Assembly: GCA_019058165.1 (NCBI GenBank)
Contig: JAHLVZ010000014.1
Coordinates: forward strand, 1-43,227
Reading direction: 5' to 3'
DNA from: Candidatus Heimdallarchaeota archaeon
GTDB lineage: Archaea > Asgardarchaeota > Heimdallarchaeia > JABLTI01
Length of the DNA stretch: 43,227 nucleotides
Shown here: piece by piece, positions 1-43,227 of the stretch
Layout: every line of letters begins with the position of its first letter
Position numbering within the stretch: position 1 is the stretch's first letter
Notes under the pieces: generated by a model
What the model was told of the DNA's origin: nothing
Databases searched by the model: none
The model's input: only the letters and a program-made list of their open reading frames with translations
Program-made: the position numbers and the translations under genes

Positions 1-921
1 CTCCTCAGCACTTATCGCTAATCCAGTATTATTAGTGAAACTATTGGCTTTAATCGTCGAATTGATAAAATATTCAATATCCAATCCTATACCATTAAAA
101 CCAAAATAATTGTTCATAAATGTAACATTTTGCCCCCTTCCCCCATAACCCGAACGATTATTCCTACTACAATTGTTTCCATAAATAACTGAATTCTCTA
201 CCCATGATACGAACATACCTCTCTCGCTGTTATCATTACAGGTGTTGTTTGCAATTACTATAGAATGACTTCTTATGTATCTGCCATCCAAAAGGTAAGT
301 ATCTTCATGTATGAAGAAAATGCCATACTCATTATTGTTGCAAGTATTGTTCCTCACAATGAGATTATCACTTAGTCCCCGCAAATACAGTCCATATTCT
401 AAATTGTTACACACATTATGTGAGATAATAGTATCATAACAACCTGTTGTAGCAATTCCTTCGCAATATATTGCTGAGCCAACTATCGTGTTGTTACTGA
501 CTATTGATCCTGGGCAATAAATCATTTCAATTCCCGGTGCATTCTGCCCGTAGATCCTATTATTTTCGATTCTTGCCGTCCCATGTGAAGTGTTCACTAA
601 TACTATAGGATACTCAGCAGTTATCTGACAATTCCTAATAACAAAATGACTACTTGTTCTACTAATCTTGATTCCGTACAGAGATTTTGGGGAGATGACT
701 AAATTCTCAATTCTGTAAGGATTCTCTTTCGTCCCATTTCCCGGGAAATTATAGTACTCAGTGAAGTCCTCATTTCGATAAATAACGATTCCACCTACGA
801 AATACGGCCGGTTTTTACTATGCCAAGTTAATAACCCAATACTCCCACTTATTGCTCCAATTAATAGCATAATTAGAATTATCACTATAACTCTGCTACT
901 TTTCCTGCTTTCCTCACTCAC
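1..921 (-). CDS. NosD-like right-handed beta-helix surface protein (3' end outside window)
   Basis: Open on the minus strand from a GTG at 919-921 to the window edge without a stop; 307 codons are visible. Residues about 11-33 are a hydrophobic segment after a short basic, Ser-rich start (signal anchor). The rest has the short Asn/Gly-rich beta-strand repeats of right-handed parallel beta-helix (NosD/pectate-lyase-like) proteins, for example NNTCNDNSERG and ENNRIYG. It is probably an extracellular or cell-surface protein; enzymatic activity cannot be inferred. No alternative start lies between this GTG and the in-frame upstream stop. It begins 4 bp after the stop of the small membrane protein gene, so the two are likely co-transcribed. 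Confidence 0.7.
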   Translation of the reverse strand, partial: MSEESRKSSRVIVIILIMLLIGAISGSIGLLTWHSKNRPYFVGGIVIYRNEDFTEYYNFPGNGTKENPYRIENLVISPKSLYGIKISRTSSHFVIRNCQITAEYPIVLVNTSHGTARIENNRIYGQNAPGIEMIYCPGSIVSNNTIVGSAIYCEGIATTGCYDTIISHNVCNNLEYGLYLRGLSDNLIVRNNTCNNNEYGIFFIHEDTYLLDGRYIRSHSIVIANNTCNDNSERGMFVSWVENSVIYGNNCSRNNRSGYGGRGQNVTFMNNYFGFNGIGLDIEYFINSTIKANSFTNNTGLAISAEE

Positions 922-925
922 TCCT

Positions 926-1396
926 TCACACCATCCCCTGTTTTTTTCCTTCTGCTTTTATTGTTGGCATTATTCTTTTTCGTCGCACCAAAAACCAGAT
1001 TAAGTTCCCAATAAACACTGCACCAAAAAGACAAGATCCTCCAAGAAATATCACTTGAGACCCTATGAATAATCCGTACCCAAGAATAACTCCTGGTATA
1101 TATGAACTGATTCTACTCACATCATCAAAAATAATGAGCACTGCAAAAATCATAATGAAATAGATCAAATACGCTGCCCCAATAGTCATTAATGAAAATG
1201 CCACTCTTAACAATTTATCCACTTTTAACGCTTGCACCTTCTGAGATACAAAGATCAATAGTAAAGCCACTATTGGCGCGAGTACTACTAATCCACAAAG
1301 AAACCCAACGAATGTTATATCAATCCAAATAGGCAGCTCAAGAAACCTTATATTAATCGACGCAAGTTCTCCAGTTCCTAACCTAATTCTACACAC
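926..1396 (-). CDS. Small multi-pass membrane protein of unknown function
   Basis: 156 residues from a GTG start. I do not recognise the family. About four hydrophobic segments are visible (roughly residues 28-50, 62-90 with a possible turn, 101-118 and 119-138), ending in a basic tail (RRKRIMP) that should be cytoplasmic by the positive-inside rule. The partial beta-helix gene starts 4 bp downstream, so this may be a membrane partner of that surface protein. The first ~20 residues are less certain because the GTG has no well-spaced Shine-Dalgarno. Confidence 0.6.
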   Translation of the reverse strand: MCRIRLGTGELASINIRFLELPIWIDITFVGFLCGLVVLAPIVALLLIFVSQKVQALKVDKLLRVAFSLMTIGAAYLIYFIMIFAVLIIFDDVSRISSYIPGVILGYGLFIGSQVIFLGGSCLFGAVFIGNLIWFLVRRKRIMPTIKAEGKKQGMV

Positions 1397-1545
1397 CTCT
1401 CAATTTTACTTGTTTACTCATAAGTTTTTTACTTATTTAATATTTGTAGTAAATAGAAGAACCTCCTCTTGCTGTGTTTTAATTAGCTCTTTCTTCGGTG
1501 TTTATTAGTCCTGTCCTCTACTATTTTCTGATTAATTAATTTCGT

Positions 1546-2448
1546 GTGGTAACCTCTTTGCTTTTCCGCTACCAAGAAGCCTTAACTCAGTGGGATTCTT
1601 ACTCCCGTCCCAATATTAATGATCTTAACAAGTACTATTTGACTTCCACTCTTATACAATTCATCATTTGGCTCATGCCTAATCCTATTGGTTCCCGTCA
1701 ACCGTTATTTCCTCCCCTTGTTATTGCTGATAAATTGAAGGAGCTTTGGCCGAATCTCCTCTCCTCCATCAGTTCTCGAAGCATTGCATCTAATTTCTAC
1801 TCAGGGAAGAAGTATGTTGAGCGAGAGTATTTTTCTCTTGATGGTCGCTTCCTCGGTCACCTCCACTTGTTCAGCACTGGTCTTCTTCGGGCTTATCCTA
1901 TGCCCCGGAAAGGGGGCTTCAAACTCTACTACGGTTATCCACGCGAACGCTACCAATTAGTTCCTACTAATTATCGTTCTCGTTTCCCACCTCACGATGT
2001 CTTCGCTGCTTGGTGTTTTCAGCAACTCACTGAGGGCATTAGTCCCTTCACCCTCCAGAAACTGTCAGACAAACACTTAACGATTCCTCATTGGGATGGT
2101 CAGGGTTCTTTTGTGTGCGATGGTTCCTACCGAGTAAACTTGGATGGTGAGTCAACTACTTGGTGGGTTGAGGTTCACACTGGGAGCGAAGGATACGATG
2201 AACGAGTATTCATTCGGAGATTACTCACCATGGAGAACCAATCAGACAACAAGAAGCGATTCGTGGTAATTGTTCCTTTCGGACGAGACGTGGACAAAGC
2301 GCGAATAGCGATCAAGAAATACAATGATCGAGCAGCAATCAGCGGGGAAAAACCACTCCTCATCCTGCAAAGAAGTGAAATCATACACTACGAAGAAATC
2401 ACACAACTAAGAGAGAAAATGGGTTTCTACAAGCACAAAACAAAGTAG
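1546..2448 (+). CDS. Putative PD-(D/E)XK-like nuclease-fold protein
   Basis: 300 residues, GTG start. I do not recognise the family with certainty. The C-terminal half holds a pattern typical of restriction-endonuclease-fold or replication-relaxation-type proteins: an Asp in a short strand (CDGSYRV), about 18 residues later WWVEVHTG, then a helix with basic residues and a hydrophobic strand (RFVVIVPF). The E-x-H in place of E-x-K is unusual, so catalysis is uncertain. The N-terminal half looks helical. Base composition is richer in C and G than the neighbouring genes, which suggests a different history. It stands alone, with a GC-rich hairpin region downstream. Confidence 0.55.
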   Translation: MVTSLLFRYQEALTQWDSYSRPNINDLNKYYLTSTLIQFIIWLMPNPIGSRQPLFPPLVIADKLKELWPNLLSSISSRSIASNFYSGKKYVEREYFSLDGRFLGHLHLFSTGLLRAYPMPRKGGFKLYYGYPRERYQLVPTNYRSRFPPHDVFAAWCFQQLTEGISPFTLQKLSDKHLTIPHWDGQGSFVCDGSYRVNLDGESTTWWVEVHTGSEGYDERVFIRRLLTMENQSDNKKRFVVIVPFGRDVDKARIAIKKYNDRAAISGEKPLLILQRSEIIHYEEITQLREKMGFYKHKTK

Positions 2449-2485
2449 AGAACAACGACCGAAAAACCAAACGCAAGTATTAATG

Positions 2486-2584
2486 GTTGTGATTCGAGAA
2501 GAATACTGCTCAAAAGCTCACGCTTCGGGGCGTGCCCACGTCGTCGCTGCTCATCACCTACAGTGATTCACAACGCTCCAGCGT
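2486..2584. other. GC-rich structured element (candidate ncRNA or MITE-like remnant)
   Basis: This intergenic segment is far more GC-rich than its surroundings. It contains a hairpin at 2519-2534 (CACGC, loop TTCGGG, GCGTG), a second at 2573-2584 (ACGCT/AGCGT) and a possible closing stem GTTGTGA (2486-2492) with TCACAAC (2568-2574). No plausible ORF covers it. Function unknown; a structured RNA or a remnant of a small mobile element are both possible. Confidence 0.4.
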
Positions 2585-2609
2585 GAAGGATTTTTGAGTT
2601 CTTATTTCT

Positions 2610-2768
2610 TCACTTCTCAATCTTTCGACAAACAAAACGATTGTCATCAAGAGAAATTGCAATGGTGTCTCCTTTCCTTATCCCTAAGTGCTCAGCAATC
2701 TCGACTGGGATATTCACTTGCAAACTACCATGATTATCAATTACTTTCCGCTTAAATTCCAAAGGCAT
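2610..2768 (-). CDS. AbrB/MazE/SpoVT-type swapped-hairpin DNA-binding protein
   Basis: 52 residues from the ATG at 2766-2768. The sequence is a typical single AbrB domain: basic first strand (FKRKVIDNHGSLQVNIP), helix (VEIAEHLGI), then RKGDTIAISLDD. Such proteins are transcriptional regulators or antitoxins that dimerise and bind operator repeats. An upstream in-frame extension exists but runs through the operator-like repeats, so this start is preferred. The gene is divergent from the 2855-4723 gene, which itself carries AbrB-like segments, and three copies of CCATAGTATT lie between them. Autoregulation is a likely inference. Confidence 0.75.
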   Translation of the reverse strand: MPLEFKRKVIDNHGSLQVNIPVEIAEHLGIRKGDTIAISLDDNRFVCRKIEK

Positions 2769-2783
2769 ATTTTTCCACCGTAT

Positions 2784-2852
2784 AATACTATGGAAACCAT
2801 AATATTTAAATAGTTTCTTTCCATAGTATTTACATAGTAAAACCATAGTATT
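2784..2852. promoter_or_regulatory. Three-copy CCATAGTATT operator-like repeat in divergent promoter
   Basis: Copies at 2784-2793 (inverted, AATACTATGG), 2821-2830 and 2843-2852 (both direct), plus a shorter ACATAGTA at 2832-2839. A TATA-like ATATTTAAATAG lies between the first two. The repeats fill the gap between the AbrB gene and the divergent AbrB-nuclease gene, as expected for the AbrB binding site. Binding itself is inferred. Confidence 0.55.
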
Positions 2853-2854
2853 TG

Positions 2855-4723
2855 ATGCTTATGACTCCTCCTAACAAAATCATCTTCAAAAATCAAAAAC
2901 ACAAAATGGGAATAAAGTATACGATTTATTCTGATTCCACAATCACTTGTCAGACTCATTCAATTTCAAGTAAAGGTGTGATTATTCCCCTTGAAATTGG
3001 AAAGTATTTTACTTTGCCTAAAAAAAGTGAAAATCAATTGAAGATATATGTTGACTTTAAATTTGATGCTTCTGTTGGTTTACCAAAATTTGAAAATGTC
3101 TTATCTGAAGTTTACTCTCAAAAATTCTCTTATAGAGATAGACAGAAAAGAAAGAAGCAAAGGACAGTTGTTTTTCTTCGACCTATTGATGACATTATCT
3201 TTAAGCAGTTAAGGGAATTGCAAAAACAACACAAGAAAATTTGCTATGTAATTATAGGACAACTGAAACCAACAGATTACTTCTTAGAAACTAAAAACAT
3301 TAGAGATTCAATTCCCTGTGATTTTGATCTCTCAGACTCAGAGCTAATAGTTGCAGGTGGAAGGCAAAACGCACAATTCGAAATCCATCAAAAAACTGAC
3401 AAGCAATTGCTTATCATAATGAATACAAAAATCGATAAATGGGGTAGGATTACTCTCTCATCAGAATTACGCAACCACTTCTCGAATTTCTTTGATTTAG
3501 AACTTTTTGTTTGCAAGAAAGATGATTCCCCTCCTATTGTTGTTCCCGCTATTCTTCGAGAGATTGAAACAAGGAAAGTACTGGAACTAAAATACCCTCG
3601 TTATGCTCCCAATAAAGTAGCTACTACCATTATCCTTGCACAACCAGCTTTAACACTTCAACCATCTACAATTGTTGATTTTAGAAAGAAAACTGAATTC
3701 AGAGAACTTGGTTATCCGATTAAGTCTTTCACCTCCAATTTTATAGCGGGTCGACATCAAGACAGTAGAATTGAAGAGAAGATGAGAACATTAGTTAACC
3801 AAGTATATGCGTCTTCAAAGTTTGAGCAGTTTTCAGAAGTTCAGATCGTTGTTGATTGTCCAACAGAGAATGAATTAGGAAACAAACACGTGTTTGATGA
3901 ATTAATACTCGATACTGAAGATAACACACTTTTTATTGTTGAATATAAAACCTCTTTTACAAGTAGTAAACATTCGGAAATAGATTCTGCAATTGCTGAA
4001 ATGGAGCATTTTCGCAGGAAGCTTGGTGACAATATTTTTCTCATATTACTTATCAATGCTGATTTACTCAATGGAGAAGAAGTAATTACTCAAGCTTTCG
4101 GAGATAAAAGCAATATCCTCCTTATTGGTAAGGAAGAATTAGAAAAAATGTATCAAACTCCTTCTAAATTGCTTCAAAGAATGTCTGATTTCAAAGAAAA
4201 AAACCAGCAAATAACAAAAGAACAACCCCCTAAAAAGAATTCCTTCTTAAATGAATTCCTTGAAAAAATACTTGATACTAATGGTGGTGTTTTTACACAA
4301 TGTAAGAATCTTCTCCTTGAGAAACTTCCAAAGAATATTCAATTAATCTCTTTACTTGGCATTAATCATGCTGGTTCAGCATTTGAGCAAGAAATCCAGC
4401 AGTTAATGGAAGCTAAAGGATATAATGCAATCACAAATGTTCTATTAGGTTATTATGGTCGTAAAATGGAAGTTGATATACTGGGAATAAAAGATGATAG
4501 AATAACAATTGTTAGTTGTCGCGATGCTTCTTCCGTAAAATGCTTAATGAGTTTTCGGTTAGACTTGAAACAGAAAGCATGTAAAATTGAATATCGGAGA
4601 ACCTTACTTAATGCTGATTATGCTTGTTTGTGTGTGAAAGTCATTCCAGAGGTTTTTCAGAAAGTCAAGGAGTATGAAGGAAAATGGGTAGACAATGTAG
4701 AAATAATCTTTATAACTACTTAG
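2855..4723 (+). CDS. AbrB-like domains fused to two PD-(D/E)XK-type nuclease domains
   Basis: About 622 residues. N-terminal part: two AbrB/SpoVT-like strand-helix segments (GVIIPLEIGKYFTLP near 48; IDKWGRITLSSELRNHF near 195). Middle: a nuclease-fold signature, FDELILD near 347 followed by FIVEYKTS near 366 (D...E-x-K). C-terminal: a second Mrr-like unit with FEQEIQQLMEAKGY, then MEVDILG near 536 and IVSCRD near 553, where the usual E-x-K is replaced by S-x-R, so this unit is probably inactive. The start is ATG 2855; TTG 2852, ATG 2861 and ATG 2906 are alternatives. The last operator copy abuts the start, so the transcript is likely leaderless. Divergent from a single-domain AbrB gene, resembling a regulator/effector pair. 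The defence or toxin role is inferred. Confidence 0.6.
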   Translation: MLMTPPNKIIFKNQKHKMGIKYTIYSDSTITCQTHSISSKGVIIPLEIGKYFTLPKKSENQLKIYVDFKFDASVGLPKFENVLSEVYSQKFSYRDRQKRKKQRTVVFLRPIDDIIFKQLRELQKQHKKICYVIIGQLKPTDYFLETKNIRDSIPCDFDLSDSELIVAGGRQNAQFEIHQKTDKQLLIIMNTKIDKWGRITLSSELRNHFSNFFDLELFVCKKDDSPPIVVPAILREIETRKVLELKYPRYAPNKVATTIILAQPALTLQPSTIVDFRKKTEFRELGYPIKSFTSNFIAGRHQDSRIEEKMRTLVNQVYASSKFEQFSEVQIVVDCPTENELGNKHVFDELILDTEDNTLFIVEYKTSFTSSKHSEIDSAIAEMEHFRRKLGDNIFLILLINADLLNGEEVITQAFGDKSNILLIGKEELEKMYQTPSKLLQRMSDFKEKNQQITKEQPPKKNSFLNEFLEKILDTNGGVFTQCKNLLLEKLPKNIQLISLLGINHAGSAFEQEIQQLMEAKGYNAITNVLLGYYGRKMEVDILGIKDDRITIVSCRDASSVKCLMSFRLDLKQKACKIEYRRTLLNADYACLCVKVIPEVFQKVKEYEGKWVDNVEIIFITT

Positions 4724-4763
4724 AGTACTTCTTTTGATTTGTATTTAATTTGCATGAAAAAAA

Positions 4764-4773
4764 CTTTAAATAT
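4764..4773 (+). promoter_or_regulatory. TATA box of tRNA-Met
   Basis: CTTTAAATAT about 30 bp upstream of the tRNA 5' end, the standard archaeal TATA position. Confidence 0.6.
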
Positions 4774-4800
4774 TCATTGAACTTCAGCAGATTATACCGA

Positions 4801-4877
4801 GGGCCGTTAGCTCAGCTTGGTAGAGCATCAGGCTCATAACCTGAGTGTCACTGGTTCAAATCCGGTACGGCCCACCA
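4801..4877 (+). tRNA. tRNA-Met (CAU)
   Basis: Complete cloverleaf. Acceptor GGGCCGT pairs with ACGGCCC; D-arm GCTC...GAGC; anticodon stem TCAGG/CCTGA with loop CTCATAA (anticodon CAT); T-arm ACTGG-TTCAAAT-CCGGT; discriminator A and encoded CCA at 4875-4877. The anticodon could also belong to tRNA-Ile2 (lysidine/agmatidine-modified), but the stem fits elongator Met. It marks the left edge of the tRNA-tail cassette array, and a 31-nt copy of its 3' end recurs at 14922-14952. Confidence 0.95.
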
Positions 4878-4972
4878 ATTCTAATTTTTAATTAACTAAA
4901 TTCCATTCGATAACTTATTTTAAACTGTTTTAAATAGTACTTTCGATGTTATTAATTGTGGAGTTATTAATT

Positions 4973-5821
4973 TTGAGACAAATAAAAACATTAGATGATT
5001 TGAAATGGTTAATAGAAACAAAAGTGAAAGAAAACCTCTATTTAGAATATAAAAGAGAAATTACAAGTAAAAAATTAACTAAAACAGTTTCTGCATTTGC
5101 TAATAGTAATGGTGGACAATTAATAATTGGTATCGATGAAGAAAATGATATTGCTAAGGAAATAATTTGGATTGAAGAAAATAATTATCGTCAAACATTG
5201 GATAGTTGGATTATCCAGAAAATGGATCCGTCTATTAGCATTTTTCACATTGAACGAATAAATAATCCAAATAATCAAAGACAATCAGTGTTTGTAATTT
5301 CTATCAATAAAAGTAAAAATTCACCTCATATGGCAGAAGATAAAAAATATTACAAAAGAAGTGAAACTCAATCAATAGCTATGATGGATTTTGAAGTTAA
5401 AGAAGCAATCTTCAGAAGTGGATTATTAGCTGCTTTTTTTCAAGAATTAAAAGATAACAAAGAGCTATTAGAGCATTTTAAATCCGTAATTGGTGAACTA
5501 AAACACAAATATCCTGATACTCCTGCTGATAAAACCTGGGAAATGCATCCTATAATTTATCCTTTCAAAATTGAATCTTGGAGAGCAATTTTGCATTCAG
5601 GTTTAATATCTTCATTTGGTGAAGAAACTTCTGAATTAATTGAATTATATAATTTATTATTAAGAGCTAACCATCTTATTGATTACTTGAAATACGGTTT
5701 TAGAAGAGTATCTACTTTTGAAAAACCTCAAGGTGGTTATATATTAAGCCATATTGAAGGATTAATTCTCGTTGATATTTATCCCAAAATGAAAAAGATT
5801 ATTGATTTATATGAAATCTAA
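4973..5821 (+). CDS. Schlafen AlbA_2 domain protein
   Basis: 282 residues. N-terminal AlbA_2 (Schlafen-type putative DNA-binding) domain: LEYKRE near 24, AFANSNGGQLIIGIDE near 41-56, and the closing YYKRSETQSIAMMDFE. The remaining ~120 residues are helical and unrecognised. Members of this family are found as regulators and in defence systems, with nucleic-acid binding or tRNA/rRNA cleavage in Schlafens. The start is TTG 4973, with GGAG about 9 bp upstream; ATG 4946 is in frame but lacks such a site. It is the first cassette after tRNA-Met and the only plus-strand gene in the left half of the array. Confidence 0.75.
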   Translation: MRQIKTLDDLKWLIETKVKENLYLEYKREITSKKLTKTVSAFANSNGGQLIIGIDEENDIAKEIIWIEENNYRQTLDSWIIQKMDPSISIFHIERINNPNNQRQSVFVISINKSKNSPHMAEDKKYYKRSETQSIAMMDFEVKEAIFRSGLLAAFFQELKDNKELLEHFKSVIGELKHKYPDTPADKTWEMHPIIYPFKIESWRAILHSGLISSFGEETSELIELYNLLLRANHLIDYLKYGFRRVSTFEKPQGGYILSHIEGLILVDIYPKMKKIIDLYEI

Positions 5822-5906
5822 ATGTGTCTAATTCCAATCTTACATTTTTTTATTCATTTTCTGTTAGATGTATTAACCTAAGGGTTATAATTCACATTTC
5901 TTCGAA

Positions 5907-5929
5907 TTCAAATCGCGCTGGGCCCACCA
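5907..5929 (+). repeat. tRNA-tail repeat copy 1
   Basis: T-loop through CCA matches the consensus (TTCAAATCGCGC, TGGGCCC, ACCA); the T-stem 5' strand is replaced by unrelated bases. The stop codon and last six codons of the minus-strand PIN gene lie inside it. Confidence 0.85.
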
Positions 5930-6987
5930 TTCTTCTTACTTTTCTTATATTTACTTGATTCGGCAGTTAATTGCTTTTCTAGATCAATCATTTGATTTAA
6001 TGCTAATGTGACATTGTCAATTAGAACCATACTATTTGTTAATAGTTCTTCTGCACACCATTTACCTGTAATTTTAAGGAGAGGTTTAATAAATTCGATG
6101 ATTTTCTTAATCTTTTGAATGTAATTATTCATTTGCTTCTTAATTGCATTAAAGATTAACTCTCTACTGTCTTCCCATATCATCAAAGTGACAAATAGAA
6201 TACCAAGAATAAGTTTCCATTCATTAGGTAATGCAGAAATAAAATCATAGCCCATCTTTAAAATTCTGACAATTTTATCAATTAATATTATTAGGAAAAC
6301 TAATAATCCACCAATGATTAATGCTCCCAATTCAAATGTTAAAATACCTAATAGGGGTATGCTTGTGGCGAGTACTATAAAAGAAGCTGATCCTTGTTGA
6401 TAAATACTAACTATTTCACAAGCTTCCTTTGTACTTTTCCATGATTTAACACTGTCAAGACTCAGTATATCCTTATCTGTCGTTATTATTGCATGTTTGC
6501 CTAATTTCAAGAAAAGTGCTACATACTCTACATCGTCTTTATCCCTTTTAGCTATCAAAACTTCTGCTTTTTGGTAGGCTAAATCATTTTCTAAATTTTG
6601 ATATGAAATTTTGGAAAGAAACTTTGAAGCTATAACTTCTATTTCTGTGATATCTTTCTCACAATATTCTGCAATGCTTACAATGTGTTTACTAATTTCA
6701 TTCTTTAATTTATTAGGTGCTACACCTGAGAAGAATGGTGATTCAAGTAAATCCAATAGAAATGAATGATTATATTTTACATAAGCTCTAATATGCTTGT
6801 TCAATATACTTGCATCAATAATGACTTGTAATGATATGTCCTCCTCCATTTCCAAAATATTGTTTTCAAAAAACTCCTTAACTTGTTCCATAATTTCTGG
6901 ATCTATATGTTGTACTATTTCCTTAATTATACTTTTTCTATTGTCAAACTTCTTTCTTATTCGTTCCCAATCCTTTTCGTTAAACAT
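5908..6987 (-). CDS. Membrane-anchored PIN-domain protein
   Basis: 359 residues. PIN-like nuclease domain over ~50-195: first acidic residue D58 (VIIDASILN), E97, D151/D152 (KDDVEYVALFLKLGKHA) and D171/D173 (ITTDKDI), the spacing expected for four metal-binding acids. Hydrophobic segments at ~202-238 and ~258-271 follow, then an amphipathic helical tail. PIN domains are RNases, often toxins; the membrane anchor is unusual and suggests coupling to membrane damage or a sensor (inference). The last six residues, GGPSAI, and the TGA stop are encoded by the reverse strand of the tRNA-tail repeat. The gene has its own 84-bp leader before the next repeat. Confidence 0.7.
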   Translation of the reverse strand: MFNEKDWERIRKKFDNRKSIIKEIVQHIDPEIMEQVKEFFENNILEMEEDISLQVIIDASILNKHIRAYVKYNHSFLLDLLESPFFSGVAPNKLKNEISKHIVSIAEYCEKDITEIEVIASKFLSKISYQNLENDLAYQKAEVLIAKRDKDDVEYVALFLKLGKHAIITTDKDILSLDSVKSWKSTKEACEIVSIYQQGSASFIVLATSIPLLGILTFELGALIIGGLLVFLIILIDKIVRILKMGYDFISALPNEWKLILGILFVTLMIWEDSRELIFNAIKKQMNNYIQKIKKIIEFIKPLLKITGKWCAEELLTNSMVLIDNVTLALNQMIDLEKQLTAESSKYKKSKKNGGPSAI

Positions 6988-7070
6988 TTGAATACAAATC
7001 CATATTTCCTAATCTCCAATATCAATTTGAACAAAAAAACTTTTCCAGCTTTATTTTTTAGTTCAAAAAA

Positions 7071-7106
7071 CTGCTGGTCACGTGTCCCAATCATGTTGGA
7101 ACACCA
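7071..7106 (+). repeat. tRNA-tail repeat copy 2 (degraded)
   Basis: ACTGCTGGTC is intact. The T-stem has changed to ACGTG...CATGT but still pairs, while the T-loop and acceptor strand are altered and one base is missing before ACCA. It lies at the expected boundary between two cassettes. Confidence 0.7.
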
Positions 7107-7435
7107 ACATTTAATTTCTATCATCAATTAATGATTTTTAACTAAATGATCTAACATATTTTTGATATTCCATCATATAGATAATTTAATTTCTTTATTG
7201 ATATTTTCAAAGATGATCCCCTATTGTTAAATTTTTCATTTAATGAATCTGGTTCAATAAGCATTAATGCAAATGATAATTCTACCATGTTATTTTTTAG
7301 GAAAAATACTAATTTCAAAATTATTGAATATTGGTTTAATTTAATATGGAAATAAATCATATGCTGATACTTATATATATGTTATATTTTGTTGAAAATT
7401 AATTATTTTCCCAAAAAACCTGAAATTAGGAAACT
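7107..7435. other. AT-rich gap between degraded repeat and next gene
   Basis: 329 bp with no convincing gene. A 69-codon minus-strand reading frame at 7151-7360 shows no family features. This is the only minus-strand cassette whose gene ends several hundred bases from its repeat, so the gap may hold the remains of a lost small gene. Confidence 0.35.
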
Positions 7436-8710
7436 CTATTTATTCCATTGATGATGATCAATATAATCTATAGCTTCTCTTGTGTTTAACTTTTTATTGC
7501 GATTACCTACTCTAATTATAAAATTGTTATATATGTAGACAGGTTCAGTAGATTTGCATATAGTGATTATACAAACATCCTTACCTAATATATTTTCAAA
7601 GTTAATTTCAATGAATTTTTTATATTTTATCCCAATTTTTTCTTCAATAACTCTAATTAATCGAAGTTTAAAACCATCTCTATTTTGTTGATTTTTACCA
7701 AATGTTAAATAATCATTTTCAATTCCGATTATTTCTTTTGAATTATTCATTCCTATAAGGATGATACCGCCTTCAGTATTCAAGAAAGCAACAATTGCAT
7801 TAATCACTTTAAGTTCTGATTCTTTTGATTCCTTTTTTATTTTTGAATTATAACGAAAATAAGTTTTATATTCAAATCTTTGTCCTTCTTCTTTCTTTAT
7901 TAATTCAAGTATACTTTTCTTCAAATCAAATTGAAATGTTTCTTTCTTTTTTGGTAATCTTTGATAAATGCTCCTGTATTTGGCAAGATTAAGAAAATGC
8001 ATCATCCCTTTTATTTCCATCTCTTCAAGTATTTTTGCTCCTAATCCATCTCTTTTCTCCTCCAATAACATAAGACCAAGAGCAAATTCAAACATATAAT
8101 TATCGTTTTTCTTATCTTGGATAGCAAGTATTACATCATTTAGAACCTGCTTAGCGTTCATCTCTCCTAAAGCAAATGCTGCTCCAGAGCGTATTCTACC
8201 ATCTTCATCATTCAACATTAGATTTTTTAGTGTATGGATTTCTTCTCTTGCTAATATCCAACCAATTACTCTTATAGCCCAATATCTGATTTCATTATCC
8301 TTACTATTTTTCAATATAGATACTAATTTAGGTTTTGCTCCTTTAGCTTTATCACCAAAATCTCCTAATGTTTGCATAATAGATCTTTTTACATCTATAT
8401 TTTCTTCATTTTCTAATACTTGAATCAACTCTGGTATTACTTTTTCATTGTGAATTGAAGCAAGAGATCTAGCACATGTAGAACGCAACATTGGTTCTTC
8501 TTTGGGATTTTTTAGTATTTCAATTAAATATGGAACAGCATCATATGCCTTAGGATCACATCTCCCTAAATAGTCTGCAGCTTGACATCGATTTTTACCC
8601 CAAAGGAATCTCTGCCACCAACGCTTAGCAGTCAGAGTTTTTATTAATCCCTCTACAGTATATCCTTTTATATGGATGCTATCACCAAGTACAACCCTCA
8701 TTTGTATCAC
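7436..8710 (-). CDS. HEAT-repeat protein with C-terminal Schlafen AlbA_2 domain
   Basis: 424 residues. Residues ~40-245 are HEAT/PBS-lyase-type helical repeats (e.g. VPYLIEILKNP, VIPELIQVLEN, RYWAIRVIGWI, IRSGAAFALGEM). Residues ~275-420 form an AlbA_2 domain: QRFEYKTYF at 277-285, AIVAFLNTEGGIILIG at 305-320, and a C-terminal strand IIRVGNR. The combination suggests a protein-interaction scaffold joined to a nucleic-acid-acting domain; AlbA_2 proteins occur in regulation and defence. GTG 8708-8710 or ATG 8699-8701 could be the start. It has its own 73-bp leader before the next repeat. It is a second, distinct AlbA_2 protein in the same array. Confidence 0.75.
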   Translation of the reverse strand: MIQMRVVLGDSIHIKGYTVEGLIKTLTAKRWWQRFLWGKNRCQAADYLGRCDPKAYDAVPYLIEILKNPKEEPMLRSTCARSLASIHNEKVIPELIQVLENEENIDVKRSIMQTLGDFGDKAKGAKPKLVSILKNSKDNEIRYWAIRVIGWILAREEIHTLKNLMLNDEDGRIRSGAAFALGEMNAKQVLNDVILAIQDKKNDNYMFEFALGLMLLEEKRDGLGAKILEEMEIKGMMHFLNLAKYRSIYQRLPKKKETFQFDLKKSILELIKKEEGQRFEYKTYFRYNSKIKKESKESELKVINAIVAFLNTEGGIILIGMNNSKEIIGIENDYLTFGKNQQNRDGFKLRLIRVIEEKIGIKYKKFIEINFENILGKDVCIITICKSTEPVYIYNNFIIRVGNRNKKLNTREAIDYIDHHQWNK

Positions 8711-8782
8711 TTCATTACATACCTATTTCTTATGTTAAGATTTCCAACATATTCATTCATATTAGCTATTATATGTATTTAT

Positions 8783-8819
8783 TTGTTGGTCGCGTGTTCA
8801 AATCGCGCCGAGCCCACCA
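8783..8819 (+). repeat. tRNA-tail repeat copy 3
   Basis: Nearly full-length: TTGTTGGTCGCGTG, T-loop TTCAAAT, CGCGC, then CGAGCCC and ACCA. T-stem pairing is intact. The neighbouring minus-strand gene stops 1 bp after CCA. Confidence 0.85.
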
Positions 8820-8820
8820 A

Positions 8821-10272
8821 CTATTTTCTGAACCATCTTTTTCTTTTTTGTCGTTTTCTTATAATGATTGGAATAATTACTAATATTATTACAAGTGGTG
8901 CTTTAGGTAATGATATAATTGGCGTTGGAAAGGTAATTTGCATATTCTCAGGGGCAACTACAACTAAAGGTAAGTATATTTCCCCATTGTTATTACATTT
9001 CCAAATAAATACTTGAAAACCATTGTTTCCGTCATTCACATACCACAATAGGATGAAATTTGACTCCATATCTGAGATTATTCTAGGCTTAAATATAGCA
9101 GGTCCATAGAAATAGCCTTCATTTTTTACGAATCGTATAATCAGTTTTGCTTCAGTGTAGTTTTCATTTTGTGTTGGATGATAGTACGAAAAAAATAATT
9201 CTGCATCTGCAAATAATTCCCAGTTAATACTTACTGTTGCAGCATGTTTTGTATCCAAAGTATATGATGACCCTTTGAAATAATTAGCATTTAATACTTC
9301 GTACTCTCCTAAAGTTCCATCTGTATTTAATGCATATGATTCATAGTAATCTGTACCTGTTGTAAGACTATAGCGGGACCAGTAAAAGAATGTACTATTG
9401 CCTATTCTCTGTAATCGGGCATAATGAATTACTTCATCTGATATGTCAAACAGAATATTTCTATTTAGTTCTACAAATGATGATTCTTCAATTGAGTACT
9501 TAATACTGTAAAAGTTGTCCTCACCTTCACAGACTACTATTACATCTTCATTATTGTCTACAACTAGATCTTGTACTTCCCCTGTTTCTACAGGCACTTT
9601 TATTGAAGCCCTTATGTCTCCTGTTTTATTCAAAAGATAATATGAATTATCTTTAAGTATTAAATGAATTAGATTTTCTTCATCCATTAGTGCTTTTATA
9701 ATTATTTTTCCTGCACTTGAGCTATTTCCACCATGAGTATATGTGTGAATACTTTTTGGTTCTATGATGGTTTGGAAGCTTGCATTCATCAACATATAAT
9801 AAATATCTCCTTGCTGAGGGTAATCGTATCCTAACATATACCAAAAAATATGTAAATTATCAGTTGAATCTTTAAGCATCCATGGTTGTGATAATTCGTA
9901 TTCTTCTTCTGTTAGCATGCTTCCATTAACAACAATTGTTGTGTTTATTATTCGGCTTAGATTGGTGTCATACTTTGCTATTTTTAATAGGCTTTTCTCT
10001 TCTCTCCATAAAATACCAATATCACCTTCATTAAAACAAATAGTTGTTGGATCATGTACTTCTCCAGTTTCTCCTGTAATTAAGTAATTATTTGTATTCA
10101 GAATGGTCACTTTGTCTGCATGGTCTAATTTGTCGACATCGCTACTATAGAAGTTCTCAGGTGTTTTGACAACTACTCCTTTAGTGTAATAGCTAATCTG
10201 GATAAAAAATAATGATAATACAATTAGTACTATACAAAAGCAGTACTTATTTGATTTGAAATGGCCATGCAT
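8821..10272 (-). CDS. Secreted, membrane-anchored beta-rich (propeller-like) protein
   Basis: 483 residues. An N-terminal hydrophobic segment at ~10-28 (FCIVLIVLSLFFIQISYY) acts as signal or anchor; the C-terminal segment PLVIILVIIPIII is followed by a very basic tail. Between them, repeated beta-strand units of ~50 residues (e.g. ICFNEGDIGILWREE, NLHIFWYMLGYD, STFFYWSRYS, SNFILLWYVNDG) resemble an extracellular beta-propeller of the BNR/sialidase-like type. No catalytic motif is recognised. Its TAG stop lies 1 bp from the tRNA-tail repeat and it has a 110-bp leader of its own. Confidence 0.65.
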   Translation of the reverse strand: MHGHFKSNKYCFCIVLIVLSLFFIQISYYTKGVVVKTPENFYSSDVDKLDHADKVTILNTNNYLITGETGEVHDPTTICFNEGDIGILWREEKSLLKIAKYDTNLSRIINTTIVVNGSMLTEEEYELSQPWMLKDSTDNLHIFWYMLGYDYPQQGDIYYMLMNASFQTIIEPKSIHTYTHGGNSSSAGKIIIKALMDEENLIHLILKDNSYYLLNKTGDIRASIKVPVETGEVQDLVVDNNEDVIVVCEGEDNFYSIKYSIEESSFVELNRNILFDISDEVIHYARLQRIGNSTFFYWSRYSLTTGTDYYESYALNTDGTLGEYEVLNANYFKGSSYTLDTKHAATVSINWELFADAELFFSYYHPTQNENYTEAKLIIRFVKNEGYFYGPAIFKPRIISDMESNFILLWYVNDGNNGFQVFIWKCNNNGEIYLPLVVVAPENMQITFPTPIISLPKAPLVIILVIIPIIIRKRQKRKRWFRK

Positions 10273-10382
10273 TCCCTCATACTTCCTCTTATAAATACTC
10301 TAAATTTATATAGTACAATTCAAACTTTTATCAATTTCCTATTTTTAGGGAGTAAATATTCTCTTTTATAAAATTGTTCGTG

Positions 10383-10406
10383 GTTCAAATCGCGCTGGGC
10401 CCACCA
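10383..10406 (+). repeat. tRNA-tail repeat copy 4
   Basis: Exact match from GTTCAAATCGCGC through TGGGCCCACCA, followed by the CTTTTCTTTT tail; the variable loop and T-stem 5' strand are partly lost. The methyltransferase stop codon lies within the T-loop. Confidence 0.85.
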
Positions 10407-11041
10407 CTTTTCTTTTCTTCCTTTTGCACTATGTAATCTATTGTGATACTTTGGCATTGTTTATCATTGTGAATGTAATCAAAGCTTGTTATTCCTTTGT
10501 GAAGTAGTTTTAATCCAGTAAAGAGTTCTTCCGCTTCATCATTGTTATAAAAGGAATGAAAAGTATCTTCAAATCCATATTTACCTGCTTGAGAGATATC
10601 TAGCATTTCATTATCGCCAATATCTTTTCCCTCTTTTATGAAAGCTGAATCAGTTGATTGAAAATTAATGTACAGTAAACCTCCTTTCTTTAGCACTCGA
10701 AGCATTTCTATGACAGCTTTTTTAGTACCTGCTTTCGTAAGATGCTCAATCGTGTTATAAGAATATGCAAAACTAAATGACTCATCTTCATATGGCAATT
10801 CTCGTATATCTGCTTTAATTATTTTATAATCAAGGTTATTTTCTTCTTCATATTTTTGTGCTCTCTCTATCTGAGTATCAGAAATTTCCACTCCGTGTGC
10901 TTCATACCCTCGTTCACTAAAAACTGCTATTTTAGGTTCGGATCCTCCAGCACCACAATCCAATATCTTCTTCTCGAATTCACTCTTTTCTGTGAATTCA
11001 AAAAATCTCTCAATTTCCTGTGGAATAGTAAAAGTAACCAT
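10385..11041 (-). CDS. Class I SAM-dependent methyltransferase, cassette copy A
   Basis: 218 residues. Rossmann methyltransferase: motif I ILDCGAGGSEPKIA (~26-39), acidic motif II region AHGVEIS (~48-54), KADIRELPYEDESFSFAYSYNTIEHL (motif III/IV region), then MLRVLKKGGLLYINF. Substrate unknown; the small size and lack of a specific C-terminal domain fit Methyltransf_11/25. The last residues, GGPSAI, and the stop come from the tRNA-tail repeat. A close paralogue with a near-identical upstream region lies at 16322-16948, so the whole cassette was duplicated. Confidence 0.85.
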   Translation of the reverse strand: MVTFTIPQEIERFFEFTEKSEFEKKILDCGAGGSEPKIAVFSERGYEAHGVEISDTQIERAQKYEEENNLDYKIIKADIRELPYEDESFSFAYSYNTIEHLTKAGTKKAVIEMLRVLKKGGLLYINFQSTDSAFIKEGKDIGDNEMLDISQAGKYGFEDTFHSFYNNDEAEELFTGLKLLHKGITSFDYIHNDKQCQSITIDYIVQKEEKKSGGPSAI

Positions 11042-11140
11042 AGTGTTTCATTTTAATTTCAATGTTTTTAAGTTGTTTTTTACTCTAGAAAATGACATTT
11101 GATTTTCTAACATGCTTCATCATAGATATTACCATTATCT

Positions 11141-11168
11141 ATGTGTTCAAATCGCGCTTGGCCCACCA
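11141..11168 (+). repeat. tRNA-tail repeat copy 5
   Basis: ATGTGTTCAAATCGCGC, TTGGCCC and ACCA, then CTTTTTCTTC. The variable loop and outer T-stem are degraded. It bounds the upstream side of the methyltransferase copy A cassette. Confidence 0.8.
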
Positions 11169-11219
11169 CTTTTTCTTCAAATTCAATTTATTAGATTACA
11201 AGATATATTTATCAGAAAA

Positions 11220-14200
11220 CTATGAATCTTTAATTAAACATTCTAAAGAATTAGGGTTAGCTAGAACAAAATGAACTAAATCTGCTGCTGCTTTAGCTGC
11301 TAATAATTGAAAACTATCATTTTTTTCAAAAGCCCAATCACAAATACCTTTGACAATTATCCACTCAATATCATTTGATTTAGCTGCTTCATAAAATCCC
11401 GCTCCTTCCATTTCACCACCAATTGCTTGTTTATATTTATTGATTAATTCTTGGAGAAAATCTGCATCATTAATCACTTTTTCTCCTGAAAGTAATGCAC
11501 CTATTATGATTTTTGAGTAAATATTTTCTGCGAGTTCAAATTCCCAATTTGTAACATTTTTAAAACGATCAAGTAGTATTGCGCTGCTTTCTGGAATAGC
11601 TCCACGTGGAATAGCTACCTTACTTTTCTTCTCTATTTCATATTGAATTATTTTTTCTGACACTAAAACATCCCCCATTTTCTGATCTTTTTCTTTAATA
11701 CCAAAAGCTATTCCGCACATAATTGCTACCTTTGGTTTCCAGAAATCAAATGCTGCTTTCATTTTAAGAATAGTTTTAATTGAACCCGTTCCAGTCATAA
11801 TTAATGCTACATTATAAGTTCCATATTTGCCTAAAAAATAAGTTTCAGATTGAATAGAACCTCTTAGAATCTTATTCATTCCTTCAATTGGTCTCATTAA
11901 TTTTAATACTGAATCCCTTTCTATTTGAGTAGCAGTTAATAAAATGATATTTACTCTATCAACTAATGATTCAAGGATTATTTGATTGCAATCATCAATC
12001 TGAGGTAGCAATTTTTCATAATTTGAATCCATTATTTGGTAACTTTCTATCATTAATTTTACTAATTGATTTTTATCGATGTTGATAATATCTTCAATTT
12101 TATCTAGATGTATTTTTGGTGAATCTACCATCTTTTTATGATAAAGCTTTAAATAATTATTATCCAAATCAAGTTGTAGAATACCTAATTTCCCTTTATT
12201 TTTCTCGTAATCCATTATAAAATCGAGCTCAGGTTTTTTCCAATTCATATTCAGAAAATTTGTGGTGATTAAAACTAAACCAAAATCAAAATTAATAAAT
12301 GCATTTGAAATTTTTTCAATCAAATCATCATCAATTTCTAAAATTAATACCTCGAAATTTTCGATCAAATCGTCTTTTAATTTACTAATTACATCATAAT
12401 CATGTTTAGAACATATTAAAATAATCCTCAATGAATTGTCATTTATATTGCTCTCTAAAGTAATCTTCTCTGCTTTTTCAGGTAATATTATCTTCCTTTC
12501 TTTATCGATAGTTAAATTATTTCTAAATCCATTTCTCTCTATTTTCGATTCATTTTTTTTAAAAACTTCTTTAATGTTTTTTTTTCTTTTTTTTTCTTTT
12601 CTTTCATCAATTGGTGTGACTTTTGGACTAAGATCTCGATTTTCTTCATCTGTTAAATCTGTAAATATGGTTTCTATTTTTTCTTTTAGAGTATTTTTAA
12701 ATTGTCCATTAATATAAACTGTTATTTCGAATTTATTACTAAATAATTCCTTAGGATCATCTCGAATTAATATATAACAATATGTAATCTTTTTTGGATA
12801 AGAAAAGATTCCACCATTTTTTGCTACTTTATCCATTAGAAGATTTAAATCTAAAAACTTAGAAATCCATTTTTCAGGTTTGGAGAAATCTTTCATGTTA
12901 ATTTTTTTCTTAATTAGTATAACGTCTTTTTTGAAGTCCAAATTATATTCCTTTGAATATTCTAGAGCTTCACTTTGTTTTAGATCATTTTTTAAGAAAT
13001 CAATTATTATTCTTTGATTTTGATGTTCAATGCAAGTTTTATCCTCAATTAACATATCCATTGCAATTATACTATATTCTATTTCTTCTGATTCTAATTC
13101 AGATAAATAATTCTCCCAATCTATCCATCCCTCTTCTGAATTAATTCTTTTCAAAATATTATTCTTTGCTTCAGAGATTTTTCTCATATTTAGATAAACT
13201 GAATATGTGGTACCTCTTTTCTTTAACTCGATTCTACCTTGAATTTGTAAGCCTTTTAGTGTATAAACAAGATAATTTCTATCAATCTTTAGATCTGATT
13301 GCTTAATTTCATGTAATAATTCTTCTAATGAAATAACCTCCCTGCCTTCATTTTGATAATTTTCAATTAGTAGTAATAGCGAATTTGTTTCCTTTGTATT
13401 GATCTGTGTTTTTGGTTTGTAATTATTTAACAATTCCAAAACTTTTTTTTCTACACTTTCGATATTTATTATTTCTTTTAGATCATCACTTTTTTTTGTT
13501 TTTATTGGTTCTATTTTTTTGTCGCTATTTTTCTTATTATAATTGTTTAATAAATCTTCAACATCGGATGGGTGATCACCATGTGTCTGAATATATAATA
13601 TATTATTCTGATAATTATATTCATCAGTAAGCTTTTCGTTAAGTTCAGTTGCAATATCAAAAGTTATAGAATCTCTTTGACTAAATACAATAATAATTAA
13701 ATCTGAATCTATAATATGAGGTAAATGAGCAGGAATATAACTTTTCTGTCCACCAAAGTCATGAAATATAATCCTCACATTTTTATTTTCTTCTGGGATC
13801 CAATCCCAAACATTTTTCATTTTAGTCGATTTTAATGTTTCATCTAGTTTTCCTGTAGTAATTCGGCCACATATAGTTGATTTGCCTGTTGATGTATGTC
13901 CTATAACTCCTACTTTATAATAGTTTTCAGTTTGATAAAGGGTAGTATCTGGTTCCATTATTTCTAATTCAAACAATCCATTTCCAGTTATCAGTAGAAG
14001 CTGTTTATCCCTCTCTAAAATATATCGACCAAGATTTATTGGATATCTATAGATTCCTGTAGTTTTTATGTCTAGAATTATAACCTCATTTTCTGTTACA
14101 GCAAATAACTTTTCTTGATTACTAGAAAATGTTAAATATTTGCCTTGTCCTGACCCTGATAAAAATCTCAATACCATTACCCAATCTTCAATACCATTTT

Positions 14201-14864
14201 CGATAATTTTATGAAAAATTTGTATTGTTCCAGCTTTTCCTAATGTAGCAAATATTTCACCATTTTTTTCCAAAGCTATTGCTTGAATTGTTTCTCGAAT
14301 TCCAATGACTTTATTCATTAATGAAAAATTATTACTTTCAAAATTCCATATATTCGTATATCCCCCAAATCCTCCTGATGCTACAATTTTAGATTTTAAA
14401 ATTGCTAATCCAAATATTGAATCATTACTGTGTTCTCCTATATTAACAATAAAAGGCGTATCATCACTTTTTGATGTGATATTAATGTGTTTTAATTCTC
14501 CATATGTAGAACCAATTAACAATTGATTTTCTGTTATCCATAGAGAAGTAAAAATTCTATTTAATTTTGAATGTTGTCCATAAAACTCGTAAACAATTTT
14601 TTTATCATCTAAATCAAATAGAACGAAACTTCCTGAATCTTTGGCACCAATAAAAATTAATGAACTATTATCAAATTTCGTAATCGTCCAAATAAAATCA
14701 TTTAATCTGAGCTTAAAAGTATAATATTCCGTTGGAATTTTTGTCGAGTCATTGTAATTGAAGATTTTTACATTACCATCAGTATATCCAAGGATAAGTT
14801 GTTTTTTATCCTCTATAAACAGCCCAGCAGTAATTCTTTTATCCCTAAATAGCTCTCTAATCAT
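11220..14864 (-). CDS. NLR-like propeller - Roc/Ras-type GTPase - TIR - nucleosidase protein
   Basis: 1214 residues. Order: WD40-like beta-propeller (~1-310); P-loop GTPase with GHTSTGKST (K328), DFGGQ (D369-Q373) and a non-standard THGD in the G4 position (~316-470); winged-helix-like segments and a charged linker (~500-780); TIR-like domain (~812-905: ILICSKHDYD, ITTNFL, KKPELD with E879 at the catalytic glutamate position); PNP_UDP_1-type nucleoside phosphorylase/nucleosidase domain (~968-1205: IILLTATQIERD, GGEMEGAGF near 1150, GICDWA). Sensor-switch-effector order resembles STAND/NLR immune proteins; TIR and PNP effectors degrade NAD or nucleotides in known defence systems. The defence role here is inferred. 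It is the largest cassette in the array and carries its own 58-bp leader. Confidence 0.8.
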   Translation of the reverse strand: MIRELFRDKRITAGLFIEDKKQLILGYTDGNVKIFNYNDSTKIPTEYYTFKLRLNDFIWTITKFDNSSLIFIGAKDSGSFVLFDLDDKKIVYEFYGQHSKLNRIFTSLWITENQLLIGSTYGELKHINITSKSDDTPFIVNIGEHSNDSIFGLAILKSKIVASGGFGGYTNIWNFESNNFSLMNKVIGIRETIQAIALEKNGEIFATLGKAGTIQIFHKIIENGIEDWVMVLRFLSGSGQGKYLTFSSNQEKLFAVTENEVIILDIKTTGIYRYPINLGRYILERDKQLLLITGNGLFELEIMEPDTTLYQTENYYKVGVIGHTSTGKSTICGRITTGKLDETLKSTKMKNVWDWIPEENKNVRIIFHDFGGQKSYIPAHLPHIIDSDLIIIVFSQRDSITFDIATELNEKLTDEYNYQNNILYIQTHGDHPSDVEDLLNNYNKKNSDKKIEPIKTKKSDDLKEIINIESVEKKVLELLNNYKPKTQINTKETNSLLLLIENYQNEGREVISLEELLHEIKQSDLKIDRNYLVYTLKGLQIQGRIELKKRGTTYSVYLNMRKISEAKNNILKRINSEEGWIDWENYLSELESEEIEYSIIAMDMLIEDKTCIEHQNQRIIIDFLKNDLKQSEALEYSKEYNLDFKKDVILIKKKINMKDFSKPEKWISKFLDLNLLMDKVAKNGGIFSYPKKITYCYILIRDDPKELFSNKFEITVYINGQFKNTLKEKIETIFTDLTDEENRDLSPKVTPIDERKEKKRKKNIKEVFKKNESKIERNGFRNNLTIDKERKIILPEKAEKITLESNINDNSLRIILICSKHDYDVISKLKDDLIENFEVLILEIDDDLIEKISNAFINFDFGLVLITTNFLNMNWKKPELDFIMDYEKNKGKLGILQLDLDNNYLKLYHKKMVDSPKIHLDKIEDIINIDKNQLVKLMIESYQIMDSNYEKLLPQIDDCNQIILESLVDRVNIILLTATQIERDSVLKLMRPIEGMNKILRGSIQSETYFLGKYGTYNVALIMTGTGSIKTILKMKAAFDFWKPKVAIMCGIAFGIKEKDQKMGDVLVSEKIIQYEIEKKSKVAIPRGAIPESSAILLDRFKNVTNWEFELAENIYSKIIIGALLSGEKVINDADFLQELINKYKQAIGGEMEGAGFYEAAKSNDIEWIIVKGICDWAFEKNDSFQLLAAKAAADLVHFVLANPNSLECLIKDS

Positions 14865-14921
14865 AAAATCCCATCATGTAATTCCAATAATAAAATGCCT
14901 CAACTAGCTTTTTAATATTTG

Positions 14922-14952
14922 GTCACTGGTTCAAATCCGGTACGGTCCACCA
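14922..14952 (+). repeat. tRNA-Met 3'-end copy (att-like), repeat copy 6
   Basis: 31 nt equal to tRNA-Met positions 4847-4877 (variable loop to CCA) with one C-to-T change at 14946. Similarity continues ~13 nt past CCA (AATTCTAATTTTTA at the tRNA, AAATTCTCATTTTA here). The two copies are direct repeats ~10 kb apart, the pattern left by integration into a tRNA gene. Confidence 0.85.
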
Positions 14953-14965
14953 AATTCTCATTTTA

Positions 14966-15002
14966 CTGCTGGTCGCGTGTTCAATTCGCGCTGGGCCCAC
15001 CA
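14966..15002 (+). repeat. tRNA-tail repeat copy 7
   Basis: Full-length consensus with a single T-loop change (TTCAATT). It lies only 13 bp after the tRNA-Met tail copy, giving a double site. The adjacent minus-strand gene stops 2 bp after CCA. Confidence 0.9.
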
Positions 15003-15004
15003 CT

Positions 15005-16123
15005 TTATCTTTCCTTTTTTTTGTAAATCTTAACCAAAGTTCCAATAATTGAATTCACAAGAAGGAATGAAAAACTTAAACCAAGGATGTTCAAATTCCC
15101 AGAAGGTTCCAGATTTTCTAATTGAAACAAATACCAAGAATCTTCAAAATCTACTAATCCAATAATATTGCCTTTTTTAGCTAAATTCATATAGGTTTTT
15201 CCTTCTTCATAATATTGCGCTATTTCTTGGGGATTTGATGCTTCTGTTATGTTTATTATTTGTAAACCTCTTGTTCCTGCTAAAAAGAGATAGTTATCCT
15301 CAATTAATGGTGAAAAGGCTTCAAATCCTTCCAATTCTCCTAATAACACTGGATCTAATGGGTTGCTATTGTTATAGATTCGTAAACCTTCATTATCAGG
15401 TCTTATAATTGTAGCATACATTAGATCATCTTGGAATAAAATATTCCCCGCCATCCAATCAAACACATGCAATTCAGTGATATTTTCAGGGTCACTAACA
15501 TTTAAGAGAAGATCACCACTTTGACTATAGTCTGCAATATATACCATGTCATCTTGGAAGCACTCGATATGTGACATTATGTTTCCATTTGAATAATTTC
15601 CGAGACTAATTGCGGTATAATTATCAAAAAATTCAAACACTTCCAACCCACCTTCAGCCATTGCACAATAAATTTTGTTTTCCCAAAGATCTATCCTGAA
15701 ATGTTCACCTGATTCACTCTGACAACCACCAATTACTGTTAACTCAGAGGGATTAGAAATATTAACAAATTTGATCCCAGAATGCATAAAATCAACTAAT
15801 GCAATGTTTTCTTTAATAATGAAATCATGACCACCTTTGACTATAGGATCAACAGTATTACTATAAGCAAGGGTATCAAGTAAGACTGGTTCTTCAGGAT
15901 TTTCTATATCATAACTCATAAATCCTTTTTCGAAATCAAAAACGAAACAATAATTATCAACAATTTCAATAAAATCTGTTCTTCCTGAGGTGGAAATTTC
16001 ACACAATTTTTTAAATTGAATATTATCACCATATGTGGCGAAAGATTCAGCGAATTGAATATTGAAAAAACATAAAGAAAATGCTAATAGAAGTGTTAGT
16101 GAATCTAATTTTTTAATTCTCAT
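15005..16123 (-). CDS. LVIVD-repeat surface beta-propeller protein
   Basis: 372 residues. Signal peptide at ~1-28, then seven or so LVIVD/YVTN-like repeats (e.g. ENIALVDFMHSGIKFVNISNPSEL, NYLFLAGTRGLQIINITEASNP) and a C-terminal transmembrane helix (~345-363) with a KKKER cytoplasmic tail. LVIVD proteins are extracellular, cell-surface propellers of unknown ligand, abundant in archaea. Two paralogues lie at 28543-29649 and 29699-30769, outside the array. The TAA stop lies 2 bp from the repeat; a 150-bp leader separates the start from the next repeat. Confidence 0.85.
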   Translation of the reverse strand: MRIKKLDSLTLLLAFSLCFFNIQFAESFATYGDNIQFKKLCEISTSGRTDFIEIVDNYCFVFDFEKGFMSYDIENPEEPVLLDTLAYSNTVDPIVKGGHDFIIKENIALVDFMHSGIKFVNISNPSELTVIGGCQSESGEHFRIDLWENKIYCAMAEGGLEVFEFFDNYTAISLGNYSNGNIMSHIECFQDDMVYIADYSQSGDLLLNVSDPENITELHVFDWMAGNILFQDDLMYATIIRPDNEGLRIYNNSNPLDPVLLGELEGFEAFSPLIEDNYLFLAGTRGLQIINITEASNPQEIAQYYEEGKTYMNLAKKGNIIGLVDFEDSWYLFQLENLEPSGNLNILGLSFSFLLVNSIIGTLVKIYKKKER

Positions 16124-16272
16124 ATTTGAATTTCTCCTGATAATATTCCCCTTACAATGAAACGCTCAGGCTCATTTAAATTTATATAATGCTCTTGGAA
16201 AAATCGAAATCACTAAAGGAGTGATTGCTTTTTATAAAATTTTTTTTGATGTATTGTTTAAGATAATTACTA

Positions 16273-16309
16273 CTGCTGGTTGCGTGTTCCAATAGCGCTG
16301 GGCCCACCA
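16273..16309 (+). repeat. tRNA-tail repeat copy 8
   Basis: Full-length, with changes TTGCGTG, T-loop TTCCAAT and AGCGC; acceptor strand TGGGCCC and ACCA intact, followed by CTTCTTTTTT. Confidence 0.9.
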
Positions 16310-16321
16310 CTTCTTTTTTCA

Positions 16322-16948
16322 TCATTTCTTTTGTAGTATGTAATCAATTGTGACACTTTGGCATTTTTCATCGTTGTGTTTATACTCGAAGCTTGATATG
16401 CCCTTATGTAATAAAAGAAGATTTTTGAAAAGCTCATCCGGCTCATCATTGTTGTAAAAGGAGTGAAAAGTATCATCAAAACCATGTTTGTCTACTTCAG
16501 AGAAATCCAACATTTCATTATCTCCTATATCATTTCCCCATTTCAATCCTGTGGAATCAGTAGATTGAAAATTGATGTATAGCAAACCACCTTTCCTAAG
16601 CACTCGTAGCATTTCTTTAATTGCCTTAATGGTTCCCGCTTTGGTAATATGCATAATAGAATGATATGAATATACAAAGCTAAAGGATTCATCTTCAAAT
16701 GGTAATTTTCGCATATCAGCTTTGACAATTTTGTAATCAAGATTATTTTCTTCTGCATATTTTTGTGCTCTCTCTATCTGAGTATCAGAAATTTCCACTC
16801 CGTGTGCTTCATACCCTCGTTCACTAAAAACTGCTATTTTAGGTTTGGATCCACCAGCACCACAATCCAATATCTTCTTCTCGAAATCACTTTTTTCAGT
16901 GAATTCAATAAATCTCTCAATTTCCTGTGGAATAGTAAAAGTAACCAT
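16322..16948 (-). CDS. Class I SAM-dependent methyltransferase, cassette copy B
   Basis: 208 residues, closely similar to the copy at 10385-11041 (identical first 15 residues and motif I ILDCGAGGS; FQSTDS, GDNEMLD and TFHSFYNNDE conserved). It ends at ILQKK with TGA 12 bp before the repeat. The SGGPSAI tail of copy A is still encoded but in another frame, so the extra tail is dispensable. The ~60 bp upstream of the ATG is nearly identical to copy A, so the promoter travelled with the gene. The substrate is unknown. Confidence 0.85.
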   Translation of the reverse strand: MVTFTIPQEIERFIEFTEKSDFEKKILDCGAGGSKPKIAVFSERGYEAHGVEISDTQIERAQKYAEENNLDYKIVKADMRKLPFEDESFSFVYSYHSIMHITKAGTIKAIKEMLRVLRKGGLLYINFQSTDSTGLKWGNDIGDNEMLDFSEVDKHGFDDTFHSFYNNDEPDELFKNLLLLHKGISSFEYKHNDEKCQSVTIDYILQKK

Positions 16949-17050
16949 AGTATTTCATCTTAGTTTTAATGTTTTTAAGTTGTTTTTTACTCTAGAAAAT
17001 GACATTTGATTTTCCAAAATAATTCATAGATATTTTCATTGTATATTCCT

Positions 17051-17077
17051 GAAACTAATCGTGTTGGGTCCCCTACT
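17051..17077 (+). repeat. tRNA-tail repeat copy 9 (strongly degraded)
   Basis: CTAATCGTGTTGGGTCCCCTACT followed by ACTTCTTTTC aligns with the consensus tail and its pyrimidine stretch. It occupies the same place relative to methyltransferase copy B as repeat 5 does to copy A, which supports common descent. Confidence 0.55.
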
Positions 17078-17145
17078 ACTTCTTTTCTTGAGAATACTTT
17101 TATTAGGAAACTAATTTGTTTATAACATCTTTCAGAGGAATTTCT

Positions 17146-18822
17146 TTGTCATCTACTACTCAAAAAAAGCTTCAAAAGATTGAACAACTATTAATTCACG
17201 GGGAATTTCAAAAAGCACTTGACGAAATTGCAGAAGGGTTGAAAACAAAGGATAACAAGAATGAAGACAAACTTGCTTTTCTCGTTCACAAAAGTGATAT
17301 TCGGAATGAATTAGGCAAGCATTTAGAAGCTTTAGAATTGGTAGATGAAGTGCTTAAGGAAAGTAAGAAGTTAGATAACAATTTAATCATAATAGATTCA
17401 TTCATACAAAAAGTAATTGCTCTCTATTATACTACTGGGGAATTTAATGAAGGTTTAAGCTATATAGAGAAAGGATTGAAGTTATTAAAGAAAACCCCCA
17501 ACATCCACCCAAAAGAGCTTGCAAAACGAAAAAGCATGTTGCTTCATTGGAATGGGTTAGTTGTTTATCAATTAGGTGATTTTGAAAAGAATAAAGAATT
17601 ATTACAAGAAAGTCTCCTCTTTGCTGAGAAAAGCGGAAACAAACGAATTATTGCTCGTTGTTTATCATTCCTTGGTTTCTTTTTAAGAGATGACGAAAAA
17701 CAAAATGAGTACTTTGATAGAGCATACAAAACGGCTGTAGAAATTGGCAATAAGCTAGAATTAGCTGCATATTGCATAACTTATGGGTATATTTTAGGTA
17801 AAAGGAGAGAATTTGATAAATCCTTCAAAACATACGAGAAAGGATTTTCTCTTATGGATGAAATAGGTTCAACATTATATTATATTGCGTATAACGATTT
17901 AGGACTTATTTATAGAGCAAATTATCAGTTAGATAAAGCATTGGAATGTTTTCAGAAATCGATGGAAGGGTTTGCAATGGGTAAACATATTACCCTAAAT
18001 CATGTTGCTTATACTTACTTCTTGAAATACGATCTTGAGAAGGCGCAAGAATACTATCTGAAATCATTGAAACTTTGCGAGGAAAAAAATGAAAGAAAAG
18101 CATTACCTAATGTACTTTTTAATCTCATTTTGATTTCTATTGAATTAAAGAACCTAAATAAAGCACAACAATATTTAGGACGACTAGAACAAATTAGCAT
18201 CGAAACTGGTTTTGAGCGAATTAATCGGTTATACCGTTATGCTTCCATCCTTCTATTAAAAACAAGCAGTGATTTTAATGATTGGGGGCAAGCAGAAGAT
18301 TTATTGGAGGAAATGCTAAAAGAAGATAATTTACCTTCAAAGTGGCGGTTAGATGTCTTATATAATCTAATAGAGATTCGTATAAAAGGGCTCCAACTCT
18401 CTCCAAGCGAAGAATCATTGAAAAAAGCACAAAAATGGTTAACTCATTTAGAAACTGAAGCTGAAGCACAACAACATCATTGGCTCCAAGCTAATGTGTA
18501 TCGGTTACAATCACAACTTGCATTAGTGGAATTAGATATCAATAGAGCAATCGAATTTTTGGATAAAGCTAATGTCATAGCTGACGAAATAGAAGTGAAA
18601 ATACTGAAGAAAGGGATAAAGGAAGACCGTGAGAAGATTGATCAACAATTTGCAATGCTGAAGAAATACCAGGAACAACAGGCTTCCATAAGTGAAAGAG
18701 TAAAAATTGTTTCTTTAGAAAGTACAGTTGATGATATAAAACAAGAAACTGTGCTTGAAGAACGAGACAAAGAAACAGGAGAAGTTATTGAGTATCGGAA
18801 ACTCTTCGCTTTGAAGATTTAA
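17146..18822 (+). CDS. TPR-repeat protein
   Basis: 558 residues. At least ten tetratricopeptide units are visible, e.g. GEFQKALDEIAEGLK, GKHLEALELVDEVLKE, GEFNEGLSYIEKGLKL, YQLDKALECFQKSMEG and DLEKAQEYYLKSLKL, ending in a charged coiled region. There is no enzymatic domain; probably a cytoplasmic scaffold. The start is TTG 17146 with GAGG seven bases upstream; an in-frame TTG at 17116 has no such site. The gene is on the plus strand, unlike the preceding cassettes, and its stop lies 4 bp before the next repeat, so its 3' end also abuts a tRNA tail. Confidence 0.8.
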   Translation: MSSTTQKKLQKIEQLLIHGEFQKALDEIAEGLKTKDNKNEDKLAFLVHKSDIRNELGKHLEALELVDEVLKESKKLDNNLIIIDSFIQKVIALYYTTGEFNEGLSYIEKGLKLLKKTPNIHPKELAKRKSMLLHWNGLVVYQLGDFEKNKELLQESLLFAEKSGNKRIIARCLSFLGFFLRDDEKQNEYFDRAYKTAVEIGNKLELAAYCITYGYILGKRREFDKSFKTYEKGFSLMDEIGSTLYYIAYNDLGLIYRANYQLDKALECFQKSMEGFAMGKHITLNHVAYTYFLKYDLEKAQEYYLKSLKLCEEKNERKALPNVLFNLILISIELKNLNKAQQYLGRLEQISIETGFERINRLYRYASILLLKTSSDFNDWGQAEDLLEEMLKEDNLPSKWRLDVLYNLIEIRIKGLQLSPSEESLKKAQKWLTHLETEAEAQQHHWLQANVYRLQSQLALVELDINRAIEFLDKANVIADEIEVKILKKGIKEDREKIDQQFAMLKKYQEQQASISERVKIVSLESTVDDIKQETVLEERDKETGEVIEYRKLFALKI

Positions 18823-18826
18823 CTGG

Positions 18827-18862
18827 TGCTGGTCGCGTGTTCAAATCGCGCTGGGCCCACCA
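18827..18862 (+). repeat. tRNA-tail repeat copy 10
   Basis: TGCTGGTCGCGTG, T-loop TTCAAAT, CGCGC, TGGGCCC, ACCA: an exact consensus match, followed by CTTTTTATTTT. Best-preserved copy together with copy 7. Confidence 0.92.
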
Positions 18863-18913
18863 CTTTTTATTTTGAAACAGCAATTTCCAAATTATTATTG
18901 CTTATGTCGTTTG

Positions 18914-19093
18914 AAGCATAGCTTAATAAAGCATGAAAAACCGCTTTCCTTTGTATACATTTAATGAAACATTGAGATAGGAATGAAGTGGTTTTTGGTA
19001 ATTAATCTTTTAGTTTGATTTCTTGAAATTTAATCTTTAAACTTATTTTTCCGTTTATTTATGTATAACACATATATTTGGTGAAAAAACAAA
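18914..19093 (+). promoter_or_regulatory. Conserved leader of zinc-ribbon gene (copy in array)
   Basis: About 180 bp aligning with 36239-36416. Shared blocks are AAGCATAGCTT; GATAGGAATGAAGTGGTTTT then GTAATTAA; AATCTTTAAACTTATTTT (TATA-like); and TATAACAC..ATATTTGGTGAAAA. GGTG sits ~10 bp before the ATG. Such length of conservation exceeds a minimal promoter, so a regulatory leader is possible. Confidence 0.5.
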
Positions 19094-19252
19094 ATGAGTA
19101 GATACGGTAATTATGACAGACCCCCAAGAGAAATGCACAAGGTAACTTGCGCAGATTGCGGAAACGAAGCAGAAGTTCCATTCAAACCAGATGGTACACG
19201 ACCTGTATACTGTCAAGATTGTTACAAAAAACGAAAACCAAGTAGATATTAG
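19094..19252 (+). CDS. Zinc-ribbon microprotein, CxxC-x17-CxxC type
   Basis: 52 residues: MSRYGNYDRPPREMHKVTC start, CADCG knuckle at 19-23, VPFKPDG, RPVYCQDCY at 36-44, basic end KKRKPSRY. The two CxxC pairs 17 residues apart make a zinc ribbon of a family common in archaea and candidate phyla; proposed roles are RNA/ribosome or protein interaction, unproven. The paralogue at 36417-36575 differs at only a few positions. It forms the smallest cassette in the array (about 0.5 kb). Confidence 0.85.
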   Translation: MSRYGNYDRPPREMHKVTCADCGNEAEVPFKPDGTRPVYCQDCYKKRKPSRY

Positions 19253-19286
19253 AATAAAAATATCTATGAATCATTCCTAGATGAAT

Positions 19287-19308
19287 TATAACTTCATTTT
19301 AAGTTATA
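19287..19308 (+). terminator. Stem-loop after zinc-ribbon gene (array copy)
   Basis: TATAACTT, loop CATTTT, AAGTTATA. The stem is kept at the other copy (36611-36631) while the loop differs, which suggests selection on the hairpin. Probably a transcript end or stability element. Confidence 0.5.
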
Positions 19309-19351
19309 TTTCATACTAGTTTTTTTTTATCACAAGATTTAATTTAATCCT

Positions 19352-19385
19352 AAGATCGCATGTTCTAACCGCGCTGGGTCCATCA
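19352..19385 (+). repeat. tRNA-tail repeat copy 11 (diverged)
   Basis: AAGATCGCATG, T-loop TTCTAAC, CGCGC, TGGGTCC, ATCA. Consensus positions are recognisable; the T-stem has one mismatch and CCA is mutated to TCA. Confidence 0.65.
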
Positions 19386-19487
19386 TTTCTATTTTAAATT
19401 AGTCTAATGAACGAATTTTTCTTTTACAAGACTTATAGGATTCATTTTTAGATGTTATAATCTAAAGCGATTAGGTTGGGATAGTTT

Positions 19488-20219
19488 TTGCTTTTAGAAA
19501 ATATGACATCAAGTGAAGTAAAAGAATATCTAAAGAAAAATACTGTAATAATCATACCAGTCGGTGCTACAGAACAACATGGTCCTGCAAATCCTTTGGG
19601 GACTGATTTTTTCACAGCACAATATCTTGCCAGAGAAGCAAGTAAAAAAGCTAAGATAATCTGCGCTCCAACAATTCCTATAGGTATATCTGAGTCTCAT
19701 AAACAATTTGCTGGTTCCTTGTGGGTAAGACCTGAGGTGTATAAAGAATTAATGAGACAGTATATCCAAAGTGTTCTTCATCATGGTTTTACCAAAATAA
19801 TAATAATAAATGGTCATGGTGGAAATAGCGCTACTTTGAAACAAATAGCTCATGAAATTTTTTATGATAAAGAGATTCGAGTTGCTACCCCAGATGCTTT
19901 AGAATTCTTTGATCTAAAATTAGTTTCCGAACTTTTTCCTGGTTTTATCTTCATGCATGCTGAAGCAATTGAAACATCCATAAATCTCGCTATTAATCCA
20001 TCTTTAGTAAAAGAAGAAGAATTAACAAATGTTGCTAAACCACCGGAAGTTTGGGGATTACATATTAATAATATTTCATTACCAGCTCATATTACTGAAT
20101 TTGCTCCAGATGGAATTGTGGGTTCATTAGAGAATATTAGTAAAGAATCAGGTAAGACAATCCTAAAGTCAGCAATTGACAATCTAGTAAAATTCATAGA
20201 AGATTTTCGTAACTTTTAA
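19488..20219 (+). CDS. Creatininase-family amidohydrolase
   Basis: 243 residues, the normal family length. Metal-site motifs: ATEQHG (E29, H31), GTD (D40), NGHGGN (H110) and HAEAIETS (~157-164). The family includes creatinine amidohydrolase, MftE-like peptidases and riboflavin-pathway FAPy deformylase; the NGHGGN form fits the archaeal/MftE branch, so the true substrate is open. The start is TTG 19488, giving the family-typical LLENMTSSEV; ATG 19503 is possible. Alone in its cassette between repeats 11 and 12. Confidence 0.85.
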   Translation: MLLENMTSSEVKEYLKKNTVIIIPVGATEQHGPANPLGTDFFTAQYLAREASKKAKIICAPTIPIGISESHKQFAGSLWVRPEVYKELMRQYIQSVLHHGFTKIIIINGHGGNSATLKQIAHEIFYDKEIRVATPDALEFFDLKLVSELFPGFIFMHAEAIETSINLAINPSLVKEEELTNVAKPPEVWGLHINNISLPAHITEFAPDGIVGSLENISKESGKTILKSAIDNLVKFIEDFRNF

Positions 20220-20260
20220 TATCAGACTAGAAAAACCTAGCAATCTTATCGTTCAATGAT

Positions 20261-20286
20261 TTCTTTAAATCGTGCTGTATCCACCA
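20261..20286 (+). repeat. tRNA-tail repeat copy 12 (diverged)
   Basis: TTTAAATCGTGC, TGTATCC, ACCA, CTTC. The T-stem 5' strand is lost and the acceptor strand altered; recognised by position and the AAATCG-GCTG-CCACCAC frame. Confidence 0.6.
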
Positions 20287-20416
20287 CTTCTCTAAATTTA
20301 TAGTGAACGATTTTTAAATTACATTTTACTAAATCAATTTGGAAAACACTTACATCAGATTTTTGGGTTGGTTTTTATAATAAAACAAATAATACAAATC
20401 ACTTGCAGGAAAAGTT

Positions 20417-22450
20417 GTGTTATATTTGTCAATTAAGAAAAAAACCATTGTATTTGTGTTCATGATAATAGGAATAATTTTGACTATTAATACAGTTTCT
20501 AATAATGGTCAATTATCACAGAAGAATTCATTTAATAAGTATGATACTTTAAAAATAAATGATTTATTTAATGATTATGAGAATTCATTACTTCCTTCCG
20601 ATATTTCAAATCAAACTGAATTAGCGATTTTTCTTGATGAATACATTTCAGATCAATTAGATCAATACAATATTGTTGGAATGACAATTTCATTTGTTAA
20701 AGATAATGAAATATTTTTTGCTAAAGGATATGGAAATAGGACATTAGCACCTGTCGCTAAACCAGTTATCGCTAATCAAACATTGTTTAGAATAGGTTCT
20801 ATTTCTAAGACTTTTACAGCTGTAGCAGTTCTACAATTAGTGGAAGATGGCATTCTTGATCTTGATACAGATGTCAATAGTTATTTGACTGCCTTTAAAA
20901 TACCTGATACCTATTCCGACCCAATTACATTGAGACATCTTTTAACGCATACTGCTGGTTTTGAAGAAAAGGCTTATCCTTCAATATTCTCTTCGCCATT
21001 AGGTATACCACCTCTGGAAGATTTTGTTATTGAGATACTTCCGGATAGAGTGCATTCTCCAGGTGTTATTACTTCATACTCAAATTATGGATTTACATTA
21101 GCAGGATACATCGTTCAAGAAATGTCTGGAAAGTTATTTGAACAGTATATTGAGGATGAAATATTTATTCCTTTAGGACAAAACAGCAGTACATTTAGAG
21201 AACCATTGCCTGCTAATTTGAGCTTGAATATGTCAACTGGTTACAATGAATTTGGTCAAGTTGGTTATTTTGAATATTTATCTGTGCCACCTGCTGGTTC
21301 ATGCAGCTCTACTGCAACAGATATGGCTAAATTTATGATTGCTTTGTTAGATAATGGCTATTATAATGGTACACAGATTTTATTGAATGAAACTGTGCAA
21401 ATGATGCAAGAAGAGCATTTCACTACTCATCCTAATCTTCCTGGAGCAAATCTAGGGTTATATGAGATGGATACACACAATGAACACATAATTGGACATG
21501 GAGGAGATACAGTCTTCTTCCATAGTTTGATGGCATTATTTCCTGATGATAATTTTGGTTTCTTCATATCTTATAATAGTAGAGGAGGGTCTATTGCTCG
21601 TGATGAATTCTTCGATGATTTCATGGATCGATTCTATCCCTATATAAATGAGATTAATCCAATGAATGGCTTTGATAAAGGATTAAGGCAATTTAATGGT
21701 CTTTATTGTACTACAAGAAGGTTTTACTCGGATAAAACAATTCACCCATTAAATTATAGACCTTATGAAATTATTGAATATGATTATTTAGCTGATGCTT
21801 TTAGAATTGTAACCAATAATGGATATCTCGAAATGTTAGGCTTGCAATTTGTTCAAATAGAACCTGATTATTTTGTAGAAACAACTGGTCAATACGATTA
21901 TAAAATTGCTTTTATAAGAAATGAGAATGGACGTATTACGAACTTTTATTCAACATTCACTATACCCCTCGTTTCCTTTGAACGGCTTCACCCATTATAC
22001 GTTACTCCTGAAGGATTGAATCTAATTCTATTTCTCGTCATTTTAATATCTTTTATTTTCTCAATTATTTGGGGTATTCTAGCTCTTATCCGAGTAAAAA
22101 AGCGTAAAGATAAGATTGCTATATTTCCTACAATTGCTAAATGGCTAAATTTTGGATTGGTAATTTTCTCTATTGTGCCTTTTATCTTCATAATTACAAA
22201 AATTTATTCCACAGTTCTACTTGCACAAGATCCCTATGATGGTTTAAACAGCTTAATTATTTTTCCAATCATTGCTTTGATACTAATAGCTGGAATGACA
22301 ATTTTTAGCATTCTATCTTGGTTTGGAATAGGTAATATTGACAAAAAACCATATTGGAAATTGTGGGAAAGGATTTCGTATTCAGCTTTAACAATACTAA
22401 GCTATTCACTCATTGCATTTTTTGTTCTTTGGAATATCTTTGGCTACTAA
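20417..22450 (+). CDS. Beta-lactamase-fold serine hydrolase with membrane domain
   Basis: 677 residues. N-terminal membrane anchor (~8-25), then a class C beta-lactamase/PBP4*-like domain (~65-400): SISK (S128-K131) nucleophile/base pair, SYSNYG as the Y-x-N motif, and HGGDT as the third motif. The C-terminal third (~530-677) has four transmembrane segments. Related proteins are D-aminopeptidases, esterases or peptidases; the active domain should be outside the cell. The GTG start at 20417 has AGGA ~8 bp upstream. Last cassette of the array; its stop lies ~50 bp before repeat 13. Confidence 0.85.
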   Translation: MLYLSIKKKTIVFVFMIIGIILTINTVSNNGQLSQKNSFNKYDTLKINDLFNDYENSLLPSDISNQTELAIFLDEYISDQLDQYNIVGMTISFVKDNEIFFAKGYGNRTLAPVAKPVIANQTLFRIGSISKTFTAVAVLQLVEDGILDLDTDVNSYLTAFKIPDTYSDPITLRHLLTHTAGFEEKAYPSIFSSPLGIPPLEDFVIEILPDRVHSPGVITSYSNYGFTLAGYIVQEMSGKLFEQYIEDEIFIPLGQNSSTFREPLPANLSLNMSTGYNEFGQVGYFEYLSVPPAGSCSSTATDMAKFMIALLDNGYYNGTQILLNETVQMMQEEHFTTHPNLPGANLGLYEMDTHNEHIIGHGGDTVFFHSLMALFPDDNFGFFISYNSRGGSIARDEFFDDFMDRFYPYINEINPMNGFDKGLRQFNGLYCTTRRFYSDKTIHPLNYRPYEIIEYDYLADAFRIVTNNGYLEMLGLQFVQIEPDYFVETTGQYDYKIAFIRNENGRITNFYSTFTIPLVSFERLHPLYVTPEGLNLILFLVILISFIFSIIWGILALIRVKKRKDKIAIFPTIAKWLNFGLVIFSIVPFIFIITKIYSTVLLAQDPYDGLNSLIIFPIIALILIAGMTIFSILSWFGIGNIDKKPYWKLWERISYSALTILSYSLIAFFVLWNIFGY

Positions 22451-22499
22451 CATTCAGTCTTGTTTTTGTTTTTTAATGCTTAGCTTAAATGGATTACTG

Positions 22500-22523
22500 T
22501 ATCAAATCGCGCTGGGCCCACCA
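22500..22523 (+). repeat. tRNA-tail repeat copy 13 (right end of array)
   Basis: ATCAAATCGCGC, TGGGCCC and ACCA, then CTTCTTTT: intact from the T-loop on. No further copy is seen to the right, so it marks the array's right border. Confidence 0.8.
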
Positions 22524-22663
22524 CTTCTTTTACCGTTTAATTAAGAATCCTTTTAATTTGTAAAGAAGCAAGTTAATCAATATCGTATAGATGGCATTAA
22601 ACTGATTACCACCTATTTTTAATCATATTATTGAAGATAGTTTACAATTGGAGAATTCTAACT

Positions 22664-24148
22664 TTGAAGAAGAAAGTAGCTGTTATTGGAGCTGGTATTG
22701 CTGGTCTATCTGCCGGAGCTTATTTACAAAAATTAGGTTTCGAAACTGAAATCTTTGAAGCCCACTCCAAAGCAGGAGGTCTTTGTGCTTGGTGGGATCG
22801 AAAAGGATTCACAATTGATGGATGCATACATTGGTCACCTGGTTTTAAATCAACAGGTGATATGTACTCTCTTTGGAGAGATGTTATTCCTTTTGATGAT
22901 TCAGATATTCATTTCTTTAATGAGCTCTATCAAGTTGTTGATCCGGATGGCGAAGCATTTAGAGCTTTTATTGATATTAATAAACTTGAAGAAGAAATGC
23001 TTAGAATAGCTCCCGAAGATAGAAAACAGATTCGAAGATTCGTAAAACTAGTTCGAAAATTTGAACGAATTGTTATTCCCTATCTGAAACCTTTCAAACT
23101 GATGACTTTTAAAGAAAAATTAGCTTTCATATCTAATCTTCTGACTCGAGGACGACTTATTCTGAAATTATCAAGGATGACATGTGCAGATTATGGTGAA
23201 AAATTCCTAAATCCATTATTGAAGAGATTCTTTAACGCTAGTTATCTACCGCTCTTACCATTTATCACAATAGTAGTTAATTCCAATTGGATGGTCAAGG
23301 AAGGAGTTGGCTATCCTTTAGGCGGTTCTCGAAAATTAGTAGATTTGATGGTCGAGGAATTTGAGAAAACAGGTGGTAAGATAAATTATAGCTCAACAGT
23401 TGAGAAAATTATCATTGAAGGAAAACAAGCTAAGGGATTAAAAACGAAAAATGGGGAGACACATTATTTCGATTATATTGTTTCAGCAAATGATAGTCAT
23501 GAAACCTTGAAAAAGCTAATTGGAAAAGAACATGTAAATAATAAAATTCGGAAATGGCTTATCAATACTAAAGCAGATACTCTGTCTGGATTTTTCATAT
23601 CAATTGGTTTCAAAGGGAATGATTTTAATGGTAATGGTCATCGAGTATTCTTCAAAACTGAAGAACCAATTATGATCAGCAAAACCCAGGAATTAACAGA
23701 GCTTGAAGTAACAAGTTATGATTTTGATCCTTCAGCTGCTCCAGAAGGACATTCATTATTAACAATATTCTTTTACACAGATGAAGGTCGCTATTGGATC
23801 GATTTAAGAGAGCAAGATAAGACTGCTTACAACAAAGAAAAGCAAAGAATACTTGATGAGGTTATTAATAGATTTGAAAAGCAATTCGGTGAAATTAGAG
23901 ATAAAATTGTCTTCACTGACATTGCTACTCCCGCCACCTTTAAGAGATATACCCGAAATTGGAAAGGTGGAATACATGGTTGGTATATAACCCCAAAAAT
24001 ATTCAAGAAAGTTATACCAAAAACAGTTAGTGGTCTGAAAAACTTTTATATGACAGGGCATTGGACTGAATCTTATGGTGGACTAACTAATTGCCTTAAA
24101 GGCGGTCGACATATTGCCCAACTTATAGATCATGATTTTCAAAAATAA
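22664..24148 (+). CDS. FAD-dependent oxidoreductase, phytoene desaturase/CrtI-like (COG1233)
   Basis: 494 residues. N-terminal dinucleotide-binding motif VAVIGAGIAGLSAG followed by EIFEAHSKAGGLC, the CrtI/carotenoid isomerase signature, and the C-terminal FAD motif NFYMTGHWTESYGGL. The central region has the family's substrate-domain features (GVGYPLGGSRKLVDLM). The product could be a carotenoid desaturase/isomerase or a lipid-geranylgeranyl reductase-like enzyme; the substrate cannot be fixed. The start is TTG 22664 with GGAG ~9 bp upstream; TTG 22631 is in frame without a site. A flavoprotein gene follows after 98 bp. Confidence 0.85.
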   Translation: MKKKVAVIGAGIAGLSAGAYLQKLGFETEIFEAHSKAGGLCAWWDRKGFTIDGCIHWSPGFKSTGDMYSLWRDVIPFDDSDIHFFNELYQVVDPDGEAFRAFIDINKLEEEMLRIAPEDRKQIRRFVKLVRKFERIVIPYLKPFKLMTFKEKLAFISNLLTRGRLILKLSRMTCADYGEKFLNPLLKRFFNASYLPLLPFITIVVNSNWMVKEGVGYPLGGSRKLVDLMVEEFEKTGGKINYSSTVEKIIIEGKQAKGLKTKNGETHYFDYIVSANDSHETLKKLIGKEHVNNKIRKWLINTKADTLSGFFISIGFKGNDFNGNGHRVFFKTEEPIMISKTQELTELEVTSYDFDPSAAPEGHSLLTIFFYTDEGRYWIDLREQDKTAYNKEKQRILDEVINRFEKQFGEIRDKIVFTDIATPATFKRYTRNWKGGIHGWYITPKIFKKVIPKTVSGLKNFYMTGHWTESYGGLTNCLKGGRHIAQLIDHDFQK

Positions 24149-24246
24149 AAAACTTGATTTTATCCTCTTCCTTTTCTTTCTTAAATTTTAGGAATAAAAG
24201 GTAAGCTATAATACTAGAGCACAAAAACAGACAGTGAGGTTTACAG

Positions 24247-25635
24247 TTGAGAATTGTTGTATTAAATGGTAGCCCAAGAGAAACTAATAGTTTTACCTAT
24301 CAATATCTTAGATACATTGAGACTAATTTCCCAGAACATGAATATGTTGTTCATCACATAGGGCGAAAAATCAAGAAAATTGAAAAGGATCAAGTTTACT
24401 TTGACTCGATCTTAAAAGACATTCAAGCAGCAGATGGTGTCATTTGGCTTTATCCTGTATACATCCAATTAGTTCCTTCCCAATTGAAGCGATTTATTGA
24501 GCTTGTTTTTGAAAACAATAAACAAACTTATTTCAAAGGAAAAAATGCCACAAGTCTCTCAACAAGTGGAAAATTTTACGATCACTTGGCTCATTATTAC
24601 ATTCAAGCTATATCCGAGGATTTTGGCATGAATTATTCTCGAGGTTATTCTGCTGAAATGATGGAGTTAATGAAAAAAGATGAGCGAAAACGTCTTCGCA
24701 AATTCTTCTTGCAGTTCGTTATACAATGTGAAAATAAAACAACAACCGCAAATTATTATTCACCTTTAACTTTCAACTATCCAAATTACAAACCCATAAA
24801 CATCGAAAAACAACAAAAAACGAAGAATTACAAAGTTACCGTTTTAACTGATGCTACCAAATCTGATGTTAGCTTGAATAATATGATTGATACTTTTGTT
24901 AAATTGATGCCTTGTGAAGTGTCAGTAGTAAATATTAACGAAGCTGATATTAAGGGTGGTTGTTTGGGCTGCTTGAATTGTGCTGCAGAAAACATCTGCT
25001 TTTATTCAGATGAATATATGGACATTTTCAAGCAACAAATAATAGCTGCAGATGCACTTGTTTATGCCTTTAAAACCAAGGATAGGTATTTCTCTTCTAA
25101 AATGAAAATATATCTTGATCGTGCATTCTTTAACGGTCATAGACCAGTTTTCATGGGTCAACAACAAGCGTATTTCGTTTCTGGTCCTCTTCGACAGATG
25201 CCTATTTTGAGGGAAGCACTTGAAGGAATGTCAGAAGTCGGTCGTGCTAACTTCGTAGGTATTGTAACAGATGAGTATGAGGATTCTAAGAAGATCACCA
25301 AATTAATTCAAAATGCCATTGATGGTATGCTCTGGTGTATCGAAAATGAAAAGTATGTTAGTCCTAAAACTTTCTTAGGTGTTGGTGGACACAAAATCTT
25401 CAGAGATTTAATTCATACCTATCAAATAGTCTTTCCACAAGATTATAGATATTATAAAAAGGAGAAACTGTTTGATTGGCCAAAGGTCTTTTTTGGGCAG
25501 TTTAGCATTTTCTTGAAACCACTTATGAGGATTCCTTCTTTTAGGAGACGTTTCTTCGCTATGTCTGGAAAGTATCAAACTCGATTATTTGATAGAGTGA
25601 TTAAAAAAGAGGTAACTGAGAAAACTAAGAAATAG
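24247..25635 (+). CDS. Two-domain flavodoxin-fold protein (NADPH-FMN reductase / Fe-S flavoprotein type)
   Basis: 462 residues, TTG start with GAGGT upstream. The N-terminal half is a flavodoxin-like fold (VVLNGSPRETNSF phosphate loop; WLYPVYIQLVPSQLK). The second half (~198-400) is a second such fold with the compact cysteine motif GCLGCLNCAAENIC typical of iron-sulfur flavoproteins, SSKMKIYLDRAF and FVSGPLRQMP. The phosphate loop of the second domain (LTDATKSD) lacks the usual GSPR, so it may have weak FMN binding. Probably a redox partner of the upstream FAD enzyme (98 bp away), which is inference. The tail is helical and basic. Confidence 0.8.
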   Translation: MRIVVLNGSPRETNSFTYQYLRYIETNFPEHEYVVHHIGRKIKKIEKDQVYFDSILKDIQAADGVIWLYPVYIQLVPSQLKRFIELVFENNKQTYFKGKNATSLSTSGKFYDHLAHYYIQAISEDFGMNYSRGYSAEMMELMKKDERKRLRKFFLQFVIQCENKTTTANYYSPLTFNYPNYKPINIEKQQKTKNYKVTVLTDATKSDVSLNNMIDTFVKLMPCEVSVVNINEADIKGGCLGCLNCAAENICFYSDEYMDIFKQQIIAADALVYAFKTKDRYFSSKMKIYLDRAFFNGHRPVFMGQQQAYFVSGPLRQMPILREALEGMSEVGRANFVGIVTDEYEDSKKITKLIQNAIDGMLWCIENEKYVSPKTFLGVGGHKIFRDLIHTYQIVFPQDYRYYKKEKLFDWPKVFFGQFSIFLKPLMRIPSFRRRFFAMSGKYQTRLFDRVIKKEVTEKTKK

Positions 25636-25660
25636 AGACATAACGGATTTGAGTCTCTAT
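25632..25660. terminator. Stem-loop between convergent genes
   Basis: ATAGAGAC at 25632-25639 pairs with GTCTCTAT at 25653-25660 (8 bp, 13-nt loop), overlapping the stop of the plus-strand flavoprotein and preceding the convergent DGC gene. A bidirectional end signal is likely. Confidence 0.5.
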
Positions 25661-25679
25661 CAAACCAGTTACATTAGTT

Positions 25680-26126
25680 TTATTGAGAATTATATAATTC
25701 ATCTATAGTAGTTGCTATTTCCTCTGCTACTAACTCTGCAAGTTTCAAACCATCTTCATCGAGTTCTTCTTTGGATTTTGGTTTTAAGTGAGGATATTTT
25801 TTCATAATATCTTGAACATAGATTGTTGCAGCAGCAGGTGCACTGTATCTCTCAACAGCAATCTTAGCACAATCTTCTTCACAGCCTTCAACAGTAATTG
25901 TTTTGTGAATCTTAGCAAATTCCCTCTCTTTTCCTCCCCCTTTATGTTTTATATCTCCTGCCATGAAGAGTGGTTGGCAAAGAATGGTTGTTATCTGTGG
26001 TCGTAGTTTTTCTACTACAATTCTTGTTGCAACTCGAGTTATTGTTCCTTCTATGAGTTTTTCACCACTACAAGCAATTAGACCAATTTTTGGTTTAGTT
26101 GTTAAAATTAGTTTATTCTTCTCCAT
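25680..26126 (-). CDS. DGC-domain putative zinc-binding protein
   Basis: 148 residues. IGLIACSGEKLIEGTITRVATRIV at the start and the motif VEGCEEDCAKI in the middle match the DGC domain (named for its Asp-Gly-Cys; here E-G-C), with conserved Cys at ~20, ~50, ~81 and ~85. Function is unknown; members occur next to Hdr-like and lipoyl-carrier genes. Last gene of a five-gene minus-strand operon; overlaps its upstream neighbour by 14 bp. Confidence 0.75.
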   Translation of the reverse strand: MEKNKLILTTKPKIGLIACSGEKLIEGTITRVATRIVVEKLRPQITTILCQPLFMAGDIKHKGGGKEREFAKIHKTITVEGCEEDCAKIAVERYSAPAAATIYVQDIMKKYPHLKPKSKEELDEDGLKLAELVAEEIATTIDELYNSQ

Positions 26127-26535
26127 CTAGTAATTCACCTACTTTCTCTGCTATTTCTTTTGCAAAAATTTCCATTATTTCCTTTGCATTTTCACCTAGG
26201 GGGTATATAGTTGGTTCAGGTTTTAACTCACGATTTTCCTTTATTACTGAAGTTGACAAGAAATGGGCATCTGGTTCGTCAATGACTTTTGCTACGTCAT
26301 AATAAGCACACATCGCTGTGCACCCATCAAGTGTTATTACTTTGTTCTTTTTGAGCTCATCCACTAGCTCCTTTTTCCCTTTAACAATTAATGGTAGGCA
26401 TTCAATCTCTGTTTTTCCGTGTCTAAGATTATTTACTACTCTATAAGCTGCTTGTCGACAAATACTTCCATAGACTTTTCCCATTCCGCTACAAGGAATT
26501 ATGTACACTTTTTTGCTCATTTCTCTTTCATCCAT
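26113..26535 (-). CDS. DGC-domain putative zinc-binding protein (second copy)
   Basis: 140 residues; MSKKVYIIPCSGMGKVYGS at residue 6 may be the true start (26518-26520). LDGCTAMCAYYDVAKVI is the DGC motif, with Cys before the first helix (PCSG). Same fold as its neighbours, sequence diverged. Between the fused DGC-lipoyl gene (stop adjacent) and the third DGC gene (overlap). Confidence 0.75.
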   Translation of the reverse strand: MDEREMSKKVYIIPCSGMGKVYGSICRQAAYRVVNNLRHGKTEIECLPLIVKGKKELVDELKKNKVITLDGCTAMCAYYDVAKVIDEPDAHFLSTSVIKENRELKPEPTIYPLGENAKEIMEIFAKEIAEKVGELLDGEE

Positions 26536-27408
26536 TTACAGTTCTTCTTCTATTTTCTTCTTCATATACTCGAAATATGTTTTTCCATCCATTAACAGCT
26601 CTTTATCCTCATCAAAGTCTGCTAAGGTTATTTCGATTGTCCACCCTTGCTCATATGGATCATCATTTAACAGATTTGGATCTTCCTCTAATTTACCATT
26701 AATGGCTCTTACAACTCCTGATACTGGAGCTATTAACGAAAGCATTGCTTTTACTGATTCAAAATTAACTATTTCATCAAATTGCTCTACTTGTGTTTCT
26801 ATTTCTGGCAAGTCAACAAACAATACATCACTTGACTTATTTTGAAGATAATCTGTTATCCCTAGGAGTGCTTTTTCACCTTCTTGTTTTACCCAGCAAT
26901 CATTTTCGCTGAAGTAATATCCTTCCTTTGGCACTCGAAAATGATATTTGTCATAAGTAACTTCAAAATAATCTATTTCTCCAAAATCACGTTCTACTAT
27001 TGGTTCCTTAATCTCTTTGGCTTCTTTTTTCAAATCTCCTAGGATTTGTTTAGCTATTTTTTCTGCGAATTTCTTTCCTTCATCTGATAATCTCAAAGTT
27101 TTCTCGAGACGAAATTCATATTTCTTACTTTCTTCTGGAATGAAAATTCTTCTTACTTTTTTATACTGCTCTTTTTCAAGAAGCTTTGTTGCACAACGAG
27201 TAGCACACCCATCAATAATAACAACATGTGATTCTTGGATCAATTCTTGGAATCGTTTTTGATCTGCACTTAAGTTAGCAGGTGATATTAACTCAATCGA
27301 GCGATCTAGTTCCTTGAGCTTCAAACCTATCTCTGTTGTCACTAATCCTTGGGTTTTATTGATCCCACAACACGGTAAAACTGCAATTTTTTTAGCCATC
27401 GCCTTCAC
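26536..27408 (-). CDS. DGC domain fused to GcvH-like lipoyl-carrier domain
   Basis: 290 residues. Residues 1-125: DGC domain with LPCCGINKTQG and VIIDGCATRCATK. Residues 145-290: glycine-cleavage H-protein-like domain, with LLGITDYLQ, FESVKAMLSL carrying the lipoyl lysine at K220, APVSGVVRAIN, and NDDPYEQGWTIEI. H-like proteins without a glycine cleavage system serve as lipoate carriers (LbpA) in the sHdr sulfur-oxidation pathway; a similar carrier role with the adjacent HdrA-N-like and ferredoxin proteins is inferred. GTG 27408 and ATG 27399 are both possible starts. Overlaps the ferredoxin gene. Confidence 0.8.
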   Translation of the reverse strand: MKAMAKKIAVLPCCGINKTQGLVTTEIGLKLKELDRSIELISPANLSADQKRFQELIQESHVVIIDGCATRCATKLLEKEQYKKVRRIFIPEESKKYEFRLEKTLRLSDEGKKFAEKIAKQILGDLKKEAKEIKEPIVERDFGEIDYFEVTYDKYHFRVPKEGYYFSENDCWVKQEGEKALLGITDYLQNKSSDVLFVDLPEIETQVEQFDEIVNFESVKAMLSLIAPVSGVVRAINGKLEEDPNLLNDDPYEQGWTIEITLADFDEDKELLMDGKTYFEYMKKKIEEEL

Positions 27409-27661
27409 TTCGTATATTTTTAATCAATGCTGTTATTTCTTTCTTATCTGGGAAGATCAAAGCATCTGGCTCACATAATTTCATACAGGCTCTACAAAAA
27501 ACGACACAGTTATATGGATTTGTTACTACTAATTTCTTTTCTTTATCTTCTTGTTTCTCAAAAACTTTGTGGGGACAAAACTTATCACAGTCCATACAAA
27601 AATTGCATTTCGCATAATCAATGGTTGGCCACCAAGGAATCTCTTTTCTGACTACTCCCAT
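27392..27661 (-). CDS. 2[4Fe-4S]-type ferredoxin
   Basis: 89 residues with two cysteine sets: CNFCMDCDKFCPH and CVVFCRACMKLCEP. The second has a CxxxC spacing at its start, an atypical insertion. It should pass electrons to or from the Hdr-like/lipoyl proteins of the same operon. It overlaps the DGC-lipoyl gene (27392-27408) and lies 39 bp after the HdrA-N-like gene. Confidence 0.85.
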   Translation of the reverse strand: MGVVRKEIPWWPTIDYAKCNFCMDCDKFCPHKVFEKQEDKEKKLVVTNPYNCVVFCRACMKLCEPDALIFPDKKEITALIKNIRSEGDG

Positions 27662-27700
27662 AAAAGTAGCAGTATTAGAATCATATTTTTCTGTTATTTT

Positions 27701-28072
27701 TCATTCCGCCCCTAATTCTTTCAGTGTTTTTTCTACCAATTGAAAAGCATCTTCTGTTGTCATGTCCCTGATATCTAGTGGTAATAGATCCTTCTTGACG
27801 TCTAATCCTCTTTCTTTAAATGCATCTCTAAATAACTTATACTGCATAGTTGGAGCACAACCGGCTATCATGTATTTCCGACCCTCTTTTAAGTAATCAT
27901 CAAAAAATCTGTCACCATCTTCTTCGCATAATTGGGGATGAATAAATGCGTATTCAACAGGAAGTTCAATTCTCACTCTATTTATGAAATCCCACATATC
28001 CATTTTCTCAAATCCTGGGCATTTCCCCGTGCAAACACATAATGCAAATCCAATTTTTTTTGTTTCTGTCAT
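27701..28072 (-). CDS. Stand-alone HdrA N-terminal-like domain protein
   Basis: About 123 residues from ATG 28070-28072 (ATG 28073-28075 also possible). The pattern LCVCTGKCPGF, then VEYAFIHPQLCEEDGDRFF, MIAGCAPTMQYKLFRDAF and DIRD matches the N-terminal domain of heterodisulfide reductase subunit A (ICHCGxN..., YLCSEDG, VVASCSPxxHExxFR). The FAD domain of HdrA is missing, so this is a domain-sized relative. First gene of the DGC/ferredoxin operon, divergent from the ArsR regulator. Confidence 0.7.
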   Translation of the reverse strand: MTETKKIGFALCVCTGKCPGFEKMDMWDFINRVRIELPVEYAFIHPQLCEEDGDRFFDDYLKEGRKYMIAGCAPTMQYKLFRDAFKERGLDVKKDLLPLDIRDMTTEDAFQLVEKTLKELGAE

Positions 28073-28118
28073 CATGAAAACTCTCAGAACATAACAATTG
28101 TTGTATATTGGCATGAAC

Positions 28119-28148
28119 AATATAATAATATTTAAATATTGTTATATT
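28119..28148. promoter_or_regulatory. 30-bp near-perfect palindrome, ArsR operator candidate
   Basis: Arms 28119-28133 and 28134-28148 are reverse complements at 14 of 15 positions, centred on ATATTTAAATAT, which can also be the TATA box. It sits 12 bp before the ArsR start and upstream of the divergent operon. A smaller palindrome, AACAATTGTT, lies at 28093-28102. Confidence 0.6.
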
Positions 28149-28160
28149 TAGCTCTTTCTT

Positions 28161-28484
28161 ATGAATTTGGTAATACAAAAAGAAAAATCAATTAAGACAA
28201 AGTTCTTCAAAGCATTAGCTGATCCAATTAGACTTGAGATTATAGATTTCCTTGCTATTGGTGAGAAATGTGTTTGTGAAATTGTAGAACAACTAGCTAT
28301 AATTCAACCCTTAGTTTCAAGACACCTTAGAATTCTTAGAGAAAGTGGTATTGTAACTGATCGACGTGATGGCACCAAAAAAATGTATAAACTATCGAGC
28401 ATAAAAATTAAAGAACTCATAGATTTGCTTGATCATAATTTACTTGAAGAACTTTCACAAAAAATACTTCAAGAAGCGTTTTAA
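28161..28484 (+). CDS. ArsR-family winged-helix regulator
   Basis: 107 residues: FFKALADPIRLEIIDFL, GEKCVCEIVEQL with the metal-type CVC (C37, C39), recognition helix QPLVSRHLRILRESGIV, wing DRRDGTKKMYKL. ArsR proteins repress their own and neighbouring operons and release DNA on binding metal(loid)s or thiol signals. Divergent from the DGC/lipoyl/Hdr-like operon, with a palindrome between them, so it probably controls that operon. Confidence 0.88.
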   Translation: MNLVIQKEKSIKTKFFKALADPIRLEIIDFLAIGEKCVCEIVEQLAIIQPLVSRHLRILRESGIVTDRRDGTKKMYKLSSIKIKELIDLLDHNLLEELSQKILQEAF

Positions 28485-28542
28485 CAATTTCAGTTATGGG
28501 GAATAAACTGATTTTTTATTATAAATGATCGGTGTCAAAAGT

Positions 28543-29649
28543 TTAATTCGTTTTTGGAGCACTAATTTTTCTTCTACGTTTAGAATAGATAATAATTCTA
28601 ACACCCAATAAAGGCAGAATTAGAAACGTAAAGTACAAATTTAGTCCTGCTGTGTTAGTGTTTTGTGTTTGGCTTAATTCTAATAATATGAAACCATTAT
28701 CTTGATCAGCCAAATAGATGTAGTTCTCATTAAATTCAATATCATGAGGTGTTGCTACATAACTTGCGATCTCTGGTAGAGTGTATGAATCTGTATAGTT
28801 TAAAACTTCCACTCCTTCTTGCAGGTCTCCTAGAAAAATATATGAGTCGTTTCCGCATACTCCGTAAACTTCTCCTCCATCATTGAATTGTTTAATAACC
28901 ACTGGATTTGTCGGATTTGATATATCTAATACTCTGAGTCCTGCTCCATGGCATCCGAGATATAGTAGTTCATTATTTCTATATAGATCCCAGGCTCCGA
29001 GCGTATTACTAACTGTTGTAATCTTCTCTGGATTTGTGTGATCTGTCACATTAATTACTTCTAATCCTTCATCTGGATCAGCATAATAGGCAATTTCTCC
29101 ATAGATTACAATATCATTTCCTCTGCCTGAATCAAAATATTGTCCAACTCTTAATGGATTACTTAGACTAGTTATATCGTAAATATCAATATCTCCTGAA
29201 GATATTGTAAAAACTAGAGTATTATTTAATCTCACATTATATGCCCATTGACCAGTATCTGATGTTCCTATTACTTCAAGAGCATCCGCATTTGTAGCAT
29301 TAACCACTACTAATCCATTTGCGTCCACTGTAAACATGATATTATCTTTTATGTCAAATCCCATTGCTCCCTCATCATAAGTGCCAATTAACGTGGGCGC
29401 AGTTGGATCTTGAATATCAATTATCTCCACACCATTATTAGATGAAACATATGCTCTATCGTTTTCTAATCTTATTTTATATCCAACACCAATATCTACT
29501 TCCCCTAAGTAATTCACATATAAAGTGCCTTCATTTGTAGTAGCAGTAGCGAAATAATCTTCATTAGTAATGAATATCCCTAAACTGCAAAATGCAAGAT
29601 AATAGATAATAAATCCAATAATTATTAGGTTCTTAGTTTTCTGTTTCAT
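28543..29649 (-). CDS. LVIVD-repeat surface beta-propeller protein
   Basis: 368 residues from the ATG at 29647-29649 (an upstream in-frame GTG 29659-29661 is less likely). Signal anchor ~8-28, then repeats such as NRAYVSSNNGVEIIDIQDPTAP and ELLYLGCHGAGLRVLDISNP; C-terminal transmembrane helix and basic tail (YSKRRRK). Extracellular propeller of unknown ligand. Follows the sister LVIVD gene by ~50 bp, same strand, so likely one operon. Confidence 0.85.
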   Translation of the reverse strand: MKQKTKNLIIIGFIIYYLAFCSLGIFITNEDYFATATTNEGTLYVNYLGEVDIGVGYKIRLENDRAYVSSNNGVEIIDIQDPTAPTLIGTYDEGAMGFDIKDNIMFTVDANGLVVVNATNADALEVIGTSDTGQWAYNVRLNNTLVFTISSGDIDIYDITSLSNPLRVGQYFDSGRGNDIVIYGEIAYYADPDEGLEVINVTDHTNPEKITTVSNTLGAWDLYRNNELLYLGCHGAGLRVLDISNPTNPVVIKQFNDGGEVYGVCGNDSYIFLGDLQEGVEVLNYTDSYTLPEIASYVATPHDIEFNENYIYLADQDNGFILLELSQTQNTNTAGLNLYFTFLILPLLGVRIIIYSKRRRKISAPKTN

Positions 29650-29698
29650 GATTATTCCCACATTGTTACCTTTTATCGTTTTTCAAATCAATTTGATC

Positions 29699-30769
29699 CT
29701 AGTATTTGCTTCTCTTTCTAGGATATTTTAGAATACAAATTGAAGTCAGGACAATTAATCCAAAGATTAATGGTGCTGAGGGTGCCCCATTGGTATTGCC
29801 ACCAGAACTACTTCCTATAATTATTAATCCATCATATTCGGCTGTAGTGTAAATAACCTCATTTGCTACAAATACTGAGTTCATAACAAGTCCTGATTCT
29901 GAATACTGTCCAACTTCAGCGAAAACGTTAATGTCAGTAATATTATGTATTACTAAATTCTCATCTGATTCCGACATATAGAGTAAATTATCTGAAATAT
30001 CTATACTCCTTACTGGGTCACCACCTGAATCCACTCCAAGCTCTAGAAGATTTGTAAGATCACTAATATCGAGAGCTTTTAATCCAATATTGCTTGCCAT
30101 AAAAATAATCTCATTGTGAATTTCAATATCCCGATACATTATACTTGATGTTAGCCAAGAATTGATTTCCACAGGTGCAGCTGGATCACTTATGTTAAGT
30201 ATTATTAGTCCTTGAAAGAGCTCTAAACAAAAAAGAATGTCATCTTTAATGATCAGATCAATTGTTGGCAAGTCATCATCTCGATAAATTTCTGTTGGAA
30301 GAGCAATATCACTGATATTAAGTATCGATAAGTGCGGATCTCCTATACAAGCTATGTCATTTTCTTTATCGACAACACTGATTGCGTTTCCGTTTACAAA
30401 GCTACCAATTTGTTGTGGATTAGAGGGATTAGAGACATTAAAAATTATTAATCCATTATTATAATCCGTCACAAAAGCAATATCATTTTCAACATAGACG
30501 CAATGTTCAACACCGGTTAATAATTTATGAGATAATACTGTGGGATTGGCGGAATTACTCACATTTAGAATCCAGAAACCATTACCAGCATCAGCTATGT
30601 AAGCTATATCATTTTCTACTTGCACATCATAAGCAAAATAACACTCATCAAATTGCCCTATTTTTGTTAAACTTAATTCTTCACCCATTACTGAATTATT
30701 GTTTGATAAAACAAATAAACTACTCATTAAAATAATGAAACTAAGAAATAATGCTTCTTTTATTTTCAT
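29699..30769 (-). CDS. LVIVD-repeat surface beta-propeller protein
   Basis: 356 residues. Signal peptide ~1-28 (LFLSFIILMSSLFVLS), about seven LVIVD repeats (DIAYIADAGNGFWILNVSNS, DIAFVTDYNNGLIIFNVSNP), a short GGNTNGAPSAP linker and a C-terminal transmembrane helix (~333-349) with a basic end. Paralogue of the downstream gene and of the array gene at 15005-16123. Confidence 0.85.
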   Translation of the reverse strand: MKIKEALFLSFIILMSSLFVLSNNNSVMGEELSLTKIGQFDECYFAYDVQVENDIAYIADAGNGFWILNVSNSANPTVLSHKLLTGVEHCVYVENDIAFVTDYNNGLIIFNVSNPSNPQQIGSFVNGNAISVVDKENDIACIGDPHLSILNISDIALPTEIYRDDDLPTIDLIIKDDILFCLELFQGLIILNISDPAAPVEINSWLTSSIMYRDIEIHNEIIFMASNIGLKALDISDLTNLLELGVDSGGDPVRSIDISDNLLYMSESDENLVIHNITDINVFAEVGQYSESGLVMNSVFVANEVIYTTAEYDGLIIIGSSSGGNTNGAPSAPLIFGLIVLTSICILKYPRKRSKY

Positions 30770-30880
30770 CTTAAATAGCCTCTAGCTTTTGATTAAGCAA
30801 TAATTTCAAATCAACGATATTTACTGAATCATTTTATCTAATTATTTAAGATATTATAAATATTGGCAGGACTCCAGAAT

Positions 30881-30904
30881 TGATTCTCAAAATTTTGAGA
30901 ATCA
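30881..30904. promoter_or_regulatory. 24-bp perfect palindrome upstream of TIGR04076 pair
   Basis: Arms TGATTCTCAAAA / TTTTGAGAATCA, containing TCTCA-N6-TGAGA. The same core recurs at 40555-40570 upstream of the other TIGR04076 operon. It lies 36 bp upstream of the TATA box at 30941-30949, in the gap between divergent genes. Confidence 0.6.
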
Positions 30905-30940
30905 TATTTCAACATTTGTTATTTTAAGACTAATGTGAAT

Positions 30941-30949
30941 TTTATATAG
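30941..30949 (+). promoter_or_regulatory. TATA box of TIGR04076 operon 1
   Basis: TTTATATAG, ~53 bp before the TTG start, with Shine-Dalgarno GGGGG at 30983-30987 between. Confidence 0.5.
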
Positions 30950-30993
30950 TAATGTAATATTGAATATATTAATCATTTAATCGGGGGATTTTT

Positions 30994-31320
30994 TTGGCGA
31001 AAGTAAAAGTTACTGTAATTAAGAAGTTTAATTCCAAAGATGTTTTTGGTGAGGATTATATAAATCCTAAAGGCGAAATCATACCTGAATGTCCTGTTTT
31101 TGAGGAAGGACAAGTGTTGATTTCAAAAGATGGTGAAAAACCAGAAGGTTTCTGTGGTTTTGGTTGGAGAGCAATTCAACCCGAAGCTATGGTTCTTGCT
31201 TTTGGTGGAAATTTCTGGGAAAGCTGGACTGAACCAGGAACTATGTATGTTGCTTGTCCTGACGGTATTCGTCCTGTTTGTTTCAAACTTGAACGAATCG
31301 AAGAAGAAAAAGAAGAATGA
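30994..31320 (+). CDS. TIGR04076-family protein
   Basis: 108 residues, TTG start after GGGGG. Family pattern: KVKVTVIKKF, DVFGEDY, C-x-x-FEEGQ, PEGFCGFGWRAI, FGGNF and the C-terminal CPDGIRPVCFKLERI. Function of the family is unknown; the conserved cysteines and acidic groups suggest metal or redox chemistry (inference). First of two tandem copies, preceded by a palindromic operator. Confidence 0.85.
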   Translation: MAKVKVTVIKKFNSKDVFGEDYINPKGEIIPECPVFEEGQVLISKDGEKPEGFCGFGWRAIQPEAMVLAFGGNFWESWTEPGTMYVACPDGIRPVCFKLERIEEEKEE

Positions 31321-31341
31321 CAGTAGGAGCTGTGAATTAAA

Positions 31342-31644
31342 CTGAAAGTTAAGATAACTGTTGTGAAGAGATTTGAACCGAAAGACGTAATTGGTCACGA
31401 TTTCTATTTGCCATCTGGTAAAAAGATTGTAAAATGTGATTTGGAGGATGGAGAATCATTCCTAAGTATTGATGGAAACATCCCTGAAAACTTCTGCAAT
31501 GCTGCATGGGCTGTGATTTACCCAACTATTAAGATGTTCAGATTTGGAGGTAATTATCCTGCTTTTGAACCTGGCACTGCATACACAACTTGTCCGGATG
31601 GCATTCGTCCTGTTTCTTTTAAGCTAGAAAAAATAGAGGATTAG
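31342..31644 (+). CDS. TIGR04076-family protein with non-canonical start
   Basis: 101 residues if read from the codon aligned with paralogue starts: CTG 31342 followed by KVKITVVKRFEPKDVIG, with GGAG at 31325-31328. Upstream in-frame codons are ATT, AAA after a TGA, so there is no ATG/GTG/TTG. The first standard start is GTG 31363, which would remove the first conserved beta-strand. Retains ENFCNAAWAV and CPDGIRPVSFKLE. Initiation at CTG, or a mutated start with shortened product, are both possible. Confidence 0.75.
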   Translation: MKVKITVVKRFEPKDVIGHDFYLPSGKKIVKCDLEDGESFLSIDGNIPENFCNAAWAVIYPTIKMFRFGGNYPAFEPGTAYTTCPDGIRPVSFKLEKIED

Positions 31645-31669
31645 ATTATACATTTCTTGAGGTAAAAAT

Positions 31670-32590
31670 ATGATAGATATAAAACAGATAGGGAATTTTG
31701 AGAAATTAAAGCCAATTCTAGAAGTTTTTTGTCAGGAAAACCAACTAACAAAAGAACAAACTGTTGAAAGAATCCAAGTATACGAAAAGCAATTTAATAA
31801 TGTTGATTTCTTATTTTTCCTTGCTAAAGTTAATGATGAATCAAAAGGATTTATGTCATGTGAAATAACTGGAGAAATCATTAGAACTCATATATTATTT
31901 GTAGCAAAAAGTGAAAAATATGATGATTTAGTTTTTGAAATAATCACACAAGTATCAAAGAAATTAGAAAAACTCCAAAGAAAATATTTTCAGGTATTTT
32001 TCGTGAATAGTCTTCAATTAGAGCAAAAATTTGTAGATATTGATTTCTCTGTCTATCACAGAGTAAGAATGGTTAATGATTTAAAAGAAGATATGAAATC
32101 TAAACTAAGTTTAGATTCTAAATATCAGCCAGGTAATTTCATACTTGAAAAACTGGATGAAGAATTACTGGTAATTGTTGATGCTAACAAAAATACTTTA
32201 GATGGAGAGATTTTTCAGCAATTCTCAAGCCTTGATGTTTTGAAGGACTTCTTCCATAGGAGCAACATAGCTGAAGAAAGACTAAGAGCAGATAGTCCAA
32301 TAATAATTCACAAAAACAAGATTGTGGGTGTAAACATTGTTACAAATATTTCTGAAACAGCTTCTTATATTTGGATAGTTGCGTTAATTGCCGAGTATCG
32401 TGGAAAAGGTTTGGGCAAATATCTCATGTTAAAAGCTCATGAAAATTGTAAAAATACCAATGTTGATCAGATGATTTTAGATGTTACAATTGATAATGTT
32501 GCCGCTTACAATCTCTATAAGAATCTTGGATACAAGGAGACAAATCGATACATAACAGTAGTAAAGAATTATCATGCTAATAATTTCTGA
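31670..32590 (+). CDS. GNAT-family N-acetyltransferase (tandem GNAT fold)
   Basis: 306 residues. The C-terminal half has the acetyl-CoA loop (YRGKGLGKYLMLKAHE) and the closing DNVAAYNLYKNLGYKE typical of GNAT. The N-terminal half has a degenerate GNAT-like pattern. Substrate unknown. It begins 25 bp after the TIGR04076 pair, so likely the same operon; the other TIGR04076 locus also lies next to a GNAT gene. Confidence 0.82.
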   Translation: MIDIKQIGNFEKLKPILEVFCQENQLTKEQTVERIQVYEKQFNNVDFLFFLAKVNDESKGFMSCEITGEIIRTHILFVAKSEKYDDLVFEIITQVSKKLEKLQRKYFQVFFVNSLQLEQKFVDIDFSVYHRVRMVNDLKEDMKSKLSLDSKYQPGNFILEKLDEELLVIVDANKNTLDGEIFQQFSSLDVLKDFFHRSNIAEERLRADSPIIIHKNKIVGVNIVTNISETASYIWIVALIAEYRGKGLGKYLMLKAHENCKNTNVDQMILDVTIDNVAAYNLYKNLGYKETNRYITVVKNYHANNF

Positions 32591-32610
32591 GAATTAGTAT
32601 TAGGTTTATT

Positions 32611-32636
32611 TGCTACTCTTAATAGCATATTTTTTT
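32611..32636 (+). terminator. Stem-loop plus T-run after GNAT gene
   Basis: TGCTA, loop CTCTTAA, TAGCA, then TATTTTTTT, 20 bp after the GNAT stop. Confidence 0.5.
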
Positions 32637-32756
32637 GATATTTTCATCAATAATCTCATCAATAATTAAGACTACTTTCTAAAGGTAAAAAGCTTTAACT
32701 TGATTATTTACATACTAGAAATTGATTGTTTATTATAACTTGAAAAGTTGATAAAA

Positions 32757-34130
32757 ATGAATAATCGCAGTAGAATTCAAATTTGTTCAAAAGCTTCTCC
32801 TGAAGAAATAATTAATGATTTGAATCTTTTTGTTGATTTTCAAGATGAAGGACTATCACTTGAAACTCTAAATGAAATGATCGAAAAGCGTTTAGTTCCA
32901 CATTTAATGAGGTATGATCAACCTGGTTTTCAATCCATGTTTAACACCTTTCCAGAAGAAGGAGCAAAATTTGGCTCAGAAATTGCACTTACATACAATC
33001 AGGGAGTGACAAATTGGCAGGTTTCACCAGGCGGAGTTATGCTTGAAGAACTCTGTTGTAAAGCTTTATGCAAACTCTTTGGTTTCTCTCCAAATGCTGA
33101 TGCTACGTTCATGGCTTCTGGAACTTATGGAAATCAAGAAGCACTATATCTAGCACTACACAAGCAAGCAGAAAAGGAAGGATTTAATCTTGCAGAAAAA
33201 GGTTTGAAGGGTTTTAAAGATCTTAATCGATTAGTTGTCTTAACTTCAATTGATGCTCATTTCTCTGTAAAGCATGCTGCTCGTATGTTAGGATTAGGAG
33301 AAGAAAGTCTTAGATTCTTACCTGTTGATAAAAATCGAAGAATTGATGTTAATCAAATAAAGGAAACAGTAAAAGAAATACGAGAATTCAAGGATGTTTT
33401 CTGTGTTTTCATCACTGCTGGTACTACATCTACTGGTTCAGTAGACCCAGCTTTACCAATTGCGAAAATTTGCAAGGATATTAGTGCTTGGTTACATATA
33501 GATGGAGCTTATGGTTTTGCGTATAGTTTGGTTCCTGAGTGGAAGCACTTCTTCGAAGGCGCTGAACTAGCAGATTCATTGTGTTGGAATCCACATAAAC
33601 AATTAGGTGTTCCTATACCAAATTCATTGCTTTTTGTTCAACGCTGGGAGGATTTCGGAAGGATGTCTGTTTATAGCGAATATTTTAATCGTAAGGAAGA
33701 TCCAGAACCAAATCCGGGATTAAAATCTCCTCCCTCAACTCGACCATTCTCTGCCTTATCACTTGTTACTTCTCTAAGACATCAAGGAATGACTAAAGTT
33801 ATAGAAAGACTTCGAGCACCACTTGTAGCGATAAAGAAATTCTATGAGAAATTAAAGAAAGAAGATGATATAGAATTAAATCACCAACCGGATACTGGTA
33901 TCCTTTGTTTCAGGATTATTCCAAAAGACTTTCCGGAGAAAGAGTTAGATAACCTGCAACGATATGTGTATGATAGAATTATGGCAGAACGAGAACGAAC
34001 AATTTCGCTAACAAAACTGGATGATAAAGTAGTTTTACGAGTTGTTGCAATTTCCCCTGTCGTAACAACTGAAGCTTTAATGGAAACTATCTCGAGAGTA
34101 AGAGCTCTCGCTAAGGAGTATGAAAAATGA
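32757..34130 (+). CDS. PLP-dependent group II amino-acid decarboxylase
   Basis: 457 residues from ATG 32757 (TTG 32748 in frame). Fold type I PLP enzyme: GTYGNQEALYLALH cofactor loop, H168 (DAHFSV), HIDGAYG, and WNPHKQLGVP with the PLP-lysine at ~281. Closest to glutamate/tyrosine/aromatic amino-acid decarboxylases or aspartate 1-decarboxylase; the substrate is not decidable by eye. Its stop overlaps the racemase start (ATGA), so the two are translationally coupled. Confidence 0.85.
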   Translation: MNNRSRIQICSKASPEEIINDLNLFVDFQDEGLSLETLNEMIEKRLVPHLMRYDQPGFQSMFNTFPEEGAKFGSEIALTYNQGVTNWQVSPGGVMLEELCCKALCKLFGFSPNADATFMASGTYGNQEALYLALHKQAEKEGFNLAEKGLKGFKDLNRLVVLTSIDAHFSVKHAARMLGLGEESLRFLPVDKNRRIDVNQIKETVKEIREFKDVFCVFITAGTTSTGSVDPALPIAKICKDISAWLHIDGAYGFAYSLVPEWKHFFEGAELADSLCWNPHKQLGVPIPNSLLFVQRWEDFGRMSVYSEYFNRKEDPEPNPGLKSPPSTRPFSALSLVTSLRHQGMTKVIERLRAPLVAIKKFYEKLKKEDDIELNHQPDTGILCFRIIPKDFPEKELDNLQRYVYDRIMAERERTISLTKLDDKVVLRVVAISPVVTTEALMETISRVRALAKEYEK

Positions 34131-34804
34131 AAATATTAATTATTAATCCAAATAGTGATTTGGAGATGACAAAAGCAATTCAGAAAACAGCAGATAATTT
34201 TGCTAAAGGTGAATACGAAGTCGTATGTCAATCCAATCCAGATGCACCAAGATTCATTGAAACTTATGAGGATGAAGTTAAAACAGCATCAGGAATGATT
34301 CAATTAGTGAGGGAAAATGAAGAGAAATTTGATGCCTTCATCAATGCTTGTCATTGCGACCCTAATCTGGATGCGTTAAAAGAAATCACCAAGAAACTTG
34401 TAGTCGGTATTGGCGAAGCATCAATGAAAATGGCTTCAATGCTTGGTCACAAATTTTCTGTGGTTTCAGGGGCAAAGCACTCGATTCCCAACAAAGAAGC
34501 AGTGATTAGAAAATATCATCTCCAAGACGCAATGGCTTCTGTAAGAGCTCCGGAAGGTGATGTAAGCAAGCTAAGTGGTGAAGAAAAATACCTGCAAGCA
34601 GCCAAATTAGCAATTGAAGAGGATAAGGCTGAGGTTATTGTGCTTGGATGTGCAGGAATGACCGGACTGGATAAGAAAATGCAGAAAAAACTCGGAGTCC
34701 CGGTTTTAGACGGGGTTGTTTGCGCTTTGATTATTGCAACTGGTTTAGTAAAATACGGTGTTTCCACAAGTAAAATTAGGAGATACAATCCGAATTTGGA
34801 GTAA
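34127..34804 (+). CDS. Asp/Glu/hydantoin racemase family protein
   Basis: 225 residues: ILIINPNSDLEMT start, first active-site cysteine in NACHCDPN (C75 or C77), second in VLGCAGMTG (C175), the two-cysteine pattern of cofactor-independent racemases. Starts in the ATGA overlap with the decarboxylase (Shine-Dalgarno AAGGAG). Its 3' end overlaps the convergent dihydropyrimidinase-type gene by 29 bp. Hydantoin racemase next to a hydantoinase-type enzyme supports a hydantoin/N-carbamoyl amino acid route. Confidence 0.85.
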   Translation: MKILIINPNSDLEMTKAIQKTADNFAKGEYEVVCQSNPDAPRFIETYEDEVKTASGMIQLVRENEEKFDAFINACHCDPNLDALKEITKKLVVGIGEASMKMASMLGHKFSVVSGAKHSIPNKEAVIRKYHLQDAMASVRAPEGDVSKLSGEEKYLQAAKLAIEEDKAEVIVLGCAGMTGLDKKMQKKLGVPVLDGVVCALIIATGLVKYGVSTSKIRRYNPNLE

Positions 34805-36164
34805 TATAATCACCATAACCCTTCTTCACTAGAAACTTGCCGTTATCATAAACGAGTTTACCTCTTACTATTGTCTTCTCTATTTTCCCTTGTATGTTCA
34901 TTCCATCAAAAGCTGTAATTTTAGATTTTGTGTACATATCTTTGTTTCTCAAAGTATACTCTTTCTGCATGTCAATAATAACAAGATCAGCATCAGCACC
35001 AATTTGGATTTCTCCTTTTCGTGGATATAAACAAAATCTCTTTGCAGGTCTAGTAGCAATTGCATCAACAAGTCTGCTAAGTGTCAATCTTTTCTTATTA
35101 ACAGCATCCAACATAACGGGAAGCATGGTTTCCAGTGTTGGAGTTCCAGACCCAGATTCAAAGAAATTATTGTCCTTTGCTTCTACATCCTTTTCCTCAT
35201 GACTATAAGGTGAATGATCACTGGCAATAAAATCAATTGTTCCATCATTGAGCGCTTTCCAAGCAGCATCATTATGTTCCTTTGATCTTATTGGCGGATT
35301 GACTTTCAACCAGGAACCAATTTTCTCTGCTTCTTCTGTGGTAAATAATAGGTGATGAGGTGTAATCTCACAAGTGACATCCCAACCAATTGCTTTCGCT
35401 CTTCTAATGCGATCAAATGCAGTTCTTGAACTCATGTGAACAAGATTTAACTTCACATTTGCATGATTAGCTAACATCATTGCTTGCAAACAAGCTAAAT
35501 CCTCAGCAATAGCCGGTCTGGAATCGGTGTGTGCTTGAAAATCTCTTTTCCCTGTCTCAAGTTGCTTTTTTATTTCGTGTGCAATTATTCCGTCATTCTC
35601 TGCATGAACACAGCTAACTAATCCTGTTTTTGCGATTTCAGAAAAAATCTTCAATAAGAAATAATCATTCTTTGCAGCTAGATCTTTGAGTTCTGCTTCT
35701 TCCTTGGGAGCGTTAATCATAAATGTCTTGAATCCAACAACTCCTTTCTTAGCTAGTTCTTGAATGGAGTCAATTGTATTATGTCCTGCAGCTCCAATTA
35801 ATCCATAATCCACAAGACATTTTTTTCGCATTTCTTCTAATTGCATCTCTAAGGATTCTAATACAGTTTTCCCTTCAATCCCTAAGGGCATTTCTAGTAC
35901 AGTCGTTATTCCTCCGGAAGCTGCCCCTTGAGTTCCTGTATAAAAATCATCTCTATAAGAATAAATCAAATCCAGGATATGAGTATGGACATCTATTCCT
36001 CCAGGAATTATTATTTTATTAGTAGCATCAATGGTTTCTTTTGCATTTGAAAGTGAGTTGTTATTCTTTATTTCTATAATCTTCCCTTTTTCTATACTCA
36101 CATTTGCATCTACAAGTTTATTTTCAAAAAAAACTTTCCCATTTTCTATGTACAAATCAACCAT
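34776..36164 (-). CDS. Dihydropyrimidinase/hydantoinase/allantoinase-type cyclic amidohydrolase
   Basis: 462 residues, family length. Binuclear metal site: H60-x-H62 (DVHTH), carboxylated lysine K146 (VGFKTFM), H187 (CVHAEND), H243 (LVHMSS), D316 (ASDHSPY). It opens cyclic amide rings (hydantoin, dihydrouracil or allantoin); the racemase neighbour favours hydantoins. No N-carbamoylase is present here. Convergent with the racemase, overlapping by 29 bp. Confidence 0.88.
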   Translation of the reverse strand: MVDLYIENGKVFFENKLVDANVSIEKGKIIEIKNNNSLSNAKETIDATNKIIIPGGIDVHTHILDLIYSYRDDFYTGTQGAASGGITTVLEMPLGIEGKTVLESLEMQLEEMRKKCLVDYGLIGAAGHNTIDSIQELAKKGVVGFKTFMINAPKEEAELKDLAAKNDYFLLKIFSEIAKTGLVSCVHAENDGIIAHEIKKQLETGKRDFQAHTDSRPAIAEDLACLQAMMLANHANVKLNLVHMSSRTAFDRIRRAKAIGWDVTCEITPHHLLFTTEEAEKIGSWLKVNPPIRSKEHNDAAWKALNDGTIDFIASDHSPYSHEEKDVEAKDNNFFESGSGTPTLETMLPVMLDAVNKKRLTLSRLVDAIATRPAKRFCLYPRKGEIQIGADADLVIIDMQKEYTLRNKDMYTKSKITAFDGMNIQGKIEKTIVRGKLVYDNGKFLVKKGYGDYITPNSDCIS

Positions 36165-36177
36165 ACTATAACTTCCG

Positions 36178-36195
36178 AATCAAACTGATTTGATT
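36178..36195. promoter_or_regulatory. Inverted repeat upstream of amidohydrolase
   Basis: AATCAAA, loop CTGA, TTTGATT, centred ~22 bp upstream of the amidohydrolase start; may be an operator or a 5' hairpin. Confidence 0.35.
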
Positions 36196-36238
36196 ATTAA
36201 TTTAAGTTTTCTTCAGAAAAGATTCCAAAAATCACGTT

Positions 36239-36416
36239 AAGCATAGCTTTAAATAGCATGAGTAGAAGTTTTTCTTCGTATACATTTATCAAACATAAAG
36301 ATAGGAATGAAGTGGTTTTTAGTAATTAACTATAAAGTTGGATTTCTCAAAAATATAATCTTTAAACTTATTTTCTGTTGAGTATGTATAACACAAATAT
36401 TTGGTGAAAATATAAA
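36239..36416 (+). promoter_or_regulatory. Conserved leader of zinc-ribbon gene (second copy)
   Basis: Counterpart of 18914-19093. The same blocks in the same order: AAGCATAGCTTTAAATAGCATG, GATAGGAATGAAGTGGTTTT, AATCTTTAAACTTATTTT and TATTTGGTGAAAA before the ATG. Confidence 0.5.
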
Positions 36417-36575
36417 ATGAGTAGATACGGTAACTACGACAGACCACCTAGAGAAATGCACAAGGTCACTTGCGCAGATTGCGGTCAAGAAACTGAAGTA
36501 CCCTTCAAACCAGATGGCGAAAGACCAGTTTACTGTCAAGAATGTTACAGAAAACGAAAACCAAGAAGATATTAG
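36417..36575 (+). CDS. Zinc-ribbon microprotein, CxxC-x17-CxxC type (chromosomal copy)
   Basis: 52 residues, MSRYGNYDRPPREMHKVTC..., CADCGQETEVPFKPDGE, RPVYCQECYRKRKPRRY. Differs from the array copy (19094-19252) at about seven positions, all conservative or charged, with all four Cys kept. Not flanked by tRNA-tail repeats. Followed by the conserved stem-loop at 36611-36631. Confidence 0.85.
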   Translation: MSRYGNYDRPPREMHKVTCADCGQETEVPFKPDGERPVYCQECYRKRKPRRY

Positions 36576-36610
36576 TCAAACTAATGTCTTAAAATCATTC
36601 CTAGTTGAAT

Positions 36611-36631
36611 TGTAACTTCTTGTAAGTTATA
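36611..36631 (+). terminator. Stem-loop after zinc-ribbon gene (second copy)
   Basis: TGTAACTT, loop CTTGT, AAGTTATA, with one G-T pair where the array copy has A-T. Counterpart of 19287-19308. Confidence 0.5.
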
Positions 36632-36649
36632 ATTCACATTGGATCTTTT

Positions 36650-37048
36650 TTATTTTACTTCTAATTTTTCTTTACTTTCATTGCAATTTTTTACTTGTAA
36701 TATGCTTTGTATCTCTGAGAGAAAATCATCAACACTAATCGGTTTCAACCTTAATTTTACAGTTTCTTCTGGAAAGCATTCCATATCTAAATTCGGATAA
36801 CCAGTAATTATGAGGATATTTTTGTGGGAATATTGTTTAAGTAATTCTTGAGTAACTTCTAGACCACTCTTTTTTGGCATCAAGTGATCAAGAATAATAA
36901 GTTCTGGTTTTTCTTCTAACTTCTTGTAAAGTCGAAGAGCCTCCTCTCCGTTAGTAGCTTCAATAACTCCATATCCATTTGCAATGAGAATTTTTCTAAA
37001 TAAAGTTCTAATATTTACATCATCTTCAACGAGCAAGATTTTTTTCAT
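36650..37048 (-). CDS. Single-domain response regulator (CheY-like receiver)
   Basis: 132 residues from ATG 37046-37048 (AGGTG ~10 bp upstream); an in-frame extension to 37141 has no family support. Receiver motifs: LLVEDD (D9-D10), phosphoacceptor D54 in LIILDHLMPKKSG, T82 in IITGYP, K102-P103 near the end. No output domain, so it acts through a partner. No histidine kinase is in the window. The downstream-facing neighbour is a tiny secreted peptide gene on the same strand. Confidence 0.85.
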   Translation of the reverse strand: MKKILLVEDDVNIRTLFRKILIANGYGVIEATNGEEALRLYKKLEEKPELIILDHLMPKKSGLEVTQELLKQYSHKNILIITGYPNLDMECFPEETVKLRLKPISVDDFLSEIQSILQVKNCNESKEKLEVK

Positions 37049-37207
37049 GTATGAATTACACCTGCTGCAATTTTTTCTATCTGAATAATTGTTTTTAGCG
37101 TTTAATTGAAAGATAAAAAGAGAAGCATGTCCTTTTTTCATGCTCCTCAGGCAAATCGATTTTACCCTCTCTATTCATTGTAATTTACCCACATATTTTT
37201 TTCAGTA

Positions 37208-37348
37208 TTAACCGCCACCATCATCTTCTGGTGGATCTGGAGCTAAAACTGGATCCCCGTGTCCTACCTGGACGGATAAGCTTCCTGCAATTAATAAACT
37301 TAGTAGCACAGCTACTAGCCCAATTACTTTTGGATTGATTTTTTTCAT
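37208..37348 (-). CDS. Small secreted peptide, unknown function
   Basis: 46 residues: basic start MKKINPK, hydrophobic core VIGLVAVLLSLLIAGSLS (signal peptide or anchor), then an acidic, Pro-rich tail ending PPEDDGGG. AGGTG lies 10 bp upstream of the ATG, a good archaeal Shine-Dalgarno. I do not recognise the family. Located upstream of the response regulator on the same strand (about 160 bp between the stop and the regulator start). Confidence 0.55.
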   Translation of the reverse strand: MKKINPKVIGLVAVLLSLLIAGSLSVQVGHGDPVLAPDPPEDDGGG

Positions 37349-37719
37349 TTTTAGACGCACCTTTGTTTTTCATCTAATTTTATGCTAAACATTACACTAA
37401 CTGACCTATCATATATCATTTAGTTTTATCCAGCATTTTGTGGGATGTGAGTTATTACACCTTGAGATATCATTTGTAAAACTACAAAAATAGTATTGGG
37501 GTTGAAATCTAGCCCAATTTTAAACTCAAAAAATCTATTTTTCCCTTCTAAGAATTGAAAAAACTAGTCTTTCTAATAAGTGTAAAAACCCTTGCATTTT
37601 TTCGCTAGGAATTAGGAAGATATTTTAGACATTTATTTAAGTAAAAAAGGTTAAAAATTGTTGAATTTATTAAATATTTAAAAAGCAAATAATAAAATGC
37701 AATACAAGTTGATTACTCA
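37349..37719. other. Intergenic region with promoter of HTH gene
   Basis: 371 bp without a convincing gene. A TATA-like ATATTTAAAAAG near 37672-37683 precedes the plus-strand HTH gene; otherwise AT-rich sequence with no clear repeat. Confidence 0.4.
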
Positions 37720-39501
37720 ATGAAACTTTCTTTTAGAGAAGAAATATTTGAAAAATTCGAATCTTTAAACAAGATTTCTGAAATGAAAAAGATTGAAGTA
37801 ATTGAATTATTTAATATTTTATTAGAAGATATTACATCTATTTTATCTAAGTTTCTAAAAAACAAACCAATAATTCAAAAAAGAAGTTTTGTTTTTGGAA
37901 CTGTAAAACAAGATCTTGGAATAAATTTTGGTTTAAAACGATCACGAGATAAAATAGTTGTCGCAAATTGGATTCTTGATTTACAATCTAAAACAAGAAG
38001 CTATCTAATATCTTATTTCATAATTAAGGAATGTTTCTTACACTTTTATAAAAATGACATAAGTGAAATAGATGAAGTAATCATCAATATAATTGCAATT
38101 CAATTCTTAATGGAAATATTTGGAATAACAACTATAGATAATCCTATGCTAAATATAATACGAACAAGAATTTTCTCAGAAGAAATAGCTAAATTGGATC
38201 CATATTATTGGGATAATTTAGTACTTCTAATAATGAGAAATAAAATCCCTTTTTCTGAAATACTAGATAAATATGAAGAGATTACCAAAAGAAATCTAGT
38301 TACATCAGCTGAAACGATAAAATTGTTTTCAGATTGGACTTTTTCAAAAACATTAAAAGAAGGAGATTCAATTTTACCAATTTTTACAAATTTAAAACTC
38401 ATTGAGCTGATTGAAACATTAAATGATTTAGGGCACGAGATGGGTACAACCTCCCATATAGCAAGAAGATTAAAGCTTTCACAAAAAACAATTACTAAGC
38501 GCTTCAAAGCATTAAATGAAAATTATTCCACTTATTGGCGTATTGATTTAAATTATGAGAAGATAAATCTACATAATTATTTGTTTAAAATTGTAGTAAA
38601 TAATGAAGAAAATACTGTTAATCTTATGCAATTGCTTCTGAATATTCCCTATCTAAAATCTTTATTTCTTGGCACTGATTCTAAATCGGATATTCTCTAT
38701 TCACCAACTCTTGTTTGTCCGCACATTATTAGTGATCAATTAAATGCAAGATTAAGCAAGATGAGAAATAGTGGAGTAATCAAAGAATACTTTTTGCAAT
38801 TAGTAAGAGAAAGATCAAGAAGTTTTGCAATAACAAATTATCCTTTTGATTCATCGATTAAAACTTTCAAGAAATTGATTACCCAAAATGATCCCTTACT
38901 TAGACAACATATTTTTTATCATTATAAAAGGAGTTCTTCTCTTCCATATGAAGAGAAACCTTTGAGCTTGGATTATAATTTGCTTAATTATCTTTCAATT
39001 ATAAAAACTAAGCTTCTTTTAAAGTCTAGATATGGAGTATCTATTAATGAATTTAAGAAATTCTATCTACAGAATAACATACCACTTACGGATATAAAAG
39101 CTCAAACAGATTTATTATATCAAAATGAATTGCGAGCTAAAAAGAGGAATTTATTTTCATTTTCTTTGTATTTGAGGAATCTTATGAAACGTAGTCCTAA
39201 TGTTCTTATTTTTGAGATACCAGCAACGAATGGAGTTTCAGATAAGGAGTTTAAAGCAATAATTAAAAATTTGCAGGTTTTTTCATTATTGGGTCAAAAT
39301 ACTCTCTACGATCGACATTTGTTTAATTTGCCCGGCGTCGCTCATACACATCCAATTAAGGATGTCATACAAGAATATTTAGAAAAAGAAGGTTTAACAC
39401 CAATTTTTTACACTATAAAATTTCACAAGTCAAATTTTGTTCCATTACAAGATTTATACGATTACGAGAATCAGAAGTGGAATATAAGAGACTTCAAATA
39501 A
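37720..39501 (+). CDS. Large archaeal HTH protein of unknown role
   Basis: 593 residues. I do not recognise the family beyond a helix-turn-helix in the middle (~239-272): LIETLNDLGHEMGTTSHIARRLKLSQKTITKRFKAL fits a winged/Lrp-like DNA-binding segment; written in parts, TSHIARRLKLS is the second and QKTITKRFKAL the recognition helix. The N-terminal ~200 residues are helical with hydrophobic runs; the C-terminal half is mixed and ends in FYTIKFHKSNFVPLQDLY. Probably a transcriptional regulator with a large ligand or interaction domain (inference). Leader is AT-rich with a TATA box ~40 bp upstream. Confidence 0.6.
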   Translation: MKLSFREEIFEKFESLNKISEMKKIEVIELFNILLEDITSILSKFLKNKPIIQKRSFVFGTVKQDLGINFGLKRSRDKIVVANWILDLQSKTRSYLISYFIIKECFLHFYKNDISEIDEVIINIIAIQFLMEIFGITTIDNPMLNIIRTRIFSEEIAKLDPYYWDNLVLLIMRNKIPFSEILDKYEEITKRNLVTSAETIKLFSDWTFSKTLKEGDSILPIFTNLKLIELIETLNDLGHEMGTTSHIARRLKLSQKTITKRFKALNENYSTYWRIDLNYEKINLHNYLFKIVVNNEENTVNLMQLLLNIPYLKSLFLGTDSKSDILYSPTLVCPHIISDQLNARLSKMRNSGVIKEYFLQLVRERSRSFAITNYPFDSSIKTFKKLITQNDPLLRQHIFYHYKRSSSLPYEEKPLSLDYNLLNYLSIIKTKLLLKSRYGVSINEFKKFYLQNNIPLTDIKAQTDLLYQNELRAKKRNLFSFSLYLRNLMKRSPNVLIFEIPATNGVSDKEFKAIIKNLQVFSLLGQNTLYDRHLFNLPGVAHTHPIKDVIQEYLEKEGLTPIFYTIKFHKSNFVPLQDLYDYENQKWNIRDFK

Positions 39502-39609
39502 TATTATTTCATTTTTAATTCTTGACAAAAGCTATTAAAATAAAAATAGCGAACATTCATTCCCTTTCACCATATGTGAAAATTTAGGACTAAAATCTTG
39601 GTGTAATAT

Positions 39610-40473
39610 ATGAGAATTGGCTTTGGCTTAGAACCAATCAAAGGATTAGGTTTAGATCTTATCGTTCGTTTATTAAGAAAAATTCTCCTAGAACACTTTG
39701 AATTTAACTGGCGAGTCATTCCCAAAGTAGAAGATGTGCTTAAGAGTCTTGGTAGTGCAACTACTGTTTTCCATTTACCAATCTTTAATCGAGATTGTTT
39801 TGATTTCTCTTCACAAACTGACACATACGAAATTCAAATGCAAGAGGTTGTCTCTTTTATCAATCAACGAAGCAGTGATCTGAATATACTATTCGTTCTT
39901 GCTCATATGCCTGAAGATCCCAATGCTTCTTACGAGTTAATGTTTGAACGATTAGAACAAATCGAAGTTCCCTTGGTCTTAGAGAACGTTGTAGGTTATA
40001 CTGATGAGCAATTTCTTGACTTTTATCATCAAGCAAAAGACTCCTTAGGGAAGAAAGTTGCGGGTCACGCCTTAGACATTTCTCATAGATATGTGAACGA
40101 TTGGCAAACCTGGCTGGATATTCCAGAGGAATTGGTGAAAGATATTGCTTATGTGCATATTTCTGATTGCACTAAAACAGAAGATCTGCACTTACCACTT
40201 GGTTTAGGGGAAATGCCTTTCAATGATTTCTTTGCATACCTCAAAGATATCAGGTATGATGGTGTTATAAATCAAGAATTAAAACCTAATGGAAATCAAG
40301 CTGATAAGATTATGTCTTCTAGTCTACATTGCATTAGACCTTTTTCAAAAACTAAATACCTAAGAATGAAGTCTCGGTGTGCTTTCTTGAAACCTCTCTT
40401 GTGGCTTCAAAAAAGAAAATTCAAAGATGTTAAAGACTTAACAGCTGAAGAAATCGGTTATGATTATGTATAG
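39610..40473 (+). CDS. Xylose-isomerase-like TIM-barrel protein (sugar phosphate isomerase/epimerase family)
   Basis: 287 residues. AP_endonuc_2-type barrel motifs: IGFGLEP start, LVLENV (metal-binding Glu), GHALDISH, VHISDC with DLHLPLGLGEMPF (the usual HxxD...H..LGxG), INQELKP (last metal Glu). Members are sugar isomerases/epimerases or endonuclease IV-like; the substrate is unknown. The C-terminal ~50 residues are basic and outside the barrel. Confidence 0.8.
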   Translation: MRIGFGLEPIKGLGLDLIVRLLRKILLEHFEFNWRVIPKVEDVLKSLGSATTVFHLPIFNRDCFDFSSQTDTYEIQMQEVVSFINQRSSDLNILFVLAHMPEDPNASYELMFERLEQIEVPLVLENVVGYTDEQFLDFYHQAKDSLGKKVAGHALDISHRYVNDWQTWLDIPEELVKDIAYVHISDCTKTEDLHLPLGLGEMPFNDFFAYLKDIRYDGVINQELKPNGNQADKIMSSSLHCIRPFSKTKYLRMKSRCAFLKPLLWLQKRKFKDVKDLTAEEIGYDYV

Positions 40474-40532
40474 TAACTCTGAAAGCAACACAAGCAATCG
40501 TATTTCGACAATAATATCACTTTAAAAGGTTT

Positions 40533-40570
40533 TCTGGAATTTTCCAGACAAACGTCTCATATCGATGAGA
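40533..40570. promoter_or_regulatory. Two tandem inverted repeats before TIGR04076 operon 2
   Basis: TCTGGAA-TT-TTCCAGA (40533-40548) and TCTCAT-ATCG-ATGAGA (40555-40570), just upstream of a TATA-like CTTTTATATTC at 40574-40584. The second shares TCTCA-N6-TGAGA with the palindrome at 30881-30904. Confidence 0.55.
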
Positions 40571-40676
40571 AATCTTTTATATTCTCTTGGAATAATCTTA
40601 TCAAACAACATCCCAAATGTACATACAATTTTTTCTGTAACTAAATTGGGATAAAACTAAACCCTATTGGGGATTT

Positions 40677-41066
40677 ATGAAAATGACAACTAAAGAAGAG
40701 TTAGCGAGAGTAGAAGAAGCAGTCAACTACTACATAAAAGGAACTATCGAAAGAGACTTTGAGTTCTTAGCAAAAGGTTGGCATGACGAAGCAAAGATGT
40801 TTGGCATAGATAAGGAGAAGAAACTAGTTATCTATGACAAAAACTTCTGGAAAGAGAGTCTCGGAAAACCACTTGATGATCCAAAGTACAAACGAACTTC
40901 AGAGATTCTTTCAGTTGATATAGTAGGAACTATTGCTTCTGCTAAAGTTAAGACCGTTGTGGAACACTCGAAGGGTTCTGTTATCTTTATGGATTTACTG
41001 AATCTTTTGAAAATCAATGATTCGTGGCAAATAGTCAACAAGATCTATGATGCTATCTATGAATAA
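40677..41066 (+). CDS. NTF2/SnoaL-like (lumazine-binding-2 type) protein
   Basis: 129 residues; ATG 40683 (MTTKEELARVEE) has better Shine-Dalgarno spacing than ATG 40677. Cone-shaped NTF2 fold pattern: VEEAVNYYIKGTIERDFEFLAKGWHDEAKMFGI, then VDIVGTIASAKVKT, and INDSWQIVNKIYDAIYE at the end, matching the Lumazine_bd_2/DUF4440 group. Ligand or reaction unknown. First gene of an operon with three TIGR04076 genes and a methyltransferase, 29 bp before the next. Confidence 0.8.
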   Translation: MKMTTKEELARVEEAVNYYIKGTIERDFEFLAKGWHDEAKMFGIDKEKKLVIYDKNFWKESLGKPLDDPKYKRTSEILSVDIVGTIASAKVKTVVEHSKGSVIFMDLLNLLKINDSWQIVNKIYDAIYE

Positions 41067-41095
41067 AAAAAACAAAAAAGAATGGAAGTAATTTT

Positions 41096-41410
41096 ATGGC
41101 GAAGATAAAAATAACTGTACTAAAGCGATTTAAGCCTGAAGACGTTTTTGGAGAGATAGGTTATGCTACTCCAAACGGTAAGAAAGTAACAGCATGCACA
41201 GCATTCGAAGATGGACAAGAGTTTATTGTTGAAAATCTCAATAAACCCGATGGTTTCTGTGGTTGGGCATGGAGAGACATTTACAAAGATACTGCAGTTC
41301 TGAACTTCGATGGAAACTTCAAGAATTGGGCAAAAGAAGGAACCCAACATACTTGCTGCACTGATGGTGTTCGACCAGTTGTTTTCAAATTAGAAAGGAT
41401 TGAAGATTAA
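41096..41410 (+). CDS. TIGR04076-family protein
   Basis: 104 residues: KIKITVLKRFKPEDVFGE, ACTAFEDGQEF, PDGFCGWAWRDI, CCTDGVRPVVFKLERIED. Second gene of the operon; Shine-Dalgarno GGAAG upstream. It has a doubled Cys (CC) before TDG. Confidence 0.85.
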   Translation: MAKIKITVLKRFKPEDVFGEIGYATPNGKKVTACTAFEDGQEFIVENLNKPDGFCGWAWRDIYKDTAVLNFDGNFKNWAKEGTQHTCCTDGVRPVVFKLERIED

Positions 41411-41446
41411 ACTTCCATCTTTCTTTTTTTCTATGGAGTGAGAAAT

Positions 41447-41758
41447 ATGTCAAAAATAAAAATTACAGTAGTCAAGAATTTTAGTCCTGAAGAAGTATTT
41501 GGAGAAACGTTTCACAGACCCAGTGGTAAAGAAATCACTAAATGTGGATTTAAGGAAGGTGAAACTTACATCAGTGATAATGGAAACATGCCTGAAGACT
41601 TCTGTCATCATGCGTGGTTTGGAATGTATCCGAAGATTACATTCATTAGATATGGTGGTAAATTTGAGGACTGGGCTGGAGACGGCATAGACTATGTAGC
41701 TTGTCCTGATGGTATTAGACCAGTTGTCTTCAAATTGGAAAGATTATCTGAGGAATAA
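41447..41758 (+). CDS. TIGR04076-family protein
   Basis: 103 residues from ATG 41447 (GGAG 8 bp upstream; GTG 41438 overlaps the Shine-Dalgarno). KIKITVVKNFSPEEVFGE, CGFKEGETY, PEDFCHHAWFGMYP, CPDGIRPVVFKLERL. Third gene of the operon. Confidence 0.85.
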   Translation: MSKIKITVVKNFSPEEVFGETFHRPSGKEITKCGFKEGETYISDNGNMPEDFCHHAWFGMYPKITFIRYGGKFEDWAGDGIDYVACPDGIRPVVFKLERLSEE

Positions 41759-41797
41759 TCTGAAAATTCTATAATTGCAATCTAGGAGTTATTTGAA

Positions 41798-42102
41798 TTG
41801 ACAAAAATTAAGATCACAGTACTCAAAGTATTCACTCCTGAAGATGTCTTCGGGGAAAATTCGTAAGAACCGATGGAACAGTTGTAGAACCTTGTCATCT
41901 AAAGGAAGGACGAGAGTTTCTTACTGATGGTTTTACAAAACCTGAGGGTTTTTGTAGTTGGGCTTTTGCTGATTTCAGAAAAGATTTCTATTTACTTGCT
42001 TTTGGTGGAGAAATTCCAGGTTATCCTACAGGTGTTGTATATACAGTATGTTCAGATGGTAAAAGACCTGTGTGCTTTAAACTAGAAAGATTGGAAGAAT
42101 AA
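41798..42102 (+). pseudogene. TIGR04076-family gene with one-base frameshift
   Basis: TTG 41798 (GGAG at 41784) opens KIKITVLKVFTPEDVFGENS and hits TAA at 41864-41866. One extra T in AATTCG (near 41860) would restore a full-length protein: VRTDGTVVEP, CHLKEGREF, PEGFCSWAFADF, CSDGKRPVCFKLERLEE, stop 42100-42102. The intact downstream frame suggests a recent mutation, programmed shift or sequence error. Confidence 0.75.
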
Positions 42103-42128
42103 ACTGATTTTACAATTGAGTGGTTCGG

Positions 42129-42953
42129 ATGAATACCAAAAAGAAAGATATAATTGGGTTGGACTTTTGGTCAGCTTTTGGGAAAAAGCTAGTTCAATAC
42201 CTTGAAATGAAATCTGGTTTGAGAGTATTAGATGTTGGCACAGGTGGAGGTGCTTGCTTAATTCCTGCTGCAAAAATTATTGGTTCTTCTGGTCACGCCA
42301 TTGGTATTGATCGATGGGAAAATTGTATAACTGAAACTCTTGAAAATTTAAAGAGTAATTTGTTGTATAATGCTAAAGCTGAGATTATGGATGCAAGAGA
42401 ACTTACATTTGATGACAATTCATTTGACTATGTTACATGTGGTTTCATTGGATTTAGTGATGTGTTTGATTTTCAAAACCATAAATATCGAAAAGAAAAC
42501 GATAAAATGAATCATATTCTCCGTGTCTTAAAAACTGACGGAAAAGCGGGTTTCAGTACATGGCAATCGCAAGGAGAATTAGATTATTTACGAAAATTAC
42601 TACAAGATTATTTGGGAAAATATACCTCAAAAACGAAAGAAGAGATATCAAAAGTTCCAACAAGTTATAGCAAGGAAACTACTAAGGGTTTTGAGAAAAT
42701 CTTACAAGATGTAGGTTTCAAGAATATCAATGTTTTTTCTGAAGATTTCATTATAAGATACGTAAACCTCGATGAATGGTTTAATGTGATGAAGCGTTCA
42801 GGATGGATTCTACGGGAATACTTAGGTAGCGATGAAAAGAGATATGCCGATTTCAAAGAAAAAATGCTTCCACATAATCTTGAAACATTCAAACAAAAAG
42901 ATGGAAGTTATCATTTCGTAAAAGCTGTAATTTTCGCTTTTGGTACAAAATAA
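42129..42953 (+). CDS. Class I SAM-dependent methyltransferase (UbiE-like)
   Basis: 274 residues from ATG 42129 (GTG 42120 in frame). Motif I VLDVGTGGGACLIPAAK, post-I AIGIDRW, MDARELTFDDNSFDYVTCGFIGF, ILRVLKTDGKAGFSTW. The C-terminal extension (helical) is longer than in the array methyltransferases. Substrate unknown. Last gene of the NTF2/TIGR04076 operon. Confidence 0.85.
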   Translation: MNTKKKDIIGLDFWSAFGKKLVQYLEMKSGLRVLDVGTGGGACLIPAAKIIGSSGHAIGIDRWENCITETLENLKSNLLYNAKAEIMDARELTFDDNSFDYVTCGFIGFSDVFDFQNHKYRKENDKMNHILRVLKTDGKAGFSTWQSQGELDYLRKLLQDYLGKYTSKTKEEISKVPTSYSKETTKGFEKILQDVGFKNINVFSEDFIIRYVNLDEWFNVMKRSGWILREYLGSDEKRYADFKEKMLPHNLETFKQKDGSYHFVKAVIFAFGTK

Positions 42954-42971
42954 GAAAAAAAGAAGAAAAGT

Positions 42972-42994
42972 GAGATCCTATTAGATCTCTTTTT
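42972..42994 (+). terminator. Stem-loop terminator with T-run
   Basis: GAGATC, loop CTATTA, GATCTC, then TTTTT. It ends the methyltransferase transcript and overlaps the stop of the convergent partial gene. Confidence 0.6.
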
Positions 42995-43227
42995 CAAAAA
43001 TCAAAACCTTTCCTTTGACTTCAAATCCAACAGATTTGAAGAAGTCTTTCTGATTTAGATTTGGACCGCCTAAATACATTTGGAATCTCTTTGCACCTTT
43101 GTCTTTAGCGATTTTAGTAATCATGCTGAAGTAAGAATCAAAGTTTTTCTCTGGGTCAGGGATTAATGGTCTAAATATAGCGTTTTCTTGATTTGGTTCT
43201 GCTTGAATATAAAGGAGTCCTCGAGAG
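42981..43227 (-). CDS. GNAT-type acetyltransferase, C-terminal part (start outside window)
   Basis: 82 codons visible, open to the window edge, TAA at 42981-42983. RGLLYIQAEPNQENAIFRPL, then GAKRFQMYLGGPNLNQKDFFKSVGFEVKGKVLIFEKEI fits the last strands of a GNAT domain (N..DFFKSVGF like the usual N..FY...GF). Convergent with the methyltransferase. Confidence 0.6.
   Translation of the reverse strand, partial: SRGLLYIQAEPNQENAIFRPLIPDPEKNFDSYFSMITKIAKDKGAKRFQMYLGGPNLNQKDFFKSVGFEVKGKVLIFEKEI

Follow-up and report, generated by a model that had tools for sequence, protein, structure and literature searches.

The stretch of DNA analyzed here, a window of 43,227 nucleotides from a Candidatus Heimdallarchaeota archaeon (genome G000), probably contains an array of cassettes, most with a single gene, that is anchored at a tRNA gene and has tRNA tails at its joints, an array likely to have been built and reshuffled by a site-specific tyrosine recombinase acting in trans. 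Thirteen sites, of which the first is a complete tRNA-Met and the others are Met- or Ile-type tails, lie in one direction within positions 4,801-22,523, and the array is composed as follows:

4801-4877, + strand: complete tRNA-Met(CAT) without intron, array head
4946-5821, + strand: cassette gene, Schlafen AlbA_2 (Pfam)
5907-5929, + strand: Ile-type tail
5908-6987, - strand: cassette gene, PIN_2 domain
7436-8710, - strand: cassette gene, HEAT repeats and AlbA_2
8797-8819, + strand: Ile-type tail
8821-10272, - strand: cassette gene, no Pfam match
10384-10406, + strand: Ile-type tail
10385-11041, - strand: methyltransferase cassette, 95-98% identity in G003, G005 and G008
11146-11168, + strand: Ile-type tail
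11220-14864, - strand: cassette gene, WD40, Roc GTPase and C-terminal phosphorylase (PNP)
14928-14952, + strand: Met-type tail, one mismatch to the tRNA-Met end
14980-15002, + strand: Ile-type tail, 50 bp past the Met-type tail
15005-16123, - strand: cassette gene, LVIVD repeats
16287-16309, + strand: Ile-type tail
16322-16948, - strand: second methyltransferase cassette, missing at the corresponding junction in G003
17050-17075, + strand: degenerate Ile-type tail (5.7 bits), separating the methyltransferase and TPR cassettes
17116-18822, + strand: cassette gene, TPR protein
18840-18862, + strand: Ile-type tail
19094-19252, + strand: cassette gene, treble-clef zinc finger, tail-bounded in G000, G003 and G004
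19363-19385, + strand: Ile-type tail, 4 mismatches
19488-20219, + strand: cassette gene, creatininase family
20264-20286, + strand: degenerate Ile-type tail, 5 mismatches
20417-22450, + strand: cassette gene, beta-lactamase-fold protein
22501-22523, + strand: Ile-type tail, the last detectable in the array
22524-37143, no strand assigned: distal array part, units recognized by homology to relatives' cassettes
37143-40358, + strand: downstream flank common to G004 and G008

The tails are not chance matches: the sequence TTCAAATCGCGCTGGGCCCACCA, with up to three mismatches, is present in eight copies, all on the + strand, and was matched in none of 100 dinucleotide shuffles. A profile built from 35 tail copies and run over both strands of the window returned 12 sites at 9.5 bits or more (4855, 5907, 8797, 10385, 11146, 14930, 14980, 16287, 18840, 19363, 20264 and 22501) and, at E<=10, no tail on the - strand. 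Two weak matches are intergenic (7070, 8.0 bits; 17056, 5.7 bits), while a third (11524, 5.0 bits) is probably due to chance because it lies inside a gene; 17056 was counted as a site because the same junction has better tails in G003 and G005. The resulting 13 sites and 12 intervals, the smallest just 50 bp, agree with the initial annotation, which had described thirteen copies in one direction separating twelve units. Its view of the copies as tRNA tails holds for twelve of them, the first being the complete tRNA-Met, and its single-gene cassettes are the prevailing form, the interval 5907-8797 having two genes. The array does not end at 22,523, as it had proposed: cassettes, recognized by homology to relatives, run on to about 37,143, and one distal unit (25681-28529) is 88% identical to a unit flanked by two tails in G004, although the site searches detected no tail between 22,524 and about 37,143. 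The cassette genes face both directions relative to the tails. Since PADLOC gave few, mostly generic matches (in three of nine proteins), the defense-type cargo originally suggested is not established beyond domain names.

Met-type tails, located at 4855 and 14930, derive from the anchoring tRNA-Met, and with this gene the window itself contains an intact anchoring tRNA. The more numerous Ile-type tails differ at 3 of 23 positions from the nearest tRNA found in the same assembly, whose tRNA set was sampled by pattern and model searches, and at 2 of 23 positions from the tRNA-Ile genes of the sister species G003 and G004, which also fit better over 32 nt. A lack of kinship between the copies and the tRNAs of the genome, which the initial annotation had named as counter-evidence, was thus observed in part, for the Ile type. 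Elsewhere in the genus, tail-like copies are found behind or near tRNA-Val, tRNA-Ala and tRNA-Ile genes; the viral contigs searched contained no exact tail.

Between common flanks, the locus spans about 32 kb in G000, 22 kb in G004, where an intact tRNA also stands at one array end, and 8 kb in G008. The tRNA-Met of G006 has no tail behind it, and a tail-free homologue of the zinc-finger cassette 2.5 kb further on makes this a less clean empty site. Tail-like matches occur at other places in the G001 and G006 genomes; G001 contains cassette homologues, with no tail on that contig. G008 holds a second tail cluster. Among ten array loci compared, cassettes recur across species in different orders, and orientation is kept in all 80 matches (73 between genomes and seven within one). 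At one junction a cassette is precisely absent, G003 having LVIVD|TPR where G000 has LVIVD|methyltransferase|TPR. The methyltransferase cassette shows 95.0% identity between G000 and G008 and 97.7% between G000 and G003; for G000 and G008 the recombinase gene shows 68.6% and the downstream flank 64.6%, and the gene beside tRNA-Ile gives 75.2% and 79.0%, the three other loci compared between G000 and G008 thus spanning 65-75%. Because the rows of sister species contain some of the same genes reordered, one of them near-identical, the tails are likely the points at which genes are swapped, in the manner of bacterial integrons but with sites of another kind. Of the reading in the initial annotation, the cassette-like units, their single direction, the variation of junctions within the repeat and the role of the tail as a recombination site rather than a tRNA are supported, and neither a gene order fixed in relatives nor a lack of junction variation, which it had named as counter-evidence, was observed.

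A site is found no more than 60 nt away from 82 of the 149 internal match ends, whereas 2000 shifts gave 15.8 such ends on average and 52 at most, the matches overlapping and not being independent. The other 67 ends lie away from any recognizable site, as might be expected if units were moved by homologous recombination or slippage at short direct repeats, with the tails as passive scars. Units can be lost or doubled through direct repeats without a change of orientation, and incoming array DNA could recombine via the cassettes. We nevertheless consider this explanation quite improbable: the sites share only about 35 nt, often with several differences, the exchange is bracketed to a short interval of the tail, and a single cassette with 94-98% identity stands between different neighbors; moreover, one and the same cassette has a site of Met type before it in G008 but of Ile type in G000.

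To place the exchange point, positions were numbered relative to the first T-loop base. Pairs of sites with a common right-hand cassette agree above background at +12 to +20 (five of 5000 permutations as high) and not at +20 to +23, and for pairs with a common left-hand cassette the agreement exceeds background at -20 to -9 (2/5000) and at -9 to 0 (165/5000), with no agreement beyond background after +8. As neither group departs from background at 0 to +12, the exchange point is bracketed rather than seen; these alignments suggest that exchange falls in the tRNA T-loop, between 0 and +12. A T-arm insert is present in the tRNA-Ile gene of G003 and G004, and the arrays of G004 and G008 each have one tail with it; an insert also occurs in the G008 tRNA-Met gene. 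The inserts in these tRNA-Ile and tRNA-Met genes, which we take to be introns, lie at or in the exchange interval. By eye, the 5' part of the tail at 5907-5929 resembles a worn remnant of the T-arm insert of those two array tails. Most tail copies are free of the insert, as they would be if copied from spliced tRNA; however, insert-free T-arms occur in tRNA-Ile genes of sister species, genes face both directions relative to the tails, and the breaks lie within the tail. On these junction sequences we rejected an RNA-mediated origin, which is exceedingly unlikely.

We found the attC core motif in the own 50 nt of none of 11 window sites, and an attC-like motif pair in none of 22 strand-windows (0.18 expected by chance), consistent with the initial statement that classical attC features are absent. 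The candidate recombinase described below scores 36 bits against the integron integrase model TIGR02249, whose cut-off is 265. Although integrons have been reported in Asgard MAGs (PMC9668308), with no attC, no IntI and no attI beside an integrase we rejected a true integron whose attC sites overlap tRNA tails by chance (CALIN), a reading to which we give practically no credence; the array is thus not an integron, to whose integrase-less clusters the initial annotation had likened it.

A Pfam search of 38 window ORFs (37 of the 77 listed and one small ORF) revealed no recombinase, in line with the initial statement that no integrase lies in the array. A tyrosine recombinase of 352 amino acids is, however, encoded at another locus, far from the array, and was found in six of 56 relatives and, when 227 Asgard genomes were searched, in six, each of them belonging to this genus. 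Its surroundings are partly common between species, among the tblastx matches listed, and the stretches around the candidate genes contain no tail (up to six mismatches) and no ARAGORN tRNA. The protein was not found in G001 (64% complete) or in G003 (84% complete); since G003 bears tails, we regard it as a candidate only. It scores 119 bits against the archaeal XerA model NF040815, below the curated cut-off of 220. Its AlphaFold model is weak (pTM 0.51, with pLDDT below 50 for residues 297-337, the catalytic end), and the nearest PDB match, XerA, confirms the superfamily only; the protein may instead be a Xer-like enzyme of the genus.

The same cassette exchange might also be driven by an enzyme from passing mobile elements, such as a recombinase family of 301-313 amino acids or plasmid or viral integrases, in which case each tail would be a scar left by a hitch-hiking element, as when elements ordinarily integrate in series at a tRNA. 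Of 19 PF00589 matches, 12 were compared further; other tyrosine recombinases are present in G000, G003, G004 and G008, and a serine resolvase in one of nine genomes. This second family occurs in G000, G003 and G004, and thus also where the 352-amino acid protein was not detected, and archaeal and bacterial tyrosine-recombinase elements are described as forming arrays at one site (PMC6563490). We consider such a source rather unlikely, as the 352-amino acid protein is the sole PF00589 match in the tail-bearing G002, G005 and G007, the only other match in G008 is a 525-amino acid frame, and the window ORFs searched include no recombinase.

In the mechanism that we favor, recombination in trans, a circular cassette would bear one site, consisting of the variable loop with the 5' T-stem, the T-loop, the 3' T-stem, the acceptor and CCA. 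Recombination in the T-loop with an array site would insert the cassette in fixed orientation with a tail on either side, and the reverse reaction would release it; the predicted enzyme is the 352-amino acid recombinase. Insertion would occur mostly close to the tRNA-Met end, with growth at the head, which would explain a distal end without detectable sites. In G008, too, the PIN_2 cassette stands next to the head, behind the first Ile-type tail, which shows that head content can be old. Introns at the exchange interval would shield the tRNA-Ile genes of G003 and G004 and the tRNA-Met gene of G008. A bolder reading, possible if somewhat short of probable, is that one Asgard genus has evolved its own integron analogue, in which a chromosomal tyrosine recombinase employs the T-loop of tRNA tails, detached from any tRNA, as cassette sites that move along with genes from one species to another, some remaining tRNA genes being protected by introns that lie exactly at the exchange point. 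If the favored mechanism is true, archaea of the Heimdall group, placed closest to eukaryotes in PMC8813620, would gain a means of capturing genes in which the site is defined, the exchange point is bracketed and the enzyme can be tested. Moreover, since two tRNA genes have inserts at the exchange point, the old proposal that introns protect tRNAs against integration would become directly testable.

We found no archaeal array of this kind in the open-licence PMC literature. Integrons and CALINs likewise have directional, exchangeable cassettes, arrays without a recombinase, and cassettes common to several species, whereas the array described here has no attC, IntI or attI beside an integrase, and its genes face both directions. 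Tycheposons carry cargo beside tRNA genes and a tyrosine recombinase, a met-tRNA border being reported in Methylophilaceae (PMC10872708); here, by contrast, the array ORFs searched include no recombinase, and each unit comprises one gene or a few. In the Heimdall group, integration at tRNA genes is also known from the Aloposons and HeimV elements of Heimdallarchaeum; as described in PMC8813620, they carry giant or viral genes, unlike these rows of single-gene units. Intron gain of tRNAs at attachment sites, the idea of Randau and Soell, has been described for Caldiarchaeum tRNA-Thr, likewise with an intron at an integration site (PMC3293823); in that case one element carries the intron, while here the inserts lie at a bracketed interval beside a cassette array. 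Long tRNA-anchored cassette islands have already been described in bacteria (PMC7771536, PMC4119200, PMC10872708), namely the additive flexible genomic islands of Actinomarinales, Alteromonas and Methylophilaceae. Their conserved tRNA anchor, direct repeats of the tRNA end and cassette presence or absence at one locus are also found here, with an intact tRNA at one end, tRNA 3'-end direct repeats, and cassettes present or absent in relatives. The present array differs in being archaeal, in having mostly Ile-type tails on a Met anchor and mostly single genes, and in its bracketed exchange interval and a recombinase that is encoded apart from the array and was found in no other genus. The bacterial additive tRNA islands are thus the nearest known kind, and the exchange point is unusually well resolved in the array described here.

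In the genome that contains the window (G000, a 3.36-Mb MAG of 253 contigs, 86% complete), the window makes up the whole of contig C89. The features discussed in the following are:

4,801-22,523, a complete tRNA-Met(CAT) gene and a series of tRNA 3' ends (tails), all in one direction, that separate cassettes
5908-6987 (-), a cassette gene whose stop codon falls inside a tail
10385-11041 (-), a second such gene
11220-14864 (-), a 1214-aa protein with WD40 repeats, a Roc GTPase domain, a weak TIR match and a C-terminal phosphorylase (PNP) domain, which looks, by its predicted domains, like a STAND/Roco-type defence protein
25680-28120 (-), a compact cluster in which a ferredoxin gene stands with three genes for DGC-domain proteins, one of them a fusion with a GcvH domain, about 88% identical in G004 and about 85% in G005, two relatives of the same genus

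A 23-mer of the tail has eight copies in the window at up to three mismatches, and none in 100 shuffles. Using a profile built from 35 copies, we detected 12 sites scoring at least 9.5 bits and three weaker hits, one of these inside a gene, and no site on the opposite strand of the window. The sites at 4855 and 14930 are Met-type, and the remainder are Ile-type. With one position left free, the exact 23-nt tail was found on six contigs from five Asgard/Heimdallarchaeota MAGs (a count of named genomes that possibly excludes G000). Since the two reverse-strand cassette genes have their stop codons inside a tail, the tail encodes the C-terminus of a protein.

Comparison of ten array loci yielded 80 matches 150 bp or longer (73 between genomes and seven within one), and orientation was kept in all of them. 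These matches overlap and are not independent of one another. Of their 149 internal ends, 82 lie no more than 60 nt from a site in one partner or both, and 30 in both, while 2000 circular shifts gave a mean of 15.8 and a maximum of 52 for the former count, and a mean of 0.5 and a maximum of 7 for the latter; the other 67 ends lie away from any recognised site. The initial annotation had proposed searching for cassette presence and absence with junctions inside the repeat, and one such case was found: the LVIVD unit is directly followed by the TPR unit in G003, a methyltransferase unit stands between them in G000, and the break falls inside the tail.

This methyltransferase unit has differing neighbours in G000 (where it occurs twice), G002, G003, G005 and G008. 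Its identity reaches 95.0% between G000 and G008, whose comparison loci are far less alike (recombinase gene, 68.6%; gene beside tRNA-Ile, 75.2%; downstream flank, 64.6%), and 97.7% between G000 and G003, in which the gene beside tRNA-Ile is 79.0% identical. Mis-binning was ruled out as the cause of these near-identical units because the G000 and G008 copies sit on contigs with both flanks. Older copies exist as well, the second G000 copy and the G002 copy being 75–83% identical to the rest. Likewise, the G000 and G008 copies of the PIN cassette that adjoins the array head share 84% identity.

The upstream and downstream flanks of the array are common to G000, G008 and G004, and enclose approximately 32.3 kb in G000, 8.3 kb in G008 and 22.0 kb in G004 (the latter locus assembled via three exact 141-bp contig overlaps). 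In G006, about 120 bp separate the tRNA-Met, which has an intron in its anticodon loop, from a homologue of the window gene at 39610-40473 behind it, and no tail occurs within the 18 kb fetched. This site is tail-free and not strictly empty, because the other flank gene has its counterpart 4.2 kb further on, with a homologue of the zinc-finger cassette in between. The distal ends of the arrays are free of sites over the last 14.6 kb (G000), 5.1 kb (G004) and 1.9 kb (G008), no tail being detectable in the window beyond 22.5 kb. Within this distal part, 25681-28529 is 88% identical to a G004 unit that sits between two tails, and further units are found again elsewhere in changed order.

When 10 Ile-type tails were compared with the tRNA-Ile of the same genome (contig C174), 6–14 of 32 positions differed, and three of 23 in the core. 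The tails at 8797, 14980, 16287 and 18840 show two to four mismatches to the spliced tRNA-Ile of G004, and the other six show at least six to each of the four tRNAs tried. ARAGORN made no call for the tRNA-Ile of G000, G003 or G004, or for the tRNA-Met of G008; these were read by eye, by likeness to the tRNA-Ile it called in G006, G007 and G008 and to the tRNA-Met of the window and G006. On this reading, the tRNA-Ile of G003 and that of G004 are each interrupted by an insert of 33 nt where the 5' T-stem strand meets the T-loop, and the tRNA-Met of G008 has its T-loop and its anticodon loop each interrupted by an insert; we infer that these are introns. An insert similar to that of the tRNA-Ile genes is present in one tail each of the G004 and G008 arrays, and what looks like a worn remnant of it in window tail 5907. 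The G000 tRNA-Ile gene (L052, 17648-17787) has apparent inserts, again by eye, in its D-arm and anticodon loop. A tail-like match in G006 (contig C65; L032, 1501-1560) lacks an ARAGORN tRNA; as its upstream side resembles the T-arm insert of the G003/G004 tRNA-Ile, it may represent a further tRNA gene whose T-arm holds an intron.

To locate the exchange point, we compared junctions among 33 copies, in 17 right-sharing and 12 left-sharing pairs hand-picked from the array matches, numbering positions from the first base of the T-loop. Copies with the same following and a different preceding cassette agree at 0.949 from +12 to +20, against a background of 0.762 (5 of 5000 permutations as high); they show no excess upstream of +8, and none that is clear from +8 to +12 or from +20 to +23. 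Copies sharing the preceding cassette agree at 0.614 against 0.350 from -20 to -9 (2 of 5000) and at 0.759 against 0.559 from -9 to 0 (165 of 5000), with a non-significant result from 0 to +8 (618 of 5000) and no excess after +8. On this pattern, the predicted exchange falls in an interval that opens where the T-loop begins and closes at the 3' T-stem. In the sister species, the inserts of tRNA-Ile and tRNA-Met lie at the edge of this interval or within it.

Repeated tail-like copies also occur in the genus near or behind its own tRNA-Val(GAC), tRNA-Val(CAC), tRNA-Ala(GGC)-like and tRNA-Ile genes. Weaker tail-like matches were obtained in all nine genomes, including G001 and G006; many of them are tRNA genes, and the set as a whole is partly sorted. 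G008 has a second cluster (L103, 7537-12798) of five same-direction tRNA-Val(GAC)-type tails near a contig end, amid genes that appear PIN-like by eye. In G004 (L112, 10045-11469), two Ala-like tails come after an intron-bearing tRNA-Ala(GGC) in the space of 1.4 kb, and in G019, from another family of the class, lone extra tails lie downstream of tRNA-Leu and tRNA-Pro (L104, 5185 and 10071, -).

Seven of the nine genomes of the genus have PF00589 matches, 19 in all, 12 of which were compared with one another. A family of about 352 aa is encoded in G000, G002, G004, G005, G007 (cut by a contig end) and G008, with mutual identities of 62–91% and, among the matches listed, partly common surroundings; the stretches fetched around these genes contain no tail and no ARAGORN tRNA. 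At E up to 1e-20, the 352-aa recombinase was found in six of 56 relatives, and at E up to 1e-40 in six of 227 genomes of the phylum, every one a member of this genus; a search of 5.8 billion proteins returned 27 relatives at 63–93% identity, the next ones reaching only 25–29%. It scores under the XerA and integron-integrase cut-offs. Its nucleophile stretch is intact, and its box II has Tyr in place of the usual His of HxxR. The link between this candidate enzyme and the array is suggestive, because the searches did not recover the enzyme from tail-bearing G003 or from G001, which has related cassettes (tail-less on that contig); nor was it found in G006, tail-free at the array locus.

Archaeal arrays of elements that re-use one site are already known (PMC6563490), and integrons have been reported in archaea (PMC9668308), where both site and enzyme differ from those described here. 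The integron-like reading of the initial annotation holds for the way in which the array appears to work and does not extend to its identity: it resembles an integron in manner without being one.
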